64,000 nucleotides of DNA from an uncultured Gemmatimonadota bacterium. Its GTDB lineage: Bacteria; Gemmatimonadota; Gemmatimonadetes; Longimicrobiales; Longimicrobiaceae. Every line of letters starts with the position of its first letter. The stretch's first letter is position 1. The notes below the pieces were generated by a model, which ran no database searches, was not told the DNA's origin, and worked only from the letters and a program-made list of their open reading frames with translations. Location: contig CADCTW010000203.1 in the NCBI GenBank assembly GCA_902805735.1, positions 1 through 64,000 on the forward strand, given 5' to 3'. This document shows, piece by piece, positions 1 through 64,000 of this stretch. Both the position numbers and the translations under genes were made by a program.

Positions 1-74
1 GCGTCACCACGCCGCGCCGCCGCCGCGCGCTGCGAATGGAGCGCGCCGTACGCGCCGCGGAGCCCACGTCATGA
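1..74 (+). CDS. 3' end of an upstream gene, partial
   Basis: One reading frame stays open from position 3 to a TGA at 72-74 and ends in residues LRMERAVRAAEPTS. Its stop overlaps the next start codon as ATGA, the coupling used repeatedly in the following operon, so it is probably the C-terminus of another polysaccharide gene. Only about 23 residues are visible and no family can be assigned. Confidence 0.5.
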   Translation, partial: VTTPRRRRALRMERAVRAAEPTS

Positions 75-1114
75 TCGCGCCGCGTCCGCTGGTCTCCGTC
101 ATCACCCCCTGCCACAACGCCGAGCCCTTCATCGCGGAGACGATCGAGTCGGTGCTGGCGCAGACGTACCCGTCCGTCGAGCACGTAGTGGTGGACGACG
201 CGTCGCGCGACGGAAGCTGGGGGATCGTCGGCGGCTACGCGGAGCGCTTCCCCGACCACGTCCGCGCGATCCGCCTGGACGAGAACCGCGGCGGCTGCCA
301 CGCGCGCAACCTGGGCGCGGCGGCGGCGCGCGGCGAGTTCCTGATGTTCCTGGACGCCGACGACGTGATCTCGCCCGACACGCTGATGGCGCTGGTGGAC
401 GCGGTGCGCCAGGAAGCGCGCGGCGTCGCGTTCTGCCCATGGCTCCGCCTGCGCAGCCGCAACGGCCGGTGGGAGCGCGCCCCCGCCGATGCCCCGCTCC
501 CCGAGCCGGACCCCGACGTGGCGCTGCGCGGGTGGATCGAGGGCACCGCGTGGGCGCCCCCGTGCGCCGTGCTGTGGACGCGCGAAGCGTACGAGCTGAC
601 GGGCGGGTGGGACGAGTCGCTCACCCTGAACGACGACGGCGACCTGATGATGCGGGCGCTGGCGCTGGGGGTCCGCCCCGTGGGTGCCACCGGCGGCGAG
701 GCGTTCTACCGCTGGCACGACGCGTCGCACGTGTCGGTGAGCCAGACCTTTCTCCAGGAGCACAAGCTGCGCTCGCAGGTGCGCGTGCTGGACAAGCTGG
801 CGGAGATCCTGGAGTCGCAGCACCGCATGGCGCCGTTCGCGCCGTCGCTGGGGCTCGGCTACCAGCGGGCGGCGCTGCTCGGCTTCCAGAGCGGGCACCG
901 CGAGATGGCGCGCGCCTGCCTGCGCCGCGGGGAGGAGCTGGGGAGCCGCCGCGCCGTCTCCCCCACCCCCGCGGGACGGCTGGTGGTGCGCATCCTGGGG
1001 CTGGAGCGCAAGGAGATGCTGGTGCAGACGCTGGCGCGGATGGGCATCATGAGCCCACAGCGCCGCCGCCTGCTGCAGATGCAGCGCACCCTGGCCGCCG
1101 AGTCCCGGCCATGA
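71..1114 (+). CDS. Family 2 glycosyltransferase
   Basis: A 347-aa GT-A fold transferase that should add a sugar from a nucleotide donor to a growing polysaccharide at the cytoplasmic membrane face. The N-terminus has the classic GT2 opening (VSVITPCHNAE, residues about 8-18), then VVDDASRDGS (about 40-49), and a FLDADD metal-binding motif near residue 97. A WDES/LNDDGDL segment near 180-193 matches the acceptor-side motif of the family. The ATG overlaps the upstream stop (ATGA) and its own stop overlaps the next start, so it is translationally coupled within an exopolysaccharide operon. Donor and acceptor cannot be read from sequence. Confidence 0.9.
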   Translation: MIAPRPLVSVITPCHNAEPFIAETIESVLAQTYPSVEHVVVDDASRDGSWGIVGGYAERFPDHVRAIRLDENRGGCHARNLGAAAARGEFLMFLDADDVISPDTLMALVDAVRQEARGVAFCPWLRLRSRNGRWERAPADAPLPEPDPDVALRGWIEGTAWAPPCAVLWTREAYELTGGWDESLTLNDDGDLMMRALALGVRPVGATGGEAFYRWHDASHVSVSQTFLQEHKLRSQVRVLDKLAEILESQHRMAPFAPSLGLGYQRAALLGFQSGHREMARACLRRGEELGSRRAVSPTPAGRLVVRILGLERKEMLVQTLARMGIMSPQRRRLLQMQRTLAAESRP

Positions 1115-2034
1115 GGGTCGCCGTCTGCGTCACCACCTACCTGCGGCCCCTGGGCCTGGCGCGCCTGCTGGCGGGGCTCGACGCGCTGGCGTTCGAGAAG
1201 TCTCCCGCGCCCGAGCTGGAAGTGGTGGTGGTGGACAACGACCCCGCCGGTTCCGCAGCCGCCGTGTGCGACGAGTGGCGCCCGCGGCTGCGCTGGCCCC
1301 TGCGCTACGAGCACGAGCCGCGGCGCGGGGTCTCGCAGGCCCGCAACCGCGCCGTAGCCGCCACCCGCGACGCGGACTTCATCGCCTTCATCGACGACGA
1401 CGAGGTCCCCGAGCCGGGGTGGCTGGACGAGCTGCTGCACGTGCAGTCCGGGTACGACGCCGACGTCGTCTCGGGTCCCGTGCTGGAGCGCTTCGAAGAG
1501 GGCGCGCCGGATTGGGTGATCCGCGGCAAGTTCTTCACGCCACGACGCGACCCCACGGGCTTCCGCCGTGTCGATCCCGGCGCGGGAAACGTGCTGATCC
1601 GGACGGGGGCGCTGGAGGGGATGGACCCGCCCTTCGACGAGCGGTTCGCGCTCACGGGCGGCGAGGACACGCACCTCTTCCTGCGCCTGGCCAACGCGGG
1701 GCGGGTGATGGTGTGGGCGGACGACGCGGTGGCGCACGAGTACATCCCCCGCAGCCGCACCCGCGTGCGCTGGATCCTGCTGCGCGTGTACCGCGGCGCC
1801 AACACCTGGAGCGCGTGCGAGCGCGAGTTCCAGCCCTCGATGCGGGCGCGCGGGATGCGCGTGGCCAAGGGCCTCGCGCGGATCGCCGCCGGGGCCGCGC
1901 TCTTCCCGGTGTCGTGGCTCTTCGGGCGGCACATGGTGGTGAAGTCGCTCTGGTACGTGTGCTTCGGCGCCGGCAACCTGGCCGGGATGGCGGGGCTGCA
2001 GTACAACGAGTACCGCACCACCGATGGACGCTAA
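1111..2034 (+). CDS. Family 2 glycosyltransferase
   Basis: A 307-aa GT2-type transferase, second in the operon. It opens with VCVTTYLRPLGL and has VVVDNDPAGS near residue 45 and an FIDDDEVPEPGW metal-site motif near residue 92. The region FALTGGEDTHLFLRL near 192-206 is the usual acceptor-side segment, and a hydrophobic stretch near 255-275 may contact the membrane. I chose the ATG at 1111 because it overlaps the previous stop as ATGA and the protein then starts exactly at the family's first strand; the longer upstream reading frame is antisense-style noise. The sugar specificity is unknown. Confidence 0.9.
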   Translation: MRVAVCVTTYLRPLGLARLLAGLDALAFEKSPAPELEVVVVDNDPAGSAAAVCDEWRPRLRWPLRYEHEPRRGVSQARNRAVAATRDADFIAFIDDDEVPEPGWLDELLHVQSGYDADVVSGPVLERFEEGAPDWVIRGKFFTPRRDPTGFRRVDPGAGNVLIRTGALEGMDPPFDERFALTGGEDTHLFLRLANAGRVMVWADDAVAHEYIPRSRTRVRWILLRVYRGANTWSACEREFQPSMRARGMRVAKGLARIAAGAALFPVSWLFGRHMVVKSLWYVCFGAGNLAGMAGLQYNEYRTTDGR

Positions 2035-3358
2035 GCTCAGCCCCCCCGCCCGCCGGGCCGCGCCCCCCGCCCCCGTACGCCGCCCGGTGCCCCCGCGCCG
2101 CGCCGCGATGCAGGAGCTCGCGCGCGACACATTTCTGCGCGCGGAAACCCTGTTCGTCGTCCTGGCGCTCTTCCTCTTCTCGCAGGCGCTCGTCCCGCTC
2201 CTGCTGGAGAGCCCCGGCTCGACGCCGGGCGGTGAGGGGTACGAGTCGAACATGACGCTGCGGCTGATGTTCGCGTCGCTGCACGCGGGGTCGCTCTTCC
2301 TGCTGCTGGTGCACGGGCGGGCGGCGGCGGCGGCGGTGGCGCGGCACTGGCCGGCGGTGGCGCTGGTGGCGCTCGCGCTCCTTTCCACCGCCTGGTCCGG
2401 CGCGCCGGACATCACCCTGCGGCGCAGCTTTGCCTTCCTGGGCACCACGGCGTTCGGCATCCTCCTCGCCTCGCGCTACGACACGCGCACCCTCCTGCTG
2501 CGCGTGGCCGCCGCGCTGGGCGTCGCGGCCGTGCTGAGCGTGGTGTTCGCGGTGGCGCTGCCGTCGTACGGGGTGGACCAGGGGGTGCACGCGGGGGCGT
2601 GGCAGGGGATCTATACCGAGAAGAACACGCTGGGGCAGATGATGGCGCTGAGCACCGTCGTCTTCCTCATCCTGCGTCCCACGCTGCGGCGGCGGTGGAT
2701 CGGGACGGCGGGCGCGCTCCTTTCCATCGGGCTGGTCCTCCTCTCCACCTCCAAGTCGGCGCTCACCATCCTGCTGGTGTTCGCGGTGCTGGCGGCGCTC
2801 TTCCGCACGCTGCGGCTTACGTACACGCTGGCGGTGCCCATCGCCATCGGCTTCGTACTTGCGGGGGGGAGCGTCGCGGTGTGGCTGGCGACCAACGTGG
2901 AGTCCGCGCTGCTGGCCATGGGCAAGGACCCCACGCTCACCGGCCGCACCGAGATGTGGGCGACGCTGATCCGCAGCGCCGCCGAGCGCCCGTGGACGGG
3001 GTATGGCTACAGCGCGTTCTGGCTGGGATGGCAGGGGCCTTCGGCGAAGGCGCTGGCCGAGATCGGCTGGGAAACGCCGGGCGCGCACAACGGGTACCTG
3101 GACCTGAGCCTGCAGCTCGGCGTGCTGGGGCTCGGCATCTTCGCCGCCGGCTTCGCGTTCGCCCTCGCCCGCTCCTTCCGGGCGGTGCGCGAGACGCATA
3201 CGCCGGAGGGGTTCTGGCCCGGTCTGTACCTGGCGTTCATGCTGGTCTACAACTTCACGGAGACGATGCTGGCCACCCCCAACAACATCTTCTGGGCGCT
3301 GTACGTGGCCACCGTGTGCTCCGCCCTCCTCAACCGGAGCGGCGAGGTGACCGCGTGA
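2024..3358 (+). CDS. O-antigen ligase/polymerase family membrane protein
   Basis: A 444-aa polytopic membrane protein with about 11 hydrophobic segments, of the O-antigen ligase/Wzy superfamily that joins lipid-linked oligosaccharide units at the periplasmic face. The family-typical periplasmic loop is visible late in the protein: LTGRTEMW near residue 306, GYGYSAFWLG near 325 and AHNGYLDLSLQLG near 351-363, with the conserved arginine and histidine. The N-terminus overlaps the previous gene by 11 bp and begins with a proline/arginine-rich leader, so an internal ATG at 2108 is an alternative start. Between glycosyltransferases, its likely role is polymerisation or ligation of the exopolysaccharide. 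Confidence 0.85.
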   Translation: MDAKLSPPARRAAPPAPVRRPVPPRRAAMQELARDTFLRAETLFVVLALFLFSQALVPLLLESPGSTPGGEGYESNMTLRLMFASLHAGSLFLLLVHGRAAAAAVARHWPAVALVALALLSTAWSGAPDITLRRSFAFLGTTAFGILLASRYDTRTLLLRVAAALGVAAVLSVVFAVALPSYGVDQGVHAGAWQGIYTEKNTLGQMMALSTVVFLILRPTLRRRWIGTAGALLSIGLVLLSTSKSALTILLVFAVLAALFRTLRLTYTLAVPIAIGFVLAGGSVAVWLATNVESALLAMGKDPTLTGRTEMWATLIRSAAERPWTGYGYSAFWLGWQGPSAKALAEIGWETPGAHNGYLDLSLQLGVLGLGIFAAGFAFALARSFRAVRETHTPEGFWPGLYLAFMLVYNFTETMLATPNNIFWALYVATVCSALLNRSGEVTA

Positions 3359-4419
3359 GCCCCACGTTCTCGGTGCTGATCGCGGCCTACAACCAGGCGC
3401 GCTACATCGTGGAGACGCTGGACTCCGTGGCCGCGCAGAGCTGCGCGGACTGGGAGCTGGTGGTGGTGGACGACGGCTCCACGGACGACACCCGCTTGGT
3501 GGTGACCGCCTGGACGGAGCGCTTCGCCCGCCCCAACCGCGTCGTCTTCGTGTCCACCGCCAACGGCGGGCAGTCCGCCGCGCTGGAGCACGGGTTCGCG
3601 CTCTGCGAGGGCCGCTACGTGGTCCTGCTGGACTCGGACGACCGCCTGCTGCCCTCCAAGCTGGCCGAGGTGCTCCGCGCCGTGACGGCCGACCCGGAGG
3701 CGGGGATGATCGTGCACCCGCTCTACGTGATGGACGAGGACGGCCGCCGCACCGGCGACGTGCGCCCCATGCGCGCGAAGCTTTCCGAGGGCGACCTGCG
3801 CGAGCAGGTGAAGGCCACCACGCGCCACGTGGCCCCCGCGACCTCCGGGGTGATCATCCGCGCGGACGTGTTCCGGGGCCTCCTCCCCATGGCCACGCGC
3901 CCCTTCCGCGACGCGGCGGACGCGTACCTCACCATGGGCGCCAGCCTGGCGGCCCCCGTGCGAGCCATCCAGGAGCCGCTGGGCGAGTACCGCATGCACG
4001 CGGAGGGCAACTACCTGAAGCGCTTCGCCACGGCGGAGGGGCTGCGCTACACGGTGGAGCTGGAGCAGACCATCGTGCGGCACTTCGGGCTGGAGCGGGC
4101 GGCGGAGATGAACACCTACTTCGCCCGCAACGCATTCGCGCTGGAGAAGCTGGCGGGCACCCCCGCGTCCCGGCTCCGCGCGTACCGCCGGCTGATGCGC
4201 TCCACCCTGGCCGACCCGTCGTTCCGGGCGCGCGACCGGGTGCTGCTGGTGGGGTTCTGGACGACGTGCATGGCCGCGCCGCGCCCGGCGTTCGCGCGGC
4301 TGTGGGAGGCGTTCCAGCGCAAGCACACGGGGATCGACCGCATCCTCCGCGCGAGGCAGTCGTCCGGCGGCGCCCCGGCCCGGGCCCCCGGGCCCGCCGC
4401 CGCCGCGTCGGGGAGCTGA
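3355..4419 (+). CDS. Family 2 glycosyltransferase
   Basis: A 354-aa GT2 transferase. It begins FSVLIAAYNQARYI, carries VVVDDGSTDDT near residue 40 and a LLDSDD metal-binding motif near residue 92, typical of inverting GT-A enzymes. A C-terminal extension of about 100 residues is helical and ends in an alanine/proline-rich tail. The start is the GTG at 3355, which overlaps the previous TGA as GTGA and places the first strand at residue 4. It belongs to the same operon as the preceding three genes and probably adds one sugar of the repeat unit. Confidence 0.88.
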   Translation: MSPTFSVLIAAYNQARYIVETLDSVAAQSCADWELVVVDDGSTDDTRLVVTAWTERFARPNRVVFVSTANGGQSAALEHGFALCEGRYVVLLDSDDRLLPSKLAEVLRAVTADPEAGMIVHPLYVMDEDGRRTGDVRPMRAKLSEGDLREQVKATTRHVAPATSGVIIRADVFRGLLPMATRPFRDAADAYLTMGASLAAPVRAIQEPLGEYRMHAEGNYLKRFATAEGLRYTVELEQTIVRHFGLERAAEMNTYFARNAFALEKLAGTPASRLRAYRRLMRSTLADPSFRARDRVLLVGFWTTCMAAPRPAFARLWEAFQRKHTGIDRILRARQSSGGAPARAPGPAAAASGS

Positions 4420-4428
4420 GCCGGCGGA

Positions 4429-5208
4429 ATGGCCGCCGAGAGGATCGACGTCTGCGGCGCGGGGGTGGACCCCTGCGACATGGAGGACGCCGTGCGCCGC
4501 ATCGTGGAGCGCGCGGCGAACGGCGGCCCCCCTGCCCTGGTCGTCACGCCCAACGCGCACCACGTGGCGCTGCTGCAGGACGTGGAGGAGTTCCGCGCCG
4601 TGTACCGCTCCGCCTGGCTTTCGGTGCCGGACGGGATGTCGCTGGTGTGGGCCTCGCGCCTCCTGGGCACCCCGCTCCCCGAGAAGGTGAGCGGGATCGA
4701 CCTGTTCGTGGAGGTGTGCGCCGCCGTCGCCGGCACGGACCTGCGCATCTTCCTCCTCGGCGGGCGTCCGGGCGCGGCGGAGGAGGCGGCGCGCGTGGTG
4801 GAGGCGCGCTTTCCGGGCCTGCGCATCGCCGGCACCTACTGCCCGCCGCTGGGCTTCGAGCGCGATCCGGAAGAATCCCAGCGGGTGCTGCAGGCCGTGC
4901 GCGGCGCGGCGCCGCACATCCTGTTCGTGGCGCTCGGCGCTCCCAAGCAGGAGCTTTGGATGTACGAGAACCGCGAGCGCCTCGGCGTCCCCGTCTCCCT
5001 GGGCGTGGGCGCGACCTTCGACTTCGTGGCGGGGATGATCCGCCGCGCTCCGCGGTGGATGCAGAAGCGCGGGCTGGAATGGATCCACCGGGCCGCCACC
5101 GAGCCGCGCCGCCTGGGGATGCGCTACCTCGTCACCACGCCGCGCTTCCTCTGGATCTTCCTGAAATCGGGGCTCACACAGAGACACAGAGGCACAGAGG
5201 CTACCTGA
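4429..5208 (+). CDS. WecG/TagA/CpsF family glycosyltransferase
   Basis: A 259-aa member of GT26, which adds N-acetylmannosamine-type sugars to polyprenyl-linked acceptors. Visible family motifs are TPNAHHV near residue 40 (family T-x-N), PDGMSLVW near 67, FLLGGRPG near 105, ALGAPKQELW near 166 and GVGATFDFVAG near 190. It lies 9 bp downstream of the GT2 gene in the same operon. The last dozen residues (LTQRHRGTEAT) and the stop codon are encoded by a CTCTGTGY-family intergenic repeat, so the true ancestral C-terminus was replaced or extended. A second family member lies at 8734-9552. Confidence 0.92.
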   Translation: MAAERIDVCGAGVDPCDMEDAVRRIVERAANGGPPALVVTPNAHHVALLQDVEEFRAVYRSAWLSVPDGMSLVWASRLLGTPLPEKVSGIDLFVEVCAAVAGTDLRIFLLGGRPGAAEEAARVVEARFPGLRIAGTYCPPLGFERDPEESQRVLQAVRGAAPHILFVALGAPKQELWMYENRERLGVPVSLGVGATFDFVAGMIRRAPRWMQKRGLEWIHRAATEPRRLGMRYLVTTPRFLWIFLKSGLTQRHRGTEAT

Positions 5209-5236
5209 CCTCCGTGCCTCCGTGTCTCTGGGTGAG
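5173..5236. repeat. CTCTGTGY palindromic repeat, copy 1
   Basis: Two arms of three 8-bp units around a short spacer, at a convergent junction. Both flanking stop codons (5208 plus, 5201 minus) lie inside it. Confidence 0.85.
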
Positions 5237-6223
5237 GCTGCCGTTGTAGTACCTCATGTAGAGCTCGGCGGAGCGTTCCAGGGTGAGCTCGCGCTCCACG
5301 TATGCACGCGGATCGTAGTCGTGGAGGCGGGGCCAGAAGCGGTCGAAGGCGGCGTCGAAATCGCCGAAGTCGCGGAAGCGGTCGCCGCACTCGGGGGAGA
5401 AGTAGGGGACGGAGCTGGCGGGGACCGGGTCGGGCTCGAAGTCGGCGCGGTGAGGATCGAGCCAGTAGCCGTTGTCCCAGGCGAGGACGGGGACGCCGGA
5501 GGCGAGGGCTTCCTGGTAGGCCAGGCCCTGCGTCTCGTGCTCGCAGAGGAAGAGCATGGAGCGCGACCGAGCGAGCAGGTCGCGATAGGTGGCATGGTCG
5601 TAGAGCTTATAGCGCAGCGTCTCCACGCGCAGGCCGCGGCGGGCGAGGCTCGCCATGACCGGGTCGAGGAGCGCGGGCTCGTAGTGCTCGCGGTTCCAGC
5701 GGATCTTGTCGTACACCAGCACGTCCACGTCCTTGGCGTGGCCGCGGGTATCGGGCCAGCTCGCCGCGTCGATGCCGTTGAACCAGATCACGCACGAGTC
5801 GCCGTAGCGGCGGGCGAACATGCAACGCATCCACTCGCTGCACACCAGGTAGAAGCGGTTGCGCTCGTCTTCCATCAACCCCGGCGCCAGGCTGGGATGG
5901 TCGTACAGCCCCGGACCGAGCACCGCCGGGTTCGGGAGGTCCCATCCCTCCAGCAGGTGCGGGTAGCCGAAGAGGCCGACCGGGTGCTGGGGATTGCGCC
6001 GCGCCGCCGCGTAGTCGTTGATCCGCACGATGTGCCCGCTCCGCCGCAGCGCCTCCGCCAGCAGCTGAAAGGCCATCTGGAAGCCGGTCACCTTCTGCTT
6101 GCGGTTGAAGCGGTTGTACAGGGGGCGCACCAGGCGCTTCAGGTACCGGTCGCCGGGGACGAACCGGTCGGACTCGAAGTCCCGGAAGAAGAGCAGGACG
6201 GTGCGGTCGGCCAGGCGGCTCAC
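5201..6223 (-). CDS. GT-B glycosyltransferase, tandem copy A
   Basis: A 340-aa protein resembling CgeB/GT1-type transferases. The C-terminal half has the GT-B nucleotide-sugar-binding pattern: SRSMLFLCEHETQG near residue 220, YQEALASGVPVLAWD near 236. The start is the GTG at 6223, overlapping the stop of the neighbouring paralogue (GTGA), and the N-terminus (VSRLADRTVLLFF) aligns with that paralogue. Residues encoded by 5826-6023 are almost identical to the paralogue at DNA level, including a perfect 89-bp run. The last residues (SLTQRHGGTEVR) derive from the intergenic repeat. It probably acts on the same polysaccharide as the convergent operon. Confidence 0.8.
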   Translation of the reverse strand: MSRLADRTVLLFFRDFESDRFVPGDRYLKRLVRPLYNRFNRKQKVTGFQMAFQLLAEALRRSGHIVRINDYAAARRNPQHPVGLFGYPHLLEGWDLPNPAVLGPGLYDHPSLAPGLMEDERNRFYLVCSEWMRCMFARRYGDSCVIWFNGIDAASWPDTRGHAKDVDVLVYDKIRWNREHYEPALLDPVMASLARRGLRVETLRYKLYDHATYRDLLARSRSMLFLCEHETQGLAYQEALASGVPVLAWDNGYWLDPHRADFEPDPVPASSVPYFSPECGDRFRDFGDFDAAFDRFWPRLHDYDPRAYVERELTLERSAELYMRYYNGSLTQRHGGTEVR

Positions 6224-7233
6224 GCGGGGACGAGCGCCGCCGCGGCGCGGGTGTAGTAGGACATGTAGAGCTCGGCGGAGCGCTCCATCGACAGCTCGCG
6301 CTCCACGTAGCCGCGCGGGCGGTAGCCGTCCAGCCGCGACCAGAAGCGCTCGAACGCCCCCTCGAACTCGCCGAAGTCGCGGAATCGCTCGCCGCACTCG
6401 GGGGAGAAGTAGGGAACGGAGCTGGCGGGCACCGGCTCGGGCTCGAAGTCCGCGCGGCGCGGGTCCAGCCAGAAGCCGTTGTCCCATGCGAGGATGGGGA
6501 CGTTGGAGGCCATCGCCTCCTGGTACGCGATCCCCTGCGTCTCGTTGGCGCTCAGGAAGAGCATGGAGCGCGAGCGGCTGAGCGCGTCGCGGTACTCGTC
6601 CGGCTCGTAGTAGCCGTAGCGCAGCGAGTGGGTGCGCAGCCCCGCCGCTTTGATGCGCGCCAGGATGGGGTTGAGCATGCGCGCCTCGTAACCCTCGCGG
6701 TCCCAGTACATCTTGTCGTACACCAGCACGTCGATGTCCTTGGCGTGGCCGCGCGTGTCCTGCCACTTCGCCGCGTCGATGCCGTTGAACCACACCACGC
6801 ACGACTCGCCGTAGCGACGGGCGAACATGCGGCGCATCCACTCGCTGCACACCAGGTAGAAGCGGTTGCGCTCGTCTTCCATCAACCCCGGCGCCAGGCT
6901 GGGATGGTCGTACAGCCCCGGGCCGAGCACCGCCGGGTTCGGCAGGTCCCACCCCTCCAGCAGGTGCGGGTAGCCGAAGAGGCCGACGGGGTGATGGGGA
7001 TTGCGCCGGGCCGCCGCGTAGTCGTTGGCTCGCACGTCGTAGCCGCCGCGCCGCAGCGCCTCCACCAGCGCGTTGTAGGCGACGCGGAAGCCGCTCACCC
7101 GGTGGCGCCGCCCGCTGAGCCGCGCGTACAGCGGCCGGACGACGCGCTTGAGGTAGCGGTCGCCGGGGAGCCACTTGTCCAGCTCGTACTCCTTGTAGAA
7201 CAGCAGGACCGTGCGGTCCGTCAGCGTCGGCAT
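6220..7233 (-). CDS. GT-B glycosyltransferase, tandem copy B
   Basis: A 337-aa paralogue of the gene just downstream, with the same architecture: DRTVLLFY start, a shared central block (LFGYPHLLEGWDLPNP and DERNRFYLVCSEWM) and the C-terminal EAMASNVPILAWDNG pattern of GT-B folds. Start chosen at ATG 7233 because it aligns with the paralogue; a TTG at 7248 is possible but adds five unsupported residues. The two genes overlap by 4 bp and form a minus-strand pair. The outer thirds have diverged while the middle is nearly identical, so specificity may differ at the ends. The sugar substrate is unknown. Confidence 0.8.
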   Translation of the reverse strand: MPTLTDRTVLLFYKEYELDKWLPGDRYLKRVVRPLYARLSGRRHRVSGFRVAYNALVEALRRGGYDVRANDYAAARRNPHHPVGLFGYPHLLEGWDLPNPAVLGPGLYDHPSLAPGLMEDERNRFYLVCSEWMRRMFARRYGESCVVWFNGIDAAKWQDTRGHAKDIDVLVYDKMYWDREGYEARMLNPILARIKAAGLRTHSLRYGYYEPDEYRDALSRSRSMLFLSANETQGIAYQEAMASNVPILAWDNGFWLDPRRADFEPEPVPASSVPYFSPECGERFRDFGEFEGAFERFWSRLDGYRPRGYVERELSMERSAELYMSYYTRAAAALVPA

Positions 7234-7309
7234 CGTGGCGTGTGGCAAAAGGACGGGTCCGCACCCGCGCGCAGCCGGGCCGGACCCATCGTTCCAGGGG
7301 AGGCTCGGG

Positions 7310-8530
7310 TCAGTACGACGCGAGCCGGTCCTTGATGATCTGCCCTGGCTTGGTGGGCGTACCCGACCAGTCCATGATCAGCAGCGAGCGGTTGCAGATG
7401 GGGTCGTCGTTCCCCTCCTGGCGCTTGGACTCGGTGGGGCTGGGCGCCACCCACATCCACGCCGTCCACGAGAGGCCGAGCTGGTCCGCCTTGTCCAGCA
7501 CCGCCTTCACGTACGGCGTGCTGCAGTCGTAGTCGCCGAACTCGGTGATCATCACGGGGTCCGTGGCGGCCAGCGACGCCCAGTCGTTGTCCCACGTGGC
7601 CGGCTGGCGCGTGTCCGACGAGAACTCCCACGGGTGCGTGGCGTAGGCGATGTTGTAGCCCTTGATGCGGTGGTCCTTTACGCCGTTCAGGAAGTACGCC
7701 CACTGCGTGCCGCCGGCGATCACCATGTTGTTGGCGCCGGTGCTGCGCACGGCGTCGTAGAGCTGCTGCATCCCCGCGGCCTGGAAGGCCGGGCGCCTGC
7801 CGTACACGGCGTCCGACGGGTGCAGCCCGCCGTTCAGCCACATGTCCCAGTTGCTGAACCCGCCCACGCCGCCCACGGGGAACGGCTCGCTGTACAGCTC
7901 GAACAGGACGCCGCCGTCGTCCTTGTAGCGCGCGGCCACGTCCTTCCAGAAGGGGATGGAGTGGTTCACGTCCGCCATCGGCTGGTGCATCTCGTTTTCC
8001 AGCGGATGGTTGGGATCGCCGCGGTCGCTGGCCTGCAGCACCAGGATCACGTGCAGCCCCGAGGCCCGCGCGCCCTTCACCGCCCGGTCCACCCGCGCCG
8101 CGTAGCCCGGGTCGTGGTGCTTGGAGGCCGCCACCCAGTAGTACTGCGCCAGCTCGATGCGCACCGTGTTGGCCCGCCACTCGCGCATGCGGGCGAAGTC
8201 GGCCATCATGGAGGTGTCCACGCCCATGCGCCCGCCCTCGGACGAGAACGACAGCGCGGGGCGCGACACGCCCACGAAGCGCGCCGGCTGGCAGGTGGCC
8301 ACGCTGATGATCTTGTTGCCCACCGCCGCGAAGCCGTTGGGGGCCACGGGAATCGTCTTCCCGCCCGCCTGCACCGAGCCGTTCGCGCAGGTGAGGGCCG
8401 GCGGGTCCACGAGCCCGCCCTTCTTGTCGTCGGTACAGGCGGCCAGCCCCAGCGAGAGCACGAGAGAGGCTTTCGCGAGGCGCGATGCGGCGCGGGTCGG
8501 TCGAATGCCGGCTTCGGCGAACACGAGCAT
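7310..8530 (-). CDS. GH5-like cellulase lipoprotein
   Basis: A 406-aa secreted lipoprotein with a signal peptide and lipobox LGLAAC, then a TIM-barrel resembling glycoside hydrolase family 5. Visible family signatures: FVGVSRPAL near 85, NTVRIELAQYYW near 118, a LYSEPF segment at the acid/base strand near 220 and ITEFGDYDC carrying the likely nucleophile near 333. The family's usual Asn-Glu-Pro is Ser-Glu-Pro here. Start is ATG 8530, preceded by AAAGGTG; longer frames lack a signal peptide. It likely cleaves beta-linked glucan or the cell's own exopolysaccharide outside the inner membrane. It is transcribed towards the GT-B pair. Confidence 0.82.
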   Translation of the reverse strand: MLVFAEAGIRPTRAASRLAKASLVLSLGLAACTDDKKGGLVDPPALTCANGSVQAGGKTIPVAPNGFAAVGNKIISVATCQPARFVGVSRPALSFSSEGGRMGVDTSMMADFARMREWRANTVRIELAQYYWVAASKHHDPGYAARVDRAVKGARASGLHVILVLQASDRGDPNHPLENEMHQPMADVNHSIPFWKDVAARYKDDGGVLFELYSEPFPVGGVGGFSNWDMWLNGGLHPSDAVYGRRPAFQAAGMQQLYDAVRSTGANNMVIAGGTQWAYFLNGVKDHRIKGYNIAYATHPWEFSSDTRQPATWDNDWASLAATDPVMITEFGDYDCSTPYVKAVLDKADQLGLSWTAWMWVAPSPTESKRQEGNDDPICNRSLLIMDWSGTPTKPGQIIKDRLASY

Positions 8531-8733
8531 CGAACACCTTTGGAGCGGGGTACCCGGATCTGCTGCACGGCTGCGTGCCGGAGGGGCTAAGACGGGAGCC
8601 CCACACGACCTGTGCATCGTGCCCTATGTGTTTCCCATGGGCAATACTCGCGCCAGCGGGGCAGCATACTACTTGCGGTCTGCGGCGCGCGGAGGAGCTG
8701 AGGGGAATCGCCGACAATCATGTGAGGAAGTGG

Positions 8734-9552
8734 ATGGAACTGCACGGCTCCACCCGTGAAGACGCGCCTCCCCGTACCCCCGGGTTCCGGATGCTGGGGG
8801 TCCATTTCGACCTGCTGACCACGGACAAGCTGCACCAGGCGGTGGTGGACGCGGTCGAGTCGGACCAGCGGTGGGTGATCGGCGGGCACAACATGCACAG
8901 CATCTACCTGTGCCACCACGATCCCAAGATGCGGCGCTTCTACGAGCGCTCGCACTGGACGTTCCTGGACGGGATGCCCCTGGTGTGGCTGGCCCACTCC
9001 CTGGGGATGCCCGCCCGCCGGGAGCACCGCCACGCGCCGGTGGACTGGATGCCCGGCCTGCTGGCCATCGCGGCCGAGAAGGGGTGGCGGGTGTTCTTTT
9101 TGGGGTCGGAGCCCGGCGTGGGGGAGCGCGGCGCCGCCAACCTGGTCGCGCGCTTTCCGGGGCTGGATCTGCGCACCCATCACGGCTTCTTCGACGCCAC
9201 GCCGGGGAGCGCGGAGGCGGAGGCGGTGCTGGAGGAGATCCGCGCGTGGCGGCCCAACATCCTGGCCGTGTGCATGGGGATGCCGCGCCAGGAGCACTGG
9301 ATCGTGGACCACCTGGACCGGCTGGATGCCAACGTGGTCTTCAACCTGGGCGCCCTGATGGACCTCTTCGCCGGCGAGCTCCCCATCCCGCCGCGCTGGG
9401 TGGGTCAGGTGGGAATGGAGTGGCTCTACCGCCTCTGCTCGCACCCGCGCCGCGTGTGGCGCCGCTACCTGCTGGAGCCCTGGTTCCTCCTCCCGCACCT
9501 CGCCCGCGACCTGAAAAGCGGCTCTCACGGAGGCACAGAGACACGGAGATGA
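8734..9552 (+). CDS. WecG/TagA/CpsF family glycosyltransferase, second copy
   Basis: A 272-aa GT26 enzyme with the full motif set: IGGHNMHSIYL near 45, LDGMPLVWLAHSLG near 78, VFFLGSEPGVGE near 118, CMGMPRQEHWI near 180 and FNLGALMDLFAGE near 203. It differs clearly from the 4429-5208 copy, so the two probably act on different acceptors or are old paralogues. ATG 8734 is preceded by GAGGAAG; GTG 8722 is an alternative. It is divergent from the GH5 gene across about 200 bp that must hold both promoters. Its last residues (SHGGTETRR) and stop come from the adjoining intergenic repeat. Confidence 0.9.
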   Translation: MELHGSTREDAPPRTPGFRMLGVHFDLLTTDKLHQAVVDAVESDQRWVIGGHNMHSIYLCHHDPKMRRFYERSHWTFLDGMPLVWLAHSLGMPARREHRHAPVDWMPGLLAIAAEKGWRVFFLGSEPGVGERGAANLVARFPGLDLRTHHGFFDATPGSAEAEAVLEEIRAWRPNILAVCMGMPRQEHWIVDHLDRLDANVVFNLGALMDLFAGELPIPPRWVGQVGMEWLYRLCSHPRRVWRRYLLEPWFLLPHLARDLKSGSHGGTETRR

Positions 9553-9584
9553 ATTCGTCTCCGTGCCTCTGTGCCTCTGTGTGA
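9523..9584. repeat. CTCTGTGY palindromic repeat, copy 2
   Basis: Full two-arm copy at the convergent junction of the second WecG-type gene and the GH8 gene. The plus-strand stop at 9550-9552 lies in its spacer. Confidence 0.85.
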
Positions 9585-9591
9585 CATTTCT

Positions 9592-10722
9592 TTACGGAAC
9601 CCGCGGCGCCGGCATCCCTCCGCTCGCGAAGAGGAGAGCCAGCAGGCGCAGCGAGTCCCCGTAGTAGCCGCTGTCGCGGAGCTGCAACGTTTCGTTCCAC
9701 ATGACGCGCCGGTAGCGCGCGTCGGGGGAAACGACGGCTCCGGCGGCGGCCGGCGCGATGAACGATGGCCCCGCCGGGCCCTTCCCCGTCGGGCGCCCGT
9801 CCAGCTGGTAGCCGTCGCGCAGGTCGCGGACGCCCACGCGCTGGAAGAAGCGGTTGAGCAGGCGCAGGTGATGCTGCGCGCGGCGGTCGCAGTGCCAGGC
9901 GGCGTCCATGGCCAGGCGCCAGGGGATGCGCGCGGAGCCGTAGTCGTAGAGGAACGCGAAGTCGCCGCCCGCGCGGTCGCCCGCCGCGGTGGTCCACCCC
10001 GGGAGGAGCCCCGTGGCGGGCGAGTGGCGCGCCACCACCCGCGACAGGACGGCGTAGGAGACGTCGGCCACCCGGTTCCAGCGCGGCTCGCGGGTGTAGC
10101 GGGCGAACACGTGGTAGTAGGCGGGCGCGAAGTACGACGCGTTGGTCACCCGCGAGCCGCCCCACACGTCGCCGGGCTTCAGCACGTCCGTTCCCGGCTC
10201 CACCGCGTGGCGCAGGATGCTGCGGATCAGCGCGTGCGCGTCGCCGCGGTAGCCGCCCCAGCGCGCGTCCGCCACCACCAGCGCGAACGCGATGTCCTGG
10301 TCGCCGTCGGTGGCGGCGTTGGGGTCGGGGACGCGGCCGTCGGGGGTGATCTCCCACGACATCATCCCGCGCGGGTTGCGGTGCCGCCTGGCGTAGCGCC
10401 ACAGACCGTCGAAGGCGGCTCGGTCGCCCAGGTAGGCGGCGAGGAGCATCCCGTAGCCCATAGACTCGGAGGTGGTCGCGCCGCCCTTGTAGCCGGGCAT
10501 CTTCACCCGCAGGTCGCGCCCCGCGCCCTCGCTCGTGAGGTACCTGCGCTTCCACTCCGCGTAGCTGCGGCGGATCTCCGCGCGCGCGGCGGCCGCGTCC
10601 GGCGCCATGGAGGCGGCGCAGGGATATGCCGCGGGGGCCTGCGCCTGGGCCGGAGGGGGCGCCGGCGCGCCGGAATCGCACGCGGCGAGCAGGACCGCCG
10701 CCGCGAGAACGCGAGGCCTCAT
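9592..10722 (-). CDS. GH8 glycoside hydrolase lipoprotein
   Basis: A 376-aa secreted protein: signal peptide with lipobox LLAAC, a proline/alanine linker, then one GH8 (alpha6/alpha6) domain, the family of bacterial cellulases of the BcsZ type. The general acid lies in TSESMGYGMLLAAY near 90 and the base region in ATDGDQDIAFALVVAD near 140; WRLAMDAAWHCD near 266 is another family block. Length is close to typical GH8 cellulases. It is divergent from the kinase-type gene at 10897. With the second GH8 and the GH5 gene it suggests extracellular trimming of a beta-glucan polymer. Confidence 0.9.
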   Translation of the reverse strand: MRPRVLAAAVLLAACDSGAPAPPPAQAQAPAAYPCAASMAPDAAAARAEIRRSYAEWKRRYLTSEGAGRDLRVKMPGYKGGATTSESMGYGMLLAAYLGDRAAFDGLWRYARRHRNPRGMMSWEITPDGRVPDPNAATDGDQDIAFALVVADARWGGYRGDAHALIRSILRHAVEPGTDVLKPGDVWGGSRVTNASYFAPAYYHVFARYTREPRWNRVADVSYAVLSRVVARHSPATGLLPGWTTAAGDRAGGDFAFLYDYGSARIPWRLAMDAAWHCDRRAQHHLRLLNRFFQRVGVRDLRDGYQLDGRPTGKGPAGPSFIAPAAAGAVVSPDARYRRVMWNETLQLRDSGYYGDSLRLLALLFASGGMPAPRVP

Positions 10723-10896
10723 GGTAGTTCCGGGTTCAACGGTGGCGACCGCGCGATCTGCCGTCAGGAGCTACGGAGATCGCTCCTGGCCGTGAGGGGG
10801 TCGGAGCGGGGGCGACACGAAAACATCCTCGTCCGCCCCGAAGTCAAGTTCCGTACCGATTCGCCCTCCCCCCGCCGCGACGCTAACTTGCGTCCC

Positions 10897-11511
10897 ATGG
10901 ATCCTCTCCGCGTGAGCGAAGCACCGCGCGCCGCGGCCCCGCGGGGCCTGCGGCGCGAGATGGGACGCAAGGCGTTCCACGTGTCGTCCGTGGCCCTCCC
11001 GGCGCTGGTGTGGGTGCTTCCCCGCCCCTTTGCGGTGGCGGGGCTGCTGGGCGTCGCGCTGACGGCGGTGGCCGTGGACTTCACGCGCCTCCAGTTCCGC
11101 TGGGCGCGCTTCCACTTCCTTCGCCGCACGCGCACCCTGCTGCGCACGCACGAGCGCCACGGCTTCGCGGGCGCCACCTACATGGTGGCCGCGTACGCCG
11201 TGGCGCTCCTCCTCTTCCCCACCCCCGTCGCCGTGGCGGGGATGCTCTACAACGGCCTGGGCGACGCCTCGGCCGCGCTGGTGGGCAAGCGCTTCGGCCG
11301 CCACCGCACCTCGTGGGGCAAGAGCTGGGAGGGCTTCGCCGCCGCCCTGGCCGTCAACCTGGCCATCGGCCTCCTCCTCCCCGGCATCCCCGTCCCCGCC
11401 GCCCTCCTCGGCGCTCTCGCGGGCGCCGTCCTCGAGTTCCTCCCCCTCCCCTTCGACGACAACCTGCGCGTCACCCTGGGCGGCGCCACGGCGCTCTGGC
11501 TGAGCATCTGA
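10897..11511 (+). CDS. Diacylglycerol/dolichol/phytol kinase family membrane protein
   Basis: A 204-aa multi-pass membrane protein resembling the SEC59/DGK1/VTE5 family, which phosphorylates lipid alcohols with CTP or a similar donor. The conserved GRKAFHVSSVALPALV segment near residues 20-35 and the GDASAALVGKRFG and GKSWEGF motifs near 120 and 137 are the family's signature. The ATG at 10897 starts just before the first conserved block. The neighbouring extracellular polysaccharide genes suggest a role in polyprenol-phosphate supply, but this is only inferred from context. Confidence 0.8.
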   Translation: MDPLRVSEAPRAAAPRGLRREMGRKAFHVSSVALPALVWVLPRPFAVAGLLGVALTAVAVDFTRLQFRWARFHFLRRTRTLLRTHERHGFAGATYMVAAYAVALLLFPTPVAVAGMLYNGLGDASAALVGKRFGRHRTSWGKSWEGFAAALAVNLAIGLLLPGIPVPAALLGALAGAVLEFLPLPFDDNLRVTLGGATALWLSI

Positions 11512-11520
11512 GATTCTGTT

Positions 11521-11547
11521 CTCTGTGCCTCTGTGCCTCTGTGTGAG
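11521..11547. repeat. CTCTGTGY repeat, single arm, copy 3
   Basis: Three 8-bp units followed by GAG, only one arm. It lies between the stop codons of two convergent genes. Confidence 0.8.
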
Positions 11548-11556
11548 CCCCCGCTT

Positions 11557-13227
11557 TCACCACTTCGTCAGCGTGACCTCGTCCACCTGGAAGGTGCCGG
11601 AGTTGCGCACCTGGAACGCGAAGCCCCACACCTCGGCCCGGGTGAAGCCGTCGTTAGGCGCCCCCGCGGGCTGCCACGAGTTGCGCGTGAACGCCGTCCA
11701 TGGCACCGTGATCTCCCGCCACCCCGTCTGGTCGTCCACGAAGCCCCAGATGAACCCCTCGGAGGCGCCGGTGGCCGGATCCCGGTTCTCCAGCACCTCC
11801 ACCTGCACGTAGTTGCCGCTCGCGCTCCCCTTGAAGCGGAAGCGGAAGCCGGCCGTGTACCTCCAGTCCTGCGCCGTGGTGTACTCGCGGATCAGCCCGC
11901 CGTACGACCCGATGGAGTAGTCCAGCTTCATGGCGTACCGGCTGTCGCGCGCACCGGGAGCCACGCGCGTGGCCGTGGCGGTGGAAGCCGCGTCGGAGTA
12001 CCCCCTCCAGCCGGTCGTCTGCCCGTGCTCGAACGACTCGATCAGGGAATAGAACGGGTGCGGCATGTTGCCCGTGGCCAGCAGCAGCCCGAGCAACCGC
12101 AGGTGATCCACGAAGTAGCCCACGTCCCAGCTCGGCACGTCGGCCGCGTCGGTGTAGAACGTCTCCACGAACGCGCGGTCCGCCGACACGATGGAGCCCG
12201 CCGCCGCCATGGCGTTGAAGGTGTCGCTGTGCCAGGTGGGATTGCGCTCCACCCCTTCCAGGGTGTACTCGTCGCGGATGGCGGTGGGGCCGCCCTTCTC
12301 CACCCACAGCGCGTTCATGCGGTTGAGCCGGGCCCGCGCGTCGGGGTCGCAGTTCCACACCGCGTCCTTGGCCATCCGCCAGGGCACCCGGACGGCGTCG
12401 TAGCCGTAGACGTGGTCTTCCGGCTTGCGGAAGTGGGCCGCGGTGTCGCCGGCCACGGTGGACCAGTCCGGCAGGAGCCGGCGCCCTGGCTTGAAGGTCT
12501 CGATGGCGTTGAGCACCTGGTGCGAGCGCGCCGCCACGTCGTTCCAGCGGGAGTTGCCCGTATAGGTGGCGAACGCCTTGTAGTACGCGGGGTCGAAGTA
12601 CGAGGGGTTCACGTTGTCGTTGGAAGCCCACAGGCCCGCGTTGATCGTGTTGTCCGCCTCCACCCCGTAGGTGAGGAGCGAGTTGATCAGCGCGGTCGCG
12701 TCCGTCTTGTAGCCGCCCCAGCGGAAGTCGGCCACGATGAGGGCGAACGCCATGTCCTCGTCGCCGTCGGTGGCGAAATCGCCGCCGCCGGGCACCGTTC
12801 CGTCGGCCAGGATCTCCCAGGGCATCAGCGTGTGCCCGCGCGACCCGTCGTGGTAGCTCCTGGCGTACCGCCACAGCCCGTCGAAGGTCGTCTGGTCGCT
12901 GAAGTAGGCCGAGAGGAGCATGCCGTAGCCGATCCCCTCCGAGAAGGTGCGGGAGGTGTTGTCGTTCATCGCCGACAGCACGCGCAGGTTGGCGCCGGCG
13001 GTCCGCACGTACTTCGCCTTCCAATCCGCGTACAGCTCGTCGAGCCGCTGGTTGGCCGCGGCCTGGTCGGGGGCGATGCTGGTGTGGCAGGCGTATGCGT
13101 AGCCGGAACGGGAGCCGCTCGCCAGCAGGCGCGGCTCCACCGGCGCGCCGGGGCCGGCCCCGGTGATGCCGTCCTGGCAGGCGGCGAGGGCCGCCGCCGC
13201 AAGCACGGCCGCGAATTGTTTCCGCAT
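11557..13227 (-). CDS. GH8 glycoside hydrolase with C-terminal carbohydrate-binding domain
   Basis: A 556-aa secreted lipoprotein: signal peptide with LAAC lipobox, a GH8 domain at about 45-385 and a C-terminal beta-sandwich at about 395-556 resembling CBM11/CIA30 galactose-binding folds. Catalytic blocks are FSEGIGYGMLLSAY near 100 and FATDGDEDMAFALIVAD near 150. ATG 13227 is preceded by GGAGGT at good spacing. It is a paralogue of the gene at 9592, from which it is separated by the lipid-kinase gene, but adds the binding domain, so the two probably act on soluble versus attached polymer. Confidence 0.9.
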   Translation of the reverse strand: MRKQFAAVLAAAALAACQDGITGAGPGAPVEPRLLASGSRSGYAYACHTSIAPDQAAANQRLDELYADWKAKYVRTAGANLRVLSAMNDNTSRTFSEGIGYGMLLSAYFSDQTTFDGLWRYARSYHDGSRGHTLMPWEILADGTVPGGGDFATDGDEDMAFALIVADFRWGGYKTDATALINSLLTYGVEADNTINAGLWASNDNVNPSYFDPAYYKAFATYTGNSRWNDVAARSHQVLNAIETFKPGRRLLPDWSTVAGDTAAHFRKPEDHVYGYDAVRVPWRMAKDAVWNCDPDARARLNRMNALWVEKGGPTAIRDEYTLEGVERNPTWHSDTFNAMAAAGSIVSADRAFVETFYTDAADVPSWDVGYFVDHLRLLGLLLATGNMPHPFYSLIESFEHGQTTGWRGYSDAASTATATRVAPGARDSRYAMKLDYSIGSYGGLIREYTTAQDWRYTAGFRFRFKGSASGNYVQVEVLENRDPATGASEGFIWGFVDDQTGWREITVPWTAFTRNSWQPAGAPNDGFTRAEVWGFAFQVRNSGTFQVDEVTLTKW

Positions 13228-13374
13228 CGGGTACCTCCACGGATGGGCCCGGGCGGGCCGACACACCATGGAAGGACCCGCATCTTCAGGCAGTAGGCAC
13301 CCAGGTGGCAATCCGTGTGCCTCTCCGCTCAAAATTCGGCTCCAACTGAAACACGGCGGCGGGGCGAAAGCTTG

Positions 13375-13394
13375 TCTCCGTGCGTCCCTGTGAG
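13375..13394. repeat. CTCTGTGY repeat, degenerate single arm, copy 4
   Basis: A short decayed arm just past the 3' end of the minus-strand transporter gene at 13400. Confidence 0.6.
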
Positions 13395-13399
13395 CCCAT

Positions 13400-14704
13400 C
13401 TACCTCAGCGACGTCGCGATCACCTCGCGCACGCCGTGGCCCTCCACGCGCGTGACCTCGAAGCGCACGGCGTCGTACTCCACCGTGTCGCCCACCACCG
13501 GCGGGCGCTCCAGCTCGGCCAGCACCAGGCCGCTGACGGTGTCCACCTCGTCGTGCTCCAGGACGACGCCCAGGAAGTCGCCTACCTCGCCCAGCCGCAC
13601 GGTGCCCTCCGCGACCACGCGGCCCTGCTCGTCGCGGTACACCTCGGGGCGGTCGTGCAGGCCCTCTTCGATCTCGCCCACCACCTCCTCGAAGAGGTCC
13701 TCGATGGTCACGATCCCCGCCGTGCCGCCGTGCTCGTCCATCACCACGGCGAGCTGGGTGCGGGCGGCGCGCATGGCCGTGAGCACCGTGTCGATGTCCG
13801 CGGACTCGGGTACGTAGGGCACGGGGCGCGCGTCGTTGGCGTGCACGGCGCGGCGCGAGCGCAGGCGGTGGAAGAGGTCCTTGATGTGGACCATCCCCAC
13901 GATGCGGTCCAGGCTCCCGTCGTAGATGGGATAGCGCGTGTGCGGCTTGCTGCGCACGATGCGCGTGACCTCGTCGAACGAGGCGCCCAGGGGGATGCCG
14001 TGGATCCGCACGCGCGGCACCATCACCTCGCCGGCCGTGAGGTCGCCCAGCTCCAGGAGCTCCTGCACCACGTTGGCGGTGTCGCGCCGCAGCATCCCCC
14101 CCGCCTCGCTTTCGCGGATGATGTACTGCAGCTCCTCGGGGGTGCGCACCTGCTCCGGCTGCGTGGCCGCGCGGTCGATGCCGAAGAGGCGCAGCAGCGC
14201 GTTCCCCAGGTAGGAAAGGACGATGATGAGCAGGATGGAGATGCGCTGCACCAGCAGCAGCACGGGCGTCACCCAGAGCACCGTGCCCTCCGCCTGCTGC
14301 AGCGCGATGGACTTGGGGATCATCTCCCCCAGCACGATGTGCAGGTAGGTGAGGATGATGACCGCCAGGATGCTGGCCAGCGTGTGCGCGGGGAGCCAGC
14401 GCCACTCCCCCACCCCGGCCGCGTGCAGCCCGCCGCCGATGGCCTCGGCCAGCTTGTGCTCGCCGTACATCCCCAGCCCCAGCGACGCCACGGTGATCCC
14501 GAGCTGCGCCGTGGCGATGTAGCGGTCGCGCCGGCGGTTGTCGCGCAGGATGCCCAGCACCGTGCGCGCCACGCGGTCGCCGGCGGCGGCGCGGCGCTCG
14601 ATGGCCACGCGCGGCACGCCGACGATGGAGAACTCCGCGGCCACGAAGAGCCCGTTGGCCAGCACCAGCACCAGCACGATGACGGCGGTGATCAGCTCAC
14701 TCAT
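13400..14704 (-). CDS. CNNM/CorC (HlyC) family transporter
   Basis: A 434-aa membrane protein: an N-terminal DUF21/CNNM domain with four hydrophobic segments (1-190, including LANGLFVAAEFSIVG), a tandem CBS pair (about 215-335, MVPRVRIHG, PIYDGSLDRIVGMVHIKDLF, VVMDEHGGTAGIVTIEDLFEE) and a C-terminal CorC/HlyC transporter-associated domain. The family is linked to magnesium/cobalt efflux or to membrane-stress tolerance. Its start overlaps the stop of the next gene by 8 bp, so it is the second gene of a two-gene operon with a close paralogue. The CBS domains suggest adenine-nucleotide control. Confidence 0.92.
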   Translation of the reverse strand: MSELITAVIVLVLVLANGLFVAAEFSIVGVPRVAIERRAAAGDRVARTVLGILRDNRRRDRYIATAQLGITVASLGLGMYGEHKLAEAIGGGLHAAGVGEWRWLPAHTLASILAVIILTYLHIVLGEMIPKSIALQQAEGTVLWVTPVLLLVQRISILLIIVLSYLGNALLRLFGIDRAATQPEQVRTPEELQYIIRESEAGGMLRRDTANVVQELLELGDLTAGEVMVPRVRIHGIPLGASFDEVTRIVRSKPHTRYPIYDGSLDRIVGMVHIKDLFHRLRSRRAVHANDARPVPYVPESADIDTVLTAMRAARTQLAVVMDEHGGTAGIVTIEDLFEEVVGEIEEGLHDRPEVYRDEQGRVVAEGTVRLGEVGDFLGVVLEHDEVDTVSGLVLAELERPPVVGDTVEYDAVRFEVTRVEGHGVREVIATSLR

Positions 14705-16010
14705 CGGCCGCCTCCACGTCGCGCCGGGGCGCGGCGATCACCCAGGTGATGGCGTGGTGCTCCACGGCCTCCACCTCGAACTCCACCCCGTCGATCACGG
14801 TGCGCGCGCCGGGGTCCGGAACGCGCCCCAGCTCCTCCGTCACGCGCCCGCCCACCGTGTCCGACTCGCCGTCCAGCAGCACGCCGATCCACGGCTCCAC
14901 CTCGTCCAGCCGCAGGTAGCCGGGAAGCCGCACGCGCCCGTCGGGGAGCGCCTCGGGCCCCGGGTCCGCCTCCTTGAACTCGTCCGCGATCCCGCCCATC
15001 ACCTCGGTGAGCACGTCGTCCAGCGTCACCAGCCCGCTCACCCCCCCGAACTCGTCCAGCACCAGCGCCTGGTGGCTGCGCCCCTCGCGCATGCGGGCCA
15101 GCAGCGCCTCGGCCGTCACGTTCTCGGGGACGGAGAGGATGGGGCGCACCAGCGGCGCCAGCGAGGCCAGCGGCGCGGGGTCCAGGTGGCGCACGAACAG
15201 GTCGCGCGTGTGCAGCAGCCCCACGAAGTGGTCGATGTCGCCCTCGTACACCGGGAGGCGGGTGTAGGGCGAGGCGGCCAGGATCTCCATCGCCTCCTCC
15301 ACCGGCGTGGACAGCTCCACGGCGGCGATCTCCTGCCGGGGCACCATCAGGTGCCGCGCGGGGCGGATGCCCAGCTGCAGCGCCCGGCGCAGCCGCCGGT
15401 GCTCGTCCGCCTCCAGCAGCCCGCCGTCGCGGCTCTCGGCGATCAGCAGGTCGATCTCCTCGGGCGAGTGGATGTGGCCGTGCCCCACGGCCTTCATCCC
15501 CACCATGCGCAGCACGGCCGCCGCGCTCGCGTTCAGCATCCCCAAAAAGATGGAAAAGGCCGCGAGCGACCAGGTCATGGGGAGCACGGTGAAGCGCGCC
15601 ACCTCGGTGGGGCGGGCCAGCGCCAGGTACTTGGGCACCAGCTCGCTCAGCACCATCTGCGCGGCGGTCAGCACCACCAGCACCAGCACGGTGGCGGCCG
15701 AGGCGGCGGCGGCCTTCCCCATCCACCCCCACGCCACGAACATGGGCGCCAGCCGCACGGCGATGGTGGCCTGCGCGAAGGCGCCCACCAGCAGCGACGT
15801 GAGCGTGATCCCCATCTGGCTGGCCGAGATGTACCGGTCCAGCCGGACCGGGTCTTCCAGGATGGGGAGGAGGCGGATGGAAAGGGCGTCGCCGTCTTCC
15901 GCGCGCTGGCGGATGCGGCTGCGGCGCACCGAAACGGCCGCGAATTCCGCGGCCACGTAGAAGGCGGTCAGCACCACGAGCACCGCGACGACCAGCAGGG
16001 GCCCCAGCAT
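14697..16010 (-). CDS. CNNM/CorC (HlyC) family transporter, paralogue
   Basis: A 437-aa protein with the same order as its neighbour: DUF21/CNNM membrane domain (LTAFYVAAEFAAVSV at the start), tandem CBS domains (TRLPVYEGDIDHFVGLLHTRDLF, LVLDEFGGVSGLVTLDDVL) and a C-terminal transporter-associated domain (WIGVLLDGESDTVGGRVTEELG). ATG 16010 is preferred over upstream in-frame starts because it begins exactly at the first membrane helix. Adjacent tandem copies of this family are common and may form hetero-oligomers. The transported ion is not readable from sequence. Confidence 0.92.
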   Translation of the reverse strand: MLGPLLVVAVLVVLTAFYVAAEFAAVSVRRSRIRQRAEDGDALSIRLLPILEDPVRLDRYISASQMGITLTSLLVGAFAQATIAVRLAPMFVAWGWMGKAAAASAATVLVLVVLTAAQMVLSELVPKYLALARPTEVARFTVLPMTWSLAAFSIFLGMLNASAAAVLRMVGMKAVGHGHIHSPEEIDLLIAESRDGGLLEADEHRRLRRALQLGIRPARHLMVPRQEIAAVELSTPVEEAMEILAASPYTRLPVYEGDIDHFVGLLHTRDLFVRHLDPAPLASLAPLVRPILSVPENVTAEALLARMREGRSHQALVLDEFGGVSGLVTLDDVLTEVMGGIADEFKEADPGPEALPDGRVRLPGYLRLDEVEPWIGVLLDGESDTVGGRVTEELGRVPDPGARTVIDGVEFEVEAVEHHAITWVIAAPRRDVEAADE

Positions 16011-16275
16011 CAGCGGGGGCGCAGACCGGCGGGCGAGGCCGCGAAGGTAAACAAGGGGACGGGGGCTGGGGTCCGGGGGAGCACCTGGGCGCGGCGGGCG
16101 CCGGCCGCAGGGCACGCGGCGGGGCACGCGCCGCGCTTCCGCACCCCCTGCACGCACGGAACATTCCGCGCCGCCTTGCGTACGCCCCGCCGCGCGGCCA
16201 ACTTTTGTGGATATTCCTTTTGCAGGGGGCACCCCGGCGGCCGCCGCCGTCCCGGACCCGCCCCAGGAGACGCGA

Positions 16276-17256
16276 GTGACCGACCCGGTGACCGAGCTGA
16301 GCGACCGGCTCCGCGACCGCATCCTCAACGCCCTTCACCTGGGCCTCCTCCATCCCGGAGACCGCCTCCCCAGCATCCGCGCCCTGTGGCGCGAGATGGG
16401 GGTGGACCACAGAGTGGTGGCCCAGGCGTACCGCACGCTGGAAGACGAGGGGCTGGTGGAGGTGCGCGGCCGTTCCGGCGTGTACCTGGCGCCGCAGGAC
16501 CAGCTCGGTGGGGAGCTGCTGGCGGAAACGGCGCGGTGGATGGCGGGCGTGCTGGTGGAGGCGTGGAAGCGCCGCATGACGGTGCGCGAGGTGCCGGAGC
16601 TGCTCCGCCGCTGCACCACCACGCGCCGCATCCGCTGCGCGGTGGTGGAGAGCAACGAAGACCAGATGACGGCGTACTGCCACGAGCTGTCCAACGACTT
16701 CGGGCTGGACCCGGTGCCGGTGCACATCTCGCCCATCCCCCTCCCCCGCCCCGACCGCTCGGTGGAGTTCCACGGCGTGGAGGAGCAGCTCCGCGCGGTG
16801 GACATGGTGGTGACCACCAGCTACCACTCGCGCCTGGTGCGCAAGGCGGCGGAGAACGTGGGGATCCCCGCCGTGACCCTCACCGTCAACTCCGAGGTGG
16901 TGGACGTCATGCAGCGCCGCCTGCGCGAGAGCGGGGTGACCATCGTGGCCGCGGAGGCCGAGTTCGGCAACCGCATGCGCGCCATGTACACGGACCTCCT
17001 GGAGCGCCCCGAGCAGCTCCGCGTGGTCCTGGCCGACGACCCCGCCGGCATCGCCGCGCTGGACCCGCGCGAGCCCGTGATGCTGACCCGCGCCGCCCGC
17101 GCGCGCCTGGGCGAGGTTACCCTCCCCCTCCTGGTCCCCCACTCCCCCACCCTCTCCCCGCAGACCGCCCGCGAGATCCTGGGCCTGGTGATCCGCCTCA
17201 ACGTGGAAGCCTCGGCCCAGGGCGCCCGCACCATGGAAGGCACCGCGGACGCTTGA
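16276..17256 (+). CDS. GntR-family transcriptional regulator
   Basis: A 326-aa regulator with a GntR winged helix at about residues 5-75 (LHPGDRLPSIRALWREMGVDHRVVAQAYRTLEDEGLVEV broken over two helices), followed by about 250 residues that do not look like an aminotransferase, FCD or UTRA domain that I can name; segments such as VVTTSYHSRLVRKAAENVG recall a periplasmic-binding-like ligand fold. Start is GTG 16276, with AGGAGA 6 bp upstream; an ATG at 16207 would add an unsupported leader. It is divergent from the transporter pair, which is a plausible but unproven target. Confidence 0.85.
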   Translation: MTDPVTELSDRLRDRILNALHLGLLHPGDRLPSIRALWREMGVDHRVVAQAYRTLEDEGLVEVRGRSGVYLAPQDQLGGELLAETARWMAGVLVEAWKRRMTVREVPELLRRCTTTRRIRCAVVESNEDQMTAYCHELSNDFGLDPVPVHISPIPLPRPDRSVEFHGVEEQLRAVDMVVTTSYHSRLVRKAAENVGIPAVTLTVNSEVVDVMQRRLRESGVTIVAAEAEFGNRMRAMYTDLLERPEQLRVVLADDPAGIAALDPREPVMLTRAARARLGEVTLPLLVPHSPTLSPQTAREILGLVIRLNVEASAQGARTMEGTADA

Positions 17257-17258
17257 AT

Positions 17259-17322
17259 CTCACACAGAGACACAGAGGCACAGAGATAAGTTCATCTCTG
17301 TGCCTCTGTGTCTCTGTGTGAG
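17259..17322. repeat. CTCTGTGY palindromic repeat, copy 5
   Basis: Near-perfect copy: two three-unit arms around the spacer ATAAGTTCAT, at the convergent junction of the GntR gene and the secreted nuclease gene. Confidence 0.9.
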
Positions 17323-17331
17323 CCCTGCTTT

Positions 17332-20300
17332 TTAGATGCTGCGGATGATCCTCTGCGCGGCCGGGATCATGCCGGTGGCCTCCAGGCCCAGGGCGCTCAC
17401 CTGGTGGATGAACGCTTCCAGCTGGTTGACCGCGGGCGTCTCGTCGCCGCGGGCCAGCGAGGCGGCGGCCGCGCCCAGCTTGGCGTCCAGCGCGTTCGCG
17501 TTGCCGCGGTTCAGGGTGCCCGTGCGGGACAGGGTGGAGACCAGCGTCTGCAGGTCCTGGATCGCCTGCGTGGGGCTCTGCACGAACACCGTGGCCGTAC
17601 GCGTGCCCACGCCGCCGTCACTGTCGCGCACCGTCACGGTGACCGTGTAGGTGCCGGCCGTGGTGTAGCGGTGCGAGAGGGCCATGGTGCTCCCCGCGAT
17701 CGCGAGCGCCTGCGGGCCCGACCCGTCGCCGTAGTCCACCGTCGCCGTCCAGCGGTCCGCGCCCGGATCGGTGAAGGAGGTGGAGCCGGTGTAGCTCTCG
17801 CCGCGCAGGAGCGTGGCCCCGGCGAAGACGCGCACCGTGGGGTCCACGTTGGCCACCACCACCGAAGTGGTCACCGAGCTCTCCGCGCCGTACACGTCCG
17901 TCACCGTCAGCTTCACCAGGTACGTGCCGTTGTCCGCGTAGGTGTGGGTGGGCGAGATCCCCGTGCCCGTGCTGCCGTCGCCGAAGTCCCAGTCGTAGGT
18001 GATGGCGTCGCCGTCCGGATCGCTGGAGTCGTTGCCGCTCAGGTACACCGGCGACCCCTCGGTGCCGATGTACGGCCCGCCCGCGTTGGCCACCGGGGCG
18101 CGCGTCCCGCTCTCCACGATGCTCTCCACCCGGTTGGGAAGCGCCGCCAGCACGTCGTAGCCGCTGATGGCTTCCACCGCGTCCACCGTGGTCTTGTAGC
18201 TCTGCCAGGGCACGTTGCGGATGCCCGCGTCGTTGGGCATGATCACCGCGAACACTTCCACGTCGTCCGCGCTGTCCACGTTGCCCAGCCCCTGGTCGCG
18301 CGGCATCACCACGGCCACCTTCCAGGTCTGCGCCGGGATGGTGATGCGGCCCTCGTTCTTGATCGTCCCCTTGCTGCCGGCGACTCCCGCGATCACGAAC
18401 ACTTCCTTGTTGTCCCTGCGCGCCAGGTCGCCCAGGTAGCTCTCCATCGCCGCCCACGGGCCCTGGTTGTTGTCGGCCGCCTGCGGGATGATGTTGGAGA
18501 AGTAGTACGTGTGCGCGTTGTCGAAGGCGCCGGCCGTGCGGTCGAACGAGCGGGCCAGGTGGCCGCGGTCGATGCCGTAGCCGTGGAACGTCCCCGCGCC
18601 GGTGTAGTCCGCCGTGGTGTAGCGCGGGAAGTCGGCCGGGAGCGCCGTGTCGAAGGTGAAGCAGTCGCAGCGGTCTTCGGCGCCGAAGTGCGAGGCGTCG
18701 ATGTTGTAGGCCACCCAGTTCGGCGTGCCGCGGTTGCGGTTGAACGACGAGGTGAACTGCGTGTAGCGCAGGATGTGGTCGTCGCTGGCGTCCGCGTCGC
18801 TCGGCTCGCCGAACTCCGCGTTGTGCCCGTACTGCGCCGTCTCGCTGGCCGGGGCTACGTGGACGGGAAGCGAGTAGGTGCTGGTGGTGCCGTCCGTGGC
18901 CGTGGCGCGGAAGACCGCCGTGCCCGCCGCGCGCCCCGTGATCACGCCCTTCGCGTCCACGGTGGCGATGGCCGGCGTTTCCGAGCTCCACGTGATGGTG
19001 GTCGGGATGGTGGCGCCGGTGGCCGCGTCGCGCTGCGTGGCGAAGATCTGGTCCTGGAAGCCCACCGGGAGCGCCGGGTCCGTCGTCGGGTGGCGGCCGC
19101 TGAAGCTGATCCCCGACTGCGGCAGGGGCGGCGTGGCCGCGTTGCAGGCCCCGAAGCTCGCGGCCGAAGGCCCGAACCAGGTGCCGTTCCCCGCGCGCTG
19201 CAGCGAGCGCCCGGCGGGCGTGTTGGCCGCCTCGGAGACGCCGATGTCCGTGGAGGTCATCCCGGCCGCCGGCCCGTTGGTGGCGGTGAAGCTGCCCTCG
19301 TAGGAGAGGAACTCGACCACCGTGCCGCCCGCGTTCACCAGCGCGAACCCGTCCTTGTCGCCGTTCTGCAGCCCCGGCGTGCTGAACACCAGCACCCCGC
19401 GCGCGCCGCAGGTGGTGCCGATGGTGCCCGAGAGGGCGATGGGGGTGCCGTACGACTGGCCCTGCGTGGCCGAGCCCGTGGAGCCGCTGTAGAGCACCAG
19501 GCTCCACCCGTCCAGCGAGCCGCCCGCGTCGCCCTCGATCTCCACGCCTTCGTTGGTGTCCGTGCCGTCGTTGTCGTAGTGCACTTCCACCACGCGCACG
19601 TTGCTGGCCGACCCGGTCACCGCGATCACCAGAATGGTGGCCGTGCCCGCCACGCCGTTGGACGCGGTGGCGGTGATCGTGGCCGAGCCCACCGCCCTGC
19701 CGGTCACGGCGCCCGCCGCGTCCACCGTGGCGATGGCCGCGTCGCTGCTGGTCCAGCTGAACGACGTGCCGGCGACCGTGCCCCCCGACGCGTCACTCGC
19801 CGTGGCCGTCAGCGCCACCACGGTGCCGACGGTGATGGTGTCGGAAGCGGGCGCCACTTTGACGCTCGCCACCGGCTGCGCCGGCGCGGCCTCGCACGTC
19901 TTCGTGGCCGACGCCGAGTTGCGCGGCGCCGGAGCGACGGCCGTGAAGTCGGCCGAGTTGACGTTGGTGTCCGTGCAGCCGTCGCCCTTGCGCAGCACCG
20001 CCAGGGTGTTGCTGGAAGACGGGGAGGCCCCTGTGCCCTCGAAGCAGTTGGCGGTGCCGATGCCCACGAAGTCCACGGCGCCGGAGAGCGGGCAGGCGCC
20101 CGCGAGCGCCGTCGTGCCGTTCACCAGGGCGATCTTGCTAGCCCCCGCACCCATGGGGATGGTGCCGATGACGTTGGGGGTGGGGAGCGGAGTGGTGCCG
20201 CCCGTGCCCGCCGCCTGCTGCACCAGGAAGTAGCCGCCGGGAGCGATGGTGCCCGAGAGCGGCGTCACCTGCCACGTCGTCCCCGTCGCGCTGGCGTACT

Positions 20301-20547
20301 GAACGGACCACCCGGCCAGGGAAACCTCGGCGGTGCCGGCGTTGAAGAGCTCGATGAAGTCGTTCTTGTAGGTGGAGCCGCTGTTGCCGCCCCCGCCGTA
20401 CACCTGGCTGATCACCACCCCGCCCGCGGCGGCCGCGGTGGAGTGGCGCGCATTGGCGCTGGGCGCCAGGACGTTGCTGTCGGAACAGGAAATCAGCGAA
20501 AAAGCCAGCACCATCGGACCTGCGGCACGAAGCAACTTCGTGAGCAT
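17332..20547 (-). CDS. Secreted multidomain DNA/RNA non-specific endonuclease lipoprotein
   Basis: A 1071-aa lipoprotein (lipobox SLISC). Domains in order: a lamin-tail domain (about 40-165), a Big2-type Ig domain (about 215-305), a second lamin-tail-like domain (about 310-470), another Big2 segment (about 485-575), an NUC1-type endonuclease (about 580-800) with the DRGHLARSFDRT active-site motif and SNIIPQAADNNQGPW metal-site Asn block, two PKD domains (about 815-985), and a FIMAH-type C-terminal helical domain (about 990-1071). ATG 20547 begins the signal peptide; longer frames run into the intergenic repeat. It should cut extracellular DNA/RNA for nutrients or matrix turnover. Confidence 0.88.
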   Translation of the reverse strand: MLTKLLRAAGPMVLAFSLISCSDSNVLAPSANARHSTAAAAGGVVISQVYGGGGNSGSTYKNDFIELFNAGTAEVSLAGWSVQYASATGTTWQVTPLSGTIAPGGYFLVQQAAGTGGTTPLPTPNVIGTIPMGAGASKIALVNGTTALAGACPLSGAVDFVGIGTANCFEGTGASPSSSNTLAVLRKGDGCTDTNVNSADFTAVAPAPRNSASATKTCEAAPAQPVASVKVAPASDTITVGTVVALTATASDASGGTVAGTSFSWTSSDAAIATVDAAGAVTGRAVGSATITATASNGVAGTATILVIAVTGSASNVRVVEVHYDNDGTDTNEGVEIEGDAGGSLDGWSLVLYSGSTGSATQGQSYGTPIALSGTIGTTCGARGVLVFSTPGLQNGDKDGFALVNAGGTVVEFLSYEGSFTATNGPAAGMTSTDIGVSEAANTPAGRSLQRAGNGTWFGPSAASFGACNAATPPLPQSGISFSGRHPTTDPALPVGFQDQIFATQRDAATGATIPTTITWSSETPAIATVDAKGVITGRAAGTAVFRATATDGTTSTYSLPVHVAPASETAQYGHNAEFGEPSDADASDDHILRYTQFTSSFNRNRGTPNWVAYNIDASHFGAEDRCDCFTFDTALPADFPRYTTADYTGAGTFHGYGIDRGHLARSFDRTAGAFDNAHTYYFSNIIPQAADNNQGPWAAMESYLGDLARRDNKEVFVIAGVAGSKGTIKNEGRITIPAQTWKVAVVMPRDQGLGNVDSADDVEVFAVIMPNDAGIRNVPWQSYKTTVDAVEAISGYDVLAALPNRVESIVESGTRAPVANAGGPYIGTEGSPVYLSGNDSSDPDGDAITYDWDFGDGSTGTGISPTHTYADNGTYLVKLTVTDVYGAESSVTTSVVVANVDPTVRVFAGATLLRGESYTGSTSFTDPGADRWTATVDYGDGSGPQALAIAGSTMALSHRYTTAGTYTVTVTVRDSDGGVGTRTATVFVQSPTQAIQDLQTLVSTLSRTGTLNRGNANALDAKLGAAAASLARGDETPAVNQLEAFIHQVSALGLEATGMIPAAQRIIRSI

Positions 20548-20743
20548 GTGCGGTTCTCGGTCAGGTGTTTGGAGGCGGCACGGGAAGGGCAGCCACGCGG
20601 GCAGGGCTGGAAACGACGAGCATTTCCAGCCCACAACAGTAATCCGTTTCCCACGATCGGGCAACGGACGAGTGTAACATTCTGTGTGCAAACGTGTTAC
20701 GCCGCGAGAAAATGGCCCCGCGGAGGCGTGGGACATTGCATGG

Positions 20744-20808
20744 CTCACACAGAGACACAGAGGCACAGAGATGAAGTTCTTCTCTGTGCCTCTGTGTCTC
20801 TGTGTGAG
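20744..20808. repeat. CTCTGTGY palindromic repeat, copy 6
   Basis: Full two-arm copy just past the 3' end of queD, between two minus-strand genes. Confidence 0.9.
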
Positions 20809-20818
20809 CCAGGGCGGT

Positions 20819-21175
20819 TCAGTCGCCGCGGTACACGCACCCGGTCGTGCACGTCTCCCGCACCACCACTTTGCTGAGCCCCGGCAGCGCCGGCCGCAAC
20901 CGCGCCCAGATCCACCGCGCCAGGTTCTCGCTGGTCGGGTTTTCCAGCCCCTCGATATCGTTCAGGTAATGGTGGTCCAGCCGTTCGTGCAGCGGCCGGA
21001 ACGCGCGCTTCAGCTCCGCGAAGTCCGCCACCCACCCCGCGTGCGGGTCCACCGGCCCGCTCACGCACACCTTCACCCGGAACGAGTGGCCATGCAGCCG
21101 CGCGCACTTGTGATCCGCCTCCACGTTCGGCAGCCTGTGCGCCGCCTCGAACCCGAACTCCTTGAATATCTCCAT
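20819..21175 (-). CDS. queD: 6-carboxytetrahydropterin synthase QueD
   Basis: A 118-aa member of the 6-pyruvoyl-tetrahydropterin synthase family, converting dihydroneopterin triphosphate in the queuosine/preQ0 pathway. The zinc-binding histidines appear in FEAAHRL (residue 13) and LHGHSF (residues 29 and 31), with the catalytic cysteine in HKCARLHGH (residue 24) and a C-terminal VRETCTTGC segment. Length is typical of QueD. No other queuosine genes lie in the window. PTPS activity is excluded on context and size rather than by a decisive motif. Confidence 0.9.
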
Positions 21176-21397
21176 GCCGCCTCGTTTCGATCATAGAATT
21201 GCCAGCCGCGCGGGATGACTCCTTAGGGCCACCGCGCGGCTCCGGCACGCGGGCGTCCGGGGCCGCGAATCTTATTGCCGCCACGAGCTTCTCGTCCAGA
21301 GCGCGCCCCGCTCGCTGGCCTGTCTACCCGCACACGCCGGCACTACATTGCACGGGGGCCCTCGCCCCGCGTTCAGACCCCGCACGGGAGGCATCGG

Positions 21398-22861
21398 GTG
21401 TTCGTCAAATCGCTGCGCATCTCAAACCTGCGGTCCATCGCGAGCGCAGAGGTGAGCTTCTGCCATCCCGGCTCCGAAGAGCCCCCGGAGCTCCCGAACG
21501 TCACGCTGCTGCTGGGCGACAACGGCGTCGGAAAGACATCCGTGCTGCGCGCCGTCGCCCTCTCCATCCTGTCGCCGCTCATCGAGTCGTCCGGGTTCAC
21601 GCCCTACAACCTCGTGCGGCGCACCGGCGCGGGCGTGATGCCGGGGGCGGGTCTGGAAGCCGAGCTGGTGCTCCACGAGCAGGACCTGACCGGGACGCGG
21701 CATTCCGCGCCGCTGAACGTAGAGGTGACCGCCGAGATCGTGCGGCGTGGCGACGTGGAGCGGGTCGTCTCCCCGGCCTGGGGGGACAACCTGTGGGAGG
21801 GGATGTTCCACGAGAGCTCCCCCGCATTCCTGGTCGTTGGCTACAGTGCCGGCCGCCGCGTGGAGGGCGCGGCCTCGTTCGACACCTCCATCCGTGCCAA
21901 GTCGCGCAACATCCGCTACCAGAGGGTCGCGGGGCTATTCGAGGAAGGGGTTACGCTCACCCCGCTCGGCGCCTGGCTCCCCCGTTTTCAGGGTGAGAAC
22001 AAGGGGCGCTACTCCCAGGTGATCCGGCTGATCAACGACCTCCTCCCCGAGGGGACGCGGATCACGGACCAAATGGAGAACAACGGCGAGTACCTCTTCG
22101 AGCACAACGGCACAAAGGTCCCGTTCGGCGCCATGTCGGACGGGTACCGCGCGTACATCGGCTGGATCGCGGACCTCCTTTACCACGTGTGCATGGGCGC
22201 GCCGAAAGGCAAGAAGCTGGTCGACAACTACGGCGTGGTGCTCGTGGACGAGATCGACCTGCACCTCCACCCGGCCTGGCAGAGGGAGGTGGTTCCGCAA
22301 CTGGCGCGCGCGCTTCCCAACCTGCAGTTCGTGCTGACCACGCACAGCCCCATCGTGGCGGGCACGCTGCAGGCCGCGAACATCCGCCTGATCGAGCCGG
22401 ACGAGACGGGCGCTTCCACCATCCAGCGGATCAACGAGCGCATCCACGGCCTCAATGCCGACCAGATCCTGGTGAGCTCCTACTTCGGCCTGGAGTCCAC
22501 CCGCGCGCCGGAGGCCGTCAACACGCTCCGCTCGTTATCGCGCAAGGCCCGCCGGGGCGACGACGACGCCGTATACGCCTTCCTGAAAGAGCTGTCTGCC
22601 GAAAGCGACGAATGGACGGGCTCGGGCGAGGCTTTTTCCCCGCACTCGGGGTCCGGCGCGGCGCGCTCCGGTACCGCGAGGACGGGTTCGGCTAAGAAGA
22701 GTGCCAGTGCGTCCAAGACTCCCGCCTCCGCGGCCGCCGTCAACAAGACCTCTGGTGGCGGCGCAAAGAAAACGCAGCGTGCGGAAAACGCGTCGGGCAG
22801 CTCCAGGGCCAGCAACAAGGCGCGGGCGAAGTCCGCGCGGTCCAGGAGGAAAGACCAATGA
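21398..22861 (+). CDS. ptuA: Septu-like PtuA ATPase with basic C-terminal tail
   Basis: A 487-aa SMC/RecF-type AAA ATPase: Walker A GDNGVGKTS at 40-48, a signature-like AMSDGYRAY at 245-253, Walker B VVLVDEIDLHLHP at 280-292 and LTTHSP at 313-318. It overlaps by ATGA an HNH nuclease gene, the layout of the Septu anti-phage system (PtuA senses/gates, PtuB cuts). GTG 21398 follows GGGAGG. Unusually, residues 410-487 form a Ser/Ala/Lys/Arg-rich, low-complexity tail like histone H1, which could bind DNA or RNA. A TTA leucine codon at 22535-22537 is rare in this GC-rich sequence and hints at transfer. Septu assignment is by family pattern. Confidence 0.8.
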   Translation: MFVKSLRISNLRSIASAEVSFCHPGSEEPPELPNVTLLLGDNGVGKTSVLRAVALSILSPLIESSGFTPYNLVRRTGAGVMPGAGLEAELVLHEQDLTGTRHSAPLNVEVTAEIVRRGDVERVVSPAWGDNLWEGMFHESSPAFLVVGYSAGRRVEGAASFDTSIRAKSRNIRYQRVAGLFEEGVTLTPLGAWLPRFQGENKGRYSQVIRLINDLLPEGTRITDQMENNGEYLFEHNGTKVPFGAMSDGYRAYIGWIADLLYHVCMGAPKGKKLVDNYGVVLVDEIDLHLHPAWQREVVPQLARALPNLQFVLTTHSPIVAGTLQAANIRLIEPDETGASTIQRINERIHGLNADQILVSSYFGLESTRAPEAVNTLRSLSRKARRGDDDAVYAFLKELSAESDEWTGSGEAFSPHSGSGAARSGTARTGSAKKSASASKTPASAAAVNKTSGGGAKKTQRAENASGSSRASNKARAKSARSRRKDQ

Positions 22862-23766
22862 TCCGCCACCCGGTCGCCCGGGACGAGCTGGAGCCGCTGA
22901 TCGACGCGCTGGACGACCGATGGCTTACAAAGGCCGGCGCGCGCACGGAGGAGCTGCGGAGGGCGGGCCGGTGGGACGGCGGCGTGAAGATCTGGTCGGA
23001 CATCAAAGGCGTTTACCGCGGCTTGCAGCACGACAAGTGCGCCTTCTGCGAGCGTCGCCTTGCGGGCCCGCCGTATGGGGCGGTCGATCACGACGTGGAG
23101 CACTTCCGGCCCAAGGGCGCCGTGCGCGGGTGGCCGCCCGCGGCCAGGGGGCGCGACCGGCTCTCCTACTCGTTCGAGACGGGCGGCGACTGGCCGGAAG
23201 GGTACTACCTGCTGGCGTTCAACCCGTGGAACTACACCACGGCCTGCAAAGTCTGCAACTCGGCGCTGAAGCGGAGCTACTTCCCCGTAGCCGGGCGGCG
23301 GATTTCGGGCGCCGAAGACCCGTGGGCCCTGAAGTCGGAAGGCGCGTTCCTCGTTTACCCTCTCGGCGAGATGGATGCCGATCCGGAGAGCCTGATCACC
23401 TTCCGCGCGAATCTGCCTGTTCCGCGCGTCAAGTCGGGCCCGCGCTTTCGCCGCGCGTCGGTGATCATCGACTTCTTCCGGCTGGACATCCGCGAGGAGC
23501 TGCTGTGGGAGCGCTCGGACCGCATCGTCTCCCTCTTCATGGCGTTGGATCTGGCGGCGACTGGAAGCGCCTCGCGTCGTGCCCTCGCGGAGCGCAGCAT
23601 CGCGCAGCACCTGTCCCCGTTCAGCCCGCACACGAGCTGCTCGCGCGCCTTCCATGACCTCTACCAGGCCGATCCCGACGAAGCTGCCCGGATCGCCGAC
23701 GAGTGCCAGCTCTACCTCGATTCCCATTCGCGGCCCCAGCCGGCGGCGCGAGGCCGAAGGCGCTGA
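22858..23766 (+). CDS. ptuB: Septu-like PtuB HNH endonuclease
   Basis: A 302-aa HNH nuclease, probably the effector of a Septu-like pair. A zinc knuckle is formed by CAFCE (Cys61, Cys64) and CKVCN (Cys130, Cys133); the catalytic core is DVEHFRPKG (79-87) and FNPWNYTTAC (121-130, Asn125). The C-terminal half (RRASVIIDFFRLDIREELL and SCSRAFHDLYQ) is helical and unlike restriction HNH enzymes, but matches the style of nucleases paired with RecF-type ATPases. Start overlaps ptuA by ATGA, so expression is coupled. The C-terminus is Arg-rich. It should cleave invader nucleic acid when released by PtuA. Confidence 0.8.
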   Translation: MIRHPVARDELEPLIDALDDRWLTKAGARTEELRRAGRWDGGVKIWSDIKGVYRGLQHDKCAFCERRLAGPPYGAVDHDVEHFRPKGAVRGWPPAARGRDRLSYSFETGGDWPEGYYLLAFNPWNYTTACKVCNSALKRSYFPVAGRRISGAEDPWALKSEGAFLVYPLGEMDADPESLITFRANLPVPRVKSGPRFRRASVIIDFFRLDIREELLWERSDRIVSLFMALDLAATGSASRRALAERSIAQHLSPFSPHTSCSRAFHDLYQADPDEAARIADECQLYLDSHSRPQPAARGRRR

Positions 23767-23767
23767 T

Positions 23768-23825
23768 CTCACACAGAGGCACAGAGACACAGAGGAGAAA
23801 CGGCTCCTCGGTGCCTCTGTGTGAG
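23768..23825. repeat. CTCTGTGY palindromic repeat, copy 7
   Basis: Two-arm copy, right arm shortened, starting 1 bp after the ptuB stop and facing the tRNA terminator. Confidence 0.85.
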
Positions 23826-23843
23826 CCCCTTTTCCGAACAACT

Positions 23844-23875
23844 ACGGCCCCGCGGCAACTCTGCCGCGGGGCCGT
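23844..23875 (-). terminator. Hairpin terminator downstream of tRNA-Ala
   Basis: Perfect 14-bp stem ACGGCCCCGCGGCA / TGCCGCGGGGCCGT with an ACTC loop, 7 bp past the tRNA 3' end. The T-tract on the minus strand is weak, so termination strength is uncertain. Confidence 0.75.
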
Positions 23876-23882
23876 GATCGCA

Positions 23883-23955
23883 TGGAGCGTATCGGGTTCG
23901 AACCGATGACCTTCCGCTTGCAAAGCGGATGCTCTACCAACTGAGCTAACGCCCC
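23883..23955 (-). tRNA. tRNA-Ala (anticodon TGC)
   Basis: A 73-nt cloverleaf on the minus strand: acceptor GGGGCGT pairs with ACGCTCC (one G-U), D arm GCTCAGTTGGTAGAGC, anticodon loop CTTTGCAAG with TGC, T arm with GGTTCGAACC. Discriminator base is A, as expected for alanine tRNA. CCA is not encoded. Confidence 0.95.
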
Positions 23956-24122
23956 GGATGAAGAGGGGGAATTTAGCGGGGAGGGGCGGGAAGATCAAGC
24001 GGCGGAAAGGGGTCAGGGTGTGGCGCGGGGCGCTTGCCGGGGGGGCCGCGCTTCACCATCTTTGGAGGTTGGCAGACAACGCGTTGCACGCGGCGCCCAC
24101 GCTCCCCCAGGAACACCGCTAC

Positions 24123-26351
24123 ATGATCGCCTCCCTGCTTTCCCGCGAGATCGAAAAGCTTCCGCCGGAGGTCCGGCTGGAAGGGCGCATCCTCTTCCTG
24201 GTGGACGACCCCGAGCTGGTCCGCCGCCAGCTGGAAGGCGAGGACGTGGAGCTCACGGACGAGGTGCGCGCGCGGCTGCGCGACAACATCTCCACCGACG
24301 AGATCACGCCCGCCTACATCTGCTACTACTTCGACGAGACGCTGGGCGAGTTCCCCTACCTGGGGCTCAAGGCGGGCGACCAGTTCCCCATCAAGCAGGG
24401 AAGCGTCAAGAAGGGCGGCTTCGTGGCCTCCGTGTCCGGCAGGCGGCGCGGCAAGGGCTCGTCGCGCGAGCAGAGCCCGTACGCGGAGATGATGGCCGGC
24501 ATCCGCGTGGTGATCGCCGAGAACATCGAGCGCATCTACCGCGAGAACTGCCAGAACCTGGGCGTCCTCACCTCGACCAACTTCGAGCTGATCGACCGCA
24601 TCCGGAGCGGCGAGACCATCCCCCTCACCGAGTTCACGGACGGGGCCGACGAGATCACGCGCGGCATCATCGAGCACGGCGGCCTCTTCAACTACAACGT
24701 GGCGCGCCTGCAGGGGAAGGTGAACACGCCTCCCATCTCCTGCCACCACGCGCAGCCCGGCGACGCGCCGGCACTCACCGACGCGGACGACGTGCGCGCC
24801 ATGCGCGGCAGCGGCGAGGGGAACCTTCCCGGCCCCGGGCCGGAGACGGGGGTGGACTACGCCGCGGCGCAGTTCGTGGCCACCTCCACCTCCAACGTGG
24901 AGACGGACAAGCTGACGGCGCCCGAGGGGCGCGCGCACGGCCGCAAGCGGCGCCCCATGACCATCGCCGAGAAGATCTTCGCGCGGCACTGGGTGAGCAA
25001 CCTGGCGCGCGGCGAGATCGGGGTGGAGTGGGTCCAGCCCGGCGACGCGGGGTTCGTGCAGACGGACATCCGCTTCAGCCACGAGTACGTGACCCCCATG
25101 TCCGCCATCTTCTTCGAGCAGCTGGTGGGCGAGCAGGAAAAGGTGCTGGAGCCGGAGTCGATCCTCTTCTTTCGCGACCACCTGACCTTCCTCAAGGACG
25201 CCATGTCGCCGGAGCGCGTGCAGCTCGGGCTGCTGGACGTGGCCAACCAGCTGGAGGTGAAGCAGCGCGAGTTCGCGGAGAAGCAGGGGGTGCGGCTGTA
25301 CGGCGAGCTGGGGCACGGCAAGCACGGCTCCGAGGCGATCTGCCACAGCAAGATCCTGGAGGCGTACGCGCTGCCGGGGCACATCATCATCGGCTCGGAC
25401 AGCCACACGCCGCACGCGGGGGCGGTGGGGTGCGTGGCGTTCGGGGTGGGGACCACGGCCATCTTCAACTCGTGGATCACCCGCGACGTGCGGGTGGAGG
25501 TGCCCCGGTCGTTCCGCGTGGTGGTCAGCGGCGAGAAGCCGGAGAACGTGACGGCCAAGGACTTCATGCTGGAGATCCTGCGCCACCCGTACATCAAGGA
25601 CGGGCACGCCATCGGGCAGATCATCGAGTACGCCGGCCCGGCCGTGGAGGCGCTTTCGGTGGACGAGCGGGCCACCATGACCAACATGGCGGCCGAGGTG
25701 GGCGCCTTCACCGGGATCGTGGCGCCCGACGCCAAGACGGTGGAGTACCTGGTCGCCCAGCGCGGGATGAGCCGCGAAGAGGCCGAGGCGCACTGCGAGG
25801 GGCTCTTCTCGGACGAGGGCGCGGACTACGTGAAGACGATCGAGATCGACGCGTCCTCCCTGCGCCCCATGATCGCGCTTCCCGGCGACCCGGGGAACGG
25901 GATGTACGTGGAGGAGCTGCGGGAGCAGGTCAGGATCGACATCGCCTACGCCGGGAGCTGCACCGCGGGGAAGAAGGAGGACATGGACATGTACGCCCGC
26001 GTCCTCCGCGAGGCGTACGAGCGCGGCGAGCGGAAGCCGGAGCACGTGCAGCTCTACATCCAGTGCGGCTCGCAGGAGGTGTACGCCTACTGCCAGGAGC
26101 AGGGCTACGACCGCCTCTTCCAGGAAGTGGGGGCCACCTTCATCGAGCCGTCGTGCGGCGCCTGCATCAACGCCGGCCCGGGTGTGAGCCGCAAGCCCAC
26201 GGACGTGACGGTGAGCGCCATCAACCGCAACTTCCCCGGCCGCTCGGGTCCGGGCCAGCTGTACCTGGCCTCGCCCTTCACGGTGGCCGCGTCCGCCATG
26301 GCGGGGTACATCACCTCCTTCGAGCCGCAGGGCGAACCGGCGGGCGTGTGA
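24123..26351 (+). CDS. Aconitase-family hydratase, fused swivel plus catalytic domains
   Basis: A 742-aa [4Fe-4S] hydro-lyase of the aconitase/isopropylmalate isomerase superfamily. The swivel domain comes first (about 45-250, with GRRRGKGSSREQSPYAEMMAG), followed by the three-domain catalytic core (about 270-742). Cluster cysteines are in AGSCTAGKK near 619 and EPSCGACINAGPG near 687-690; GSDSHTPHAGAVGC near 430 is the substrate block. This order resembles AcnB without its HEAT domain. Start ATG 24123 follows an AGGA. Substrate could be citrate, homocitrate or isopropylmalate; with no leu or lys genes nearby, aconitase is a guess. Confidence 0.82.
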   Translation: MIASLLSREIEKLPPEVRLEGRILFLVDDPELVRRQLEGEDVELTDEVRARLRDNISTDEITPAYICYYFDETLGEFPYLGLKAGDQFPIKQGSVKKGGFVASVSGRRRGKGSSREQSPYAEMMAGIRVVIAENIERIYRENCQNLGVLTSTNFELIDRIRSGETIPLTEFTDGADEITRGIIEHGGLFNYNVARLQGKVNTPPISCHHAQPGDAPALTDADDVRAMRGSGEGNLPGPGPETGVDYAAAQFVATSTSNVETDKLTAPEGRAHGRKRRPMTIAEKIFARHWVSNLARGEIGVEWVQPGDAGFVQTDIRFSHEYVTPMSAIFFEQLVGEQEKVLEPESILFFRDHLTFLKDAMSPERVQLGLLDVANQLEVKQREFAEKQGVRLYGELGHGKHGSEAICHSKILEAYALPGHIIIGSDSHTPHAGAVGCVAFGVGTTAIFNSWITRDVRVEVPRSFRVVVSGEKPENVTAKDFMLEILRHPYIKDGHAIGQIIEYAGPAVEALSVDERATMTNMAAEVGAFTGIVAPDAKTVEYLVAQRGMSREEAEAHCEGLFSDEGADYVKTIEIDASSLRPMIALPGDPGNGMYVEELREQVRIDIAYAGSCTAGKKEDMDMYARVLREAYERGERKPEHVQLYIQCGSQEVYAYCQEQGYDRLFQEVGATFIEPSCGACINAGPGVSRKPTDVTVSAINRNFPGRSGPGQLYLASPFTVAASAMAGYITSFEPQGEPAGV

Positions 26352-26536
26352 TGAATCCCAAGAGCGAGGCCATGCGGCTCCTCCAGAGCCTCCCCGACGA
26401 CACCGACTGGGACGACATCCTGCGGGTGCTCGCCGGGCGGGCCGCCCGCGCCGGCGGGAGCGCTTCGGCGGCCGTGCGCGAGCTGCGCGCGGCCGTGGCG
26501 CCGGAGAACATGAGCTTTCCCGATCGCAACAAATAA
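26351..26536 (+). CDS. Small hypothetical protein coupled to aconitase-family gene
   Basis: A 61-aa reading frame whose ATG overlaps the previous stop (TGATG), showing translational coupling. The segment LLQSLPDDTDWDDILRVL near residues 10-27 resembles the N-terminal pattern of small addiction-module or regulatory proteins (L-P-D-D-x-x-W-D-D-I), but there is no toxin gene beside it. Codon choice matches its neighbours. The function is unknown; it ends 2 bp before an intergenic repeat. Confidence 0.7.
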   Translation: MNPKSEAMRLLQSLPDDTDWDDILRVLAGRAARAGGSASAAVRELRAAVAPENMSFPDRNK

Positions 26537-26538
26537 GT

Positions 26539-26604
26539 CTCACACAGAGACACAGAGGCACAGAGAAAAGCGTCTTTCTCTGTGCCTCTGTGTCTCTGTG
26601 TGAG
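26539..26604. repeat. CTCTGTGY palindromic repeat, copy 8
   Basis: Near-perfect two-arm copy filling the convergent gap between the 61-aa gene and the HIT gene. Confidence 0.9.
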
Positions 26605-26605
26605 A

Positions 26606-26950
26606 TTATGCCGTTCCGTGGCCGGTGAGCTGCTTTCCGCCGATGACGTGCAGGTGGAGATGGGGGACGGTCTGGCCGCCCTCGTCGCCGATGTTGATGA
26701 TGACGCGGTAACCGCTCTGGGCTACGCCCGCCTGCTCGGCCACGGTGCGCGCGGCGAGGAGGAGGCGGCCGGCGAGCTCGCCGTCGCCGTCCGCGAGGTG
26801 GGCGACGGATTGTACGTGCTTGCGGGGGACGACCAGGATGTGCACCGGCGCGGCCGGGTGGATGTCCGGGAAGGCGACCACCTGGTCGTCCTGGTACACC
26901 AGCTTGGACGGGATCTCGCCCGCGGCGATGCGGCAGAAGATGCAGCTCAT
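26606..26950 (-). CDS. HIT-family nucleotide hydrolase
   Basis: A 114-aa histidine-triad protein of the HinT type, hydrolysing adenosine phosphoramidates and related nucleotides in the cytoplasm. CIFCRI at residues 3-8, HILVVPRKH at about 37-45 and the triad PHLHLHV near 96-102 are all present. Its ATG overlaps the prmA stop (TGATG), so it is the last gene of the hrcA-dnaJ-prmA operon. Confidence 0.95.
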   Translation of the reverse strand: MSCIFCRIAAGEIPSKLVYQDDQVVAFPDIHPAAPVHILVVPRKHVQSVAHLADGDGELAGRLLLAARTVAEQAGVAQSGYRVIINIGDEGGQTVPHLHLHVIGGKQLTGHGTA

Positions 26951-27834
26951 CAGGGGACCGGGGTGGGGACCAGGAGGGCGCTCCACCACTCGTCCTCCTC
27001 GTCGGTCATCTCCATGCGGAAGCCGGCGGCCTCCGCGTCGCGCAGGACGTCGGCGTGCTCGCTGAGCAGGATGCCGCTCACGATCAGGCGCCCCCCCGGC
27101 GCGCCGCCCAGCGCGTCGCGGAACGCCGGGAGCAGCGGGCGGATGACGCCGCTGAGGATGTTGGCGAGCACCAGGTCGAAGGCCCCCATCTCCGCCAGCA
27201 TCCCCGGCTCCGCCAGCGCCTCCACGATGTGGACGCGCCCCTCCGTGCCGTTCTGCTCGATGTTCTCGCGGGCGTTGAGGTTGGCGTCGGGGTCGTATTC
27301 CACCGCCACCGCCTCGCGCGCGCCCAGCCGCACCGCCGCGATCGCCAGGATCGCCGAGCCGGAGCCCACGTCCAGCACCCGGTCGCCCTCGCGCACCACC
27401 CGGTCCAGCAGGCGCAGGCAGCCGCGCGTGGTGGCGTGCTCGCCGGTGCCGAACGCCATCTGCGGGTCCACGTCGAGCACCACCTGGCCCGGAACGGCCT
27501 CCCACTCCGTCCACGTGGGCTTCACCACCAGGCGCGGCGAGAGGACGCGCGGGGCCAGCCCCTGCTTCCAGGTGCGCGCCCAGTCCTCGTTGTCCTGCCA
27601 GTGCCACGACACCTCGGGCGCCGCGCCGTCCGGCAGCGCGTCGGCCACCGCGGCGCGCGCTTCGTCGGCGAAGGCCTCAGGGTCGGAGGGCGGCGGGAGG
27701 TAGGTGACCAGCGCGTCGCCCGTCTCCTGCACGGCGCCCGCGCCCAGGGCCACCAGGGCGTCCACCGCCAGCGGGCGCAGCTCGGCGTCGGCCAGGCGCA
27801 CGGACAGGACCAGCCAGCGGTCGGGCGCGCTCAC
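26950..27834 (-). CDS. prmA: Ribosomal protein L11 methyltransferase
   Basis: A 294-aa SAM-dependent methyltransferase that modifies ribosomal protein L11. The N-terminal substrate-binding part (1-95) precedes a linker with [14 protein letters not shown] near 145 and the SAM motif [15 protein letters not shown] near 170; NILSGV near 235 is the family catalytic-loop pattern. The start is GTG 27834, overlapping the dnaJ stop (GTGA). A prmA gene directly after dnaJ is a known bacterial arrangement. Confidence 0.93.
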
Positions 27835-28988
27835 GCGGCGAAGGCGTCCTTGACGCGGCTCCACAGCCCCGAGCGCTTGCCCTTGCCGCCGGGGACGGGC
27901 CCCTCCAGCTCCGCCAGGCGGCGGAAGAGCTCCTCCTGCTCGGCAGACAGCTCCGTGGGCGTCCACACGTGGATGCGCACGAGCTGGTCGCCGCGCGGGC
28001 CGCCGCCGAGCTGCGGCAGCCCCTTGCCGCGCAGCCGCACCGTCTCGCCGCTCTGCGTGCCGGCGGGGATGCGGATGCGCTCCTCGCCGTACACGGTGGG
28101 GATCTCCACCTCGTGCCCCAGCGCCGCGGCGCTGAAGGAAAGCGGCAGGTCGAAGATCAGGTCCGTGTCGTCGCGCTCGAAGCGCGCATCGTCCTCCACC
28201 TCGATCACGGCGATCACGTCGCCGCGGGGGCCGTTGCGAGGGCCGGCGTTCCCCTGGGCGCGCAGGGTGAGGTAGTTGTTGGTGCTGACGCCCGCGGGGA
28301 TGGCCACCTCCACCGTGCGCTCGCCGCGCTCGCGCCCGTCGCCGCTGCACTTCCTGCACGGGTTCTTGATGATCTGCCCCGTGCCCTGGCACTGCGGGCA
28401 CACGCTGGCGCTCACGAACTGGCCGAAGACGCTGCGCTGCACGCGCCGCACCTGCCCCGCCCCCTGGCACCCCGGGCAGGTGACCGGCCCCGCCGGGTCT
28501 TCCGAGCCGGTGCCGGTGCAGGTGGTGCAGGGGTCCAGCGCGCGGATCTTGACGGTCTTCTTGACCCCCGCAGCCACCTCGGCAAGAGAGATCTCCAGCT
28601 TGATCTGCAGGTCCTTGCCGCGCTGCTGCGCCCCGGCGCCCCCCCGCGCGCCGCCGCCGAAAAGGTCTTCCAGCCCGCCGAAGCCCCCGAAGTCGCGCAT
28701 GAAGATGTTGAGCGCGTCCTCGAAGCCGAAGCCGCCGTACTGCTGCTGCTGCCCGCCGCCCGCGCGCCCCTTGACGCCCGCGTGGCCGTAGCGGTCGTAC
28801 GCCGCGCGCTTGTCGGCGTCGCGGAGCACCTCGTACGCTTCGGTGGCCTCCTTGAACTTCTCCTCGGCCTCCTTGTCGCCCCCGTTGCGATCGGGGTGAA
28901 ACTGCAGGGCGAGCTTCCGGTACGCCTTCTTGATCGTGTCCCCGTCCGCGGAGCGTTCCACGGCCAGGATCTCATAGTAGTCTCGCAT
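27831..28988 (-). CDS. dnaJ: Chaperone DnaJ
   Basis: A 385-aa type I Hsp40 co-chaperone. The J domain spans 1-70 with the HPD motif (QFHPDRN near 30), followed by a Gly/Phe-rich linker (70-130), a four-repeat zinc finger ([34 protein letters not shown], about 155-220) and the C-terminal substrate-binding domains. It stimulates DnaK ATPase and delivers clients. It follows hrcA by 26 bp and overlaps prmA, which implies HrcA-controlled co-transcription. No dnaK or grpE is in the window. Confidence 0.96.
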
Positions 28989-29014
28989 CAGCCTCTATTC
29001 GGAGCGGCCCGCCT

Positions 29015-30067
29015 TCAGCCGAGCAGTTCGGAGATCAGTGTGGAGGTGGTGTCCACCAGCGCAACCACGCGCTCGTAGGGCATCCGGGTGGGCCCGATCA
29101 CCCCGATCACCCCCTTGAGGTCGCCGGAGCGGTACTCGGAGGTCACCAGGGTGAAGTTGGAGAGCGCGGGATCGTCGTTCTCCACGCCGATGGTGATGTT
29201 CATCCCGCCCGCCGGCCGCGCGCCCACCACCCGCTTGAGCAGGTCGCGGCGCTCGGTGAGCTCGATCAGCGCCCGCAGCCGCTCGCCGCTGGCGAACTCC
29301 GGCTGCTCCGCCAGCACCGACGCGCGTCCCAGGTGCAGCTCCGCGTCGCCGTGCCCCGGCCCCGCGAACCATTCGTCCGCGGACTGCACGAAGACGTTGA
29401 GCAGCTCCGAAGCCCCCGCGCGGTCGCCCGCCACCGTGTCGCGCAGGCGGTCGGGAAGGGTGGCGCGGATCTCCGCCAGCGTCAGCCCGCCGAGGCGCTC
29501 GTTGAGCACGCGCTGCACCGACTCCAGCGTACCCGGCGCGATGGCGGCGGGCACGTCCACGTAGATGGTGCGCACGCCGGCCGCGCGGAGCTGCAGCACG
29601 AGCAGCACCTTGGCCTCGCCGAGCCACACCAGGTCCAGCCGCTCCAGCACCGCCTCGTCCAGCCGCGGCGCCATGGCCACGCCCAGCTCCTGCGTCAGCA
29701 GCCCCACCACCTGCGCCGCCCTGCGCACGAGCTGCTCGATGGCCGCCCCCTCCCCCGCCCCCGATGCCAGCTCGCGGCGGATGGTGCTTTCTTCGAGCGA
29801 GGAAAGGCGCGGCCGGGCCATGAGCGCGTTCACGTACAGCCGGTACGCCAGGTCCGTGGGGACGCGGCCGGCGGAGGTGTGCGGATGGAAGAGGTACCCT
29901 TTCTCCTCCAGGTCGCTCATGGTGTTGCGCACCGTGGCCGGGGAGATGCCCAGCCCGAAGCGCCGGGCCACCATTCGGCTCCCGGCGGGCTCGGCGGTCT
30001 CCACGTAGGTGCGGATGACCGCCTCCAGTACCTCGTGCTCGCGCTCGGTAAGCGGCTGCTCGGTCAT
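29015..30067 (-). CDS. hrcA: Heat-inducible transcription repressor HrcA
   Basis: A 350-aa repressor of class I heat-shock genes. The N-terminal winged helix (1-75) includes ISPATVRNTMSDLEEKGYL and HTSAGRVPTD; the rest is the GAF-like dimerisation and inserted domains, ending VALVDTTSTLISELLG. ATG 30067 is the first codon consistent with the family. I looked for a CIRCE element (TTAGCACTC-N9-GAGTGCTAA) upstream to 30300 and saw none, so the operator must be degenerate or elsewhere. Confidence 0.95.
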   Translation of the reverse strand: MTEQPLTEREHEVLEAVIRTYVETAEPAGSRMVARRFGLGISPATVRNTMSDLEEKGYLFHPHTSAGRVPTDLAYRLYVNALMARPRLSSLEESTIRRELASGAGEGAAIEQLVRRAAQVVGLLTQELGVAMAPRLDEAVLERLDLVWLGEAKVLLVLQLRAAGVRTIYVDVPAAIAPGTLESVQRVLNERLGGLTLAEIRATLPDRLRDTVAGDRAGASELLNVFVQSADEWFAGPGHGDAELHLGRASVLAEQPEFASGERLRALIELTERRDLLKRVVGARPAGGMNITIGVENDDPALSNFTLVTSEYRSGDLKGVIGVIGPTRMPYERVVALVDTTSTLISELLG

Positions 30068-30146
30068 GGCGGATGGGGGCGGAAAACGCGCAAAAAACCC
30101 GTGAAATCTCGCGCCATCACGCTGGAGCGTCAATGCCGGGGCTCGT

Positions 30147-30175
30147 GTAGGGGCGCGATTCCTCGCGCCCGTGCC
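30147..30175. repeat. GCGCGATTC palindrome, copy 1
   Basis: GTAGGGGCGCGATTCCTCGCGCCCGTGC, a short imperfect palindrome shared with 30271 and 30622. Confidence 0.7.
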
Positions 30176-30220
30176 TTCGGCGCCCGACGCACTGCGGGCG
30201 ATGAGGCCCTCACCTCCCGA

Positions 30221-30250
30221 CCTCCTCCCCCAAACTGCTGGGGGAGGAGG
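30221..30250. repeat. Perfect hairpin
   Basis: CCTCCTCCCCCA and TGGGGGAGGAGG, 12-bp arms around AACTGC. Not followed by a T tract on either strand. Confidence 0.7.
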
Positions 30251-30270
30251 CGATTCCCACATATCTGTAC

Positions 30271-30297
30271 GTAGGGGCGCGATTCATCGCGCCCGCC
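30271..30297. repeat. GCGCGATTC palindrome, copy 2
   Basis: GTAGGGGCGCGATTCATCGCGCCCGC type copy, same orientation as copy 1. Confidence 0.7.
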
Positions 30298-30621
30298 CCT
30301 TCAGCGCGCTCCGGCGTTCGTTCCTGCCCGCGCACGATGGGCATGCAGCCGAGCAGCGGACGGCACGCGCGCGATAAATCGCACAGTTGTCGAGAGTTGG
30401 AACGGAGCATCCCGACGACCGGGTGCCTCTCTGCAGAGCGCACCGCAGCTTCCGTAGGGGTACCCCGTGTGGGTGCCCGTGCCCTGCCGCGAGACGATCA
30501 CCGATCGTCGAGTTCATCCATCGCCGCCGCAGTCCCGGCGCTCCGGGTTAGTTCGTTCCGCCGGACGGCACGGGCAGCCACGTGGGGCTGCCCGTACTAC
30601 GAGGACCGGTGGGGCGTATGG

Positions 30622-30647
30622 CACGGACGCGATGAATCGCGCCCCTA
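30622..30647. repeat. GCGCGATTC palindrome, copy 3, inverted
   Basis: Reverse-oriented copy reading CACGGACGCGATGAATCGCGCCCCTAC across the site, just past the hemW stop. Confidence 0.7.
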
Positions 30648-30669
30648 CGACGAACACGCGGAATTCGGA

Positions 30670-31836
30670 TCAGACCGCGAGCGCGGCCCCTCCCTCGGCT
30701 GCTGCCGCCAGGTCCACTGCGAGGCGATCCAGGAGGAGCCACCCCTCGGCGGTCAGGCGCAGCGTGGAATCGTCGGGGTGGGCCCAGCCGTGCGCGCGCC
30801 ACAGGGTGGCGAGGCGCAGCTCGGCGTCGCGGGCATCGGCGAGGGAATATCCGGTGTCGGTGCGCAGGCCCAGCCAGGCGCGCTCCAGGGCCCGCGTCTC
30901 CTCGTCCACCGTCTCCTCGTCGTCCACGGGAAGGCGGCCGGCGGCGACGGAGTCGCGGTAGGCGTCCCAGCTTCGCACGTTCCAGCGGCGCAGCGGCGGG
31001 TAGAAGGCGTGCGCGCCGGGGCCCAGGGCGGCGTACGGGGCGCCCGTCCAGTAGACGCCGTTGTGGCGCGACTGGCGCCCGGGGAGGCCGAAGTTGGAGA
31101 CCTCGTAGTGGCGGAAGCCGGCGGCGGTCAGGTGCGTGTGGGCGAGGAGGTACTCGTCCGCGTAGCGGTCCTCGTCCGCCAGCGTCTCGCGCCCCTCCAG
31201 CACCCAGCGCCCCAGCGGCGCCGCCGCCTCGGCCGTGAGCCCGTAGAGCGAGACGTGCTCGGGCTCCAGCGTCAGCGCGTGGTGGAGGTCCGCCCCCCAG
31301 TCGCGCTCCAGCCGGCGCGGCAGGCCAAAGATCAGGTCCACGCTCACGTTGCCGAAGCCGGCCTCGCGCGCGGCGTCCATGGCGCGGCGGGGGCCCTCCA
31401 CGCCGTGCATCCGCCCCATCCAGCGCAGCGCCGGCTCGTGGAAGGTCTGCGCCCCCAGCGAGATGCGGTTGACGCCCGCCGCGCGCCAGTCGGCGGCCGT
31501 CGCGGCGGTGAAGCTCTCCGGGTTGGCCTCGCACGTCCACTCCGCCGCGTCGTCCCACTCCGCGTAGGGGGTGAGGCGGTGGCGCAGCTCGGCCATGGCG
31601 CCCACGTCGAGCAGGGAGGGCGTGCCGCCGCCCACGTACACCGTGTCCAGGGCGAGCGGCGCCGTCCACCCGCGCTCTTGCGAGACCAGGCGCATCTCGC
31701 CCACGACGGCGTCCAGCCACACCGCGGTGGGCGCCTCGCGCGTGGCCTGCACGGCGAAGTCGCAGTACGAGCAGCGGCGCACGCAGAACGGGACGTGGAT
31801 GTAGAGCGCGCGCGGCGCGGACGAGCCAGACGGCAA
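30670..31836 (-). CDS. hemW: HemW-type radical SAM protein
   Basis: A 388-aa radical SAM enzyme related to oxygen-independent coproporphyrinogen oxidase; HemW members act mainly as heme chaperones. The cluster motif PFCVRRCSYCDF has the CX3CX2C spacing near 19-26, followed by YVGGGTPSLL near 67, the FGLPRR segment near 168 and a C-terminal HemN-type domain (LGLRTDTGYSLADARD). The start is a TTG at 31836 preceded by overlapping GGAGG sequences, with no ATG available before the cluster motif. A substrate other than heme is possible. Confidence 0.88.
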   Translation of the reverse strand: MPSGSSAPRALYIHVPFCVRRCSYCDFAVQATREAPTAVWLDAVVGEMRLVSQERGWTAPLALDTVYVGGGTPSLLDVGAMAELRHRLTPYAEWDDAAEWTCEANPESFTAATAADWRAAGVNRISLGAQTFHEPALRWMGRMHGVEGPRRAMDAAREAGFGNVSVDLIFGLPRRLERDWGADLHHALTLEPEHVSLYGLTAEAAAPLGRWVLEGRETLADEDRYADEYLLAHTHLTAAGFRHYEVSNFGLPGRQSRHNGVYWTGAPYAALGPGAHAFYPPLRRWNVRSWDAYRDSVAAGRLPVDDEETVDEETRALERAWLGLRTDTGYSLADARDAELRLATLWRAHGWAHPDDSTLRLTAEGWLLLDRLAVDLAAAAEGGAALAV

Positions 31837-31980
31837 ACCTCCTCCTTGCGAGGGTGAGCCTCAGGGACACCGCAGGGAGCGGGACGTTCCGCGCGGCACG
31901 AGGCTCGCGAGAGGGAGCGCCGTGCCGGCCCCGCCCCTTGCGACTTCCGAGGCAGTGAACACCCATCCGCGCGTGCTCCG

Positions 31981-33567
31981 GTGAGCGAAGCCAACGAATC
32001 CTCGTCGCCGCTGGCCGAGGGCTCGGGGATCGCCGCGCCCTCCGCCGGGCGCGGGTTCGGCGCGCGGCTGCGGCGGCTCGGCTCCGAGTCGCTGGTGTAC
32101 GGCCTCAGCTCCATCGTGGGCCGCTTCCTCAGCTACCTGCTGACGCCCTACTACGCCTACGCCTTCACCCCCGCCGAAAACGGGGTGCAGAGCGTCGTCT
32201 ACACCTACATCCCGCTCGTCTCGCTGATCTTTTTGCTGGGGCTGGAGGTGGCGTACATGCGCGGCGCCGCCGCCACGCGCGACGCCCCGCTCCCGGTGCG
32301 CCAGCGCACGTTCAGCATGTCGTTCGGCACCATCGCGCTGGTGGGCGCGGCCGGGGTGGCGGTGGGGTGGCTGGCCACGCCCTGGCTGGCCGCGGTGATG
32401 AAGCTGCCGGAGTACACCATCCGCTACATCCTGGCGATCGTCTACACGGACGCGCTGCTCACCGTGCCGTACGCGCACCTCAGGATGGCGAACCAGGCCA
32501 AGCGCTACGCGGCGCTGAAGCTGCTCTTCGCGGGCGCCAGCATCGCGCTCAACGTGATCCTGATCGGCGCGCTGGACTGGGACGTCTCGGCCATCTTCTT
32601 CTCCAACCTGGTCGCCAACGCCGTGGTGCTGGCGCTGATGCTCCCCATCGTGCTGCGCCTCTTCCGCCCGGCGCTGCTGCGGGGCGCGGAATGGGGCCCG
32701 CTCTGGCGCTACGCCCTGCCGCTGATCCCCGCGGCGCTGGCCGTGGCGCTGGTGGAGAATGGCGACCGCATCGTGCTCAACGCCCTGCCGGACGCATCGG
32801 CGCGCGCGGTGTACGGGATGGACCCCAAGGACGTGGTCGGCATCTACTCCTTCAACTACAAGCTGGGCGTGGCGATGCTCCTCGTCGTGCAGATGTTCCG
32901 CATGGCGTGGACGCCGTTTTCCCTCACCCAGGCCAAGCAGCCCGGTGCCCCGCAGCTCTTTTCGCGGGTCCTGACGGGTCTGATGATCGTGTGCAGCGGC
33001 GTTCTGCTCGCCGTCACGATCTTCCTCCCGGTGCTCGTGCAGGTGCCCGCCGTCTACAACTTCCCACGCACCCCCGCCTACTGGTTCGGGCTCTCCATCG
33101 TCCCCGTGATCCTGCTGGGCTACGCGTTCAGCGGCGTGTACGCCGTGGTGACGGCGGGGTTGTACGTTGAGCGGAAAACGAGCGTCCTCCCCTGGATCTC
33201 CGGCGCCGGCGCCCTGGTCAACCTCGTGATCTGCTTCGTGGCCGCGCGCCGCGGCGGAATGGTCGCCGTGGCCTGGGCCACCCCCGCGTCGTACGCGCTG
33301 ATGGCCGGCCTGGGCGCCTGGCAGGCGAACCGCGTCTATCCGGTGCCGTTCGAGTGGTTCCGCCTCGCCCATCTCGCCGCCGTCGGCACCGCCATCTTCG
33401 CCGCCGACCGCTGGCTCCTCCCGCGCCTCGTGGACGCCGGCACCGCCGCCGAGGCGGGCATCAAGCTCCTCCTCCTCCTCGCCTTCCCCGCCCTCCTCCT
33501 CCTCACCCGCTTCTTCCGCGCGGGCGAATGGGCCGTCCTCCGCCGCCTGGTGCCAGGACGCACGTAG
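31981..33567 (+). CDS. Wzx-type polysaccharide flippase
   Basis: A 528-aa MATE/MOP-superfamily membrane protein with 12-14 predicted helices, of the polysaccharide transporter (Wzx) type that flips lipid-linked oligosaccharides to the periplasm. Recognisable blocks are YGLSSIVGRFLSYLLTPYYAY near 40, GLEVAYMRG near 80 and a central VENGDRIVLNAL near 258. GTG 31981 gives a 35-residue polar leader before helix 1. It is 22 kb from the glycosyltransferase cluster in the same window and could serve it, or an unlinked locus. Confidence 0.87.
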   Translation: MSEANESSSPLAEGSGIAAPSAGRGFGARLRRLGSESLVYGLSSIVGRFLSYLLTPYYAYAFTPAENGVQSVVYTYIPLVSLIFLLGLEVAYMRGAAATRDAPLPVRQRTFSMSFGTIALVGAAGVAVGWLATPWLAAVMKLPEYTIRYILAIVYTDALLTVPYAHLRMANQAKRYAALKLLFAGASIALNVILIGALDWDVSAIFFSNLVANAVVLALMLPIVLRLFRPALLRGAEWGPLWRYALPLIPAALAVALVENGDRIVLNALPDASARAVYGMDPKDVVGIYSFNYKLGVAMLLVVQMFRMAWTPFSLTQAKQPGAPQLFSRVLTGLMIVCSGVLLAVTIFLPVLVQVPAVYNFPRTPAYWFGLSIVPVILLGYAFSGVYAVVTAGLYVERKTSVLPWISGAGALVNLVICFVAARRGGMVAVAWATPASYALMAGLGAWQANRVYPVPFEWFRLAHLAAVGTAIFAADRWLLPRLVDAGTAAEAGIKLLLLLAFPALLLLTRFFRAGEWAVLRRLVPGRT

Positions 33568-33583
33568 CGGCCATGTGCCCGCC

Positions 33584-33713
33584 CGCGCGAGGGGATAAAT
33601 CCCCCCGCTGGGACTACGGGAAGCCCGCTGAAGCGCGCTCGCATGGGTCCGGCTATTGAGCCCGCTTCAGCGGGCTTCCCGTCTTTCCAGCCGGGGGATT
33701 CATCCCCCGGCGT
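33584..33713. repeat. Nested inverted-repeat element
   Basis: About 130 bp. Inner arms 33616-33640 and 33658-33682 pair almost perfectly (CGGGAAGCCCGCTGAAGCG type), and outer arms near 33590-33611 and 33687-33711 (GGGGATAAATCCCCC / GGGGGATTCATCCCCC) add a second layer. There is no coding potential. Confidence 0.75.
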
Positions 33714-33752
33714 GGCGCGCACCAGGCCACAGCGGTACGGCGATGAAGTTTT

Positions 33753-33826
33753 CTCTGTGCCTCTGTGCCTCTGTGTCTCTGTGTCTCTGTGTCTCTGTGT
33801 CTCTGTGCCTCTGTGTCTCTGTGTGA
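33753..33826. repeat. CTCTGTGY repeat, expanded single arm, copy 9
   Basis: Nine consecutive 8-bp units (CTCTGTGC or CTCTGTGT) instead of three, ending GTGTGA, between convergent flippase and dprA genes. Confidence 0.9.
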
Positions 33827-33835
33827 CCCTGCAGT

Positions 33836-34942
33836 TCAGCTTTTGCGCCGGAACTGCTTGCCCGGAAGCGCCTCCGCCAGGTCGCGCAGCTCCAGAGTGA
33901 GGAGCGCCGTCAGCAACGCGCCCGACGGCATGGCGGCGGCCGAGGCGAGCTCGTCCACGTGGCGCGGCTCGGCGGCGAGGAGCGCGAAGACGGCGGCCTC
34001 CGCGCCCTCCAGCTGAGGAGCGGGAGGCGCGGCGGGAGCGGGCGGCCGACCCACCCCCTGGAGCTCTTCCAGGATGTCGTGCCCGGAGGTGACGAGGCGC
34101 GCGCCCTCCTTGAGGAGCTGGTTGGTCCCCGCGCTCGCGGCCGAGCCGATGGGGCCGGGGACGGCGAACACCTCGCGTCCCATCTCCAGCGCGTACTCCA
34201 CGGTGTGGCGCGCGCCGCTCCGCTCGCCCATCTCCACCACCAGCACGCCCTCGCTCAGCGCCGCGATCAGGCGGTTGCGGCGCGGGAAGTTGCCGGCGTT
34301 GGGGTCCTCGCCCGGCGCCAGCTCCGTCAGCAGCAGCCCGCGCTCGCGCATCCGCCCGAATAGGCGGCCGTTCTCGGGCGGGTACACGCGGTCGATCCCC
34401 TGCCCCAGGACCCCGACCGTGCCGCCCCCCGCATCCAGCGCGGCGGCGTGGGCCGCCGCGTCGATCCCCTTCGCCATCCCGCTGACGATGGTGTAGCCCG
34501 CGCGCACCAGCTCCGCCGAGAGCGAGGCGGCGGCCTGCCGGCCGTACCCGGTGGGCGCGCGCGTCCCCACCACGCCCACGCCGGGCGTCGCCAGCAGCTC
34601 CAGGCGGCCGCTGGCGAAGAGGAGGAACGGCGGATCGGGGAGGAGCCGGAAGGCGGCCGGGTAGGCCGCGTCGTCCGGCGTGATCGCGACGGCGCCCACC
34701 CGCCGCATCAGCTCCAGGGCGAAGCGGGCCCGCTCGCGCCCCGCGGGTGAAGAGGCCTCCGCGACGCGCCGCGCCATCTCGCTCCCGAAGCCCGGGAGCG
34801 CCGCCAACTGCGCCGTGGAGGCAGACAGGACGCGCTCCACGGTGCCGAAGCGCGCCAGCAGGGTGCCGATGCGGCCGGCCCCCACGCGCGGGACCACGGC
34901 CAGCCGGAGCAGCGGCTCCAGCGCGGCGGCGTCGAGGGGCAC
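33836..34942 (-). CDS. dprA: DNA-processing protein DprA
   Basis: A 368-aa DNA-uptake protein that protects incoming single strands and loads RecA. An N-terminal helix-hairpin-helix-like part (1-70) precedes a Rossmann-like core with VGVVGTRAPTGYGRQAA near 118, TIVSGMAKGIDAAAHAAAL near 147 and GTVGVLGQGIDRVYP near 172. A C-terminal winged helix follows (about 300-368). GTG 34942 lies 5 bp from the obgE stop, so the two form an operon. Its presence suggests at least vestigial transformation competence. Confidence 0.94.
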   Translation of the reverse strand: MPLDAAALEPLLRLAVVPRVGAGRIGTLLARFGTVERVLSASTAQLAALPGFGSEMARRVAEASSPAGRERARFALELMRRVGAVAITPDDAAYPAAFRLLPDPPFLLFASGRLELLATPGVGVVGTRAPTGYGRQAAASLSAELVRAGYTIVSGMAKGIDAAAHAAALDAGGGTVGVLGQGIDRVYPPENGRLFGRMRERGLLLTELAPGEDPNAGNFPRRNRLIAALSEGVLVVEMGERSGARHTVEYALEMGREVFAVPGPIGSAASAGTNQLLKEGARLVTSGHDILEELQGVGRPPAPAAPPAPQLEGAEAAVFALLAAEPRHVDELASAAAMPSGALLTALLTLELRDLAEALPGKQFRRKS

Positions 34943-34946
34943 CGGT

Positions 34947-35975
34947 TCAGGGCCGCCAGGGCTCGGGCTCTTCGCCCTCCGCGATCTCGCGGGCCACTTC
35001 GCGCGCGGCGTGCGTCCATAGCCCCTCCAGCAGCACGTCCAGCCCCCGCCGCGCCACCGACGACACCACGAACTGCCCCCACGCGTCCGGCGCGGCCACC
35101 GTGGGCTGCTCCCACTCCGGCGGCAGCAGGTCCGCCTTGCTGAAGACGACGCAGTGGGGCTTGGCCGCCAGCTCCTCGGAGTAGCGGCGCAGCTCCTCGC
35201 GCAGCCGGTCGTACTCCGTCTGCGGCTCCAGCGCGTCCGCGGGGATGAGGATGGCCAGCGTGCGGGTGCGCTCGATGTGGCGGAGGAACTGGTGCCCCAG
35301 CCCCTTCCCCTCGTGCGCCCCCTCGATGATCCCCGGGATGTCCGCGATCACGAACGAGCGGTGGTCGCTCAGCGTGACGACGCCCAGGTTGGGGGTGAGC
35401 GTGGTGAACGGGTAATCCGCGATCTTGGGCGTGGCGGCGGAGACGGCGGAGAGGAAGGTGGACTTCCCCGCGTTCGGCTCGCCCACCAGCCCCACGTCCG
35501 CGATCAGCTTGAGCTCCAGCGTGATGCGGCGCTCCTCGCCCTCCTGGCCGGGGTCCGCGCGGCGCGGGGCCTGGTTGGTGGCCGTGGCGAAGGCCGCGTT
35601 GCCGCGACCGCCGCGACCGCCGCGCGCCACCACCACCCGGTCTTCGGGCCGCAGCAGCTCGCCGATGGTCTCCTCGCTCTCGTCGTCGCGCACCACGGTG
35701 CCCAGCGGCACCCGCAGCACGAGCGGCTCGCCGTCGCGCCCCGTGCGGTCGTAGCCCTGCCCGCGCCCGCCGTGCGGCGCCCGGTAGTGCTGCTGGTACC
35801 GGTAGTCCATCAGCGTGGAGAGCTGCGGATCCGCCTGCAGGATGATGTCGCCGCCCTTGCCGCCGTTGCCGCCGTTGGGCCCGCCGTGCGGCACCCCCGT
35901 CTCCCGCCGGAACGACACCTCGCCGTTCCCGCCGTCGCCGGCCTTCACCTGGATTGTCGCGTGATCTAAAAACAC
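34947..35975 (-). CDS. obgE: GTPase ObgE/CgtA
   Basis: A 342-aa Obg GTPase that acts in 50S ribosome maturation and stringent control. The glycine-rich Obg domain occupies 1-158 (AGDGGNGEVSFRRE, GGNGGKGGDIILQAD), followed by the G domain: G1 GEPNAGKST near 166, G3 DIPGIIEG near 213, G4 SKAD near 285. The Obg C-terminal domain is almost absent, as in many bacteria. Confidence 0.96.
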   Translation of the reverse strand: MFLDHATIQVKAGDGGNGEVSFRRETGVPHGGPNGGNGGKGGDIILQADPQLSTLMDYRYQQHYRAPHGGRGQGYDRTGRDGEPLVLRVPLGTVVRDDESEETIGELLRPEDRVVVARGGRGGRGNAAFATATNQAPRRADPGQEGEERRITLELKLIADVGLVGEPNAGKSTFLSAVSAATPKIADYPFTTLTPNLGVVTLSDHRSFVIADIPGIIEGAHEGKGLGHQFLRHIERTRTLAILIPADALEPQTEYDRLREELRRYSEELAAKPHCVVFSKADLLPPEWEQPTVAAPDAWGQFVVSSVARRGLDVLLEGLWTHAAREVAREIAEGEEPEPWRP

Positions 35976-35989
35976 GTTCTACGCCTCTC

Positions 35990-36016
35990 CTCTGTGCCTC
36001 TGTGTCTCTGTGCGAG
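35990..36016. repeat. CTCTGTGY repeat, single arm, copy 10
   Basis: Three-unit arm just past the 3' end of the 36025 gene and upstream of obgE. Confidence 0.8.
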
Positions 36017-36024
36017 ACCGCAGT

Positions 36025-36606
36025 TCATCTCTTGATGTCCGCCCAGAGCGCGCGCACCCGCTCCGCACGCTCCGCGTCCAGGTAGCCGCACGCGATCTCG
36101 ACGGCTTCATCCACCGCTTCCACGGAAGCGCCCGCGTTCAGCGCGCCGCGCAGGTGCGAGTGGAGCTGCCGCGGCACGTTCCACACCGCCAGCAGCGCGG
36201 CGATGCACAGCTCGCGCGTGGCCAGCTCCAGCGCGGGGCGGCCGATCACGCGGCCATATCCGCCGGCCACCATCCACCCGTCCAGGTCGGGGTGGAGCAC
36301 GCGGACGTTGGCGCGCAGCTTCTCGTAGTTGGAGCCGTACACGGCGGCGCACACCGTCTCCCCCCGCGCGTCCCACGCGCGCGGGTCCTCGCCCAGCGAG
36401 GGGGAGGCGGGATGGCCGCTGGCCTCGCGCCAGAGCCCCAGCGCGTTCAGCGCGTCCGGGAACCCCACGAACAGGTGCGACTGGAGGATCACCTCCTCCA
36501 CCGCCACCGGGTCCGACCCCAGCGCTCCCTCCATCGCCGCGCGGATGGCCGCGGCGTCGCGGGTGCCCAGCGAGGCGGCCAGGCGCAGGAGGGCGGCGTC
36601 AGCCAT
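36025..36606 (-). CDS. Carboxymuconolactone decarboxylase-family protein
   Basis: A 193-aa helical protein with an AhpD/CMD-like core at about 100-180: ELATRELCIAALLAVWNVPRQL near 125-146 followed by LHSHLRGALNAGAS, the family's histidine-bearing helix. The expected CXXC redox pair of AhpD is absent, which favours the gamma-carboxymuconolactone decarboxylase branch or an uncharacterised subfamily. Its start overlaps the asparaginase stop by 8 bp, so the two are co-transcribed; a functional link is not evident. Confidence 0.8.
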   Translation of the reverse strand: MADAALLRLAASLGTRDAAAIRAAMEGALGSDPVAVEEVILQSHLFVGFPDALNALGLWREASGHPASPSLGEDPRAWDARGETVCAAVYGSNYEKLRANVRVLHPDLDGWMVAGGYGRVIGRPALELATRELCIAALLAVWNVPRQLHSHLRGALNAGASVEAVDEAVEIACGYLDAERAERVRALWADIKR

Positions 36607-37603
36607 CGGGGGTGGCGAGGCGGATGCGCGGGCGGAGCTGCCCCACCGTCTCCCCGCGCGTGTTCACCACCTCGGGGAAGACGAAGGTGTGCAGGCGCCC
36701 CAGGTCGTCCTCCGAGATCAGGTCCAGCTCGCGCAGCACGCCGATGATGGCGGGGCCCACGGCCCGGTCGGCCCCGTCCTCCACCTTGAGCGCGATCCCC
36801 AGCTCCGCGCCGGGAACGCCCACGCAGTACACGCCCTCCGCGCCGACCTTGGCGAACACGCGCCCGCCGGCCACCCGCGTGAGCTCGGTGCAGAGCCGCC
36901 CCTCGCCCGCCACCATCTCCGGGTGCTCCGTCATGGCGGTGACGATGCGCGCGGGCCCGGGGTCGCCGGCGCGCACGGCGGCGGCGAGGGAGGCGTAGGC
37001 CAGCGCCATGTGCCGCAGCGGCAGCGCAAAGGTCGCCACGCCGCACCCGTCCGTCCCCAGCCCCACGGCCTCCTGCGGGACCCGCGCCCAGCGCGCCACC
37101 TCGGCCAGCATGCGGCCCTGCACGGGGTGCTCCACGCGCTGGTAGCCGTCCGTCTCCCACCCGCGCACGCGGGCAAGGAGCAGCATCCCCGCGTGCTTCC
37201 CCGAGCAGTTGTTGTGGAGGCGGCCCGGCGCCAGCCCCGCCTCTTCCAGCTCGCGGCGCGCCTGCGCGTCGAAGGGCGCGTGGGCGCCGCAGGCCAGCGC
37301 CTCGGAGGTGCACCCGGCCTTGGCCAGGATGGACTCCGCGGCGGCGACGTGCCGCGTGCTCCCTGCGTGCGACCCGCAGCAGAGCGCCAGCTCCGCGTCC
37401 GTGAGCCCGAAGCGCTCCGCGGCGCCGTCCTCCACCAGCGGGAGCGCCTGGAGCGGCTTGGACGACGAGCGGATGAAGCTCACCACCTCCGGGTCGCCGG
37501 ACGAGGCGCGCAGCCGCCCCTCCGCGTCGACCACCGCGACGTGGACGCGGTGCCAGCTCTCCCCCACCGCCCCGCGCACCAGCTCCACCAGACTCTCGGT
37601 CAT
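36599..37603 (-). CDS. Type II-like L-asparaginase (Rhizobium etli type)
   Basis: A 334-aa member of the asparaginase II family (Ansa/Rhizobium etli class), unrelated to the E. coli enzymes. Key blocks: RSSSKPLQALPLV near 45-57 with the nucleophilic Ser-Lys pair, CCGSHAG near 74-80, HNNCSGKHAGML near 128-139 and GTDGCGVATFALP near 182-194. It should hydrolyse asparagine to aspartate and ammonia. No signal peptide is visible, so it is probably cytoplasmic. Confidence 0.92.
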   Translation of the reverse strand: MTESLVELVRGAVGESWHRVHVAVVDAEGRLRASSGDPEVVSFIRSSSKPLQALPLVEDGAAERFGLTDAELALCCGSHAGSTRHVAAAESILAKAGCTSEALACGAHAPFDAQARRELEEAGLAPGRLHNNCSGKHAGMLLLARVRGWETDGYQRVEHPVQGRMLAEVARWARVPQEAVGLGTDGCGVATFALPLRHMALAYASLAAAVRAGDPGPARIVTAMTEHPEMVAGEGRLCTELTRVAGGRVFAKVGAEGVYCVGVPGAELGIALKVEDGADRAVGPAIIGVLRELDLISEDDLGRLHTFVFPEVVNTRGETVGQLRPRIRLATPDG

Positions 37604-37650
37604 CGCCGCTCGACGAAAGGGTTACGGTGTGTCGTCCAACGTCGGAACGA

Positions 37651-37744
37651 TAGTGCCTAGTGCTCAGTGCCTAGTGCCTAGTAACAGAAGTCTTGGGCCT
37701 GCAGTTACCAGGCACTAGGCACTAGGCACCAGGCACTAGGCACT
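37651..37744. repeat. CCTAGTG repeat, inverted pair
   Basis: Left arm 37651-37684 and right arm 37706-37744 consist of degenerate CCTAGTG-type units in opposite orientation, giving a long potential hairpin between the asparaginase and protease genes. Confidence 0.85.
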
Positions 37745-37826
37745 TTCAAAACTAAAGGAGGAGAGGCACCTCGGCACCCCTCCTCCCAAAGTTCGTTGCC
37801 CGGCTGGCCGCTTCTACACGGCTCCG

Positions 37827-39473
37827 CTACTTCCGTGTCGCCGCGGCGGGGCGCGGGGGCTGCGCCGCCTGCGCCGCGCGGAAGAGCGCGGCCTGGTTGG
37901 GCGAGGCGCGCAGGAGCCGGATGGCCTCCTGCAGCACCTTGTCGCCGGCGTCGTTGCGCTGCGCGGCCACCGAGGGCCCGAAGCGCGAGCGGGAGATCTC
38001 GTCCACCAGGCGGATGTCCACGAAGCGCTGCGCGGCGTTGAACTGCTCGCGCGTCACGGCCACCCCGGCGCGGGTGAGGCGCTCGAACAGGGTGTTGCGC
38101 ATCTCCGGCGTCACCTGGAAGCTCGGCGTGAGCCCCGGGTTGGCGCGGCCGTACTCCACCGCGAAGCGCAGCAGCTCGCTCTCCCACTTCCCCACGTCCT
38201 TGGCCAGGGCGCGGAAGAAGTCCTTCTCGGCCGCCGTGGCCGTGTCCTGCGTCACCACCAGGTCCGGCACGATCCCGCCGCCGCCGTACACGGTGCGCCC
38301 GCCGTCCGTGCGGAAAGGAGTGCGCGTGACGGTGTCCTGAATGATGGGCGCGCCCGTCTCGCTGACCTCGGCGGTCTCCTCGGCCGCCTCGGCGTCGTCA
38401 CCCTCCTCGTGCTCCTTCTGGATGGAGCGGCCCACGGGCGTGTACCACTTCGCCGTGGTCATCTTGAGGAAGTTGCCGCCCGACAGGGGGAAGAGCGACT
38501 GCACGGAGCCCTTGCCGTAGGTGGCGCTCCCCATCACCAGCGCGCGGTCGTGGTCCTGCAGCGCGCCCGCCACGATCTCCGCGGCGCTGGCCGAGTACTC
38601 GTCCACCAGCACCACCACCGTGAGCTCCGGGTACGACGCGTCGTCCATCGCGCGGAAGGTCTCGCTCTCGCGCGGGTCGCGGGCGCGGGTCTCCACGATG
38701 GGCTGCCCCGTCTTCAGGAACAGGTCGGAGACGGAGACGCCCTGGTTGAGGAGCCCGCCCGGGTTGCGGCGCAGGTCCAGCACCAGCGACTTCATCCCCT
38801 CGCCGCGCAGCCGCGCGATGGCCGCGCGGATCTCGTCGGTGGACGTTTCCGCGAACACCGTGAGGTTGACGTACCCCACCCCCGGCGCCGCCATGTAGGC
38901 GTACGGCACCGACTGCACGCGGATCTCGGCGCGCGTGATACGGAAAGTGATCGGCTCGTCCACGCCCACGCGCAGCACCTTGATGGAGACCGGTGTCCCC
39001 TTGGGGCCGCGCAGCACCTTGACCGCCGCGTCGTCGCTCCACCCCTTGGCGTCGCGGCCGTCGATCTCGATCATGCGGTCGCCCACGCGCACGCCGGCGC
39101 GCTCGGCCGGGGTGCCCGGGAGCACGCCCACCGCCGTGATGTAGTTGTCGCGCGGGGCGATCTGGATCCCCACGCCGCCGTACTCGCCGCTGGTCTGCAG
39201 GTGCAGCTGCGCGTACTCGTCGGCGGACATGAAGGAGGTGTGGGGGTCGCCCAGCTCGCGGAGCATCCCCTTGATGGCCTTCTGGTACAGCTCCGACGCG
39301 GGCTGCGGATCGACGTAGCGGGTCTGCACGTAGCGGATCACCTCGTCGAACAGCTCCGCGCGCCGGTAGACGCTGTCCTGCGCGCCGGCCCCCTGCTGCA
39401 GGAGCCATCCGCCGGACACGAGTGCGACGCCGGCCACCAGCGCGGGGGCAACGACGGTACGGTTGAGCTTCAT
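37827..39473 (-). CDS. S41-family C-terminal processing protease
   Basis: A 548-aa periplasmic or membrane-anchored CtpA-type protease. Signal/anchor segment at 8-34, PDZ domain at about 95-175 (GGVGIQIAPRDNYITAVGVLPG, GVRVGDRMIEIDG), S41 catalytic core at about 195-400 with Ser in EYSASAAEIVAGAL near 299 and the Lys of ATYGKGSVQSLFPL near 325. A 140-aa helical C-terminus follows. ATG 39473 is preceded by GGGAGG; the ATG at 39485 is too close to it. It processes or degrades envelope proteins. Confidence 0.93.
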   Translation of the reverse strand: MKLNRTVVAPALVAGVALVSGGWLLQQGAGAQDSVYRRAELFDEVIRYVQTRYVDPQPASELYQKAIKGMLRELGDPHTSFMSADEYAQLHLQTSGEYGGVGIQIAPRDNYITAVGVLPGTPAERAGVRVGDRMIEIDGRDAKGWSDDAAVKVLRGPKGTPVSIKVLRVGVDEPITFRITRAEIRVQSVPYAYMAAPGVGYVNLTVFAETSTDEIRAAIARLRGEGMKSLVLDLRRNPGGLLNQGVSVSDLFLKTGQPIVETRARDPRESETFRAMDDASYPELTVVVLVDEYSASAAEIVAGALQDHDRALVMGSATYGKGSVQSLFPLSGGNFLKMTTAKWYTPVGRSIQKEHEEGDDAEAAEETAEVSETGAPIIQDTVTRTPFRTDGGRTVYGGGGIVPDLVVTQDTATAAEKDFFRALAKDVGKWESELLRFAVEYGRANPGLTPSFQVTPEMRNTLFERLTRAGVAVTREQFNAAQRFVDIRLVDEISRSRFGPSVAAQRNDAGDKVLQEAIRLLRASPNQAALFRAAQAAQPPRPAAATRK

Positions 39474-39531
39474 TCCGCCTCCCATGGAGCTAATGCGGGG
39501 ACACCCTCCCCCGTGGGTCGTGCGAGACCAG

Positions 39532-39561
39532 GTAGTGCCTAGTGCCTGGTGCCTAGTTGCC
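39532..39561. repeat. CCTAGTG repeat, short array
   Basis: Three to four units of the CCTAGTG family (AGTGCCTAGTGCCTGGTGCCTAG) between the protease start and the tmk stop. Confidence 0.75.
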
Positions 39562-39639
39562 AGACCCGATGCCGTCCGTCCGTGCAGTTCAGCACCCAGG
39601 ACTCAGGACTCGGGGCCTGAAAACCGCCACAGCACCTGC

Positions 39640-40308
39640 CTATCTTGTAAACCCGCTCCCCGGAAAGGTTTCCGGGAACCGGGACGCGAGTGCGGCGACC
39701 ACGCGGCGGTGCACCTCGTCCGCGGGGGCTCCCGCGTCCACCCGCACGACTCCTGCCACGCGGCCGGCCATCTCGCGGTACGCGGCCGCCACCCGACCGT
39801 GGAACTCCGCCCCGGCGCTCTCCATGCGGTCCGGGTCCATCCCGGCGGCGCGCTGGCGGCGGGCCCCTTCGTCCGGGTCCAATTCCAGCAGCACGGTGGC
39901 GTGGGGCGAGAGCCCGCCCGTGGCCACGGCGTTGCAGGCCACGATCTCGTCCGCCGGCAGCCCGCGCCCGCCCCCCTGGTAGGCCAGGGTGGAGAGCTCG
40001 AAGCGGTCCGCGATCACCACCCGGCCCTCGGCCAGTGCCGGCCTCACCACCTGGTCCACGAAGGCCGCGCGGGCGGCCAGCATCAGGAACAGCTCGCTGC
40101 GGGCGGGGACGGCCAGCTCCAGGTCCGAGAGCACGGTGGCGCGCACGCGCTCGCCGAGTGGTGTCGAGCCGGGCTCACGCGCCACCACCGGCGCCCGCCC
40201 CCGCTCCGCCAGCAGGGCGGCCAGGAGGCGCACCTGCGTGGTCTTCCCCGAGCCCTCCACCCCCTCGAAGGCAAGGAACAGGCCCGCTGCGGTCATCTCG
40301 TGATCCAT
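39640..40308 (-). CDS. tmk: Thymidylate kinase
   Basis: A 222-aa P-loop kinase (LAFEGVEGSGKTTQ near 12-25) making dTDP from dTMP. DRFELSTLAYQGGGRGL near 120-136 is the substrate-binding loop and the lid has RRQRAAGMDPDRME near 170. Length is typical. ATG 40296 is an equally possible start four residues downstream. Confidence 0.94.
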   Translation of the reverse strand: MDHEMTAAGLFLAFEGVEGSGKTTQVRLLAALLAERGRAPVVAREPGSTPLGERVRATVLSDLELAVPARSELFLMLAARAAFVDQVVRPALAEGRVVIADRFELSTLAYQGGGRGLPADEIVACNAVATGGLSPHATVLLELDPDEGARRQRAAGMDPDRMESAGAEFHGRVAAAYREMAGRVAGVVRVDAGAPADEVHRRVVAALASRFPETFPGSGFTR

Positions 40309-40322
40309 GTAAACAGACGGGG

Positions 40323-40384
40323 CTCACACAGAGACACGGAGACACGGAGAAAGCAATCTCTGTGTCTCCGTGTCTCCATGTGAG
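40323..40384. repeat. CTCTGTGY palindromic repeat, copy 11
   Basis: Full two-arm copy with several CTCCGTGT units, just past the 3' end of the 40410 gene. Confidence 0.9.
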
Positions 40385-40409
40385 CCATGCTGTCGCCCGA
40401 AACCGCTCT

Positions 40410-41573
40410 TCAGCGGGCGAAGACGGTGATCGAGACGGAGCCGCGCCAGAAGGACTCTTCGAACCCCGCGTCGTCGCCGCCGCGGGTGCCGCGCTCGATG
40501 GAGGCGTCGAAGAGGGCACCGCCGCGAGCCAGCCGCGCGCCGATCCCCGCGCTCACCGCGCGCTCGTCCGGGAAGGCGGAGTCCTCGTCCAGCCAGCGGA
40601 AGGGGAGCTGCGCCATGCGCGCGCCCAGCCGCAGCGGAAACGGCTGCCCCAGGATGGTGAGGCCGTCGTACTCCAGCCCGGCGGACGCGTTCACCGCGTC
40701 GCGTGCGCCGCCGCGGTTCACGATGTCGTCGCCCGCCGCGGACCAGCCGGCCCAGCGGCCGCTGGCGGCCAGCACGGTGTGCCTGGAAACGCGGGCGCTG
40801 GCCCCGGCGTCCACCGTGAGGGGGAGCGAGTAGGTGCGGTCTTCCGCCGTCTCGTCGTCCACGTCGGCCGTCAGCTCGCCGCCGCCGGCGACGGCGCCCG
40901 CCACGGTGAGCGCGGGGATCGGCGACCAGCGCGCGCCGGCGGCCGCTCCCACCCCCGTGTAGGTGACGGTGGAAGCGCTCTGCGCCGGCGTCAGGCCGGA
41001 GATGAAGCGCAGCGAGGTGTCGCGCACGGCGCCCGTGAAGGCGTCCACCGCCACGCCCACGGCCAGGCGCGGATTCACCTGGTACCCCAGGCCGCCGCGG
41101 AAGCGGGCGATGCCGCCCTGCGAGCGGAAGCGGTCTTGCACGGCCACGCGCCCCGTGCTCAGCGTCATGGAGTCGCTGCGGGTGACGCGGAAGTTCTGGT
41201 CCAGGAACGAGCCGTACCCCAGCGACACGGCGAAGCGCCCGCGCACGGGGAAGGCCGCCTGCACGGTGGGGAAGCGCGCCGTGGTGCCGTCCGTGGCCTC
41301 GTTCCCCGCGGTGGCGTCGAAGGCGTCCGGCTGGAAGGTGATGGAGACGGCGGTGGCCAGGATCCCCACGGCGCCGGCCGGGTTCACCAGCGAGAAGCTG
41401 GGCTCGGGAAGCCCCAGCGCCACCCCGCCCATCCCCCGGGCGCGCGCCTCCAGCGGCTCGATGGGGTAGCCCAGCCCGCGCGGGGCCAGCACCGACTGCG
41501 CGGAGGCACCGCCCGCGTGGGCGGCGGCGAGGGCCAGGGCCGCGAGGGCCGCCCTACGGAAAGTACGGCTCAT
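40410..41573 (-). CDS. Predicted outer-membrane beta-barrel protein
   Basis: A 387-aa exported protein (signal peptide ending AGGASAQ) with alternating hydrophobic residues, repeated aromatic-Gly turns and a C-terminal SVSITVFAR ending expected for BamA-inserted barrels. The early PRGMGG-like segment (ARARGMGGVALGLPEPSFSLVNPA) resembles OmpP1/FadL and PorV-type proteins. Its start overlaps the stop of the upstream lipoprotein gene (ATGA), so the two form a coupled pair. Transport substrate is unknown. Confidence 0.75.
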   Translation of the reverse strand: MSRTFRRAALAALALAAAHAGGASAQSVLAPRGLGYPIEPLEARARGMGGVALGLPEPSFSLVNPAGAVGILATAVSITFQPDAFDATAGNEATDGTTARFPTVQAAFPVRGRFAVSLGYGSFLDQNFRVTRSDSMTLSTGRVAVQDRFRSQGGIARFRGGLGYQVNPRLAVGVAVDAFTGAVRDTSLRFISGLTPAQSASTVTYTGVGAAAGARWSPIPALTVAGAVAGGGELTADVDDETAEDRTYSLPLTVDAGASARVSRHTVLAASGRWAGWSAAGDDIVNRGGARDAVNASAGLEYDGLTILGQPFPLRLGARMAQLPFRWLDEDSAFPDERAVSAGIGARLARGGALFDASIERGTRGGDDAGFEESFWRGSVSITVFAR

Positions 41574-42922
41574 GGCAGCTCGGGGCGGGCACGCAGGGTG
41601 TAGACGATGCGGAGCCGGGGCTCCGGGGCGAAGGCGGCGAGGCCAAAGGTCTCGAAGCGGCGAACGGACGAGATCCCCACCGCCGGCCCGCCGAGCAGCG
41701 CAAATGTGGTGGGCAGCGTGTCGCCGTTGATGGAGGCCGTGGCGAAGCCCGTGAAGTCCAGCTCCACCAGCGTGTCGGCCGGCGCGAACAGGGCCGCCCG
41801 CTGGGGCGTCAGCAGGTTGCGGATCACCGCCACAACCCGGACGTCCGGCTCCAGCACCGGCTCGCCCAGCGGCGCGCGGCGCCCCAGCTCCGGCTCGGTG
41901 ATGGAGAACACCGAGAGGATGGTGGTGTCCTGCGGCGCGAACGCGGCGCCCACGTCGCGCCGCCGCAGGAGCAGCGACACGCGGTTGAGGCTCACGTCGC
42001 GCAGCGCCACCCGGCCGCAGGCGCCGCCGCCGGCGGGGCACGCGTCCACCGTGTCCGGGAACGACAGGCTGAACAGCGAGCGCGCGGAGCGGATGCCGCC
42101 CGCCGCCAGCAGCCCCGCCGGCTGCGGCGGCTCCGGCGTGAAGATGAAGGTGTTCCGCTGGTCGCCCAGCGGCAGGTCGGTGGTGATGACGGTGTCGCGC
42201 ACCGGCGCGCCCGGGCGCAGCCCCACCCGCAGCAGGGGCGGGCGGTCGGCCTCGTTGATCTGCAGGCGCACGCCCGTCTCCGCGGCGGTCAGCACCAGGC
42301 CGAAGCCCAGCGTGTCGCGCAGCATGGCGAGGCCGGCCGAGTCCAGCGGGAGCACCACCGAGTCGCCCGCGGCCTGCGCCGTGTACACGCCCTGGCCGAG
42401 GCGCGCGCCGCGGGTGCCGCCGGGGGTGGCCCAGGGGGTGCGCACGCCGCCGCTGTCCACCGCGAGCTCCCAGCTGGCGGTGCGCGCGTCCCAGTCCTGC
42501 GCCAGGCTGAACACCTGCAGCGTCACCGGCCCCTGCGACGAGGCCGCCGAGTCCACGCGCACCACCAGCGAGCCGCTCACGGCGCGGTACAGGGTGTCCG
42601 TGCGGTTGACGTTGTCCTGCGTGTAGCGCAGCTCGGCGGGGAAGGCCCTGGCCGTGCGGTAGAGCGTGTTGGCGCTCAGCTCCCCGCCGAAGCGGTTCGC
42701 CACCAGCGAGTACGGCGCGTCGTTGGGCCCGCTGTAGCCGGTGAACACGCCCAGCGGCCGGAACGCGGACCCGGCCGGGATGATCACCTCGCGGGTCACG
42801 GGCGGCGCGCCCCCGGGAAAGAACGGGTCGCCCGCCAGCGTGGGCGATTCGTCGCCGCACGCCGCGGTGCCCACCAGCGCGGCGAGCAGAAAGGTCCTGC
42901 GCAGGCCGATACGACGTAGCAT
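41570..42922 (-). CDS. Hypothetical lipoprotein paired with beta-barrel
   Basis: A 450-aa lipoprotein (lipobox GTAAC at about 22) with no clear enzyme motif. It is rich in beta-strands and Asp/Thr turns; segments such as SGSLVVRVDSAASS and LRVGLRPGAP suggest jelly-roll or DNRLRE-like surface domains. It overlaps the beta-barrel gene by 4 bp and precedes it in the operon. A surface-exposed partner of the barrel is plausible but inferred only from context. Confidence 0.65.
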   Translation of the reverse strand: MLRRIGLRRTFLLAALVGTAACGDESPTLAGDPFFPGGAPPVTREVIIPAGSAFRPLGVFTGYSGPNDAPYSLVANRFGGELSANTLYRTARAFPAELRYTQDNVNRTDTLYRAVSGSLVVRVDSAASSQGPVTLQVFSLAQDWDARTASWELAVDSGGVRTPWATPGGTRGARLGQGVYTAQAAGDSVVLPLDSAGLAMLRDTLGFGLVLTAAETGVRLQINEADRPPLLRVGLRPGAPVRDTVITTDLPLGDQRNTFIFTPEPPQPAGLLAAGGIRSARSLFSLSFPDTVDACPAGGGACGRVALRDVSLNRVSLLLRRRDVGAAFAPQDTTILSVFSITEPELGRRAPLGEPVLEPDVRVVAVIRNLLTPQRAALFAPADTLVELDFTGFATASINGDTLPTTFALLGGPAVGISSVRRFETFGLAAFAPEPRLRIVYTLRARPELP

Positions 42923-42972
42923 CAGAAGACCAGAACGGTGTGTGTGAGGGCGGCCGCGGCCGCCCCGGTGAG

Positions 42973-44139
42973 TCAGAGGGCGCCGGCCGCCGCGCCCCGG
43001 TAGGTGCGCGGAAGGCGGAGCCCCAGCCCCGTGAGGATCTCGTACGATATGGTGCCGCACCGGGAGGCCACCTCGTCCACCCGGATCTCTTCGCCGCCGT
43101 CGCGCCCGATCAGGGTGGCGACGTCGCCCGCGCGGACCTCGCCGGGCACGCCCGTCAGGTCCACCACCGTCATGTCCATGGAGATGCGCCCGATGATCGG
43201 CACGCGGCGCCCATGGACCAGCGCTTCGCCCCCGGCGGCGCCCAGGCGCCGGGGAAGCCCGTCGCCGTAGCCGATCGCCAGCGTCCCCCACCGCTCTTCG
43301 CGGGCGGACGTGTAGGTGGCGCCGTACCCCACCGTGGTGCCCGGCGGAACCCGCCGCACCCGCCCCAGGCGGGCGCGCAGCGCGGCCACCGTCTCGGGGC
43401 GCACGCCCGGCCCCGCTTCGCCGCCGTACATGTAGATGCCGGGGCGCACCACGTTGCCCGCGTAGCCGGCGCGGCGCACCGACGCGGCGCTGTTGGCGGT
43501 GTGGACCAGGCGCCCGGCCCCCTCCGGCAGCAGTCCCAGCGCCGCGCGGAAGCGCTCGTGCTGGGCGTCGGCCGAGGCGAGCACCGGCTCGTCCGCGGAG
43601 TGGAAGTGCGTAAAACACCCCTCCCACTCCAAAAGGTCCCCTGCGCGCTCCGCGACCGCCGCGCCCCACGCCGCCGCCTCGTCCGCCGGGAAGCCGGCGC
43701 GCCCCATCCCCGTGTCGATCTCGGTGTGGAACGCCAGCCGGCGGCCCGCGGCGCGCGCCGCGTCCGCCCATTGCGCCACCGCCTCCACCTCCGACAGGGC
43801 CAGGGTGAGGCCGGCCTCCGCCGCGCGGGCGAATTCGCCGGGGGGGGCGGGGGCCGTCACCAGCACGCGCCCCTGCCACCCCGCTTGCCGCAGCGCCTCC
43901 CCCTCGCCCACCGCGGCCACGCCGAAGCCCCAGAGCGCCTCCGGCTCCAGTGACGCGGCGACGTGGCGCGCCACGGGGGCCAGCCCCAGCCCGTAGGCGT
44001 TGGCCTTCACCATGGGGACCAGGGCGGCGCCGCGCGCGGCCTCGCGCACGTGGCGCAGGTTGCGCAGCAGGGCCGCGAGGTCCACCTCCACCCATGCGCG
44101 GGAGGTGAGGCGCGCGGTATCTTCTGGCGAAATTGGCAC
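42973..44139 (-). CDS. alr: Alanine racemase
   Basis: A 388-aa fold-type III PLP enzyme making D-alanine for peptidoglycan. PLP lysine in PMVKANAYGLG near 43, Tyr in TVGYGATYTSA near 268, and the substrate blocks AIGYGDGLPR and GRISMDMTVVDLT near 290-320 are all present. I prefer the GTG at 44139 because a longer frame would start at TTG 44169, overlapping the divergent mazG start; a TATACT box ends only 9 bp upstream of the GTG, which suits a nearly leaderless mRNA. Confidence 0.9.
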   Translation of the reverse strand: MPISPEDTARLTSRAWVEVDLAALLRNLRHVREAARGAALVPMVKANAYGLGLAPVARHVAASLEPEALWGFGVAAVGEGEALRQAGWQGRVLVTAPAPPGEFARAAEAGLTLALSEVEAVAQWADAARAAGRRLAFHTEIDTGMGRAGFPADEAAAWGAAVAERAGDLLEWEGCFTHFHSADEPVLASADAQHERFRAALGLLPEGAGRLVHTANSAASVRRAGYAGNVVRPGIYMYGGEAGPGVRPETVAALRARLGRVRRVPPGTTVGYGATYTSAREERWGTLAIGYGDGLPRRLGAAGGEALVHGRRVPIIGRISMDMTVVDLTGVPGEVRAGDVATLIGRDGGEEIRVDEVASRCGTISYEILTGLGLRLPRTYRGAAAGAL

Positions 44140-44148
44140 AAATCGCGT

Positions 44149-44177
44149 AGTATAGGCCCCCTGTGACAAGCTCGCAA
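44149..44177 (-). promoter_or_regulatory. Predicted alr promoter, overlapping mazG start
   Basis: Minus strand reads TTGCGA-N17-TATACT, with the -10 box at 44154-44149 and the -35 at 44177-44172. The start site would fall near 44142. It overlaps the first codons of divergent mazG, whose own -10 must lie in the same A/T-rich patch. Confidence 0.55.
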
Positions 44178-44963
44178 CCCGACCCCGAGCCCGTCCGCCC
44201 CGCCGCCGGGGGCGTGCTGGACCGCGCCCTCGCGCTGGTCCAGTTTCTCCGCGCCCACTGCCCGTGGGACGCGAAGCAGACCCCCCGTTCCCTGCAGCGC
44301 TACCTGCTGGAAGAGGCGCACGAGGTGGCCGGCGCGATCAACAGCGGCGACCCCGCCGCCCTGCGCGACGAGCTGGGCGACCTGCTGCTGAACGTGGCCT
44401 TCCAGGTGGTGATCGCCGAGGAGCAGGGCGCCTTCAGCCGGGAGGATGTGGTCGCCGGGCTGGAGCAAAAGATGCGCCGACGCCACCCCCACCTCTACGG
44501 CGGCGAGCCCGAGGAGTGGGAGGCCATCAAGGCCCGCGAGCGCGCCGCGCGCCCCCCCGCCGGGGGGCTGCTGGACGATCTCCCCGCCGGCGCGGACCCC
44601 CTGCTGCGCGCCTTCCAGCTGCAGGCGCGCGCCGCCTCCGTGGGCTTCGACTGGGACGACTGGCGCGGGCCGCTGGACAAGGTGCGCGAGGAGGCGGACG
44701 AGGTGAGGGAGGCCATCGAGGGCGGCGACGCGGACCACCTGGAAGACGAGCTGGGCGACCTCCTCTTCGCCGCCGTCAACCTGGTGCGCCTGGCCGGCGC
44801 CCACCCCAGCGCCGCGCTGGGGCGCGCCAACGCCAAGTTCACCCGCCGCTTCGCCGGGGTCGAGCGCCTGGCCCGCGAGCGCGGCGTGTCGCTGGGCGGC
44901 GCCTCGCTGGCCGAGCTGGACGTGCTGTGGGACGAGGTCAAGCGCCGGGAGCGCGCACCGTGA
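44163..44963 (+). CDS. mazG: Nucleoside triphosphate pyrophosphohydrolase MazG
   Basis: A 266-aa all-alpha NTP pyrophosphatase with two MazG repeats. The first has CPWDAKQTP near 36 and the metal motif LLEEAHEV...DELGDLLLNV near 50-79; the second has REEADEVREAIEGG and LEDELGDLL near 178-201. It removes damaged or excess NTPs and can lower stress alarmones. The GTG at 44163 lies only 24 bp from the alr start, so divergent control by one compact region is likely. Confidence 0.94.
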   Translation: MTSSQPDPEPVRPAAGGVLDRALALVQFLRAHCPWDAKQTPRSLQRYLLEEAHEVAGAINSGDPAALRDELGDLLLNVAFQVVIAEEQGAFSREDVVAGLEQKMRRRHPHLYGGEPEEWEAIKARERAARPPAGGLLDDLPAGADPLLRAFQLQARAASVGFDWDDWRGPLDKVREEADEVREAIEGGDADHLEDELGDLLFAAVNLVRLAGAHPSAALGRANAKFTRRFAGVERLARERGVSLGGASLAELDVLWDEVKRRERAP

Positions 44964-44986
44964 CGCTCCCCTCGCGCCATACGTCT

Positions 44987-45013
44987 TTCTGTGTCTCTGT
45001 GCCTCCGTGTGAG
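44987..45013. repeat. CTCTGTGY repeat, single arm, copy 12
   Basis: Three-unit arm 24 bp past the mazG stop and 30 bp ahead of the sensor kinase gene. Confidence 0.8.
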
Positions 45014-45042
45014 ATCATTTCTTCGCACCTCCATATCGCCGA

Positions 45043-46557
45043 ATGAAGCTCCGCTCACGCTTCGTCCTCACGCTGCTGGCCATCACGGTGGTGCTGATCG
45101 TACCCGCGGTGTCGGCGCTGTTCGCGCTGCGCGAGCTGCAGAACGTGGCGGCGCAGCTCCGCATCCGCGACACCGAGGCCACCGCCATCCTGGGCCGCAT
45201 CCACACCGGGCTGGAGGAGCTGGACTACGCCCACAGCAACCACGTGGTGCTGTGGAACATCTCGCGCGACACCGCGCTCTACTGGCGCGGCCAGACGGAC
45301 ACGGCGGCGGCGCGGGTGGCCGCCGAGCTGCGCACCCTCAGCAGCCGCCCGCGCGCCTCCGAAGCGTTCCGCGGCGCGGCGCTGCGCGCCACCAGCCAGT
45401 TCAGCCGCCTGCACGGCGCCATCCGCGAAGAGCAGTCGCGGCTGGAGCGGGGCGTGGCGGATCCCAACACGGAGTTCCGCCAGTCCGTGGTGGTCCCCGC
45501 CTTCGACGCCATGGAGCACTCCCTGGAGCCGATCGCGCGCACCATCAACCAGGAGGGCGAAGACAAGGTGCGGCGGGCGCAGGAGGTGGCCAACCGCGCC
45601 ACCACCACCACGCTGCTGGCCCTGGCCGCGGCGCTCCTGGTCACCCTGGCGCTGGGCGCGTGGCTCACGCGCGGGGTGCTGCGCCCCGTCAGCGAGCTGC
45701 GCCAGGGGATGGCGCACGTGGCCGAGGGCGACTTCGCCCCCGAGATCCGCGTCCCCACCGCGCGGCCGGACGAGATCGGCGACCTGGCGCGCTCCTTCAC
45801 CTCCATGGCCGACCGCCTGGCCGAGCTGGACCGGCTCAAAGCCGAGTTCGTTTCCGTGGCCTCGCACGAGATCAAGACGCCGCTCAGCGTCATCCGCGGC
45901 TACGTGTCGCTGCTGGCGGACGGTATCTACGGCGAGGTGAACGAGGTGCAAAAGAAGACGCTGGGCGCCGTCAACGACCAGACGGACCGCCTCACCCGCC
46001 TGGTGCACCGCCTGCTGGACATCTCCCGCTTCGAGGCCGGCGGCGGGCGGCTGGAGCTGCGGCGCATCAACGTGCGCGACTTCCTGCAGGAGCTGGTGAG
46101 CGGCTTCCAGGTGCTGGCGTACCAGAACGGGATCGACTTCCGGGTGGACGTGGCCGACGACCTGCCGGTGAACGTGGTGGGCGACGCCGACCGCCTCAAC
46201 GAGGTGCTCGGCAACCTCCTCTCCAACGCCTTCAAGTTCACCAGGCGGGGGGGCACCATCCACCTGGTGGCCCAGCGCGATGGAGCCAACATCCGCGTCA
46301 AGGTGGCGGACACGGGCGTGGGGATCCCGGCGGACAAGCTTCCGCACATCTTCGAGAAGTTCTACCAGGTGGACAACGAGGCCCAGCCGCGCTCCGTGGG
46401 CTCCGGGCTGGGGCTGGCGATCGCGCGGGAGATCGTGGAGGCGCATGGGGGCACGATCAGTGCAGCGAGCGAGCCCGGACGGGGCACCACCTTCACCATG
46501 GTGATCCCCGACCGGCCGCCGTCCGCGAAGGGTGGCGATCTGCTTCCCCACGGCTGA
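45043..46557 (+). CDS. Membrane sensor histidine kinase
   Basis: A 504-aa sensor kinase. TM1 at about 8-28, extracytoplasmic four-helix-like sensor (30-186), TM2 at 187-208, HAMP (208-262), HisKA with phospho-accepting His275 in SVASHEIKTPLS, and an HATPase domain with N box NEVLGNLLSNAFKF near 386, G1 DTGVGIP near 425 and G2 GSGLGLAI near 452. No response regulator is adjacent, so the partner is encoded elsewhere. The signal is unknown. Confidence 0.93.
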   Translation: MKLRSRFVLTLLAITVVLIVPAVSALFALRELQNVAAQLRIRDTEATAILGRIHTGLEELDYAHSNHVVLWNISRDTALYWRGQTDTAAARVAAELRTLSSRPRASEAFRGAALRATSQFSRLHGAIREEQSRLERGVADPNTEFRQSVVVPAFDAMEHSLEPIARTINQEGEDKVRRAQEVANRATTTTLLALAAALLVTLALGAWLTRGVLRPVSELRQGMAHVAEGDFAPEIRVPTARPDEIGDLARSFTSMADRLAELDRLKAEFVSVASHEIKTPLSVIRGYVSLLADGIYGEVNEVQKKTLGAVNDQTDRLTRLVHRLLDISRFEAGGGRLELRRINVRDFLQELVSGFQVLAYQNGIDFRVDVADDLPVNVVGDADRLNEVLGNLLSNAFKFTRRGGTIHLVAQRDGANIRVKVADTGVGIPADKLPHIFEKFYQVDNEAQPRSVGSGLGLAIAREIVEAHGGTISAASEPGRGTTFTMVIPDRPPSAKGGDLLPHG

Positions 46558-46562
46558 AAATA

Positions 46563-47150
46563 ATGCGAACGCTCTTCATCCTGCTCGCCGCGCTCTTCCT
46601 CCCCGCGTGCGCCACTCTCCGCGGGGGACGGTCGGACGCGGGCGAGCGGACCCGGCTCTGGCAAGCGGCGCACGCCGCCTATCACCAGGACTCGTTCCGC
46701 GTGGCCGCCGCCGCCTTCCAGCGCCTGGCGACGGACTATCCCCGCACGCCGGAGGGGCACGAGGCGCGCTTCTACCTGGGCGTGCTGAGCCTGGAGCCGC
46801 GCAGCGCCGTGGACCTGACCATCGCCCGCCAGCACCTGCAGCTCTACGTGGGCGCCGACACGATGCAGGAGACGCGCGGCTACCACGGGCGCGAAGCCGC
46901 GTCGCTCCTCCGCCTGGTCAGCGAGCTGCAGCGCCCCTGCGACGTGCGCGTGGGCGCCCTGGCCTGCGAGACGCGCGTGGTGACGCGCCCCGGCGCGCCG
47001 GAGCCCGCCGCGCCCACCGGCGGCTCGGAGAACAGCGCCGAAGCCGCCCGCCTGCGCCGCGAAGTGGCCGAGCGCGACCAGACCATCAAGGATCTGCGCG
47101 AAGAGCTGCAGCGCATCCGCAACACGCTGGCGCCGCGAAGACAACCCTGA
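46563..47150 (+). CDS. Lipoprotein with TPR-like repeat and C-terminal coiled coil
   Basis: A 195-aa lipoprotein (LFLPAC lipobox at about residue 16). Residues 33-90 look like a TPR/outer-membrane-assembly repeat (AYHQDSFRVAAAAFQRLATDYPRTP). The last 40 residues are a heptad-patterned helix (ARLRREVAERDQTIKDLREELQ). It starts 5 bp after the sensor kinase stop and is probably co-transcribed. This resembles YbgF/CpoB- or BamD-type envelope factors without being one clearly. Confidence 0.78.
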   Translation: MRTLFILLAALFLPACATLRGGRSDAGERTRLWQAAHAAYHQDSFRVAAAAFQRLATDYPRTPEGHEARFYLGVLSLEPRSAVDLTIARQHLQLYVGADTMQETRGYHGREAASLLRLVSELQRPCDVRVGALACETRVVTRPGAPEPAAPTGGSENSAEAARLRREVAERDQTIKDLREELQRIRNTLAPRRQP

Positions 47151-47151
47151 T

Positions 47152-47207
47152 CTCACACAGAGACACAGAGGCACAGAGAAACGCTTTTCTCTGTGTCTCT
47201 GTGCGAG
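47152..47207. repeat. CTCTGTGY palindromic repeat, copy 13
   Basis: Two-arm copy, right arm one unit shorter, filling the whole convergent gap between the lipoprotein and recG. Confidence 0.9.
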
Positions 47208-49325
47208 TCAGCCTACCCGGAACAGCTTCGCTCGCTCCCCGTAGCGCGCGTGGAGCGCCTTGCGCAGGAGTGGATGGCGTTCCAGGTCGGGGTCTTCGTC
47301 CACGATCCGGCGCGCTTCGCCGCGGGCTTTTTGCAGGAGCGCGGCATCTTTTTCCAGGTCGGCGAAGCGGAACGCGGGGAGGCCGGACTGGCGCGCGCCG
47401 AAAAGGTCGCCGTAGCCGCGGAGGCGCATGTCGGCCTCGGCGATCTCGAAGCCGTCCTCGGTGGAGGCGAAGATGCGCAGGCGCTCCAGGTGCTCGCCGC
47501 CGGGGGACAGGAGGATGCAGAAGCTCTCCTCCGACCCGCGCCCCACGCGGCCGCGAAGCTGGTGCAGCTGCGACAGGCCGAAGCGCTCGGCGTGCTCCAC
47601 CACCATCACCGTGGCGTTGGGCACGTCGATCCCCACCTCGATCACCGTGGTGGAGACCAGGATGTCCACCTCGCCGGCACCGAAGGCGCGCATCACGCGG
47701 TCCTTTTCCTCGCCCGGCATCTGGCCGTGGATCAGGGCCAGCGTCCGGTCCGGGAAGAGGGTGCGCAGCGACTCGAACTCCTCCGTGGCCGACTTCAGGT
47801 CCAGCTTCTCGGACTCGTCCACCAGCGGGTACACGAAGTACACCTGGCGCCCGCGCTCCACCTGCTCGCGCACGAACGCCAGCACCTTGGGGCGCGCGGA
47901 CTCGTTGCGCAGCGCCGTGCGCACCGGGAGGCGGTTGGGCGGGCGCTCGTCCAGCACCGAGATGTCCAGGTCGCCGTACAGCGTCAGGGCCAGCGAGCGG
48001 GGGATGGGCGTGGCGGACATCACCAGCGTGTCCGCGTGCGAGCCCATCTCGGTGAGGGCGAGGCGCTGCTTCACGCCGAAGCGGTGCTGCTCGTCCACCA
48101 CCACCAGCCCCAGCTTGTGGAACTCCACCGCTTCCTGGATCAGCGCGTGGGTGCCCACCACCACGTCCGCGTCGCCCACGGCGATGCGGTAGGCGGCCTC
48201 CTTCCACTGCTTCGCGCTCAGCCGCCCCGTGAGGAGCGACACGCCCACGGGAAGGCCGTCCAGCAGCTTGACCATGGTGCGCGCGTGCTGCTCCGCCAGG
48301 ATCTCGGTGGGGGCCATCAGCGCGCCCTGGTAGCCGTTCTCCACCGCGCGCAGCATCGCGAAGAGCGCCACCACCGTCTTTCCCGAGCCCACGTCGCCCT
48401 GCAGCAGGCGGTTCATGCGGCGCGCCGCCGCCATGTCGTCGCCGATCTCCTTCAGCACGCGCTTCTGGGCGCCGGTCAGCGTGAAGGGGAGCTGCTTGTG
48501 GAAGGGGCGCACCAGGTGGTCGCGCCGCTCGAAGGCGATCCCCTCGCGCACCATCACGGCCTCGCGGCGGGAGCGGGCGTGCAGGATCTGCAGGAAGAAG
48601 AGCTCCTCGAACGCCAGCCGCCGCCTCCCCTGCTCCGCCTCGGCCAGCGACGACGGGCGGTGCATGGAGTCCAGCGCCTTCCACAGCGGGAGGATGCCGG
48701 CGTCCTCGCGGAGCTCGTCGTCCAGCGGGTCCTCGTCCCTGGCGGACTCCAGCAGGCCGTCCAGGTTGTCCGCGATCAGGGTGCGGACCTGGCGGTGCGT
48801 GAGCCCCTCCGTGGCCGGGTACACGGGGAAGATGGCGCCCGTCTCTTCCGACGAGTCCTCCCCCTCCGAGGCGATGATGGTGTACTCGCGCGGCTGGAAC
48901 TGGCGCCCGTGGTAGAACCGCACGGTGCCGGAGAGGAGGAGGAGGTCGCCCTTCTTCAGCAGCCGGTCCAGGAAGGGCTGCCCGGGCCACGAGCACTCGA
49001 TCAGCCCGCTCCCGTCACGCACCACCGCCTGGAAGATGCGCAGCCCCCGGCGCGTGGGGAGCACGCCCTTGGAAACGATGCGGCCGATGATGGTGGCCTC
49101 CATCCCCGGCTCCAGCGCGGCGATCCTGGTGATGGTGCTGGCGTCTTCGTAGCGGTGCGGGACGTGGAAGAGGAGGTCCCGCGCGCTGAGCAGCCCCATC
49201 TTCTTGAGGAGATCGGCGCGTTTGGGCCCCACGCCCTTCAGGAACTGGATCGGTCGATCCAGCTCCGAGTACGCGGGGGCCGCGTCGGGCGCGGTGGGGA
49301 GAACGTAGGGCTTGGGGCGGGCCAC
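47208..49325 (-). CDS. recG: ATP-dependent DNA helicase RecG
   Basis: A 705-aa branch-migration helicase acting on stalled replication forks and recombination intermediates. The OB-fold wedge domain spans about 60-170, motif I is QGDVGSGKTVVAL near 313, motif II VVDEQHRFG near 418 and the C-terminal helicase motifs include STTVIEVGIDVP and HQLRGRVGRG near 590-620. It starts at 49325 and follows ftsY in the same direction across a repeat. Confidence 0.96.
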   Translation of the reverse strand: MARPKPYVLPTAPDAAPAYSELDRPIQFLKGVGPKRADLLKKMGLLSARDLLFHVPHRYEDASTITRIAALEPGMEATIIGRIVSKGVLPTRRGLRIFQAVVRDGSGLIECSWPGQPFLDRLLKKGDLLLLSGTVRFYHGRQFQPREYTIIASEGEDSSEETGAIFPVYPATEGLTHRQVRTLIADNLDGLLESARDEDPLDDELREDAGILPLWKALDSMHRPSSLAEAEQGRRRLAFEELFFLQILHARSRREAVMVREGIAFERRDHLVRPFHKQLPFTLTGAQKRVLKEIGDDMAAARRMNRLLQGDVGSGKTVVALFAMLRAVENGYQGALMAPTEILAEQHARTMVKLLDGLPVGVSLLTGRLSAKQWKEAAYRIAVGDADVVVGTHALIQEAVEFHKLGLVVVDEQHRFGVKQRLALTEMGSHADTLVMSATPIPRSLALTLYGDLDISVLDERPPNRLPVRTALRNESARPKVLAFVREQVERGRQVYFVYPLVDESEKLDLKSATEEFESLRTLFPDRTLALIHGQMPGEEKDRVMRAFGAGEVDILVSTTVIEVGIDVPNATVMVVEHAERFGLSQLHQLRGRVGRGSEESFCILLSPGGEHLERLRIFASTEDGFEIAEADMRLRGYGDLFGARQSGLPAFRFADLEKDAALLQKARGEARRIVDEDPDLERHPLLRKALHARYGERAKLFRVG

Positions 49326-49357
49326 TGGATGCGCGTTGGAGTCCGTGAACTGCGTGG

Positions 49358-49384
49358 CTCACACGGAGACACAGAGGCACAGCG
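49358..49384. repeat. CTCTGTGY repeat, single arm, copy 14
   Basis: Left-type arm (CTCACACGGAGACACAGAG...) just past the ftsY stop and upstream of recG. Confidence 0.8.
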
Positions 49385-49387
49385 GAG

Positions 49388-50317
49388 TCACCCCGTGAGC
49401 ACCTCTTCCGCGAACGCCTCGATCTCAAAGGGCACGAGGTCGTCGAGCGCCTCGCCCACGCCGATGAACTTCACCGGGAGGTCGAACTCTTCCTTGATCG
49501 CCACGACGATGCCGCCCTTGGCGGTGCCGTCCATCTTGGTGAGGACGATGCCGGTGAGGGGGAGCGTCTGGCCGAAGCTGCGGATCTGCGCCAGGGCGTT
49601 CTGGCCCACGGTGGAGTCCAGCACCATCAGCGTCTCGTGCGGGGCGCCGGGGAGCTTCTTGCCGATGACGCGGTGCACCTTCTCCAGCTCCTTCATCAGG
49701 TCGCCCTGGGTGTGCAGGCGTCCCGCCGTGTCCACGATCACCACGTCCACGTCGTTGGCGATGGCGCGCTCCAGCGCGTCGAAGGCCACCGCCGCCGGGT
49801 CGCGCCCCGCCTCCGAGCCCACGAAGTCGCACCCCACGCGGTCCGCCCAGCGCCGGAGCTGCTCCACGGCGCCGGCGCGGAAGGTGTCGCCCGCGGCGAT
49901 CAGCACCCTGCGCCCCTGCCGCGTCATGCGGTGGGCCAGCTTGGCGATGGTCGTGGTCTTCCCCACCCCGTTGACCCCCGCGATCAGCAGGACGGTGGGC
50001 CCCTCGTCGTAGTTGAAGCGCAGCGCCGTGTCCGAGCGCCCGGCGGAGAGGATGGCGACGATCTCCTCGCGCACGGCGCGCAGGAAGTCGTTCTGCGACC
50101 GCGCGATGCCGCGCTCCGCCAGCGTCTCCACCACGCGCACCAGCCGAAGCGTGGAAGGCACCCCGAAGTCGGCCGCGATCAGCGTCTCCTCCAGCCCCTC
50201 CAGCGACCCCTCGTCCATCCCCTTCACCAGCACCGTCACGTCCGTCAGCGCGACGTCGACGATCCGGTCCCAGAGCGACTTCTTCCCTTCTTCTTTCTTC
50301 CGAAACAGACGAGCCAT
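49388..50317 (-). CDS. ftsY: Signal recognition particle receptor FtsY
   Basis: A 309-aa SRP GTPase that docks ribosome-SRP complexes at the membrane. Only the NG domain is present: N domain about 10-95, G1 GVNGVGKTTTIAKLA near 117, G3 DTAGRLH near 200, G4 TKMDG near 258. The acidic A domain of E. coli FtsY is missing; a short basic RLFRKKEEGKK start may replace it. An ATG at 50329 is an alternative start. Confidence 0.94.
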   Translation of the reverse strand: MARLFRKKEEGKKSLWDRIVDVALTDVTVLVKGMDEGSLEGLEETLIAADFGVPSTLRLVRVVETLAERGIARSQNDFLRAVREEIVAILSAGRSDTALRFNYDEGPTVLLIAGVNGVGKTTTIAKLAHRMTRQGRRVLIAAGDTFRAGAVEQLRRWADRVGCDFVGSEAGRDPAAVAFDALERAIANDVDVVIVDTAGRLHTQGDLMKELEKVHRVIGKKLPGAPHETLMVLDSTVGQNALAQIRSFGQTLPLTGIVLTKMDGTAKGGIVVAIKEEFDLPVKFIGVGEALDDLVPFEIEAFAEEVLTG

Positions 50318-50355
50318 CTTCGATCCCATTCCCGTTTTCGAGTCTTCTCAATGTA

Positions 50356-50417
50356 TCACACAGAGGCACAGAGGCACAGAGAAGAACCCATCTCCGTGCC
50401 TCTGTGCCTCTGTGTGA
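50356..50417. repeat. CTCTGTGY palindromic repeat, copy 15
   Basis: Full two-arm copy just past the 3' end of the superoxide dismutase gene. Confidence 0.9.
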
Positions 50418-50426
50418 CCCCTGCTG

Positions 50427-51041
50427 TTACGAAGCCTGCGTGAACCGCCGCGCGACCTCTTCCCAGTTGATCGTGTTGAACCAGGCGTCCAGGTAGTCCG
50501 GGCGGCGGTTCTGGTAGCGGAGGTAGTAGGCGTGCTCCCACACGTCCACGCCCAGGATGGGCGTGTAGCCGGCCATCAGCGGCGAATCCTGGTTCTGCGT
50601 GTCGATCACCTGCAGCTTGCCCTGGTCGTCCACCACCAGCCACGACCACCCGCTCCCGAAGCGGCCCTTGCCGGCGTCCACCATGCGCGTCTTGAGCTGG
50701 TCGTAGCCGCCGAAGGCCTGCGTGATGGCGTCCGCGAGGGGGCCGGTGGGCTGGCCCCCGCCGTTGGGGCCCATCACCTGCCAGAAGAGCGTATGGTTGG
50801 CGTGCCCGCCGCCGTTGTTGCGCACGGCGTTGCGGATGTCCTCCGGCACCTCGTCGATGCGGCGGAGGAGGGCGTCGATGTCGTCGCCGGCCTGGAACTC
50901 CGGGTGCTTGTCCAGCGCGGCGTTCAGGTTGGTGACGTAGGTGGCGTGGTGCTTGTCGTGGTGGATCTGCATCGTCTGCGTGTCGATGTGCGGCTCGAGC
51001 GCGTCGTACGCGTAGGGCAGATCCGGAAGGGTGAACGGCAT
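50427..51041 (-). CDS. sodA: Iron/manganese superoxide dismutase
   Basis: A 204-aa Fe/Mn SOD removing superoxide. Metal ligands are His28 ([12 protein letters not shown]), His near 83 ([10 protein letters not shown]), and Asp and His in [10 protein letters not shown] near 166-170. The NGGGQPTG and [10 protein letters not shown] segments fit the Mn-type, but metal choice cannot be fixed from sequence. ATG 51041 is preceded by GGAGG at 7 bp. No signal peptide. Confidence 0.95.
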
Positions 51042-51263
51042 CGTGTGCCTCCGTCTTGAGTTGAGGACCGTGGGTCGCGCGTGGGGTGCGCGGCGCGTCG
51101 CGCCCGGCGGACGCAAGGGGCGCACCCGGCCCGCACGGCTGCCGCCCAATCTACGCCGCGTCAGATGTTCCGCCACGGACCCCCGGTGACGCGGCGGCGG
51201 CACTCCCCATGCGACGCATGCGGATGTCCCACAAACGTTTGAGCCCCGATGAGAGTGGTTCCC

Positions 51264-52598
51264 ATGACCAGGATGCGCCTCTATCTCCTCGCCGCCTGCG
51301 CCGCCCTGGCGGCCTGCGAAGAACCGGCCACCGGCGTCCGAAGCAGGGACGACACGGTGCGCGCCGTTCGCGACGCCGCGCGCCCACTGACCGGCGCGGC
51401 GGCCGACTACGATCCGCTGATGTCGGCCGTCGGCGAGAGCCGCTACGTGCTGCTGGGTGAGGCGACCCACGGCACGCACGAGTTCTACGCCGAGCGCGCG
51501 CGCATCTCGCGGCGGCTGATCGACGAGCGCGGGTTCGCGGCGATCGTTGTGGAAGGCGAGTTTCCCGCCGGCCGGCGCGTCAACGAGTACCTGCACGGCC
51601 GCGGCGGCGACGCATCGCCCGAGGCGGCGCTCTCCGGCTTCACGGAGTTCCCCCTCTGGATGTGGCGCAACGCCGAGGTCCGCGACTTCGTGCGCGACCT
51701 GCGCGCCCTCAACGCGGGCCGGGCGGCGGGGAACCGCGTGTCGTTCTACGGGATGGACGTGTACAGCCTTTACCCCTCGCAGGGGGACGTGATCGCGTAC
51801 CTGGAGCGCGTCGATCCCGCGGCGGCCTCGAGGGCGCGCACGCGCTACGCCTGCTTCGCCCCCTACGAGCGCGACCCGCAGCGCTACGGGAGCGAAGCGT
51901 CCATCTCCCCCGCCGCGTCGTGCGCCACGCAGGCGGCGGAGCAGCTCGCCGAGATGGAGGGGCGCTTCGCTGCCGCCCCCGCGGACCCCGAGCTGTTCGA
52001 CGCCGTGCAGAGCGCGCGGGTGGTGCGCGGCGCGGAGGAGTTCTACCGCCGCAACTCCGAACGCGGGGACGCCGCCTGGAACGCCCGCGACCGCCACATG
52101 GCCGCGACGCTGACGGCGCTGGCCACGCACCTGGAGGCACGCGGCCAGCGCGGCAGGATCGCCGTGTGGGCCCACAACTCCCACGTGGGCGATGCGCGCG
52201 CCACGGAGTTCGGCGCGCGGGGGCAGCTCACGCTGGGCCAGCTCATGCGCGAGCGGGCCCCCAACGACACCTTCCTGCTCGGCTTCACCACTTACGAGGG
52301 CACCGTCCTCGCCGCGGCCTCGTGGGGCACGCCGGGCCGCGCGACGGCGCTGCGTCCCGCCCTGGCCGGAAGCTACTCCGCCCTCTTCCACGAAACGGGG
52401 ATCCAGGACTTCCTGCTCATCCTGCGCGGTTCCCCCGCCGCCCCCGCCCTCCAGGACATGCGCCTGGAGCGCGCCGTCGGCGTGGTCTACGCCCCCCAGA
52501 CGGAGCGCCAGAGCCATTACTTCCTGGCCAGCATCGCCGACCAGTTCGACGCCGTGATCCACTTCGACCGCACAGACGCCGTAAGCCCGCTCCCGTAG
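51264..52598 (+). CDS. Erythromycin esterase-like lipoprotein
   Basis: A 444-aa lipoprotein (ALAAC lipobox at about 18) with an EreA/EreC-type domain. Catalytic blocks are [13 protein letters not shown] near 65, [16 protein letters not shown] near 95 and [11 protein letters not shown] near 301. The family includes macrolide esterases, but exported environmental members often have unknown substrates, so resistance should not be assumed. An ATG at 51249 would add five residues; I prefer 51264 because it gives a compact signal peptide after a purine-rich AGAGTGG. Confidence 0.85.
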
Positions 52599-52637
52599 GT
52601 GCCGACGCGAGGCGCCGGCCGAGGTGCCGCAGAGGCG

Positions 52638-52724
52638 CCGACGGGAAGATACGGGCCGGCGGGTAGAGGCGCCGGCGGAGGTGCCGGCGGGAAGATACGG
52701 GCCCGGCGGGTAGAGGCGCCGGCA
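52638..52724. repeat. 46-bp direct repeat, two copies
   Basis: The unit GGGAAGATACGGGC-CGGCGGGTAGAGGCGCCGGC occurs twice in tandem with minor changes. Confidence 0.7.
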
Positions 52725-52730
52725 TTCCGC

Positions 52731-52855
52731 GAGCGATTGAAATCACCGCTGGAACCACGCGAAGTCCCCTGCGGGGACTATCCGGCTCCGGCTGGAATCG
52801 AAGGAACAGTCCACGGAGCGGACTTCGCGTAGGTCCAGCGTCGTTTCAATCGCTC
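52731..52855. repeat. MITE-like inverted-repeat element
   Basis: Arms 52731-52767 and 52820-52855 are imperfect inverted copies (GAGCGATTGAAA...CGCGAAGTCC), and a perfect GTCCCC-TGC-GGGGAC hairpin sits at 52764-52778. Non-coding. Confidence 0.75.
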
Positions 52856-52904
52856 CTGGTCGTCGTCCGGCATCCTCTCCCCTCAAGCCCACAAAGCCAC
52901 AATC

Positions 52905-52964
52905 CACAAAGACACGGAGGCACAGAGATGAACCAATCTCTGTGCCTCTGTGTCTCTGTGTGAG
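52905..52964. repeat. CTCTGTGY palindromic repeat, copy 16
   Basis: Two-arm copy with a decayed left arm, just past the 3' end of parA at a convergent junction. Confidence 0.88.
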
Positions 52965-52974
52965 CCCAATCAGT

Positions 52975-53787
52975 TCACCCCGCCGCCCGCCCCTTCCTCT
53001 CCTCGGACACGGGCGCGTTCATCCCGTACCGCTGCATGAGCTCCACGGCCAGCGACAGGTAGCTCCGCGCCCCCACGGACCGCGCATCGTACGCGAGCAC
53101 GGGGCGCTCGAAGCTGGGCGCCTCGGCCAGCCGCACGTTGCGCGGGATGACGGTGGCGAAGGTGCGCTCGCCCAGGTACCCGCGCACCTCCGCGGCCACA
53201 CTCTGCGCGAGGGACAGGCGCCCGTCGAACATGGTGATGAGGGCGCCCTCGATGCGCAGCGACGGGTTCAGCGTCCTCACCAGCTCCAGGTTCTCCATGA
53301 GCTGCGAAAGCCCTTCCAGGGCAAAGAACTCCGCCTGCACCGGCACCAGCACGCTGTCCGCGGCCACCAGGGCGCCCAGCGTGTACAGCCCCAGCGCGGG
53401 CGGGCAGTCCAGCAGCACGAAGTCGTACAGGTCGCGGATGGGGAGGAGCGCCTCGCGCAGCCGCTGCTCGCGGCCGGGGAGGCTGGCCATCTCCACCTCG
53501 CCGCCCAGCAGGTGCTCGCTGGTGGGGACCACGTCCAGGAACGCGATGTCCGGCGAGCGCACCACGGCGCTGGCCAGCGGCGCCCCGTCGAAGAGCACGC
53601 CGTACAACGACGACCGCGCCGTGTTGCGCAGCTCCGCCGGGAGGAGGCCGCTGGAGGCGTTGCCCTGGGGGTCCAGGTCCACCACGAGCGTGCGCTTCTC
53701 GGCCGCGGCCAGGCTGGCGCCGAGGTTCACGGCGGTGGTGGTCTTGCCGACCCCGCCCTTCTGGTTGGCGATCGCGATGACTGGCAT
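52975..53787 (-). CDS. ParA/Soj-family partition ATPase
   Basis: A 270-aa deviant Walker ATPase (NQKGGVGKTTTAVNLG at 8-23, VDLDPQGNAS near 46, FVLLDCPPALG near 122) of the ParA/Soj class that positions chromosomes or other cargo. No ParB gene follows, and no parS-like TGTTTCACGTGAAACA site is visible in the window, so it is either the chromosomal Soj with parB elsewhere or an orphan positioning ATPase. Gene symbol withheld for that reason. Confidence 0.88.
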   Translation of the reverse strand: MPVIAIANQKGGVGKTTTAVNLGASLAAAEKRTLVVDLDPQGNASSGLLPAELRNTARSSLYGVLFDGAPLASAVVRSPDIAFLDVVPTSEHLLGGEVEMASLPGREQRLREALLPIRDLYDFVLLDCPPALGLYTLGALVAADSVLVPVQAEFFALEGLSQLMENLELVRTLNPSLRIEGALITMFDGRLSLAQSVAAEVRGYLGERTFATVIPRNVRLAEAPSFERPVLAYDARSVGARSYLSLAVELMQRYGMNAPVSEERKGRAAG

Positions 53788-54172
53788 GGGCTCAGCGCAC
53801 CACGCGGCGCAGACCGCGTGCGGCCTGGAGGGACGACCAGCTCATGGATGCATCCACTGGAGGTGGGAACCGTCGGACGGCGGGGGCCTGCGGGGAGCTC
53901 GGAAAGCGGGAGTGCCTCCATATTGGGGAGCACCCCGCCCCTTCCGCAAGGGCGTTCCCAGACGTCCAATCTTTGCACGGACGGGCCCTTTCCGGGACAC
54001 CCCGCGCAACCGGTTGCGGCACAGGCACTTGCGCGTAAACCGTTCCGTTACATGCAGTTACAAAGGGGTTGACCGGCACGCCCCCCGGTGCTTACTTTGG
54101 GCCCTCCGACGCCGCGCCGTGCGCCGCCGGGTCCTCCCACAGAAGCTTCCCGAGCCTCCCGAGACCGTGAGA
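53788..54172. other. Gene-free divergent region with promoter and palindrome
   Basis: No gene seen in 385 bp. It contains a 14-bp palindrome CGCAACCGGTTGCG at 54005-54018, a GTAA/GTTAC-rich patch near 54035-54062 and the predicted promoter at 54069-54097. The parA promoter should lie at the left end. Confidence 0.65.
54069..54097 (+). promoter_or_regulatory. Predicted promoter of the 58-aa gene
   Basis: TTGACC at 54069-54074 and TTACTT at 54092-54097, spacing 17. It would give a leader of about 70 nt before the ATG at 54173. The -10 is poor, so this is a moderate prediction. Confidence 0.45.
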
Positions 54173-54349
54173 ATGATGGATGCCCGCCCCGTTGTACTGA
54201 CGCTGCCCAGCGACGTTGCCAACCGGGTGGAGGCGATCCAGCAGCGGGACCCGGAGCTCGTGGCCCAGATGCTTCGCTACTGCGCCATGCGGGAAACCAT
54301 CTTCCAGGTGCTGGCCGGAAACGCTCCGCAAACAAAAAGCTTGACCTAG
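54173..54349 (+). CDS. Small hypothetical protein
   Basis: A 58-aa frame (MMDARPVVLTLPSDVANRVE...) with regular codon bias and mostly helical prediction. The VVLTLPSDVANRVEAI start recalls ribbon-helix-helix proteins (a strand followed by a helix), which would make it a small DNA-binding protein, but length and lack of conserved residues leave this open. It follows a predicted promoter and precedes another small gene by 63 bp. Confidence 0.6.
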   Translation: MMDARPVVLTLPSDVANRVEAIQQRDPELVAQMLRYCAMRETIFQVLAGNAPQTKSLT

Positions 54350-54412
54350 CGCCCAATATTCGGCACAGTGAGCGGAACGCGAGTTTTCTCGTTCCTTTCA
54401 CACCCGTGCGGG

Positions 54413-54757
54413 ATGGCGCAGGACCCCTCGCTCCGGATCAAATACCTGGACTGGTGCTCGGCGAAGATCGCCGAGCACATTTTCGCGCTGGACCCGGACG
54501 GCTTCTGGCTCCTTTCGCAGAAAGCCGCCGAGGCGAGCCGCGTTCCCGCCGGCGCCGGGGCGTCCATGGCCGGGGGCGACGAGATCGTGGAGACCCTGGT
54601 GGGCACCGGCGAGCCCGCCGAGCGGCTGCGCCAGATGATCCTGGCCGTGCACCGCGAGCTGGACCTGCCCGACGAGGAGAGCTGGACGCTGCGCTACCGC
54701 GCCGACCCCGGCCTCTTCGAGCGCGACATGCTCGGCTTCCGCCCCGCCTACCGCTGA
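54413..54757 (+). CDS. Hypothetical protein
   Basis: A 114-aa acidic cytoplasmic protein with no family I recognise; GDEIVETLVGTGEPAERLRQ and HRELDLPDEESWTLRYRADP are helical. ATG 54413 is chosen over GTG 54368 because the extra residues look non-coding. It ends 11 bp from the convergent LexA-type gene, the only convergent junction in the window without a CTCTGTGY repeat. Confidence 0.6.
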   Translation: MAQDPSLRIKYLDWCSAKIAEHIFALDPDGFWLLSQKAAEASRVPAGAGASMAGGDEIVETLVGTGEPAERLRQMILAVHRELDLPDEESWTLRYRADPGLFERDMLGFRPAYR

Positions 54758-54767
54758 GGCGCGCACC

Positions 54768-55217
54768 CTACGACGCGCGCCGCCGCATCCTGCTCATCAC
54801 CCACGCCTTGAGCTGCGCCTCGTCCGGCGCCGGGTGACCCCTCTCCGTCAGCCAGTCCGTCATCCACGCCGCGAACATGGCCGGCAGCCAGCGCCGGGGG
54901 ACGTACTGCACCCCGTCCGCCAGGGTGAACCCCGTGGCGGGCTCCGGCTCGGCCACCTCGCCCGGCCGCAGCAGGCGCAGCGCGCGCGAGCGCCCCGGCG
55001 TGCGCAGGATGTAGCCCTTCTCCTGCAGCGTGCGCAGGTGCTCCGCCACGCTGGAGATGGAGCGGTAGCCGAAGTGCTCCGCGATCTCCTCGTGGCTGGG
55101 CGCGCAGCCCTTGTCGGCCAGGTACTCGCGCAGGTAGTCGAGGATCTCCACCTGGCGGCGGGTGAGGGGTTCCATGGTCGTGCCCCACGTCTTGGTTTCC
55201 GGATCGCGAGCGGACAT
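54768..55217 (-). CDS. LexA-type DNA-binding protein without protease domain
   Basis: A 149-aa regulator whose residues 15-85 match the LexA N-terminal winged helix (PLTRRQVEILDYLREYLADK, PSHEEIAEHFGYRSISSVAEH, LQEKGYI). The C-terminal 60 residues lack the S24 Ser-Lys self-cleavage dyad and instead form helices, so it cannot be relieved by RecA-driven autoproteolysis. The ATG at 55217 overlaps the upstream stop (TGATG) after GGGGGAGG. It closes the minus-strand ku/ligD region, suggesting a DNA-damage or repair regulator. Confidence 0.8.
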   Translation of the reverse strand: MSARDPETKTWGTTMEPLTRRQVEILDYLREYLADKGCAPSHEEIAEHFGYRSISSVAEHLRTLQEKGYILRTPGRSRALRLLRPGEVAEPEPATGFTLADGVQYVPRRWLPAMFAAWMTDWLTERGHPAPDEAQLKAWVMSRMRRRAS

Positions 55218-55357
55218 CAGCGCCTCCCCCTTCCCCGCCGGCGTGCGCGGGGCGCCGGCCTGTGAGCCACCTTGGCGAAGCAGAACCAGAGCAGGAACAC
55301 CCCGTAGCCCACGATCCCCAGGGTGGTGGCCAGGGCCAGGAGCCCGGTGCCGCTCAT
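55217..55357 (-). CDS. Small membrane protein
   Basis: A 46-aa frame with one transmembrane helix (LLALATTLGIVGYGVFLLWFCF) and an Arg-rich end. It is coupled to both neighbours by 1-4 bp overlaps, which supports that it is translated. Function unknown. Confidence 0.6.
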   Translation of the reverse strand: MSGTGLLALATTLGIVGYGVFLLWFCFAKVAHRPAPRARRRGRGRR

Positions 55358-55683
55358 CGGTCGGCGAGCCTCAGGTACGCCACGGGGCGGAGGCGCGCCG
55401 GCCGCACGGACGCGGGCCGGCGCAGGGCGCCGTGGCGCTCGTCGTCCGCCGGGCCGCTCACCAGCTCGTGGCACGGGCTTGCGCCCTCCGGCAGGTAGCG
55501 GAGCGCGAGCCCGTTCGCCTCGAACAGCTCGAACCAGCGCACCCACGCCGCCTCGGGAGAGCGCGCCGCCGCCCTGAAGTCGATGCGGAGCACCCCCGCT
55601 CCGTCGGCATGGGGAACGCCGCCGTGCTCCTCCACCCACAGGCGGATCTCGATCGGGTCCCGGGTCGTCCGCGCTCGGCTCAT
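55354..55683 (-). CDS. Small hypothetical protein resembling branching-enzyme-annotated family
   Basis: A 109-aa protein. DPIEIRLWVEEHGGVP near 9-24, VLRIDF near 32 and WFELFEANGLALRYLPEG near 47-64 match a widespread small family often mislabelled 1,4-alpha-glucan branching enzyme and seen near ku/ligD and polysaccharide genes. It is not an enzyme by length. ATG 55683 is preceded by GGGAGGG. It overlaps the downstream 46-aa gene (ATGA). Confidence 0.65.
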   Translation of the reverse strand: MSRARTTRDPIEIRLWVEEHGGVPHADGAGVLRIDFRAAARSPEAAWVRWFELFEANGLALRYLPEGASPCHELVSGPADDERHGALRRPASVRPARLRPVAYLRLADR

Positions 55684-55814
55684 CCTCGTTCCCTCCCACC
55701 TGTGCATTGGCGCGGCGTTCCTGTCGCCGCCTTTCCGCCACCGGCGGCACTCTCCTGCTACTTCGTTGTCGCGAAGGAGCCGCCCCTCACCTTCGGCGCA
55801 ACCCGGTCATGCTC

Positions 55815-55850
55815 ATCGCGGGGGCGCGATCCATCGCGTCCATCCTCTCC
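55815..55850. repeat. GCGCGATTC palindrome, copy 4
   Basis: GGGGGCGCGATCCATCGCGTCC, a diverged copy of the family at 30147-30647, in the 270-bp gap between small genes. Confidence 0.55.
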
Positions 55851-55953
55851 GCGCGCCGCGGCCTGCGCCGCCCCCGGCCGGGCCCGACCCGGCGGGCGCG
55901 AGGGATCAGGCCGCTACATGGTCGATCCTCTTGCTCCGGACGGCCGAAACTCG

Positions 55954-56196
55954 TTACCTGTCACGCTCCATCCACTCGCGCTGCTCGGCCGTGAGCTCCT
56001 CGGGCAGCTCGCCCTCGGCGAGGGCACGCCAGGCGTCGGCCTCGCGCTGCAGGGCGGCGGCGTCGGCTTCGCGGGTGGCCGGGTAGGTGGCCGCGCGGCG
56101 CGTGCAGATGTAGGCCATGCAGAGCGCGTACTGCCGGTCCTCGTCGCTCACCCGCGCCGCGTGGCCCTGCGCGTTCTCGCTCACGCCGCCTCGCAT
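55954..56196 (-). CDS. Small hypothetical protein
   Basis: An 80-aa, mostly helical, acidic-ended protein with no recognised domain (DEDRQYALCMAYICTRRAA, PEELTAEQREWMERD). ATG 56196 lacks a clear ribosome-binding site; GTG 56184 has GAGG 4 bp upstream and may be the true start. Same strand as the NHEJ genes. Confidence 0.55.
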   Translation of the reverse strand: MRGGVSENAQGHAARVSDEDRQYALCMAYICTRRAATYPATREADAAALQREADAWRALAEGELPEELTAEQREWMERDR

Positions 56197-56345
56197 ACCC
56201 GGTCCGCCGCCGCGGGGAAGTCGGCCGGTTCCGCGGGGCGCTTGCCGCCGAGCGAAGAGCGGCGGCCGATCACGATCCGGTCGCGCTCGCCCCACCACCG
56301 GAAGGCGGGGCGCTGGCTCTCGGAGGGGGTCGCTTCCGTCACTTG

Positions 56346-57116
56346 TCACCCCGTACGCCGGAAGGGGACGAATCCCCGGAGCCGCTCGATCCGGCGGCGC
56401 AGCGCCTCGGGCCGGTGCGCCAGCCAGGGGAACGCTTCCTCCAGCGCCCGCGCCAGGCCCTCCGCGTCGCCGCCCATCTCGAACGCCTGCGCCACGGTGC
56501 AGACGTACTCCACCACGATGTCGTCGCCGTCGCGCGCCTGGCCGTGGCGGATCCCCATCGCCCGCAGCTCCTGGAGCAGGTTGGCCAGCACGTGCACGTT
56601 GCCGGGCACGGCCGCCACCCGCGTGCGCGCCGGGAAGGGCGTCTCCAGCGCTACCACCTCGGCGGCGCGCGGTCCCTCCAGCGGCGCCATCCGCCGCCCC
56701 GGCCCGAAGCGCTGCTCCAGCAGGCGCACCACCTCCGCCAGGATGCGCTGCGGATCGGCCGGCTTCACCAGGCACCCGTCGAAGCGCGCCGTCCCGCTCG
56801 CCACCGCCTCGCAGTCGGCCGTGAGGCGCAGGGCCAGGGTGCCGGCGCAGCCGGGCTCGGCGCGGATCCCTTCCAGGAGGCGCGGGGCCGCGGGGTCGGG
56901 GAGGTCCACGATCACCAGGTCCGGGAACCACTCCACGCACATCCGCAGCGCCTCGTCCTCCGAGCGCGCCTCGGCCGCCTCGTAGCGGTTGCGCTGGAGG
57001 AGGAGCCGCAGCCCGGCGCGGATCACCTCGTTCTCCGAGACCACCAGGACGCATCCCGGAGCGGTCGCGTCGAGCCACGCCTCCATCACGGCTTCCGATT
57101 CGAAGTCCATGCTCAT
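56346..57116 (-). CDS. Receiver-domain protein, output domain unknown
   Basis: A 256-aa protein. Residues 20-140 form a response-regulator receiver: phospho-acceptor Asp71 in LVIVDLPDP, acidic pocket Glu28/Glu30 in VVSENEV, Thr99 in LRLTAD and Lys118 in CLVKPAD. The remaining 115 residues are helical with no DNA-binding helix-turn-helix that I recognise (PGNVHVLANLLQELRAMGI, VVEYVCTVAQAFEMGG). It starts 8 bp after ligD, so it is expressed with the NHEJ genes, an unusual coupling. Confidence 0.72.
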   Translation of the reverse strand: MSMDFESEAVMEAWLDATAPGCVLVVSENEVIRAGLRLLLQRNRYEAAEARSEDEALRMCVEWFPDLVIVDLPDPAAPRLLEGIRAEPGCAGTLALRLTADCEAVASGTARFDGCLVKPADPQRILAEVVRLLEQRFGPGRRMAPLEGPRAAEVVALETPFPARTRVAAVPGNVHVLANLLQELRAMGIRHGQARDGDDIVVEYVCTVAQAFEMGGDAEGLARALEEAFPWLAHRPEALRRRIERLRGFVPFRRTG

Positions 57117-57124
57117 CCTTCGGC

Positions 57125-59821
57125 TCAGGCCGCCGGCGCGGCGCGGAGGAAACGCCGCAGCGGGATCGGCCGCTTCATCGCCGGTGCCCACAGGTCGCCG
57201 CGCTCGGCGAGGCGTGCGGGTACCGTGCGGATGGTGAAGTCGCGGGGGTCGAGCGCGTCGCCCAGCTCGTCCCACGCCAGCGGGGTGGAGACGGTGCCGC
57301 CCGGCTTGGCCCGCACGGCGTACACACCGGCCACCGTCTTCCCCAGGATGTTCTGCAGGTAGTCCACGTACACGGTCCCTTTGGGCCGCCGGCGGACCAT
57401 CCGCTCCACCGTGGCGATCCTGGGAGCGCGCCCCGCCACCCGCGTGGCGATGAACTGCGCCAGCAGCGTCGCCGTCTCCAGCGGCGTCTTGGGGGGGAGG
57501 GGGAGGTACACGTGCAGCCCCGTGGAGCCGGAGGTCTTCAGCGCGCCGTGCAGACCGTGGCGGTCCAGCTCCTCCTTCACCAGCTTCGCCACCTCCACCA
57601 CCGTGCGGAAGCCGGTTCCCTCGCCCGGGTCCAGGTCCAGGATGGTGTAGTCGGCGAACTCCATCGTCTCCACGCGGGAGTGCCAGGGGTCGTACGAGAT
57701 GGCGCCGAGCTGCACCGTGTAGAGGAGCGTCGCCAGGTCGCCGCCGATGAGGCGCCGCTTGTGGTCGCCGTCCGGCTCCACGATGGTCTCCACGCGCACC
57801 CCGGCGGGCACCTCCGCGTCCGGCGTCTGCTGGTAGAACGCCTGCCCCTCGATTCCGTTGGGAAAGCGGCGCAGCACCAGCGGACGGTCCTTCATCCAGG
57901 GGAGGATGAAACGAGCGGTGTCCGCGTAGAAGCGCGCCAGGTCGCCCTTGGTGATGGCGCCGTGGCGGGCCGGGAAGTAGACCTTCCCCAGGTTGGTGAA
58001 GGCGAGCTTGTCGCGCTTGCCGAGCTGCACGACCCCGTCGCCGCCCGCCTGCTCCACCGCGAGCAGGCGCTCCGCCACCGTGTTGTCCGATTGCCGCGGG
58101 CCCGGGGCCACTTCCCCTGCACCTCTCCCCTGCCCCAGGCCCGCGGCCGAAGCTGTCGCGTCGGGCTCGCGCACGACGGAGCGAGCGTCCTTGTCGTCGC
58201 GGAACCCCAGGAAGACCGGCTGCCGCAGGATCCCCTTGGAGGTCCACTCGTTGAACCGCACCTCCACCACCAGCCGCGGCGTGGTCCAGTGCGCCTTCTC
58301 GTTGGTCCGGGGCGTCTCGGAAAACGGCGAGGTCTTCCGCTCCAGCGGCTTCATGCGCCGGATGGCGTCCGCCAGCCCCGCGCGGTCGAAGCCCGTGCCG
58401 GTGTGCCCCGCGTAGACCAGCCGGCCCTCCCCGTCGTAGTAGCCCAGCAGCAGCGAGCCCACGTGCTGGCGCGAGTTGCGCGGCTCCGTCCACCCGCCCA
58501 CCACCAGCTCCTGCCGCGCCTCCAGCTTGAGCTTGACCCACTCCCTGGAGCGCTTGCCGGGCGTGTAGACCGAGTCCGTGCGCTTCGCCACCAGCCCTTC
58601 CCACCCGCCGGCGCGCGCACGCGACATCATGTCGTCGGCGTCTTCGGAGCTTTCGCCGAGCCGGATAGGACTGGAGTCCAGGCCATCGAGCACACGCTCC
58701 AGCGCCTCGCGCCGCGCCGTCCAGGGCTCGCGCAGCAGGGCGTCGGTGCCGTCCAGCAGGATGTCGAAGGCGATCAGCGCCGCCTGCTGTGCATCGGACG
58801 CCGAGTGGATGTCGCGGTCGGACGACAGGTGCATGCGGCCCTGCAGCGACTCGAACCTCATCACCTGGCCGTCGCGCACCCCCACCAGCTCGCCATCCAG
58901 CACCAGCTCGCGCCCCAGCTCGTCTCGCAGGCCGCGCAGCGCGGAGACCACCTCCGGGAACTGGCGGGCCTTGTCGTTGCCGTTACGGGTAACGAGCGCC
59001 ACCGACTCCTTGCCCGCGAACGCCAGCACGCGGATGCCGTCGTACTTGGGCTCGAAGGTCCACCCCTCGCCGGACGGCTGCGGGCCGCCGGAGGAGGCCA
59101 GCATGGGGAGGATGACGGGGGGCTGGGCCGCTGGCTTCGAGCTGGGCGCCGGTTTCGCGGAGGGGCCCCGCGCCGCCCGATTCGACTTCCAGGTGGCGCG
59201 CCCGTCCTTCCCTGCGGCGATCTCCTCCATCGTCCGCCCTGTTTCGATCGACGTGTCGTACTCCTCCGCCGGGTCCAGGCCGTCCCCGGCGTGCTCGTCG
59301 CGGTGCTTGATGAGGAGCCACTGCGTCTGCTGCCCTTCCTGCCGGCCGGTGCGGACCAGGGCGTAGCTGCCGCGCAGCCGCTCGCCGTGGAAGGTGATGG
59401 AGAGCTTCCCCTTGCGGAGCGCCGTGGCCAGCGCCTTCTCCTCGTCCGCGCCCTCGGCGAGGTCGTCCGCCGAGTAGGTGCCGCGGTCCCACAGCATCAC
59501 GGTGCCGCCCCCGTACTCGCCCGCGGGTATGGTCCCCTCGAACTTGTTGTACTCGATGGGGTGGTCCTCCACCTCCACGGCCAGGCGGCGGTCCGCCGGG
59601 TCCGCGGATGGCCCCTTGGGCACGGCCCAGCTCTTCATTACTCCGCCCAGTTCCAGGCGCAGGTCGAAGTGCAGGCGGCTGGCGGCGTGCTTCTGGACCA
59701 CGAAGCGCAGGGCGGCCTTGCGGGGCGCGCGGGCGCCGCGCGGCTCCGGCGTCTTGCCGAAGTCGCGTTTGGCCCGGTATTCCGCCAGGTCGTCGCGCTG
59801 GGTGGAGGTGCGCCGCGGCAT
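57125..59821 (-). CDS. ligD: Multifunctional NHEJ DNA ligase LigD
   Basis: An 898-aa end-joining enzyme with domains in order phosphoesterase (about 20-190, with HFDLRLEL and GTIPAGEYGGG), ATP-dependent ligase (about 235-550, nucleotidyl Lys in FEPKYDGIRV) and primase-polymerase (about 600-885, NLGKVYFP, DPGEGTGF, HVYLPL). It resects, fills and seals double-strand breaks held by Ku. ATG 59821 starts 4 bp after the ku stop. The PE-Lig-Pol order differs from the mycobacterial Pol-PE-Lig order but is known in other bacteria. Confidence 0.95.
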   Translation of the reverse strand: MPRRTSTQRDDLAEYRAKRDFGKTPEPRGARAPRKAALRFVVQKHAASRLHFDLRLELGGVMKSWAVPKGPSADPADRRLAVEVEDHPIEYNKFEGTIPAGEYGGGTVMLWDRGTYSADDLAEGADEEKALATALRKGKLSITFHGERLRGSYALVRTGRQEGQQTQWLLIKHRDEHAGDGLDPAEEYDTSIETGRTMEEIAAGKDGRATWKSNRAARGPSAKPAPSSKPAAQPPVILPMLASSGGPQPSGEGWTFEPKYDGIRVLAFAGKESVALVTRNGNDKARQFPEVVSALRGLRDELGRELVLDGELVGVRDGQVMRFESLQGRMHLSSDRDIHSASDAQQAALIAFDILLDGTDALLREPWTARREALERVLDGLDSSPIRLGESSEDADDMMSRARAGGWEGLVAKRTDSVYTPGKRSREWVKLKLEARQELVVGGWTEPRNSRQHVGSLLLGYYDGEGRLVYAGHTGTGFDRAGLADAIRRMKPLERKTSPFSETPRTNEKAHWTTPRLVVEVRFNEWTSKGILRQPVFLGFRDDKDARSVVREPDATASAAGLGQGRGAGEVAPGPRQSDNTVAERLLAVEQAGGDGVVQLGKRDKLAFTNLGKVYFPARHGAITKGDLARFYADTARFILPWMKDRPLVLRRFPNGIEGQAFYQQTPDAEVPAGVRVETIVEPDGDHKRRLIGGDLATLLYTVQLGAISYDPWHSRVETMEFADYTILDLDPGEGTGFRTVVEVAKLVKEELDRHGLHGALKTSGSTGLHVYLPLPPKTPLETATLLAQFIATRVAGRAPRIATVERMVRRRPKGTVYVDYLQNILGKTVAGVYAVRAKPGGTVSTPLAWDELGDALDPRDFTIRTVPARLAERGDLWAPAMKRPIPLRRFLRAAPAA

Positions 59822-59825
59822 GGCC

Positions 59826-60665
59826 TTACGCCGTCTTCCGCTTGCGCGGCGCCGCCTTCTTCTTGGCGGCGGCGGGGGCCGCACCCTTCTTCCCGGACTC
59901 CTTGATGCTCTCCTGCAGGCGGGCCATCAGGTCGATGACGCCCGAGGTGTCCGGCTCGTCGGCCTCCGGCAGCGCGGCCTTTTTCCCCTTGAGCTTGGCC
60001 TGGATCACCTGCATCAGGCTTTCCGTGTACACGTCGCGGAACTTCGTAGGCTCGAAAGGCTCGCTCAGATTCTCAACGAGCTGCTCGGCCATCTTCAGCT
60101 CCTGCGGGCGCAGGTCCTTGACCTCGGGGATGCGCAGCTCGCGCACGTCCACCAGGTCGCGCTCGTAGCGCATCAGCTCCAGCACCAGGGCGTCGCCCAC
60201 GGCCTTGAGCCCCGCCAGGTGCGTCTTCTTGCGCAGCACGAAGCTGCCGACCCCCAGCGACCCGGTGCGCTCCATGGTCTCGCGGAGGAGCGCGTACGCC
60301 TTCTCGCCGCCCGGCATGGGCGCCAGGTAGTAGGGCTTGTCGAAGTAGCGGGGATCGACGTCGTCCTCCTTGACGAACGCCGCGATCTCGAACGAGCGCG
60401 AGGTGGCGCGCTCGGCCTGCTCCAGCTCCTCGTCGGAGATGATGATGTACTTTCCCTTTTCGTACTCGTATCCTTTCACGATCTCGTCCGCGGGGACTTC
60501 CTTCCCCTCGCGCTCGCAGACTTTCTTGTAGCGGATGCGCGACTTGTCCTTGGCGTGGAGCTGGTTGAAGGAGATCCCCCCCTGCTCGCGCACCGCGCTG
60601 TGGAGGGTCACGGGAATCGTGACCAGACCGAAGCTGATCGCGCCCTTCCAGATCGTCGTCGCCAT
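59826..60665 (-). CDS. ku: Ku end-binding protein
   Basis: A 279-aa homodimeric Ku ring that binds broken DNA ends and recruits LigD. The core starts IWKGAISFGLVTIPVTLHSA at residue 5 and includes GYEYEKGKYIIISDEEL near 65; a lysine/alanine-rich C-tail (AAAKKKAAPRKRK) is typical of bacterial Ku. It is the first gene of the operon with ligD and faces a HigA-like gene; two operator palindromes lie about 95-140 bp upstream. Confidence 0.96.
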   Translation of the reverse strand: MATTIWKGAISFGLVTIPVTLHSAVREQGGISFNQLHAKDKSRIRYKKVCEREGKEVPADEIVKGYEYEKGKYIIISDEELEQAERATSRSFEIAAFVKEDDVDPRYFDKPYYLAPMPGGEKAYALLRETMERTGSLGVGSFVLRKKTHLAGLKAVGDALVLELMRYERDLVDVRELRIPEVKDLRPQELKMAEQLVENLSEPFEPTKFRDVYTESLMQVIQAKLKGKKAALPEADEPDTSGVIDLMARLQESIKESGKKGAAPAAAKKKAAPRKRKTA

Positions 60666-60757
60666 CTGCCGCGTCCGGGTCAAGAGAGCTCTGCGCGGGG
60701 CTTGCCATCCCCGCCGGGGGAGGGGGCAAAAGGCACTTCCCATGCCCGTCAACGTTC

Positions 60758-60776
60758 TGTAAGTATACACCTTACA
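60758..60776. promoter_or_regulatory. Twin operator, site 1
   Basis: TGTAAG-N7-CTTACA palindrome. A minus-strand TATACT at 60767-60762 (possible ku -10) lies inside it, so a bound regulator would block polymerase. Confidence 0.65.
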
Positions 60777-60786
60777 ACGAGTTAGC

Positions 60787-60805
60787 TGTAAGCAGACAGC
60801 TTACA
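60787..60805. promoter_or_regulatory. Twin operator, site 2
   Basis: TGTAAG-N7-CTTACA again, extended to CTGTAAG/CTTACAG, with its centre 29 bp from site 1. The -35 region of the proposed ku promoter would overlap it. Confidence 0.65.
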
Positions 60806-60931
60806 GGCACCCTCCAAACGGGCCTCCTCGATGGGCTTCCAGGCGGTGGCCCGAGGGGGCGGCGCGCAGCGGTCCGGCTCTTGCTTTTGCAGGTTGTCCC
60901 TCGCATGGACCTTACACGGACCGGCTCCCCC

Positions 60932-61420
60932 ATGACGATCGCGACCGCGCCCGAAGCCGCACGGCGGCCCGGGCAGATCCTGAAGGAACTGTTCATCGAC
61001 AGCGACCCGTCGCTCACCCAGGGACGGGTGGCGCTGGGGATGGGCATCTCGCGCCCGCACCTCAACGACTTGCTGAACAGGCCGGAGAAGCGGGTGACTC
61101 CGGAGATGGCGCTGCGCCTGGCGCGCTTCTTCGGCACCCGCGCGGAAAGCTGGCTCTACGCGCAGGCGGATTGGGATCTGCGCCTGGCCCGTTCCAACCG
61201 CCGCCTGGCGATGCAGGTGGAGCGCATCATCCCCTGGCGCAGCGACGTGGGCCCCATCTTCCGCCACCCGGCGGAGGGTGGGAACGCCGCCGCGGAGCTG
61301 GTCCCCACCCTGCGCCGCGAGGAGATCGCGCAGCGCGTGCGGGAGCGCGTGGCCCCCGGCCGCGCCGCCGAGCGCCGCAAGATCAGCCCGTCCAGCATCC
61401 GCTTCCCGCGCAGCGCCTGA
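60932..61420 (+). CDS. Orphan HigA-like XRE regulator
   Basis: A 162-aa protein with a HigA-type helix-turn-helix at about 10-85 (RRPGQILKELFIDSD, LTQGRVALGMGISRPHLNDLLN, RVTPEMALRLARFFGTRAESWL), extended by a 70-residue Arg-rich C-terminus. No HigB-type toxin lies on either side, so it is not a standard addiction module. Two TGTAAG-N7-CTTACA palindromes between it and ku are natural candidate binding sites. Starts at 60881 (TTG) or 60905 are possible; 60932 matches the family. Confidence 0.82.
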   Translation: MTIATAPEAARRPGQILKELFIDSDPSLTQGRVALGMGISRPHLNDLLNRPEKRVTPEMALRLARFFGTRAESWLYAQADWDLRLARSNRRLAMQVERIIPWRSDVGPIFRHPAEGGNAAAELVPTLRREEIAQRVRERVAPGRAAERRKISPSSIRFPRSA

Positions 61421-61784
61421 GCGCCCGGCGCGCCCGCGGTCCCGCGGGCGCGCCCCCCATCCAGAACATCGTTCCTGCACCCGGAACAGAGTGTCGGCGT
61501 CCGAACGGCCGCGGAGCTTGTGCTTCGCCCCGAAAACGCGCATTCTGTCACACCGATGGCGGAAAGAGCGCGTCTGTTTCAGGGCGGCAGGAATTGGGGG
61601 CGGACGTGGGGGGTCGTGAGTGGCCGCCTAGTGCCTAGTGCCTAGTGCCTAGTGCCTAGTGCCTCGTATGTGGCAACTGCGGTTTGGGGCTCAGCGCTTC
61701 TGCAGTTCAGTGTTTCGGGCAGATGCACACGCGTTCTCGATTTTTCCTGTTCATACCTCCCTCTCCCTCCTTCGGCCGGCTCCC
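61421..61784. other. Gene-free region with CCTAGTG array
   Basis: No gene seen in 364 bp. It contains the CCTAGTG tandem array at 61627-61668 and a pyrimidine-rich stretch (61741-61770) just ahead of the 117-aa gene, where its promoter should lie; no clear promoter boxes are seen. Confidence 0.65.
61627..61668. repeat. CCTAGTG tandem array
   Basis: Five perfect 7-bp CCTAGTG units and a sixth with one change (CCTCGTA), same family as 37651 and 39532. Confidence 0.9.
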
Positions 61785-62138
61785 ATGATGCGTACCGTGC
61801 ACCTGCCGCCGCACCTGTATCTCCCCGCCCGCCCGGCGTCGGGCGGCGAGCCTCGCGACGTTCCACCCTGGGACGGCGCGCGCGACTACGTTACGGACGG
61901 CGCGCGCTACGGCGTGCGCTTCGAAAGCGGAGCGGTGATGTGGTTCCCCGGCTCGGACCGGTTCCGGGTGGAGGAGCTGCGCGCGGACTTCGCGGGGGCG
62001 GACCTGGACGCGCTGGTGGACGGGCTGCGCAGGTACGTCGCGGACGACGAGCGGCTGCGGGCCCTGTGGGCGGGGGACCTGGCGGCGCTGGACCGGTTGC
62101 GCGTGGAAGTGGCCGCGCACGCGGCGGGTGAAGCATGA
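61785..62138 (+). CDS. Hypothetical protein overlapping ftsZ
   Basis: A 117-aa protein with no recognised family: a beta-rich start (RTVHLPPHLYLPARP), a central GARYGVRFESGAVMWFPGS strand pair and a helical C-terminus (EELRADFAGADLDALVDGL). Its stop overlaps the ftsZ start by ATGA, so it is co-translated with FtsZ and may regulate division. Start chosen at the first of two tandem ATGs. Confidence 0.65.
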   Translation: MMRTVHLPPHLYLPARPASGGEPRDVPPWDGARDYVTDGARYGVRFESGAVMWFPGSDRFRVEELRADFAGADLDALVDGLRRYVADDERLRALWAGDLAALDRLRVEVAAHAAGEA

Positions 62139-63220
62139 GCCCGCGGGGCCGCCCGGTGTTCGAGTTCGAGGACGTGGTGCCCGGCGCGCGGATGATGGTG
62201 GTGGGGGTGGGCGGCGGCGGCGGGAACGCGGTGAACCGGATGATCGAGGAGGAGCTGGAAGGCGTCGAGTTCGTCGCGGTGAACACGGACGCGCAGGCGC
62301 TCCGCCAGTGCTGCTCGGACGCCAAGATCCAGATCGGCCGCAAGCTGACGCGCGGCCTGGGCGCCGGCGCGCGCCCGGAGGTGGGGCGCGCGGCCTTCGA
62401 GGAGAGCGCGGACGAAATCCGGAAGGCGCTGGCGGGCGCCGACCTGGTGTTCGTGACGGCGGGGATGGGGGGTGGCACGGGGACCGGCGCGGCACCCGGG
62501 ATCGCGGCGCTGGCGCGCGAGATGGGCGCGCTGACCGTGGCCGTGGTGACGAAGCCGTTCCTGTTCGAAGGGAAGAAGCGGATGCGTCAGGCGGAGGACG
62601 GCCTGGGCGCGCTCACCGACGCCTCGGACACGCTGGTGCTGGTGCCCAACGAGCGGCTCCTCTCCGTCGTGGGCAAGGGCACCTCGTTCAAAGACGCCCT
62701 CAAGAAGGCGGACGAGGTGCTCCTCCACGCCACGCGGGGGATCTCCGGCCTCATCAACGTGACCGGTGACGTCAACGTGGACTTCGCGGACGTGCGCACC
62801 ATCATGAGCAGCCGGGGCGCCGCGCTGATGGGGATGGGCCACGGCCGCGGCGAGCACCGCGCCGAAGAGGCTGCCCGCGAGGCGATCTCCTCACCCCTGC
62901 TGGAGGACGTCTCCATCCGCGGCGCCGCCGGCGTGCTCATCAACATCGCCGCGGGCGCGGACCTCACGCTGGACCAGGTAAGCACCGTCTCCTCGCTCGT
63001 CCAGGAGGCCGCGGGCGACCAGGCCGAGATCATCTTCGGCACCGTGCACGACGACACCCTGGCCGAGGAAATCCGCGTCACCGTGATCGCCACCGGCTTC
63101 GCCAAGCCCACGGCCCCCGTCGTGACAAGTCACCCCGGGCGCGGCGGCCTGGGCCCCATGGGCCGCATCAGCGCCACCGCCGACCTGGAGCAGCCCGCGT
63201 TCCTTCGCCGCCGCGGTTAA
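62135..63220 (+). CDS. ftsZ: Cell division protein FtsZ
   Basis: A 361-aa tubulin-like GTPase forming the division ring. N-terminal glycine loop VGVGGGGGNAVNRM near 24-36, tubulin signature AGMGGGTGTGAAP at 109-121 and T7 loop NVDFADVRTIM near 211 are intact. The disordered linker is very short (about 25 residues) before the conserved C-terminal peptide DLEQPAFLRRRG, which binds FtsA/ZipA-type anchors. The gene is not in a cell-wall division cluster but overlaps a 117-aa gene. A second FtsZ elsewhere cannot be excluded. Confidence 0.93.
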   Translation: MSPRGRPVFEFEDVVPGARMMVVGVGGGGGNAVNRMIEEELEGVEFVAVNTDAQALRQCCSDAKIQIGRKLTRGLGAGARPEVGRAAFEESADEIRKALAGADLVFVTAGMGGGTGTGAAPGIAALAREMGALTVAVVTKPFLFEGKKRMRQAEDGLGALTDASDTLVLVPNERLLSVVGKGTSFKDALKKADEVLLHATRGISGLINVTGDVNVDFADVRTIMSSRGAALMGMGHGRGEHRAEEAAREAISSPLLEDVSIRGAAGVLINIAAGADLTLDQVSTVSSLVQEAAGDQAEIIFGTVHDDTLAEEIRVTVIATGFAKPTAPVVTSHPGRGGLGPMGRISATADLEQPAFLRRRG

Positions 63221-63228
63221 AGAACAGA

Positions 63229-63292
63229 CTCACACAGAGACACAGAGGCACAGAGATGAACTTATCTCTGTGCCTCTGTGCCTCTGTGTGAG
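63229..63292. repeat. CTCTGTGY palindromic repeat, copy 17
   Basis: Near-perfect two-arm copy with spacer ATGAACTTAT between ftsZ and ccmD; the ccmD stop (TAA on minus) lies in the spacer. Confidence 0.9.
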
Positions 63293-63489
63293 TCCAGCTT
63301 TTCTTCGAGACGCCGAAAGCGGCGCGCGAGGGAGATGGCGTAGCCCAGGATCATCAGCCACGCGAAGGTGAAGGCGGCGAAGACGTGCCAGTAGGCGCGC
63401 AGGGTGCGGGGCGGCGCGGCCTCGACCTGCGCCTGTGCGACGATGGCGGACAGGCACAGCGCGACGACCAGGAAGCTCACGATGCGCAT
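63262..63489 (-). CDS. ccmD: CcmD-family cytochrome c maturation protein
   Basis: A 75-aa membrane protein: a signal-like helix (1-22), then the CcmD-typical AYWHVFAAFTFAWLMILGYAISLARRFRRLEEKL segment split by its single functional helix. It helps release holo-CcmE from the CcmABC complex. The start overlaps the ccmC stop (TGATG). Its final residues (DSHRGTEAQR) are encoded by the adjacent repeat and are absent from typical CcmD. Confidence 0.85.
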   Translation of the reverse strand: MRIVSFLVVALCLSAIVAQAQVEAAPPRTLRAYWHVFAAFTFAWLMILGYAISLARRFRRLEEKLDSHRGTEAQR

Positions 63490-64000
63490 CACGCGAACGC
63501 TCCGCCACGAAGGTAGTCGACGCGGTCCTGCAGGCGGCCCAGGGCGTAGCGGACCATGAGGAGGCCGAAGAAGAGGAGGGTGAAGGCCAGGAACGAGACC
63601 AGGAGCGTCTGCACGATCTCCGGGGCGGCGGCGGGGCCCTCGGGGCGGAGGATGACGGCCTCCGGGTGCTGCGAGCGGAACCAGGTGACGCTCAGGTGGA
63701 TGAGCGGGATGTCCACCGCGCCCACGATCCCCAGGACGGCCGCGAAGCGCTTGCCGCGCTCCGGCGACTCGGTGGCGCCGCGCAGGATGAAGTACCCCAC
63801 GTAGATGAACCACAGGAGCAGCGTAAGCGTGAGCCGCGGCTCCCACACCCACCACGCGCCCCACGCGATCTTGCCCCACAGCGGGCCCGTCACCAGCACG
63901 ATGGTGGTGAAGAGGAGGCCCAGCTCGGCCGCGGCCACGGAGATGGCGTCCAGCCGGTCGTCGCGCAGCCACAGGTAGCCCAGCGAGCAGAGCGCCACGA
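63489..64000 (-). CDS. ccmC: Heme exporter CcmC, 5' end beyond window
   Basis: The C-terminal 170 residues of a CcmC/CcsA-type heme-handling membrane protein. The tryptophan-rich heme motif WGAWWVWEPRLT is present, followed by conserved histidine IPLIHLSVTWFR and further helices. It is in the system I cytochrome c maturation operon with ccmD. The start codon lies past the right edge of the window; a GTG at 63998 is probably internal. Confidence 0.9.
   Translation of the reverse strand, partial: VALCSLGYLWLRDDRLDAISVAAAELGLLFTTIVLVTGPLWGKIAWGAWWVWEPRLTLTLLLWFIYVGYFILRGATESPERGKRFAAVLGIVGAVDIPLIHLSVTWFRSQHPEAVILRPEGPAAAPEIVQTLLVSFLAFTLLFFGLLMVRYALGRLQDRVDYLRGGAFA

Follow-up and report, generated by a model that had tools for sequence, protein, structure and literature searches.

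The GTAG and CGTC REPs and the REPINs are presented in PMC3733652 as short dispersed palindromes that form inverted dimers, prefer convergent and co-directional gaps and lie near stop codons, and GTAG REP ends are said there often to provide a stop codon. The same source names NEMIS, RUP and Nezha among the MITEs. In Neisseria and the Pasteurellaceae inverted DNA uptake sequences are described as forming Rho-independent terminators, and bidirectional terminators as having A-rich and T-rich flanks (PMC1852404). REPs of E. coli within 15 nt of stop codons are reported to stall ribosomes (PMC12306157, the RepRanger paper, citing Liang et al. 2015).

The window analysed here, a single stretch of DNA of 64,000 nucleotides, carries a repeat family which has traits of each of these systems. 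It resembles the GTAG/CGTC REPs and the REPINs in the features listed above, with a putative provision of the stop codon, but each of its arms is a tandem of about three 8-bp units, its outer motif is AACnGC..GCnGTT without a GTAG or CGTC tag, and its stem is about 30 bp long whereas those of the GTAG families are mostly 6-9 bp (PMC3733652). In the genomes examined it is not tied to RAYT genes, and its unit varies between genomes. The uptake sequences of Neisseria and the Pasteurellaceae are similar in their number, about a thousand copies or more, and in the building of hairpins, here putative terminators, from an inverted short unit (PMC1852404); they differ in that here each arm has 2-3 tandem units, the unit changes between related genomes, and the arrays are not spread through coding sequence, with 3 of 233 array copies placed in genes. 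The MITEs NEMIS, RUP and Nezha are likewise small, non-coding and dispersed, and they lie beside genes and end in inverted repeats. The inverted repeats of this family, however, are tandem-unit arrays, and neither a transposase, a parent or related insertion sequence nor a target duplication was found for it in the stretches read. With the stop-proximal REPs of E. coli it shares a stable hairpin shortly past the stop, although the sequence is unrelated (PMC12306157).

The whole window was searched with CTCTGTGYCTCTGTG, allowing at most 2 mismatches, and 57 matches were obtained against 0.24 expected, a number reached in 0 of 100 shuffles. The recount gave 16 copies, not the 17 of an earlier sequence-only reading; a degenerate trace of the repeat in the 13.23-13.40 kb gap may be the seventeenth. 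Two arms, CACAGAG on the left and CTCTGTG on the right, are present in 11 of the 16. Across 912 kb of the genome to which the window belongs, the family is high-copy, extragenic and palindromic as REPs are (233 copies, 3 of those placed being inside genes and 138 having two arms), which extrapolates to about 1,480 copies genome-wide, and the loop measures 8-13 nt in 117 of 124 in-register two-arm copies. A tRNA was the sole match of an Rfam scan of the window, with no known RNA family at the repeats, and sequence, peptide and topical searches of the full-text literature (subscription journals and preprints being outside their coverage) returned no such family.

Genes for the junction counts were called with a home-made gene caller. 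Nine of the ten convergent junctions of the window carry a copy, the exception being 54757/54768 with a gap of 10 bp, so the strong convergent preference noted before stands while its exact count (10 of 11) does not. At the two-arm copy 5173..5236 both flanking ORFs run into the repeat, with the tails ..TQRHRGTEAT and ..TQRHGGTEVR before their stops; at 9523..9584 the ORF of the + gene terminates within the copy, and at 63227..63292 (predicted MFE -59) the - ORF terminates in the loop with the tail ..SHRGTEAQR. The copy 17259..17322 has perfect 29-bp arms (MFE -59.5 kcal/mol, z -9.7), 26538..26605 occupies the whole of a 69-bp gap (MFE -63.3, z -14.9), 47152..47207 occupies a 57-bp gap with stops at 3 and 4 nt (MFE -38.1), and 52905..52963 has the stop of gene 52975-53787(-) at a distance of 12 nt. 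The two remaining convergent copies have one arm, on the + strand: 11521..11547, of 3 units, where the stop of the - gene 11557-13227 lies at 13 nt, and 33753..33826, of nine units, where that of gene 33836-34942(-) lies at 10 nt.

Co-directional junctions carry a copy in 7 of 36 cases, which agrees with the seven claimed previously. Four have two arms: 20741..20811 (the stop of gene 20819-21175(-) lies 12 nt before it; MFE -70.4), 23768..23825 (behind gene 22858-23766(+) and followed by a tRNA-Ala gene on the - strand), 40321..40386 (second unit CTCCGTG in both arms; MFE -60) and 50356..50417, at a junction where an unrelated hairpin rich in G+C is present in G005 and G006. The one-arm copies are 35990..36014 (+), 12 nt beyond the stop of gene 36025-36606(-), 44987..45013 (+), 23 nt beyond a stop, and 49358..49384 (-), 3 nt beyond the stop of the - gene beginning at 49388. 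The gene 36025-36606(-) also stops 9 aa short of its counterparts in the four relatives compared.

The reported absence from divergent regions is true of the window (0 of 9). Over 912 kb it is upheld for two-arm copies (2 of 133) and fails for one-arm copies (17 of 89); confinement to 3' ends is therefore a property of the two-arm copies only. The 133 placed two-arm copies comprise 64 convergent, 67 co-directional and 2 divergent ones where 25.5, 76.5 and 31.0 would be expected by intergenic bp, whereas the one-arm copies show no depletion in divergent gaps (20.7 expected). The difference between the classes is significant (Fisher p=5e-6) with a two-arm class that includes copies re-classed for a weak second arm, and the contrast stays without re-classing (2 of 114 versus 17 of 111). 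Of the 67 two-arm copies in co-directional gaps, 60 are closer to the upstream stop, and so are 42 of the 57 one-arm copies there, which have no hairpin; the orientation of the latter relative to transcription is 34 versus 23. Among relatives 1 of 10 placed two-arm copies is divergent. In the 912 kb, 57 of 91 convergent junctions of at least 40 bp carry the same mobile-looking hairpin, so that a single repeat may have overwritten many gene ends of this genome.

Like Rho-independent terminators, the two-arm copies are predicted to form a stable stem-loop downstream of a stop: the six of the 11 window copies that were folded gave -38 to -70 kcal/mol with z of -6.6 to -14.9. Opposite units of the two arms co-vary level by level (phi averages 0.51, whereas crossed units give a mean of 0.05), and none of 2,000 permutations and none of 2,000 level swaps gave so high a value. 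The crossed-unit mean conceals structure, because crossed units show coupling at position 4 (phi 0.28 and 0.23) but the reverse at position 8 (-0.26 and -0.03). The coupling of the arms could also come from DNA template switching between them. Strand-specific selection on RNA was sought in G.U versus A.C mismatches, giving 63:41 in co-directional copies (p=0.039); convergent copies tilt in the same way (46:36), and for this reason the idea was rejected and the result is not used as evidence. Another strong hairpin is present at 13 of 67 gene ends with a two-arm copy, 19 of 46 with a one-arm copy and 101 of 198 without the element, and is significantly rarer with a two-arm copy than with none (stratified OR 0.19, p=3e-6). 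Past the array there is a T patch, short and set off from the stem, with a T fraction of 0.37-0.42 at +8..+12 in G000; native hairpins do not exceed 0.38 at +2..+7 beyond their own stem. The patch is strong in G529 (0.82-0.86 at +8/+9 versus 0.15) and G490 and weak in G120.

The CTCTGTGY units described earlier were recovered, although the element is longer than had been claimed and has a partly conserved outer end, approximately GTGAGCCCnGCnGTT, past the units. The 351 arms profiled give (GTG)AG(A/C)CC.. followed by the T-rich patch, with neither the GTAG nor the CGTC tetranucleotide at this end. The distance from stop to array has its mode at 10-12 nt (83 of 223 stop-facing arms in the 912 kb), whereas strong hairpins at gene ends without the element start at a median of 22 nt. 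Moreover, of 145 gene ends with an array 7-16 nt away, 81 have AA or AC directly behind the stop, as have only 41 of the 462 ends that lack the element (p=1e-30), and the letters adjoining the stop codon look like the element's own end. In the data examined this sharp register is restricted to this genome: it was not seen in the genus relatives, where 15 of 36 stop distances are below 40 nt, nor in G529, G490 and G120, where the distances are scattered (for G120 and G529 the stop-distance and context tests rest on stretches picked for containing matches). G478 was left out of this context test, since gene calling failed there (2 genes in 53 kb).

Of the 395 genomes of this phylum, 56 carry arrays of the form CTYYGYGY, as do 29 of the 119 of another, and the sequence of the unit differs between genomes, related ones included; CTCTGTGT, CTTTGCGT, CTCCGCGC, CTTCGTGT and CTTTGTGC are such unit dialects. 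Larger versions with about 190-420 bp between the arms, a further likeness to MITEs, are found in G214, G400 and G377. The character of a dispersed element is supported by the patchy copy number within the genus (0 to 2,697 exact 15-mer matches per genome) and by orthologous junctions of relatives, where the copy is often absent or has a sister dialect in its place. For the insertion boundaries, exact empty sites were not obtained among the relatives compared, which are too diverged. It is possible, though rather doubtful, that (CTYYGYGY)n palindromes are one superfamily in at least two phyla, a mobile and RAYT-free gene-end cassette of stop codon, stem and two-way T patch, which tends to be homogenised within a genome into its own dialect, so that one spreading sequence would replace terminators across the genome together. 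In its strongest form this idea is weakened by mixed-dialect genomes, such as G271 and G440, and by the looser stop register found beyond this genome.

On balance, the family is probably a dispersing REP/MITE-like palindrome that would terminate transcription in both directions and serve as a hairpin at mRNA 3' ends. The complete form can be approximated as [stop codon]-AACnGCnGGG-CTCAC-(8-bp unit)x3, a loop of about 10 nt, and (unit)x3-GTGAG-CCCnGCnGTT. Its RNA is predicted to form a stem of some 30 bp, and on each strand a T-rich patch follows 8-12 nt beyond the array, so that a single copy could terminate transcripts arriving from either direction and cap the mRNAs of both. As the outer end would provide the stop codon or abut it, a copy inserted at a gene end may stand in for the former terminator and stop codon with little penalty. 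Copies at gene ends would then persist and two-arm copies landing in promoter regions would be purged, while one-arm copies may be tolerated there since the hairpin cannot form. Between a terminator or mRNA hairpin and mere tolerance, which the earlier reading had left side by side, the former is favoured for two-arm copies by the hairpin-specific exclusion from divergent gaps, the co-variation of units, the scarcity of other hairpins and the T patch.

An unlikely explanation, although the most probable of the others, is that the hairpin protects the mRNA 3' end from 3'-5' exonucleases or acts as a brake on the ribosome at termination, while transcription terminates elsewhere. The predicted stems are stable enough to suit it, and at the mode the array starts inside the 15-nt stalling range reported for E. 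coli (PMC12306157, citing Liang et al. 2015). However, 92 of 110 two-arm convergent ends leave less than 60 nt beside the element and none of these 92 has another strong hairpin, which would leave the element itself or the neighbouring gene as the place where transcription ends; this argument is no more than suggestive, because cramped co-directional ends without the element seldom have another strong hairpin either (1 of 28). The T patches on both sides agree with a bidirectional terminator.

Somewhat less probable again is a selfish repeat without host function, tolerated only past 3' ends, with a position bias due to pure purging. Its patchy copy number in one genus and the junctions where it is absent or replaced could be read in this way, as could the rarity of the genome's other repeat families in divergent gaps (0 of 11, 0 of 8, 2 of 20 and 1 of 13 places). 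Nevertheless pure purging should also hit one-arm copies, yet 17 are found against 20.7 expected, and it would explain neither why the arms are coupled unit by unit nor why further hairpins are scarce at gene ends with a two-arm copy. That the family is a REP/REPIN system moved by a Y1 (RAYT) transposase is very improbable: although the element is palindromic, dispersed and 3'-end biased like the GTAG/CGTC REPs described in PMC3733652, and one (L052) of the two Y1 genes of G000 has full copies on either side, the immediate flanks of both genes are other palindromes, an array lies at most 400 bp from the centre at 1 of 30 Y1 loci read among 32 places found (L052 only), 8 of 21 genomes searched (G004, G120, G210, G271, G288, G348, G362 and G400), two of them rated 100% complete, have arrays and no Y1 match, and the outer end is untagged, so RAYT was rejected as a general mobiliser.

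If termination by the bidirectional palindrome is confirmed, it would be a case in nature of a dispersed element that spreads the signals for the ends of genes. Its two-arm and one-arm copies would offer a built-in comparison, by which the old question of whether REP-like repeats do useful work or are junk could be put directly to the test. In addition, the arms when translated give recurrent protein tails (..SHRDTEAQR), which would misguide protein annotation.

The sequence CTCTGTGYCTCTGTG, with up to two mismatches, matches the window 57 times against 0.24 expected, and these matches group into 16 copies at 9/10 convergent, 7/36 co-directional and 0/9 divergent junctions. Exact matches in the whole genome of origin, G000 (5.79 Mb in 254 contigs, 86% complete and 5% contaminated), number 1,332 + 1,365. 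A larger sample of this genome (912,016 bp, 48 contigs, 16% of the genome) contains 233 copies, about 255 per Mb, from which about 1,480 can be extrapolated genome-wide; its 729 genes come from one purpose-written, self-trained caller alone.

In the initial grouping of this sample, the two-arm form (CACAGAG left, CTCTGTG right) was found at 57 convergent, 55 co-directional, 2 divergent and 4 contig-edge positions, and the one-arm form at 22 convergent, 69 co-directional and 17 divergent positions, 3 within genes and 4 at edges. After this list had been inspected, copies whose second arm was weak were transferred from the one-arm to the two-arm class, giving 138 two-arm copies (64 convergent, 67 co-directional, 2 divergent, 5 edge) and 95 one-arm copies (15, 57 and 17, with 3 within genes and 3 at edges). 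Intergenic length predicts 25.5 convergent, 76.5 co-directional and 31.0 divergent for the former, and 17.1, 51.2 and 20.7 for the latter. The sequence-only reading had placed no copies in divergent regions. This claim, made on a small sample, holds in the window and nearly so for two-arm copies (2/133) and fails for one-arm copies (17/89; Fisher p=5e-6 for the difference), so that the depletion is specific to the two-arm form. Among junctions of at least 40 bp, a two-arm copy is present at 57/91 convergent, 65/288 co-directional and 2/96 divergent ones, and any copy at 71/91, 110/288 and 19/96, respectively. Other repeat families of G000 are rarer and mostly not near stops: two families flanking Y1 (transposase) genes, counted in the same way, occupy 8-20 places per pattern, 0-4 of their 9-15 stop distances being below 20 nt, compared with 203 places and 135/250 for CTCTGTGY. 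These families are also scarce in divergent gaps (0/11, 0/8, 2/20 and 1/13 places), and avoidance of such gaps is therefore not peculiar to CTCTGTGY.

RNA folding of 6 of the 11 two-arm window copies gave energies between -38 and -70 kcal/mol, with z-scores of -6.6 to -14.9. From the sample 137/138 two-arm copies were parsed, and coupling between arms was scored at the variable positions of the unit, 4 and 8, in the 124 copies that are in register, the other 13 being excluded. Opposite units adjacent to the loop showed phi of 0.52 (position 4) and 0.60 (position 8), those second from the loop 0.37 and 0.55, and the outermost about 0. For crossed units, position 4 gave 0.28 and 0.23 and position 8 gave -0.26 and -0.03; the inner two units of the same arm gave 0.26 and -0.23. 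The mean was 0.51 for opposite vs 0.05 for crossed units, and the observed coupling was reached by 0/2,000 partner permutations and 0/2,000 level swaps. The coupling is pair-specific and fades with distance from the loop. It is compatible with selection for the hairpin, and template-switch repair between the arms fits it as well. A wobble test on co-directional copies counted 63 G.U vs 41 A.C pairs (p=0.039), with a similar tilt in convergent ones (46 vs 36).

The reading that we favour is that of a dispersing REP- or MITE-like palindrome which would act as a bidirectional terminator and 3'-end hairpin. Strong hairpins, by our own score and threshold, were found at 113/244 element-less gene ends (16/244 after mononucleotide shuffling) and at 158/206 element ends, starting at a median of 22 and 8 nt from the stop, respectively. 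After masking of the element, ends with 40-600 nt still available carried another strong hairpin in 13/67 two-arm, 19/46 one-arm and 101/198 element-less cases. When ends of 60-600 nt were stratified for context and length, the odds ratio against element-less ends was 0.19 for two-arm (p=3e-6) and 0.51 for one-arm ends (p=0.13); among ends of 40-160 nt only, the two-arm difference was not significant (7/39 vs 29/96, p=0.20). At two-arm convergent ends less than 60 nt remained in 92/110, with another hairpin in 0/92, and such a space seldom holds one anyway (1/28 co-directional element-less ends). Beyond the array, T frequency in G000 is 0.37-0.42 at +8 to +12, partly because the stops of facing genes read TCA or TTA there; T is also raised, more weakly, on arms without a facing stop. 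In other genomes the T patch reaches 0.82-0.86 at +8/+9 vs a background of 0.15 (G529, 22 tails); G490 also has a strong patch (8 tails), and G120 a weak one (25 tails).

Of 351 arms in the G000 sample 344 were placed, and 223 of these face a stop codon, at 10-12 nt from the array end in 83/223; a secondary peak lies at 3-4 nt (28/223). A ribosome covers about 10-12 nt beyond the stop codon, which would fit the main mode. Counted by gene end, an array lies within 45 nt of the stop at 244/706 and at 7-16 nt at 145/706. These 145 ends have AA or AC directly after the stop in 81 (vs 41/462 element-less ends) and TAA as the stop in 47 (vs 44/462). The complement, GTT, is enriched even on arms without a nearby facing stop (48/113 vs 514/4,000 random intergenic stretches), and therefore the GTT/AAC motif seems to be part of the element. 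In 18 G000 genes the ORF continues into the element, and the listed tails are mostly translated arm, ending for example in SHRDTEAQR, with at least one exception (C1 80368); such repeat-derived tails are a source of false C-termini in predicted proteins. In the window, gene 36025-36606 has a C-terminus 9 aa shorter than in four relatives, and gene 26606-26950 ends on the same residue as in relatives without a copy. On the simplest interpretation, the element either provides the stop codon or lies directly against it.

Across nine congeners exact matches number from 0 to 252 each. The copy is frequently absent at orthologous junctions of the relatives G005 and G006 (e.g. 35990, 49362 and 50359), which have other hairpins or repeats instead; conversely, relatives have a copy where G000 has none at gene ends 44, 45 and 51 of the ortholog comparison. 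At junction 44987, G000 carries one CTCTGTG arm and G006 two; a third relative, G004, has no arm, and in G005 a CTCCGCG-type element encloses a CTCTGTG array. Another orthologous junction has TTTGCGTC units in G005 vs CTCTGTGT in G006, with a similar outer end. These absences, replacements and swaps of dialect (unit variant) indicate that the sites turn over and are re-used.

Three CTYYGYGY units were found in 56/395 genomes of this phylum (1,603 matches in G000, 418 in G005, 122 in G120), in 2/14 genomes behind loci of other groups and in 29/119 genomes of the phylum of G401 (titled Acidobacteria). We infer this to be a different phylum, since none of the 119 is among the 395 and one of them, G478, has 38% G+C. 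Among the matches listed, a single dialect is favoured in G478, G490, G529 and G419, and G271 and G440 are mixed. Position counts outside G000 are small, leave out G478 and come from regions mostly picked for matches or synteny with the window: 27 copies in genus relatives (11 in convergent and 14 in co-directional gaps, one two-arm copy in a divergent gap and one at an edge), 13/13 non-divergent in G529 and 5/5 in G490, 19 in G120 (15 non-divergent, 0 divergent, 2 within genes, 2 edge) and one, co-directional, in a single stretch of G210. The sharp 10-12 nt register did not recur in genus relatives (stop within 40 nt in 15/36) or in G529, G490 and G120, where distances are scattered; the two-unit pattern applied may overlook outer units.

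A Y1/RAYT transposase, the first candidate to consider, was rejected as the general mover: both G000 Y1 genes are directly flanked by their own, different palindromes, an array lies within 400 bp of the locus centre at L052 only among 30 Y1 loci (of 32 places), and arrays occur without a Y1 match in 8 of 21 genomes searched, G004, G120, G210, G271, G288, G348, G362 and G400. Copies may possibly spread by conversion among themselves.

In PMC3733652, GTAG/CGTC REPs prefer convergent and co-directional gaps, lie less than 20 bp from stops and supply the stop codon by their GTAG ends; the CTCTGTGY element shares gap preference and stop closeness and may share stop supply. For E. coli REPs that lie no more than 15 nt from the stop, PMC12306157 reports ribosome stalling, and PMC1852404 describes terminators formed from inverted uptake sequences in Neisseria and Pasteurellaceae. 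Given these parallels, the kind of element is already known. String searches of full-text literature, by sequence and peptide, gave no paper with this element, and we found no description of its tandem-unit arms, one-arm/two-arm contrast, dialects, cross-phylum range or lack of REP tags and RAYT link.

Other repeats were observed alongside. At L052 (1239-2046) a Y1 gene with its own palindromes stands between two complete CTCTGTGY copies, the sole case among the 30 Y1 loci. A second palindrome family, GGGGGATTCATCCCCC..AGCCCGCTTCAGCGGGCT (window 33583-33715, L052 1380-1975), immediately flanks this transposase gene, and the two probably form a classical RAYT/REP pair. A third, AGTCCGC..GCGGACT (window 52747-52840, L051 1360-1950), resembles the flanks of the L051 Y1 gene, and the window stretch has more than 10 further matching places in G000. 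Inverted or tandem arrays of the 7-bp unit TAGTGCC occur in the window at 37649-37747 and in gaps 39473-39640 and 61420-61785, and different junctions in relatives carry 8-bp arrays of AGTGCGTT or AGTGCGTG; these share the tandem-unit design of CTCTGTGY with unrelated units. Long versions, with similar unit arms around about 190-420 bp, were seen at L213 (G400, 1000-1400), L214 (1050-1440), L215 (G377) and L216 (G214), and are possible parent elements; one G400 copy has AACAGC runs and the G377 copy includes an N run. Finally, L229 (G288) contains three copies of one element of about 160 bp, head to tail, at 914-1497.
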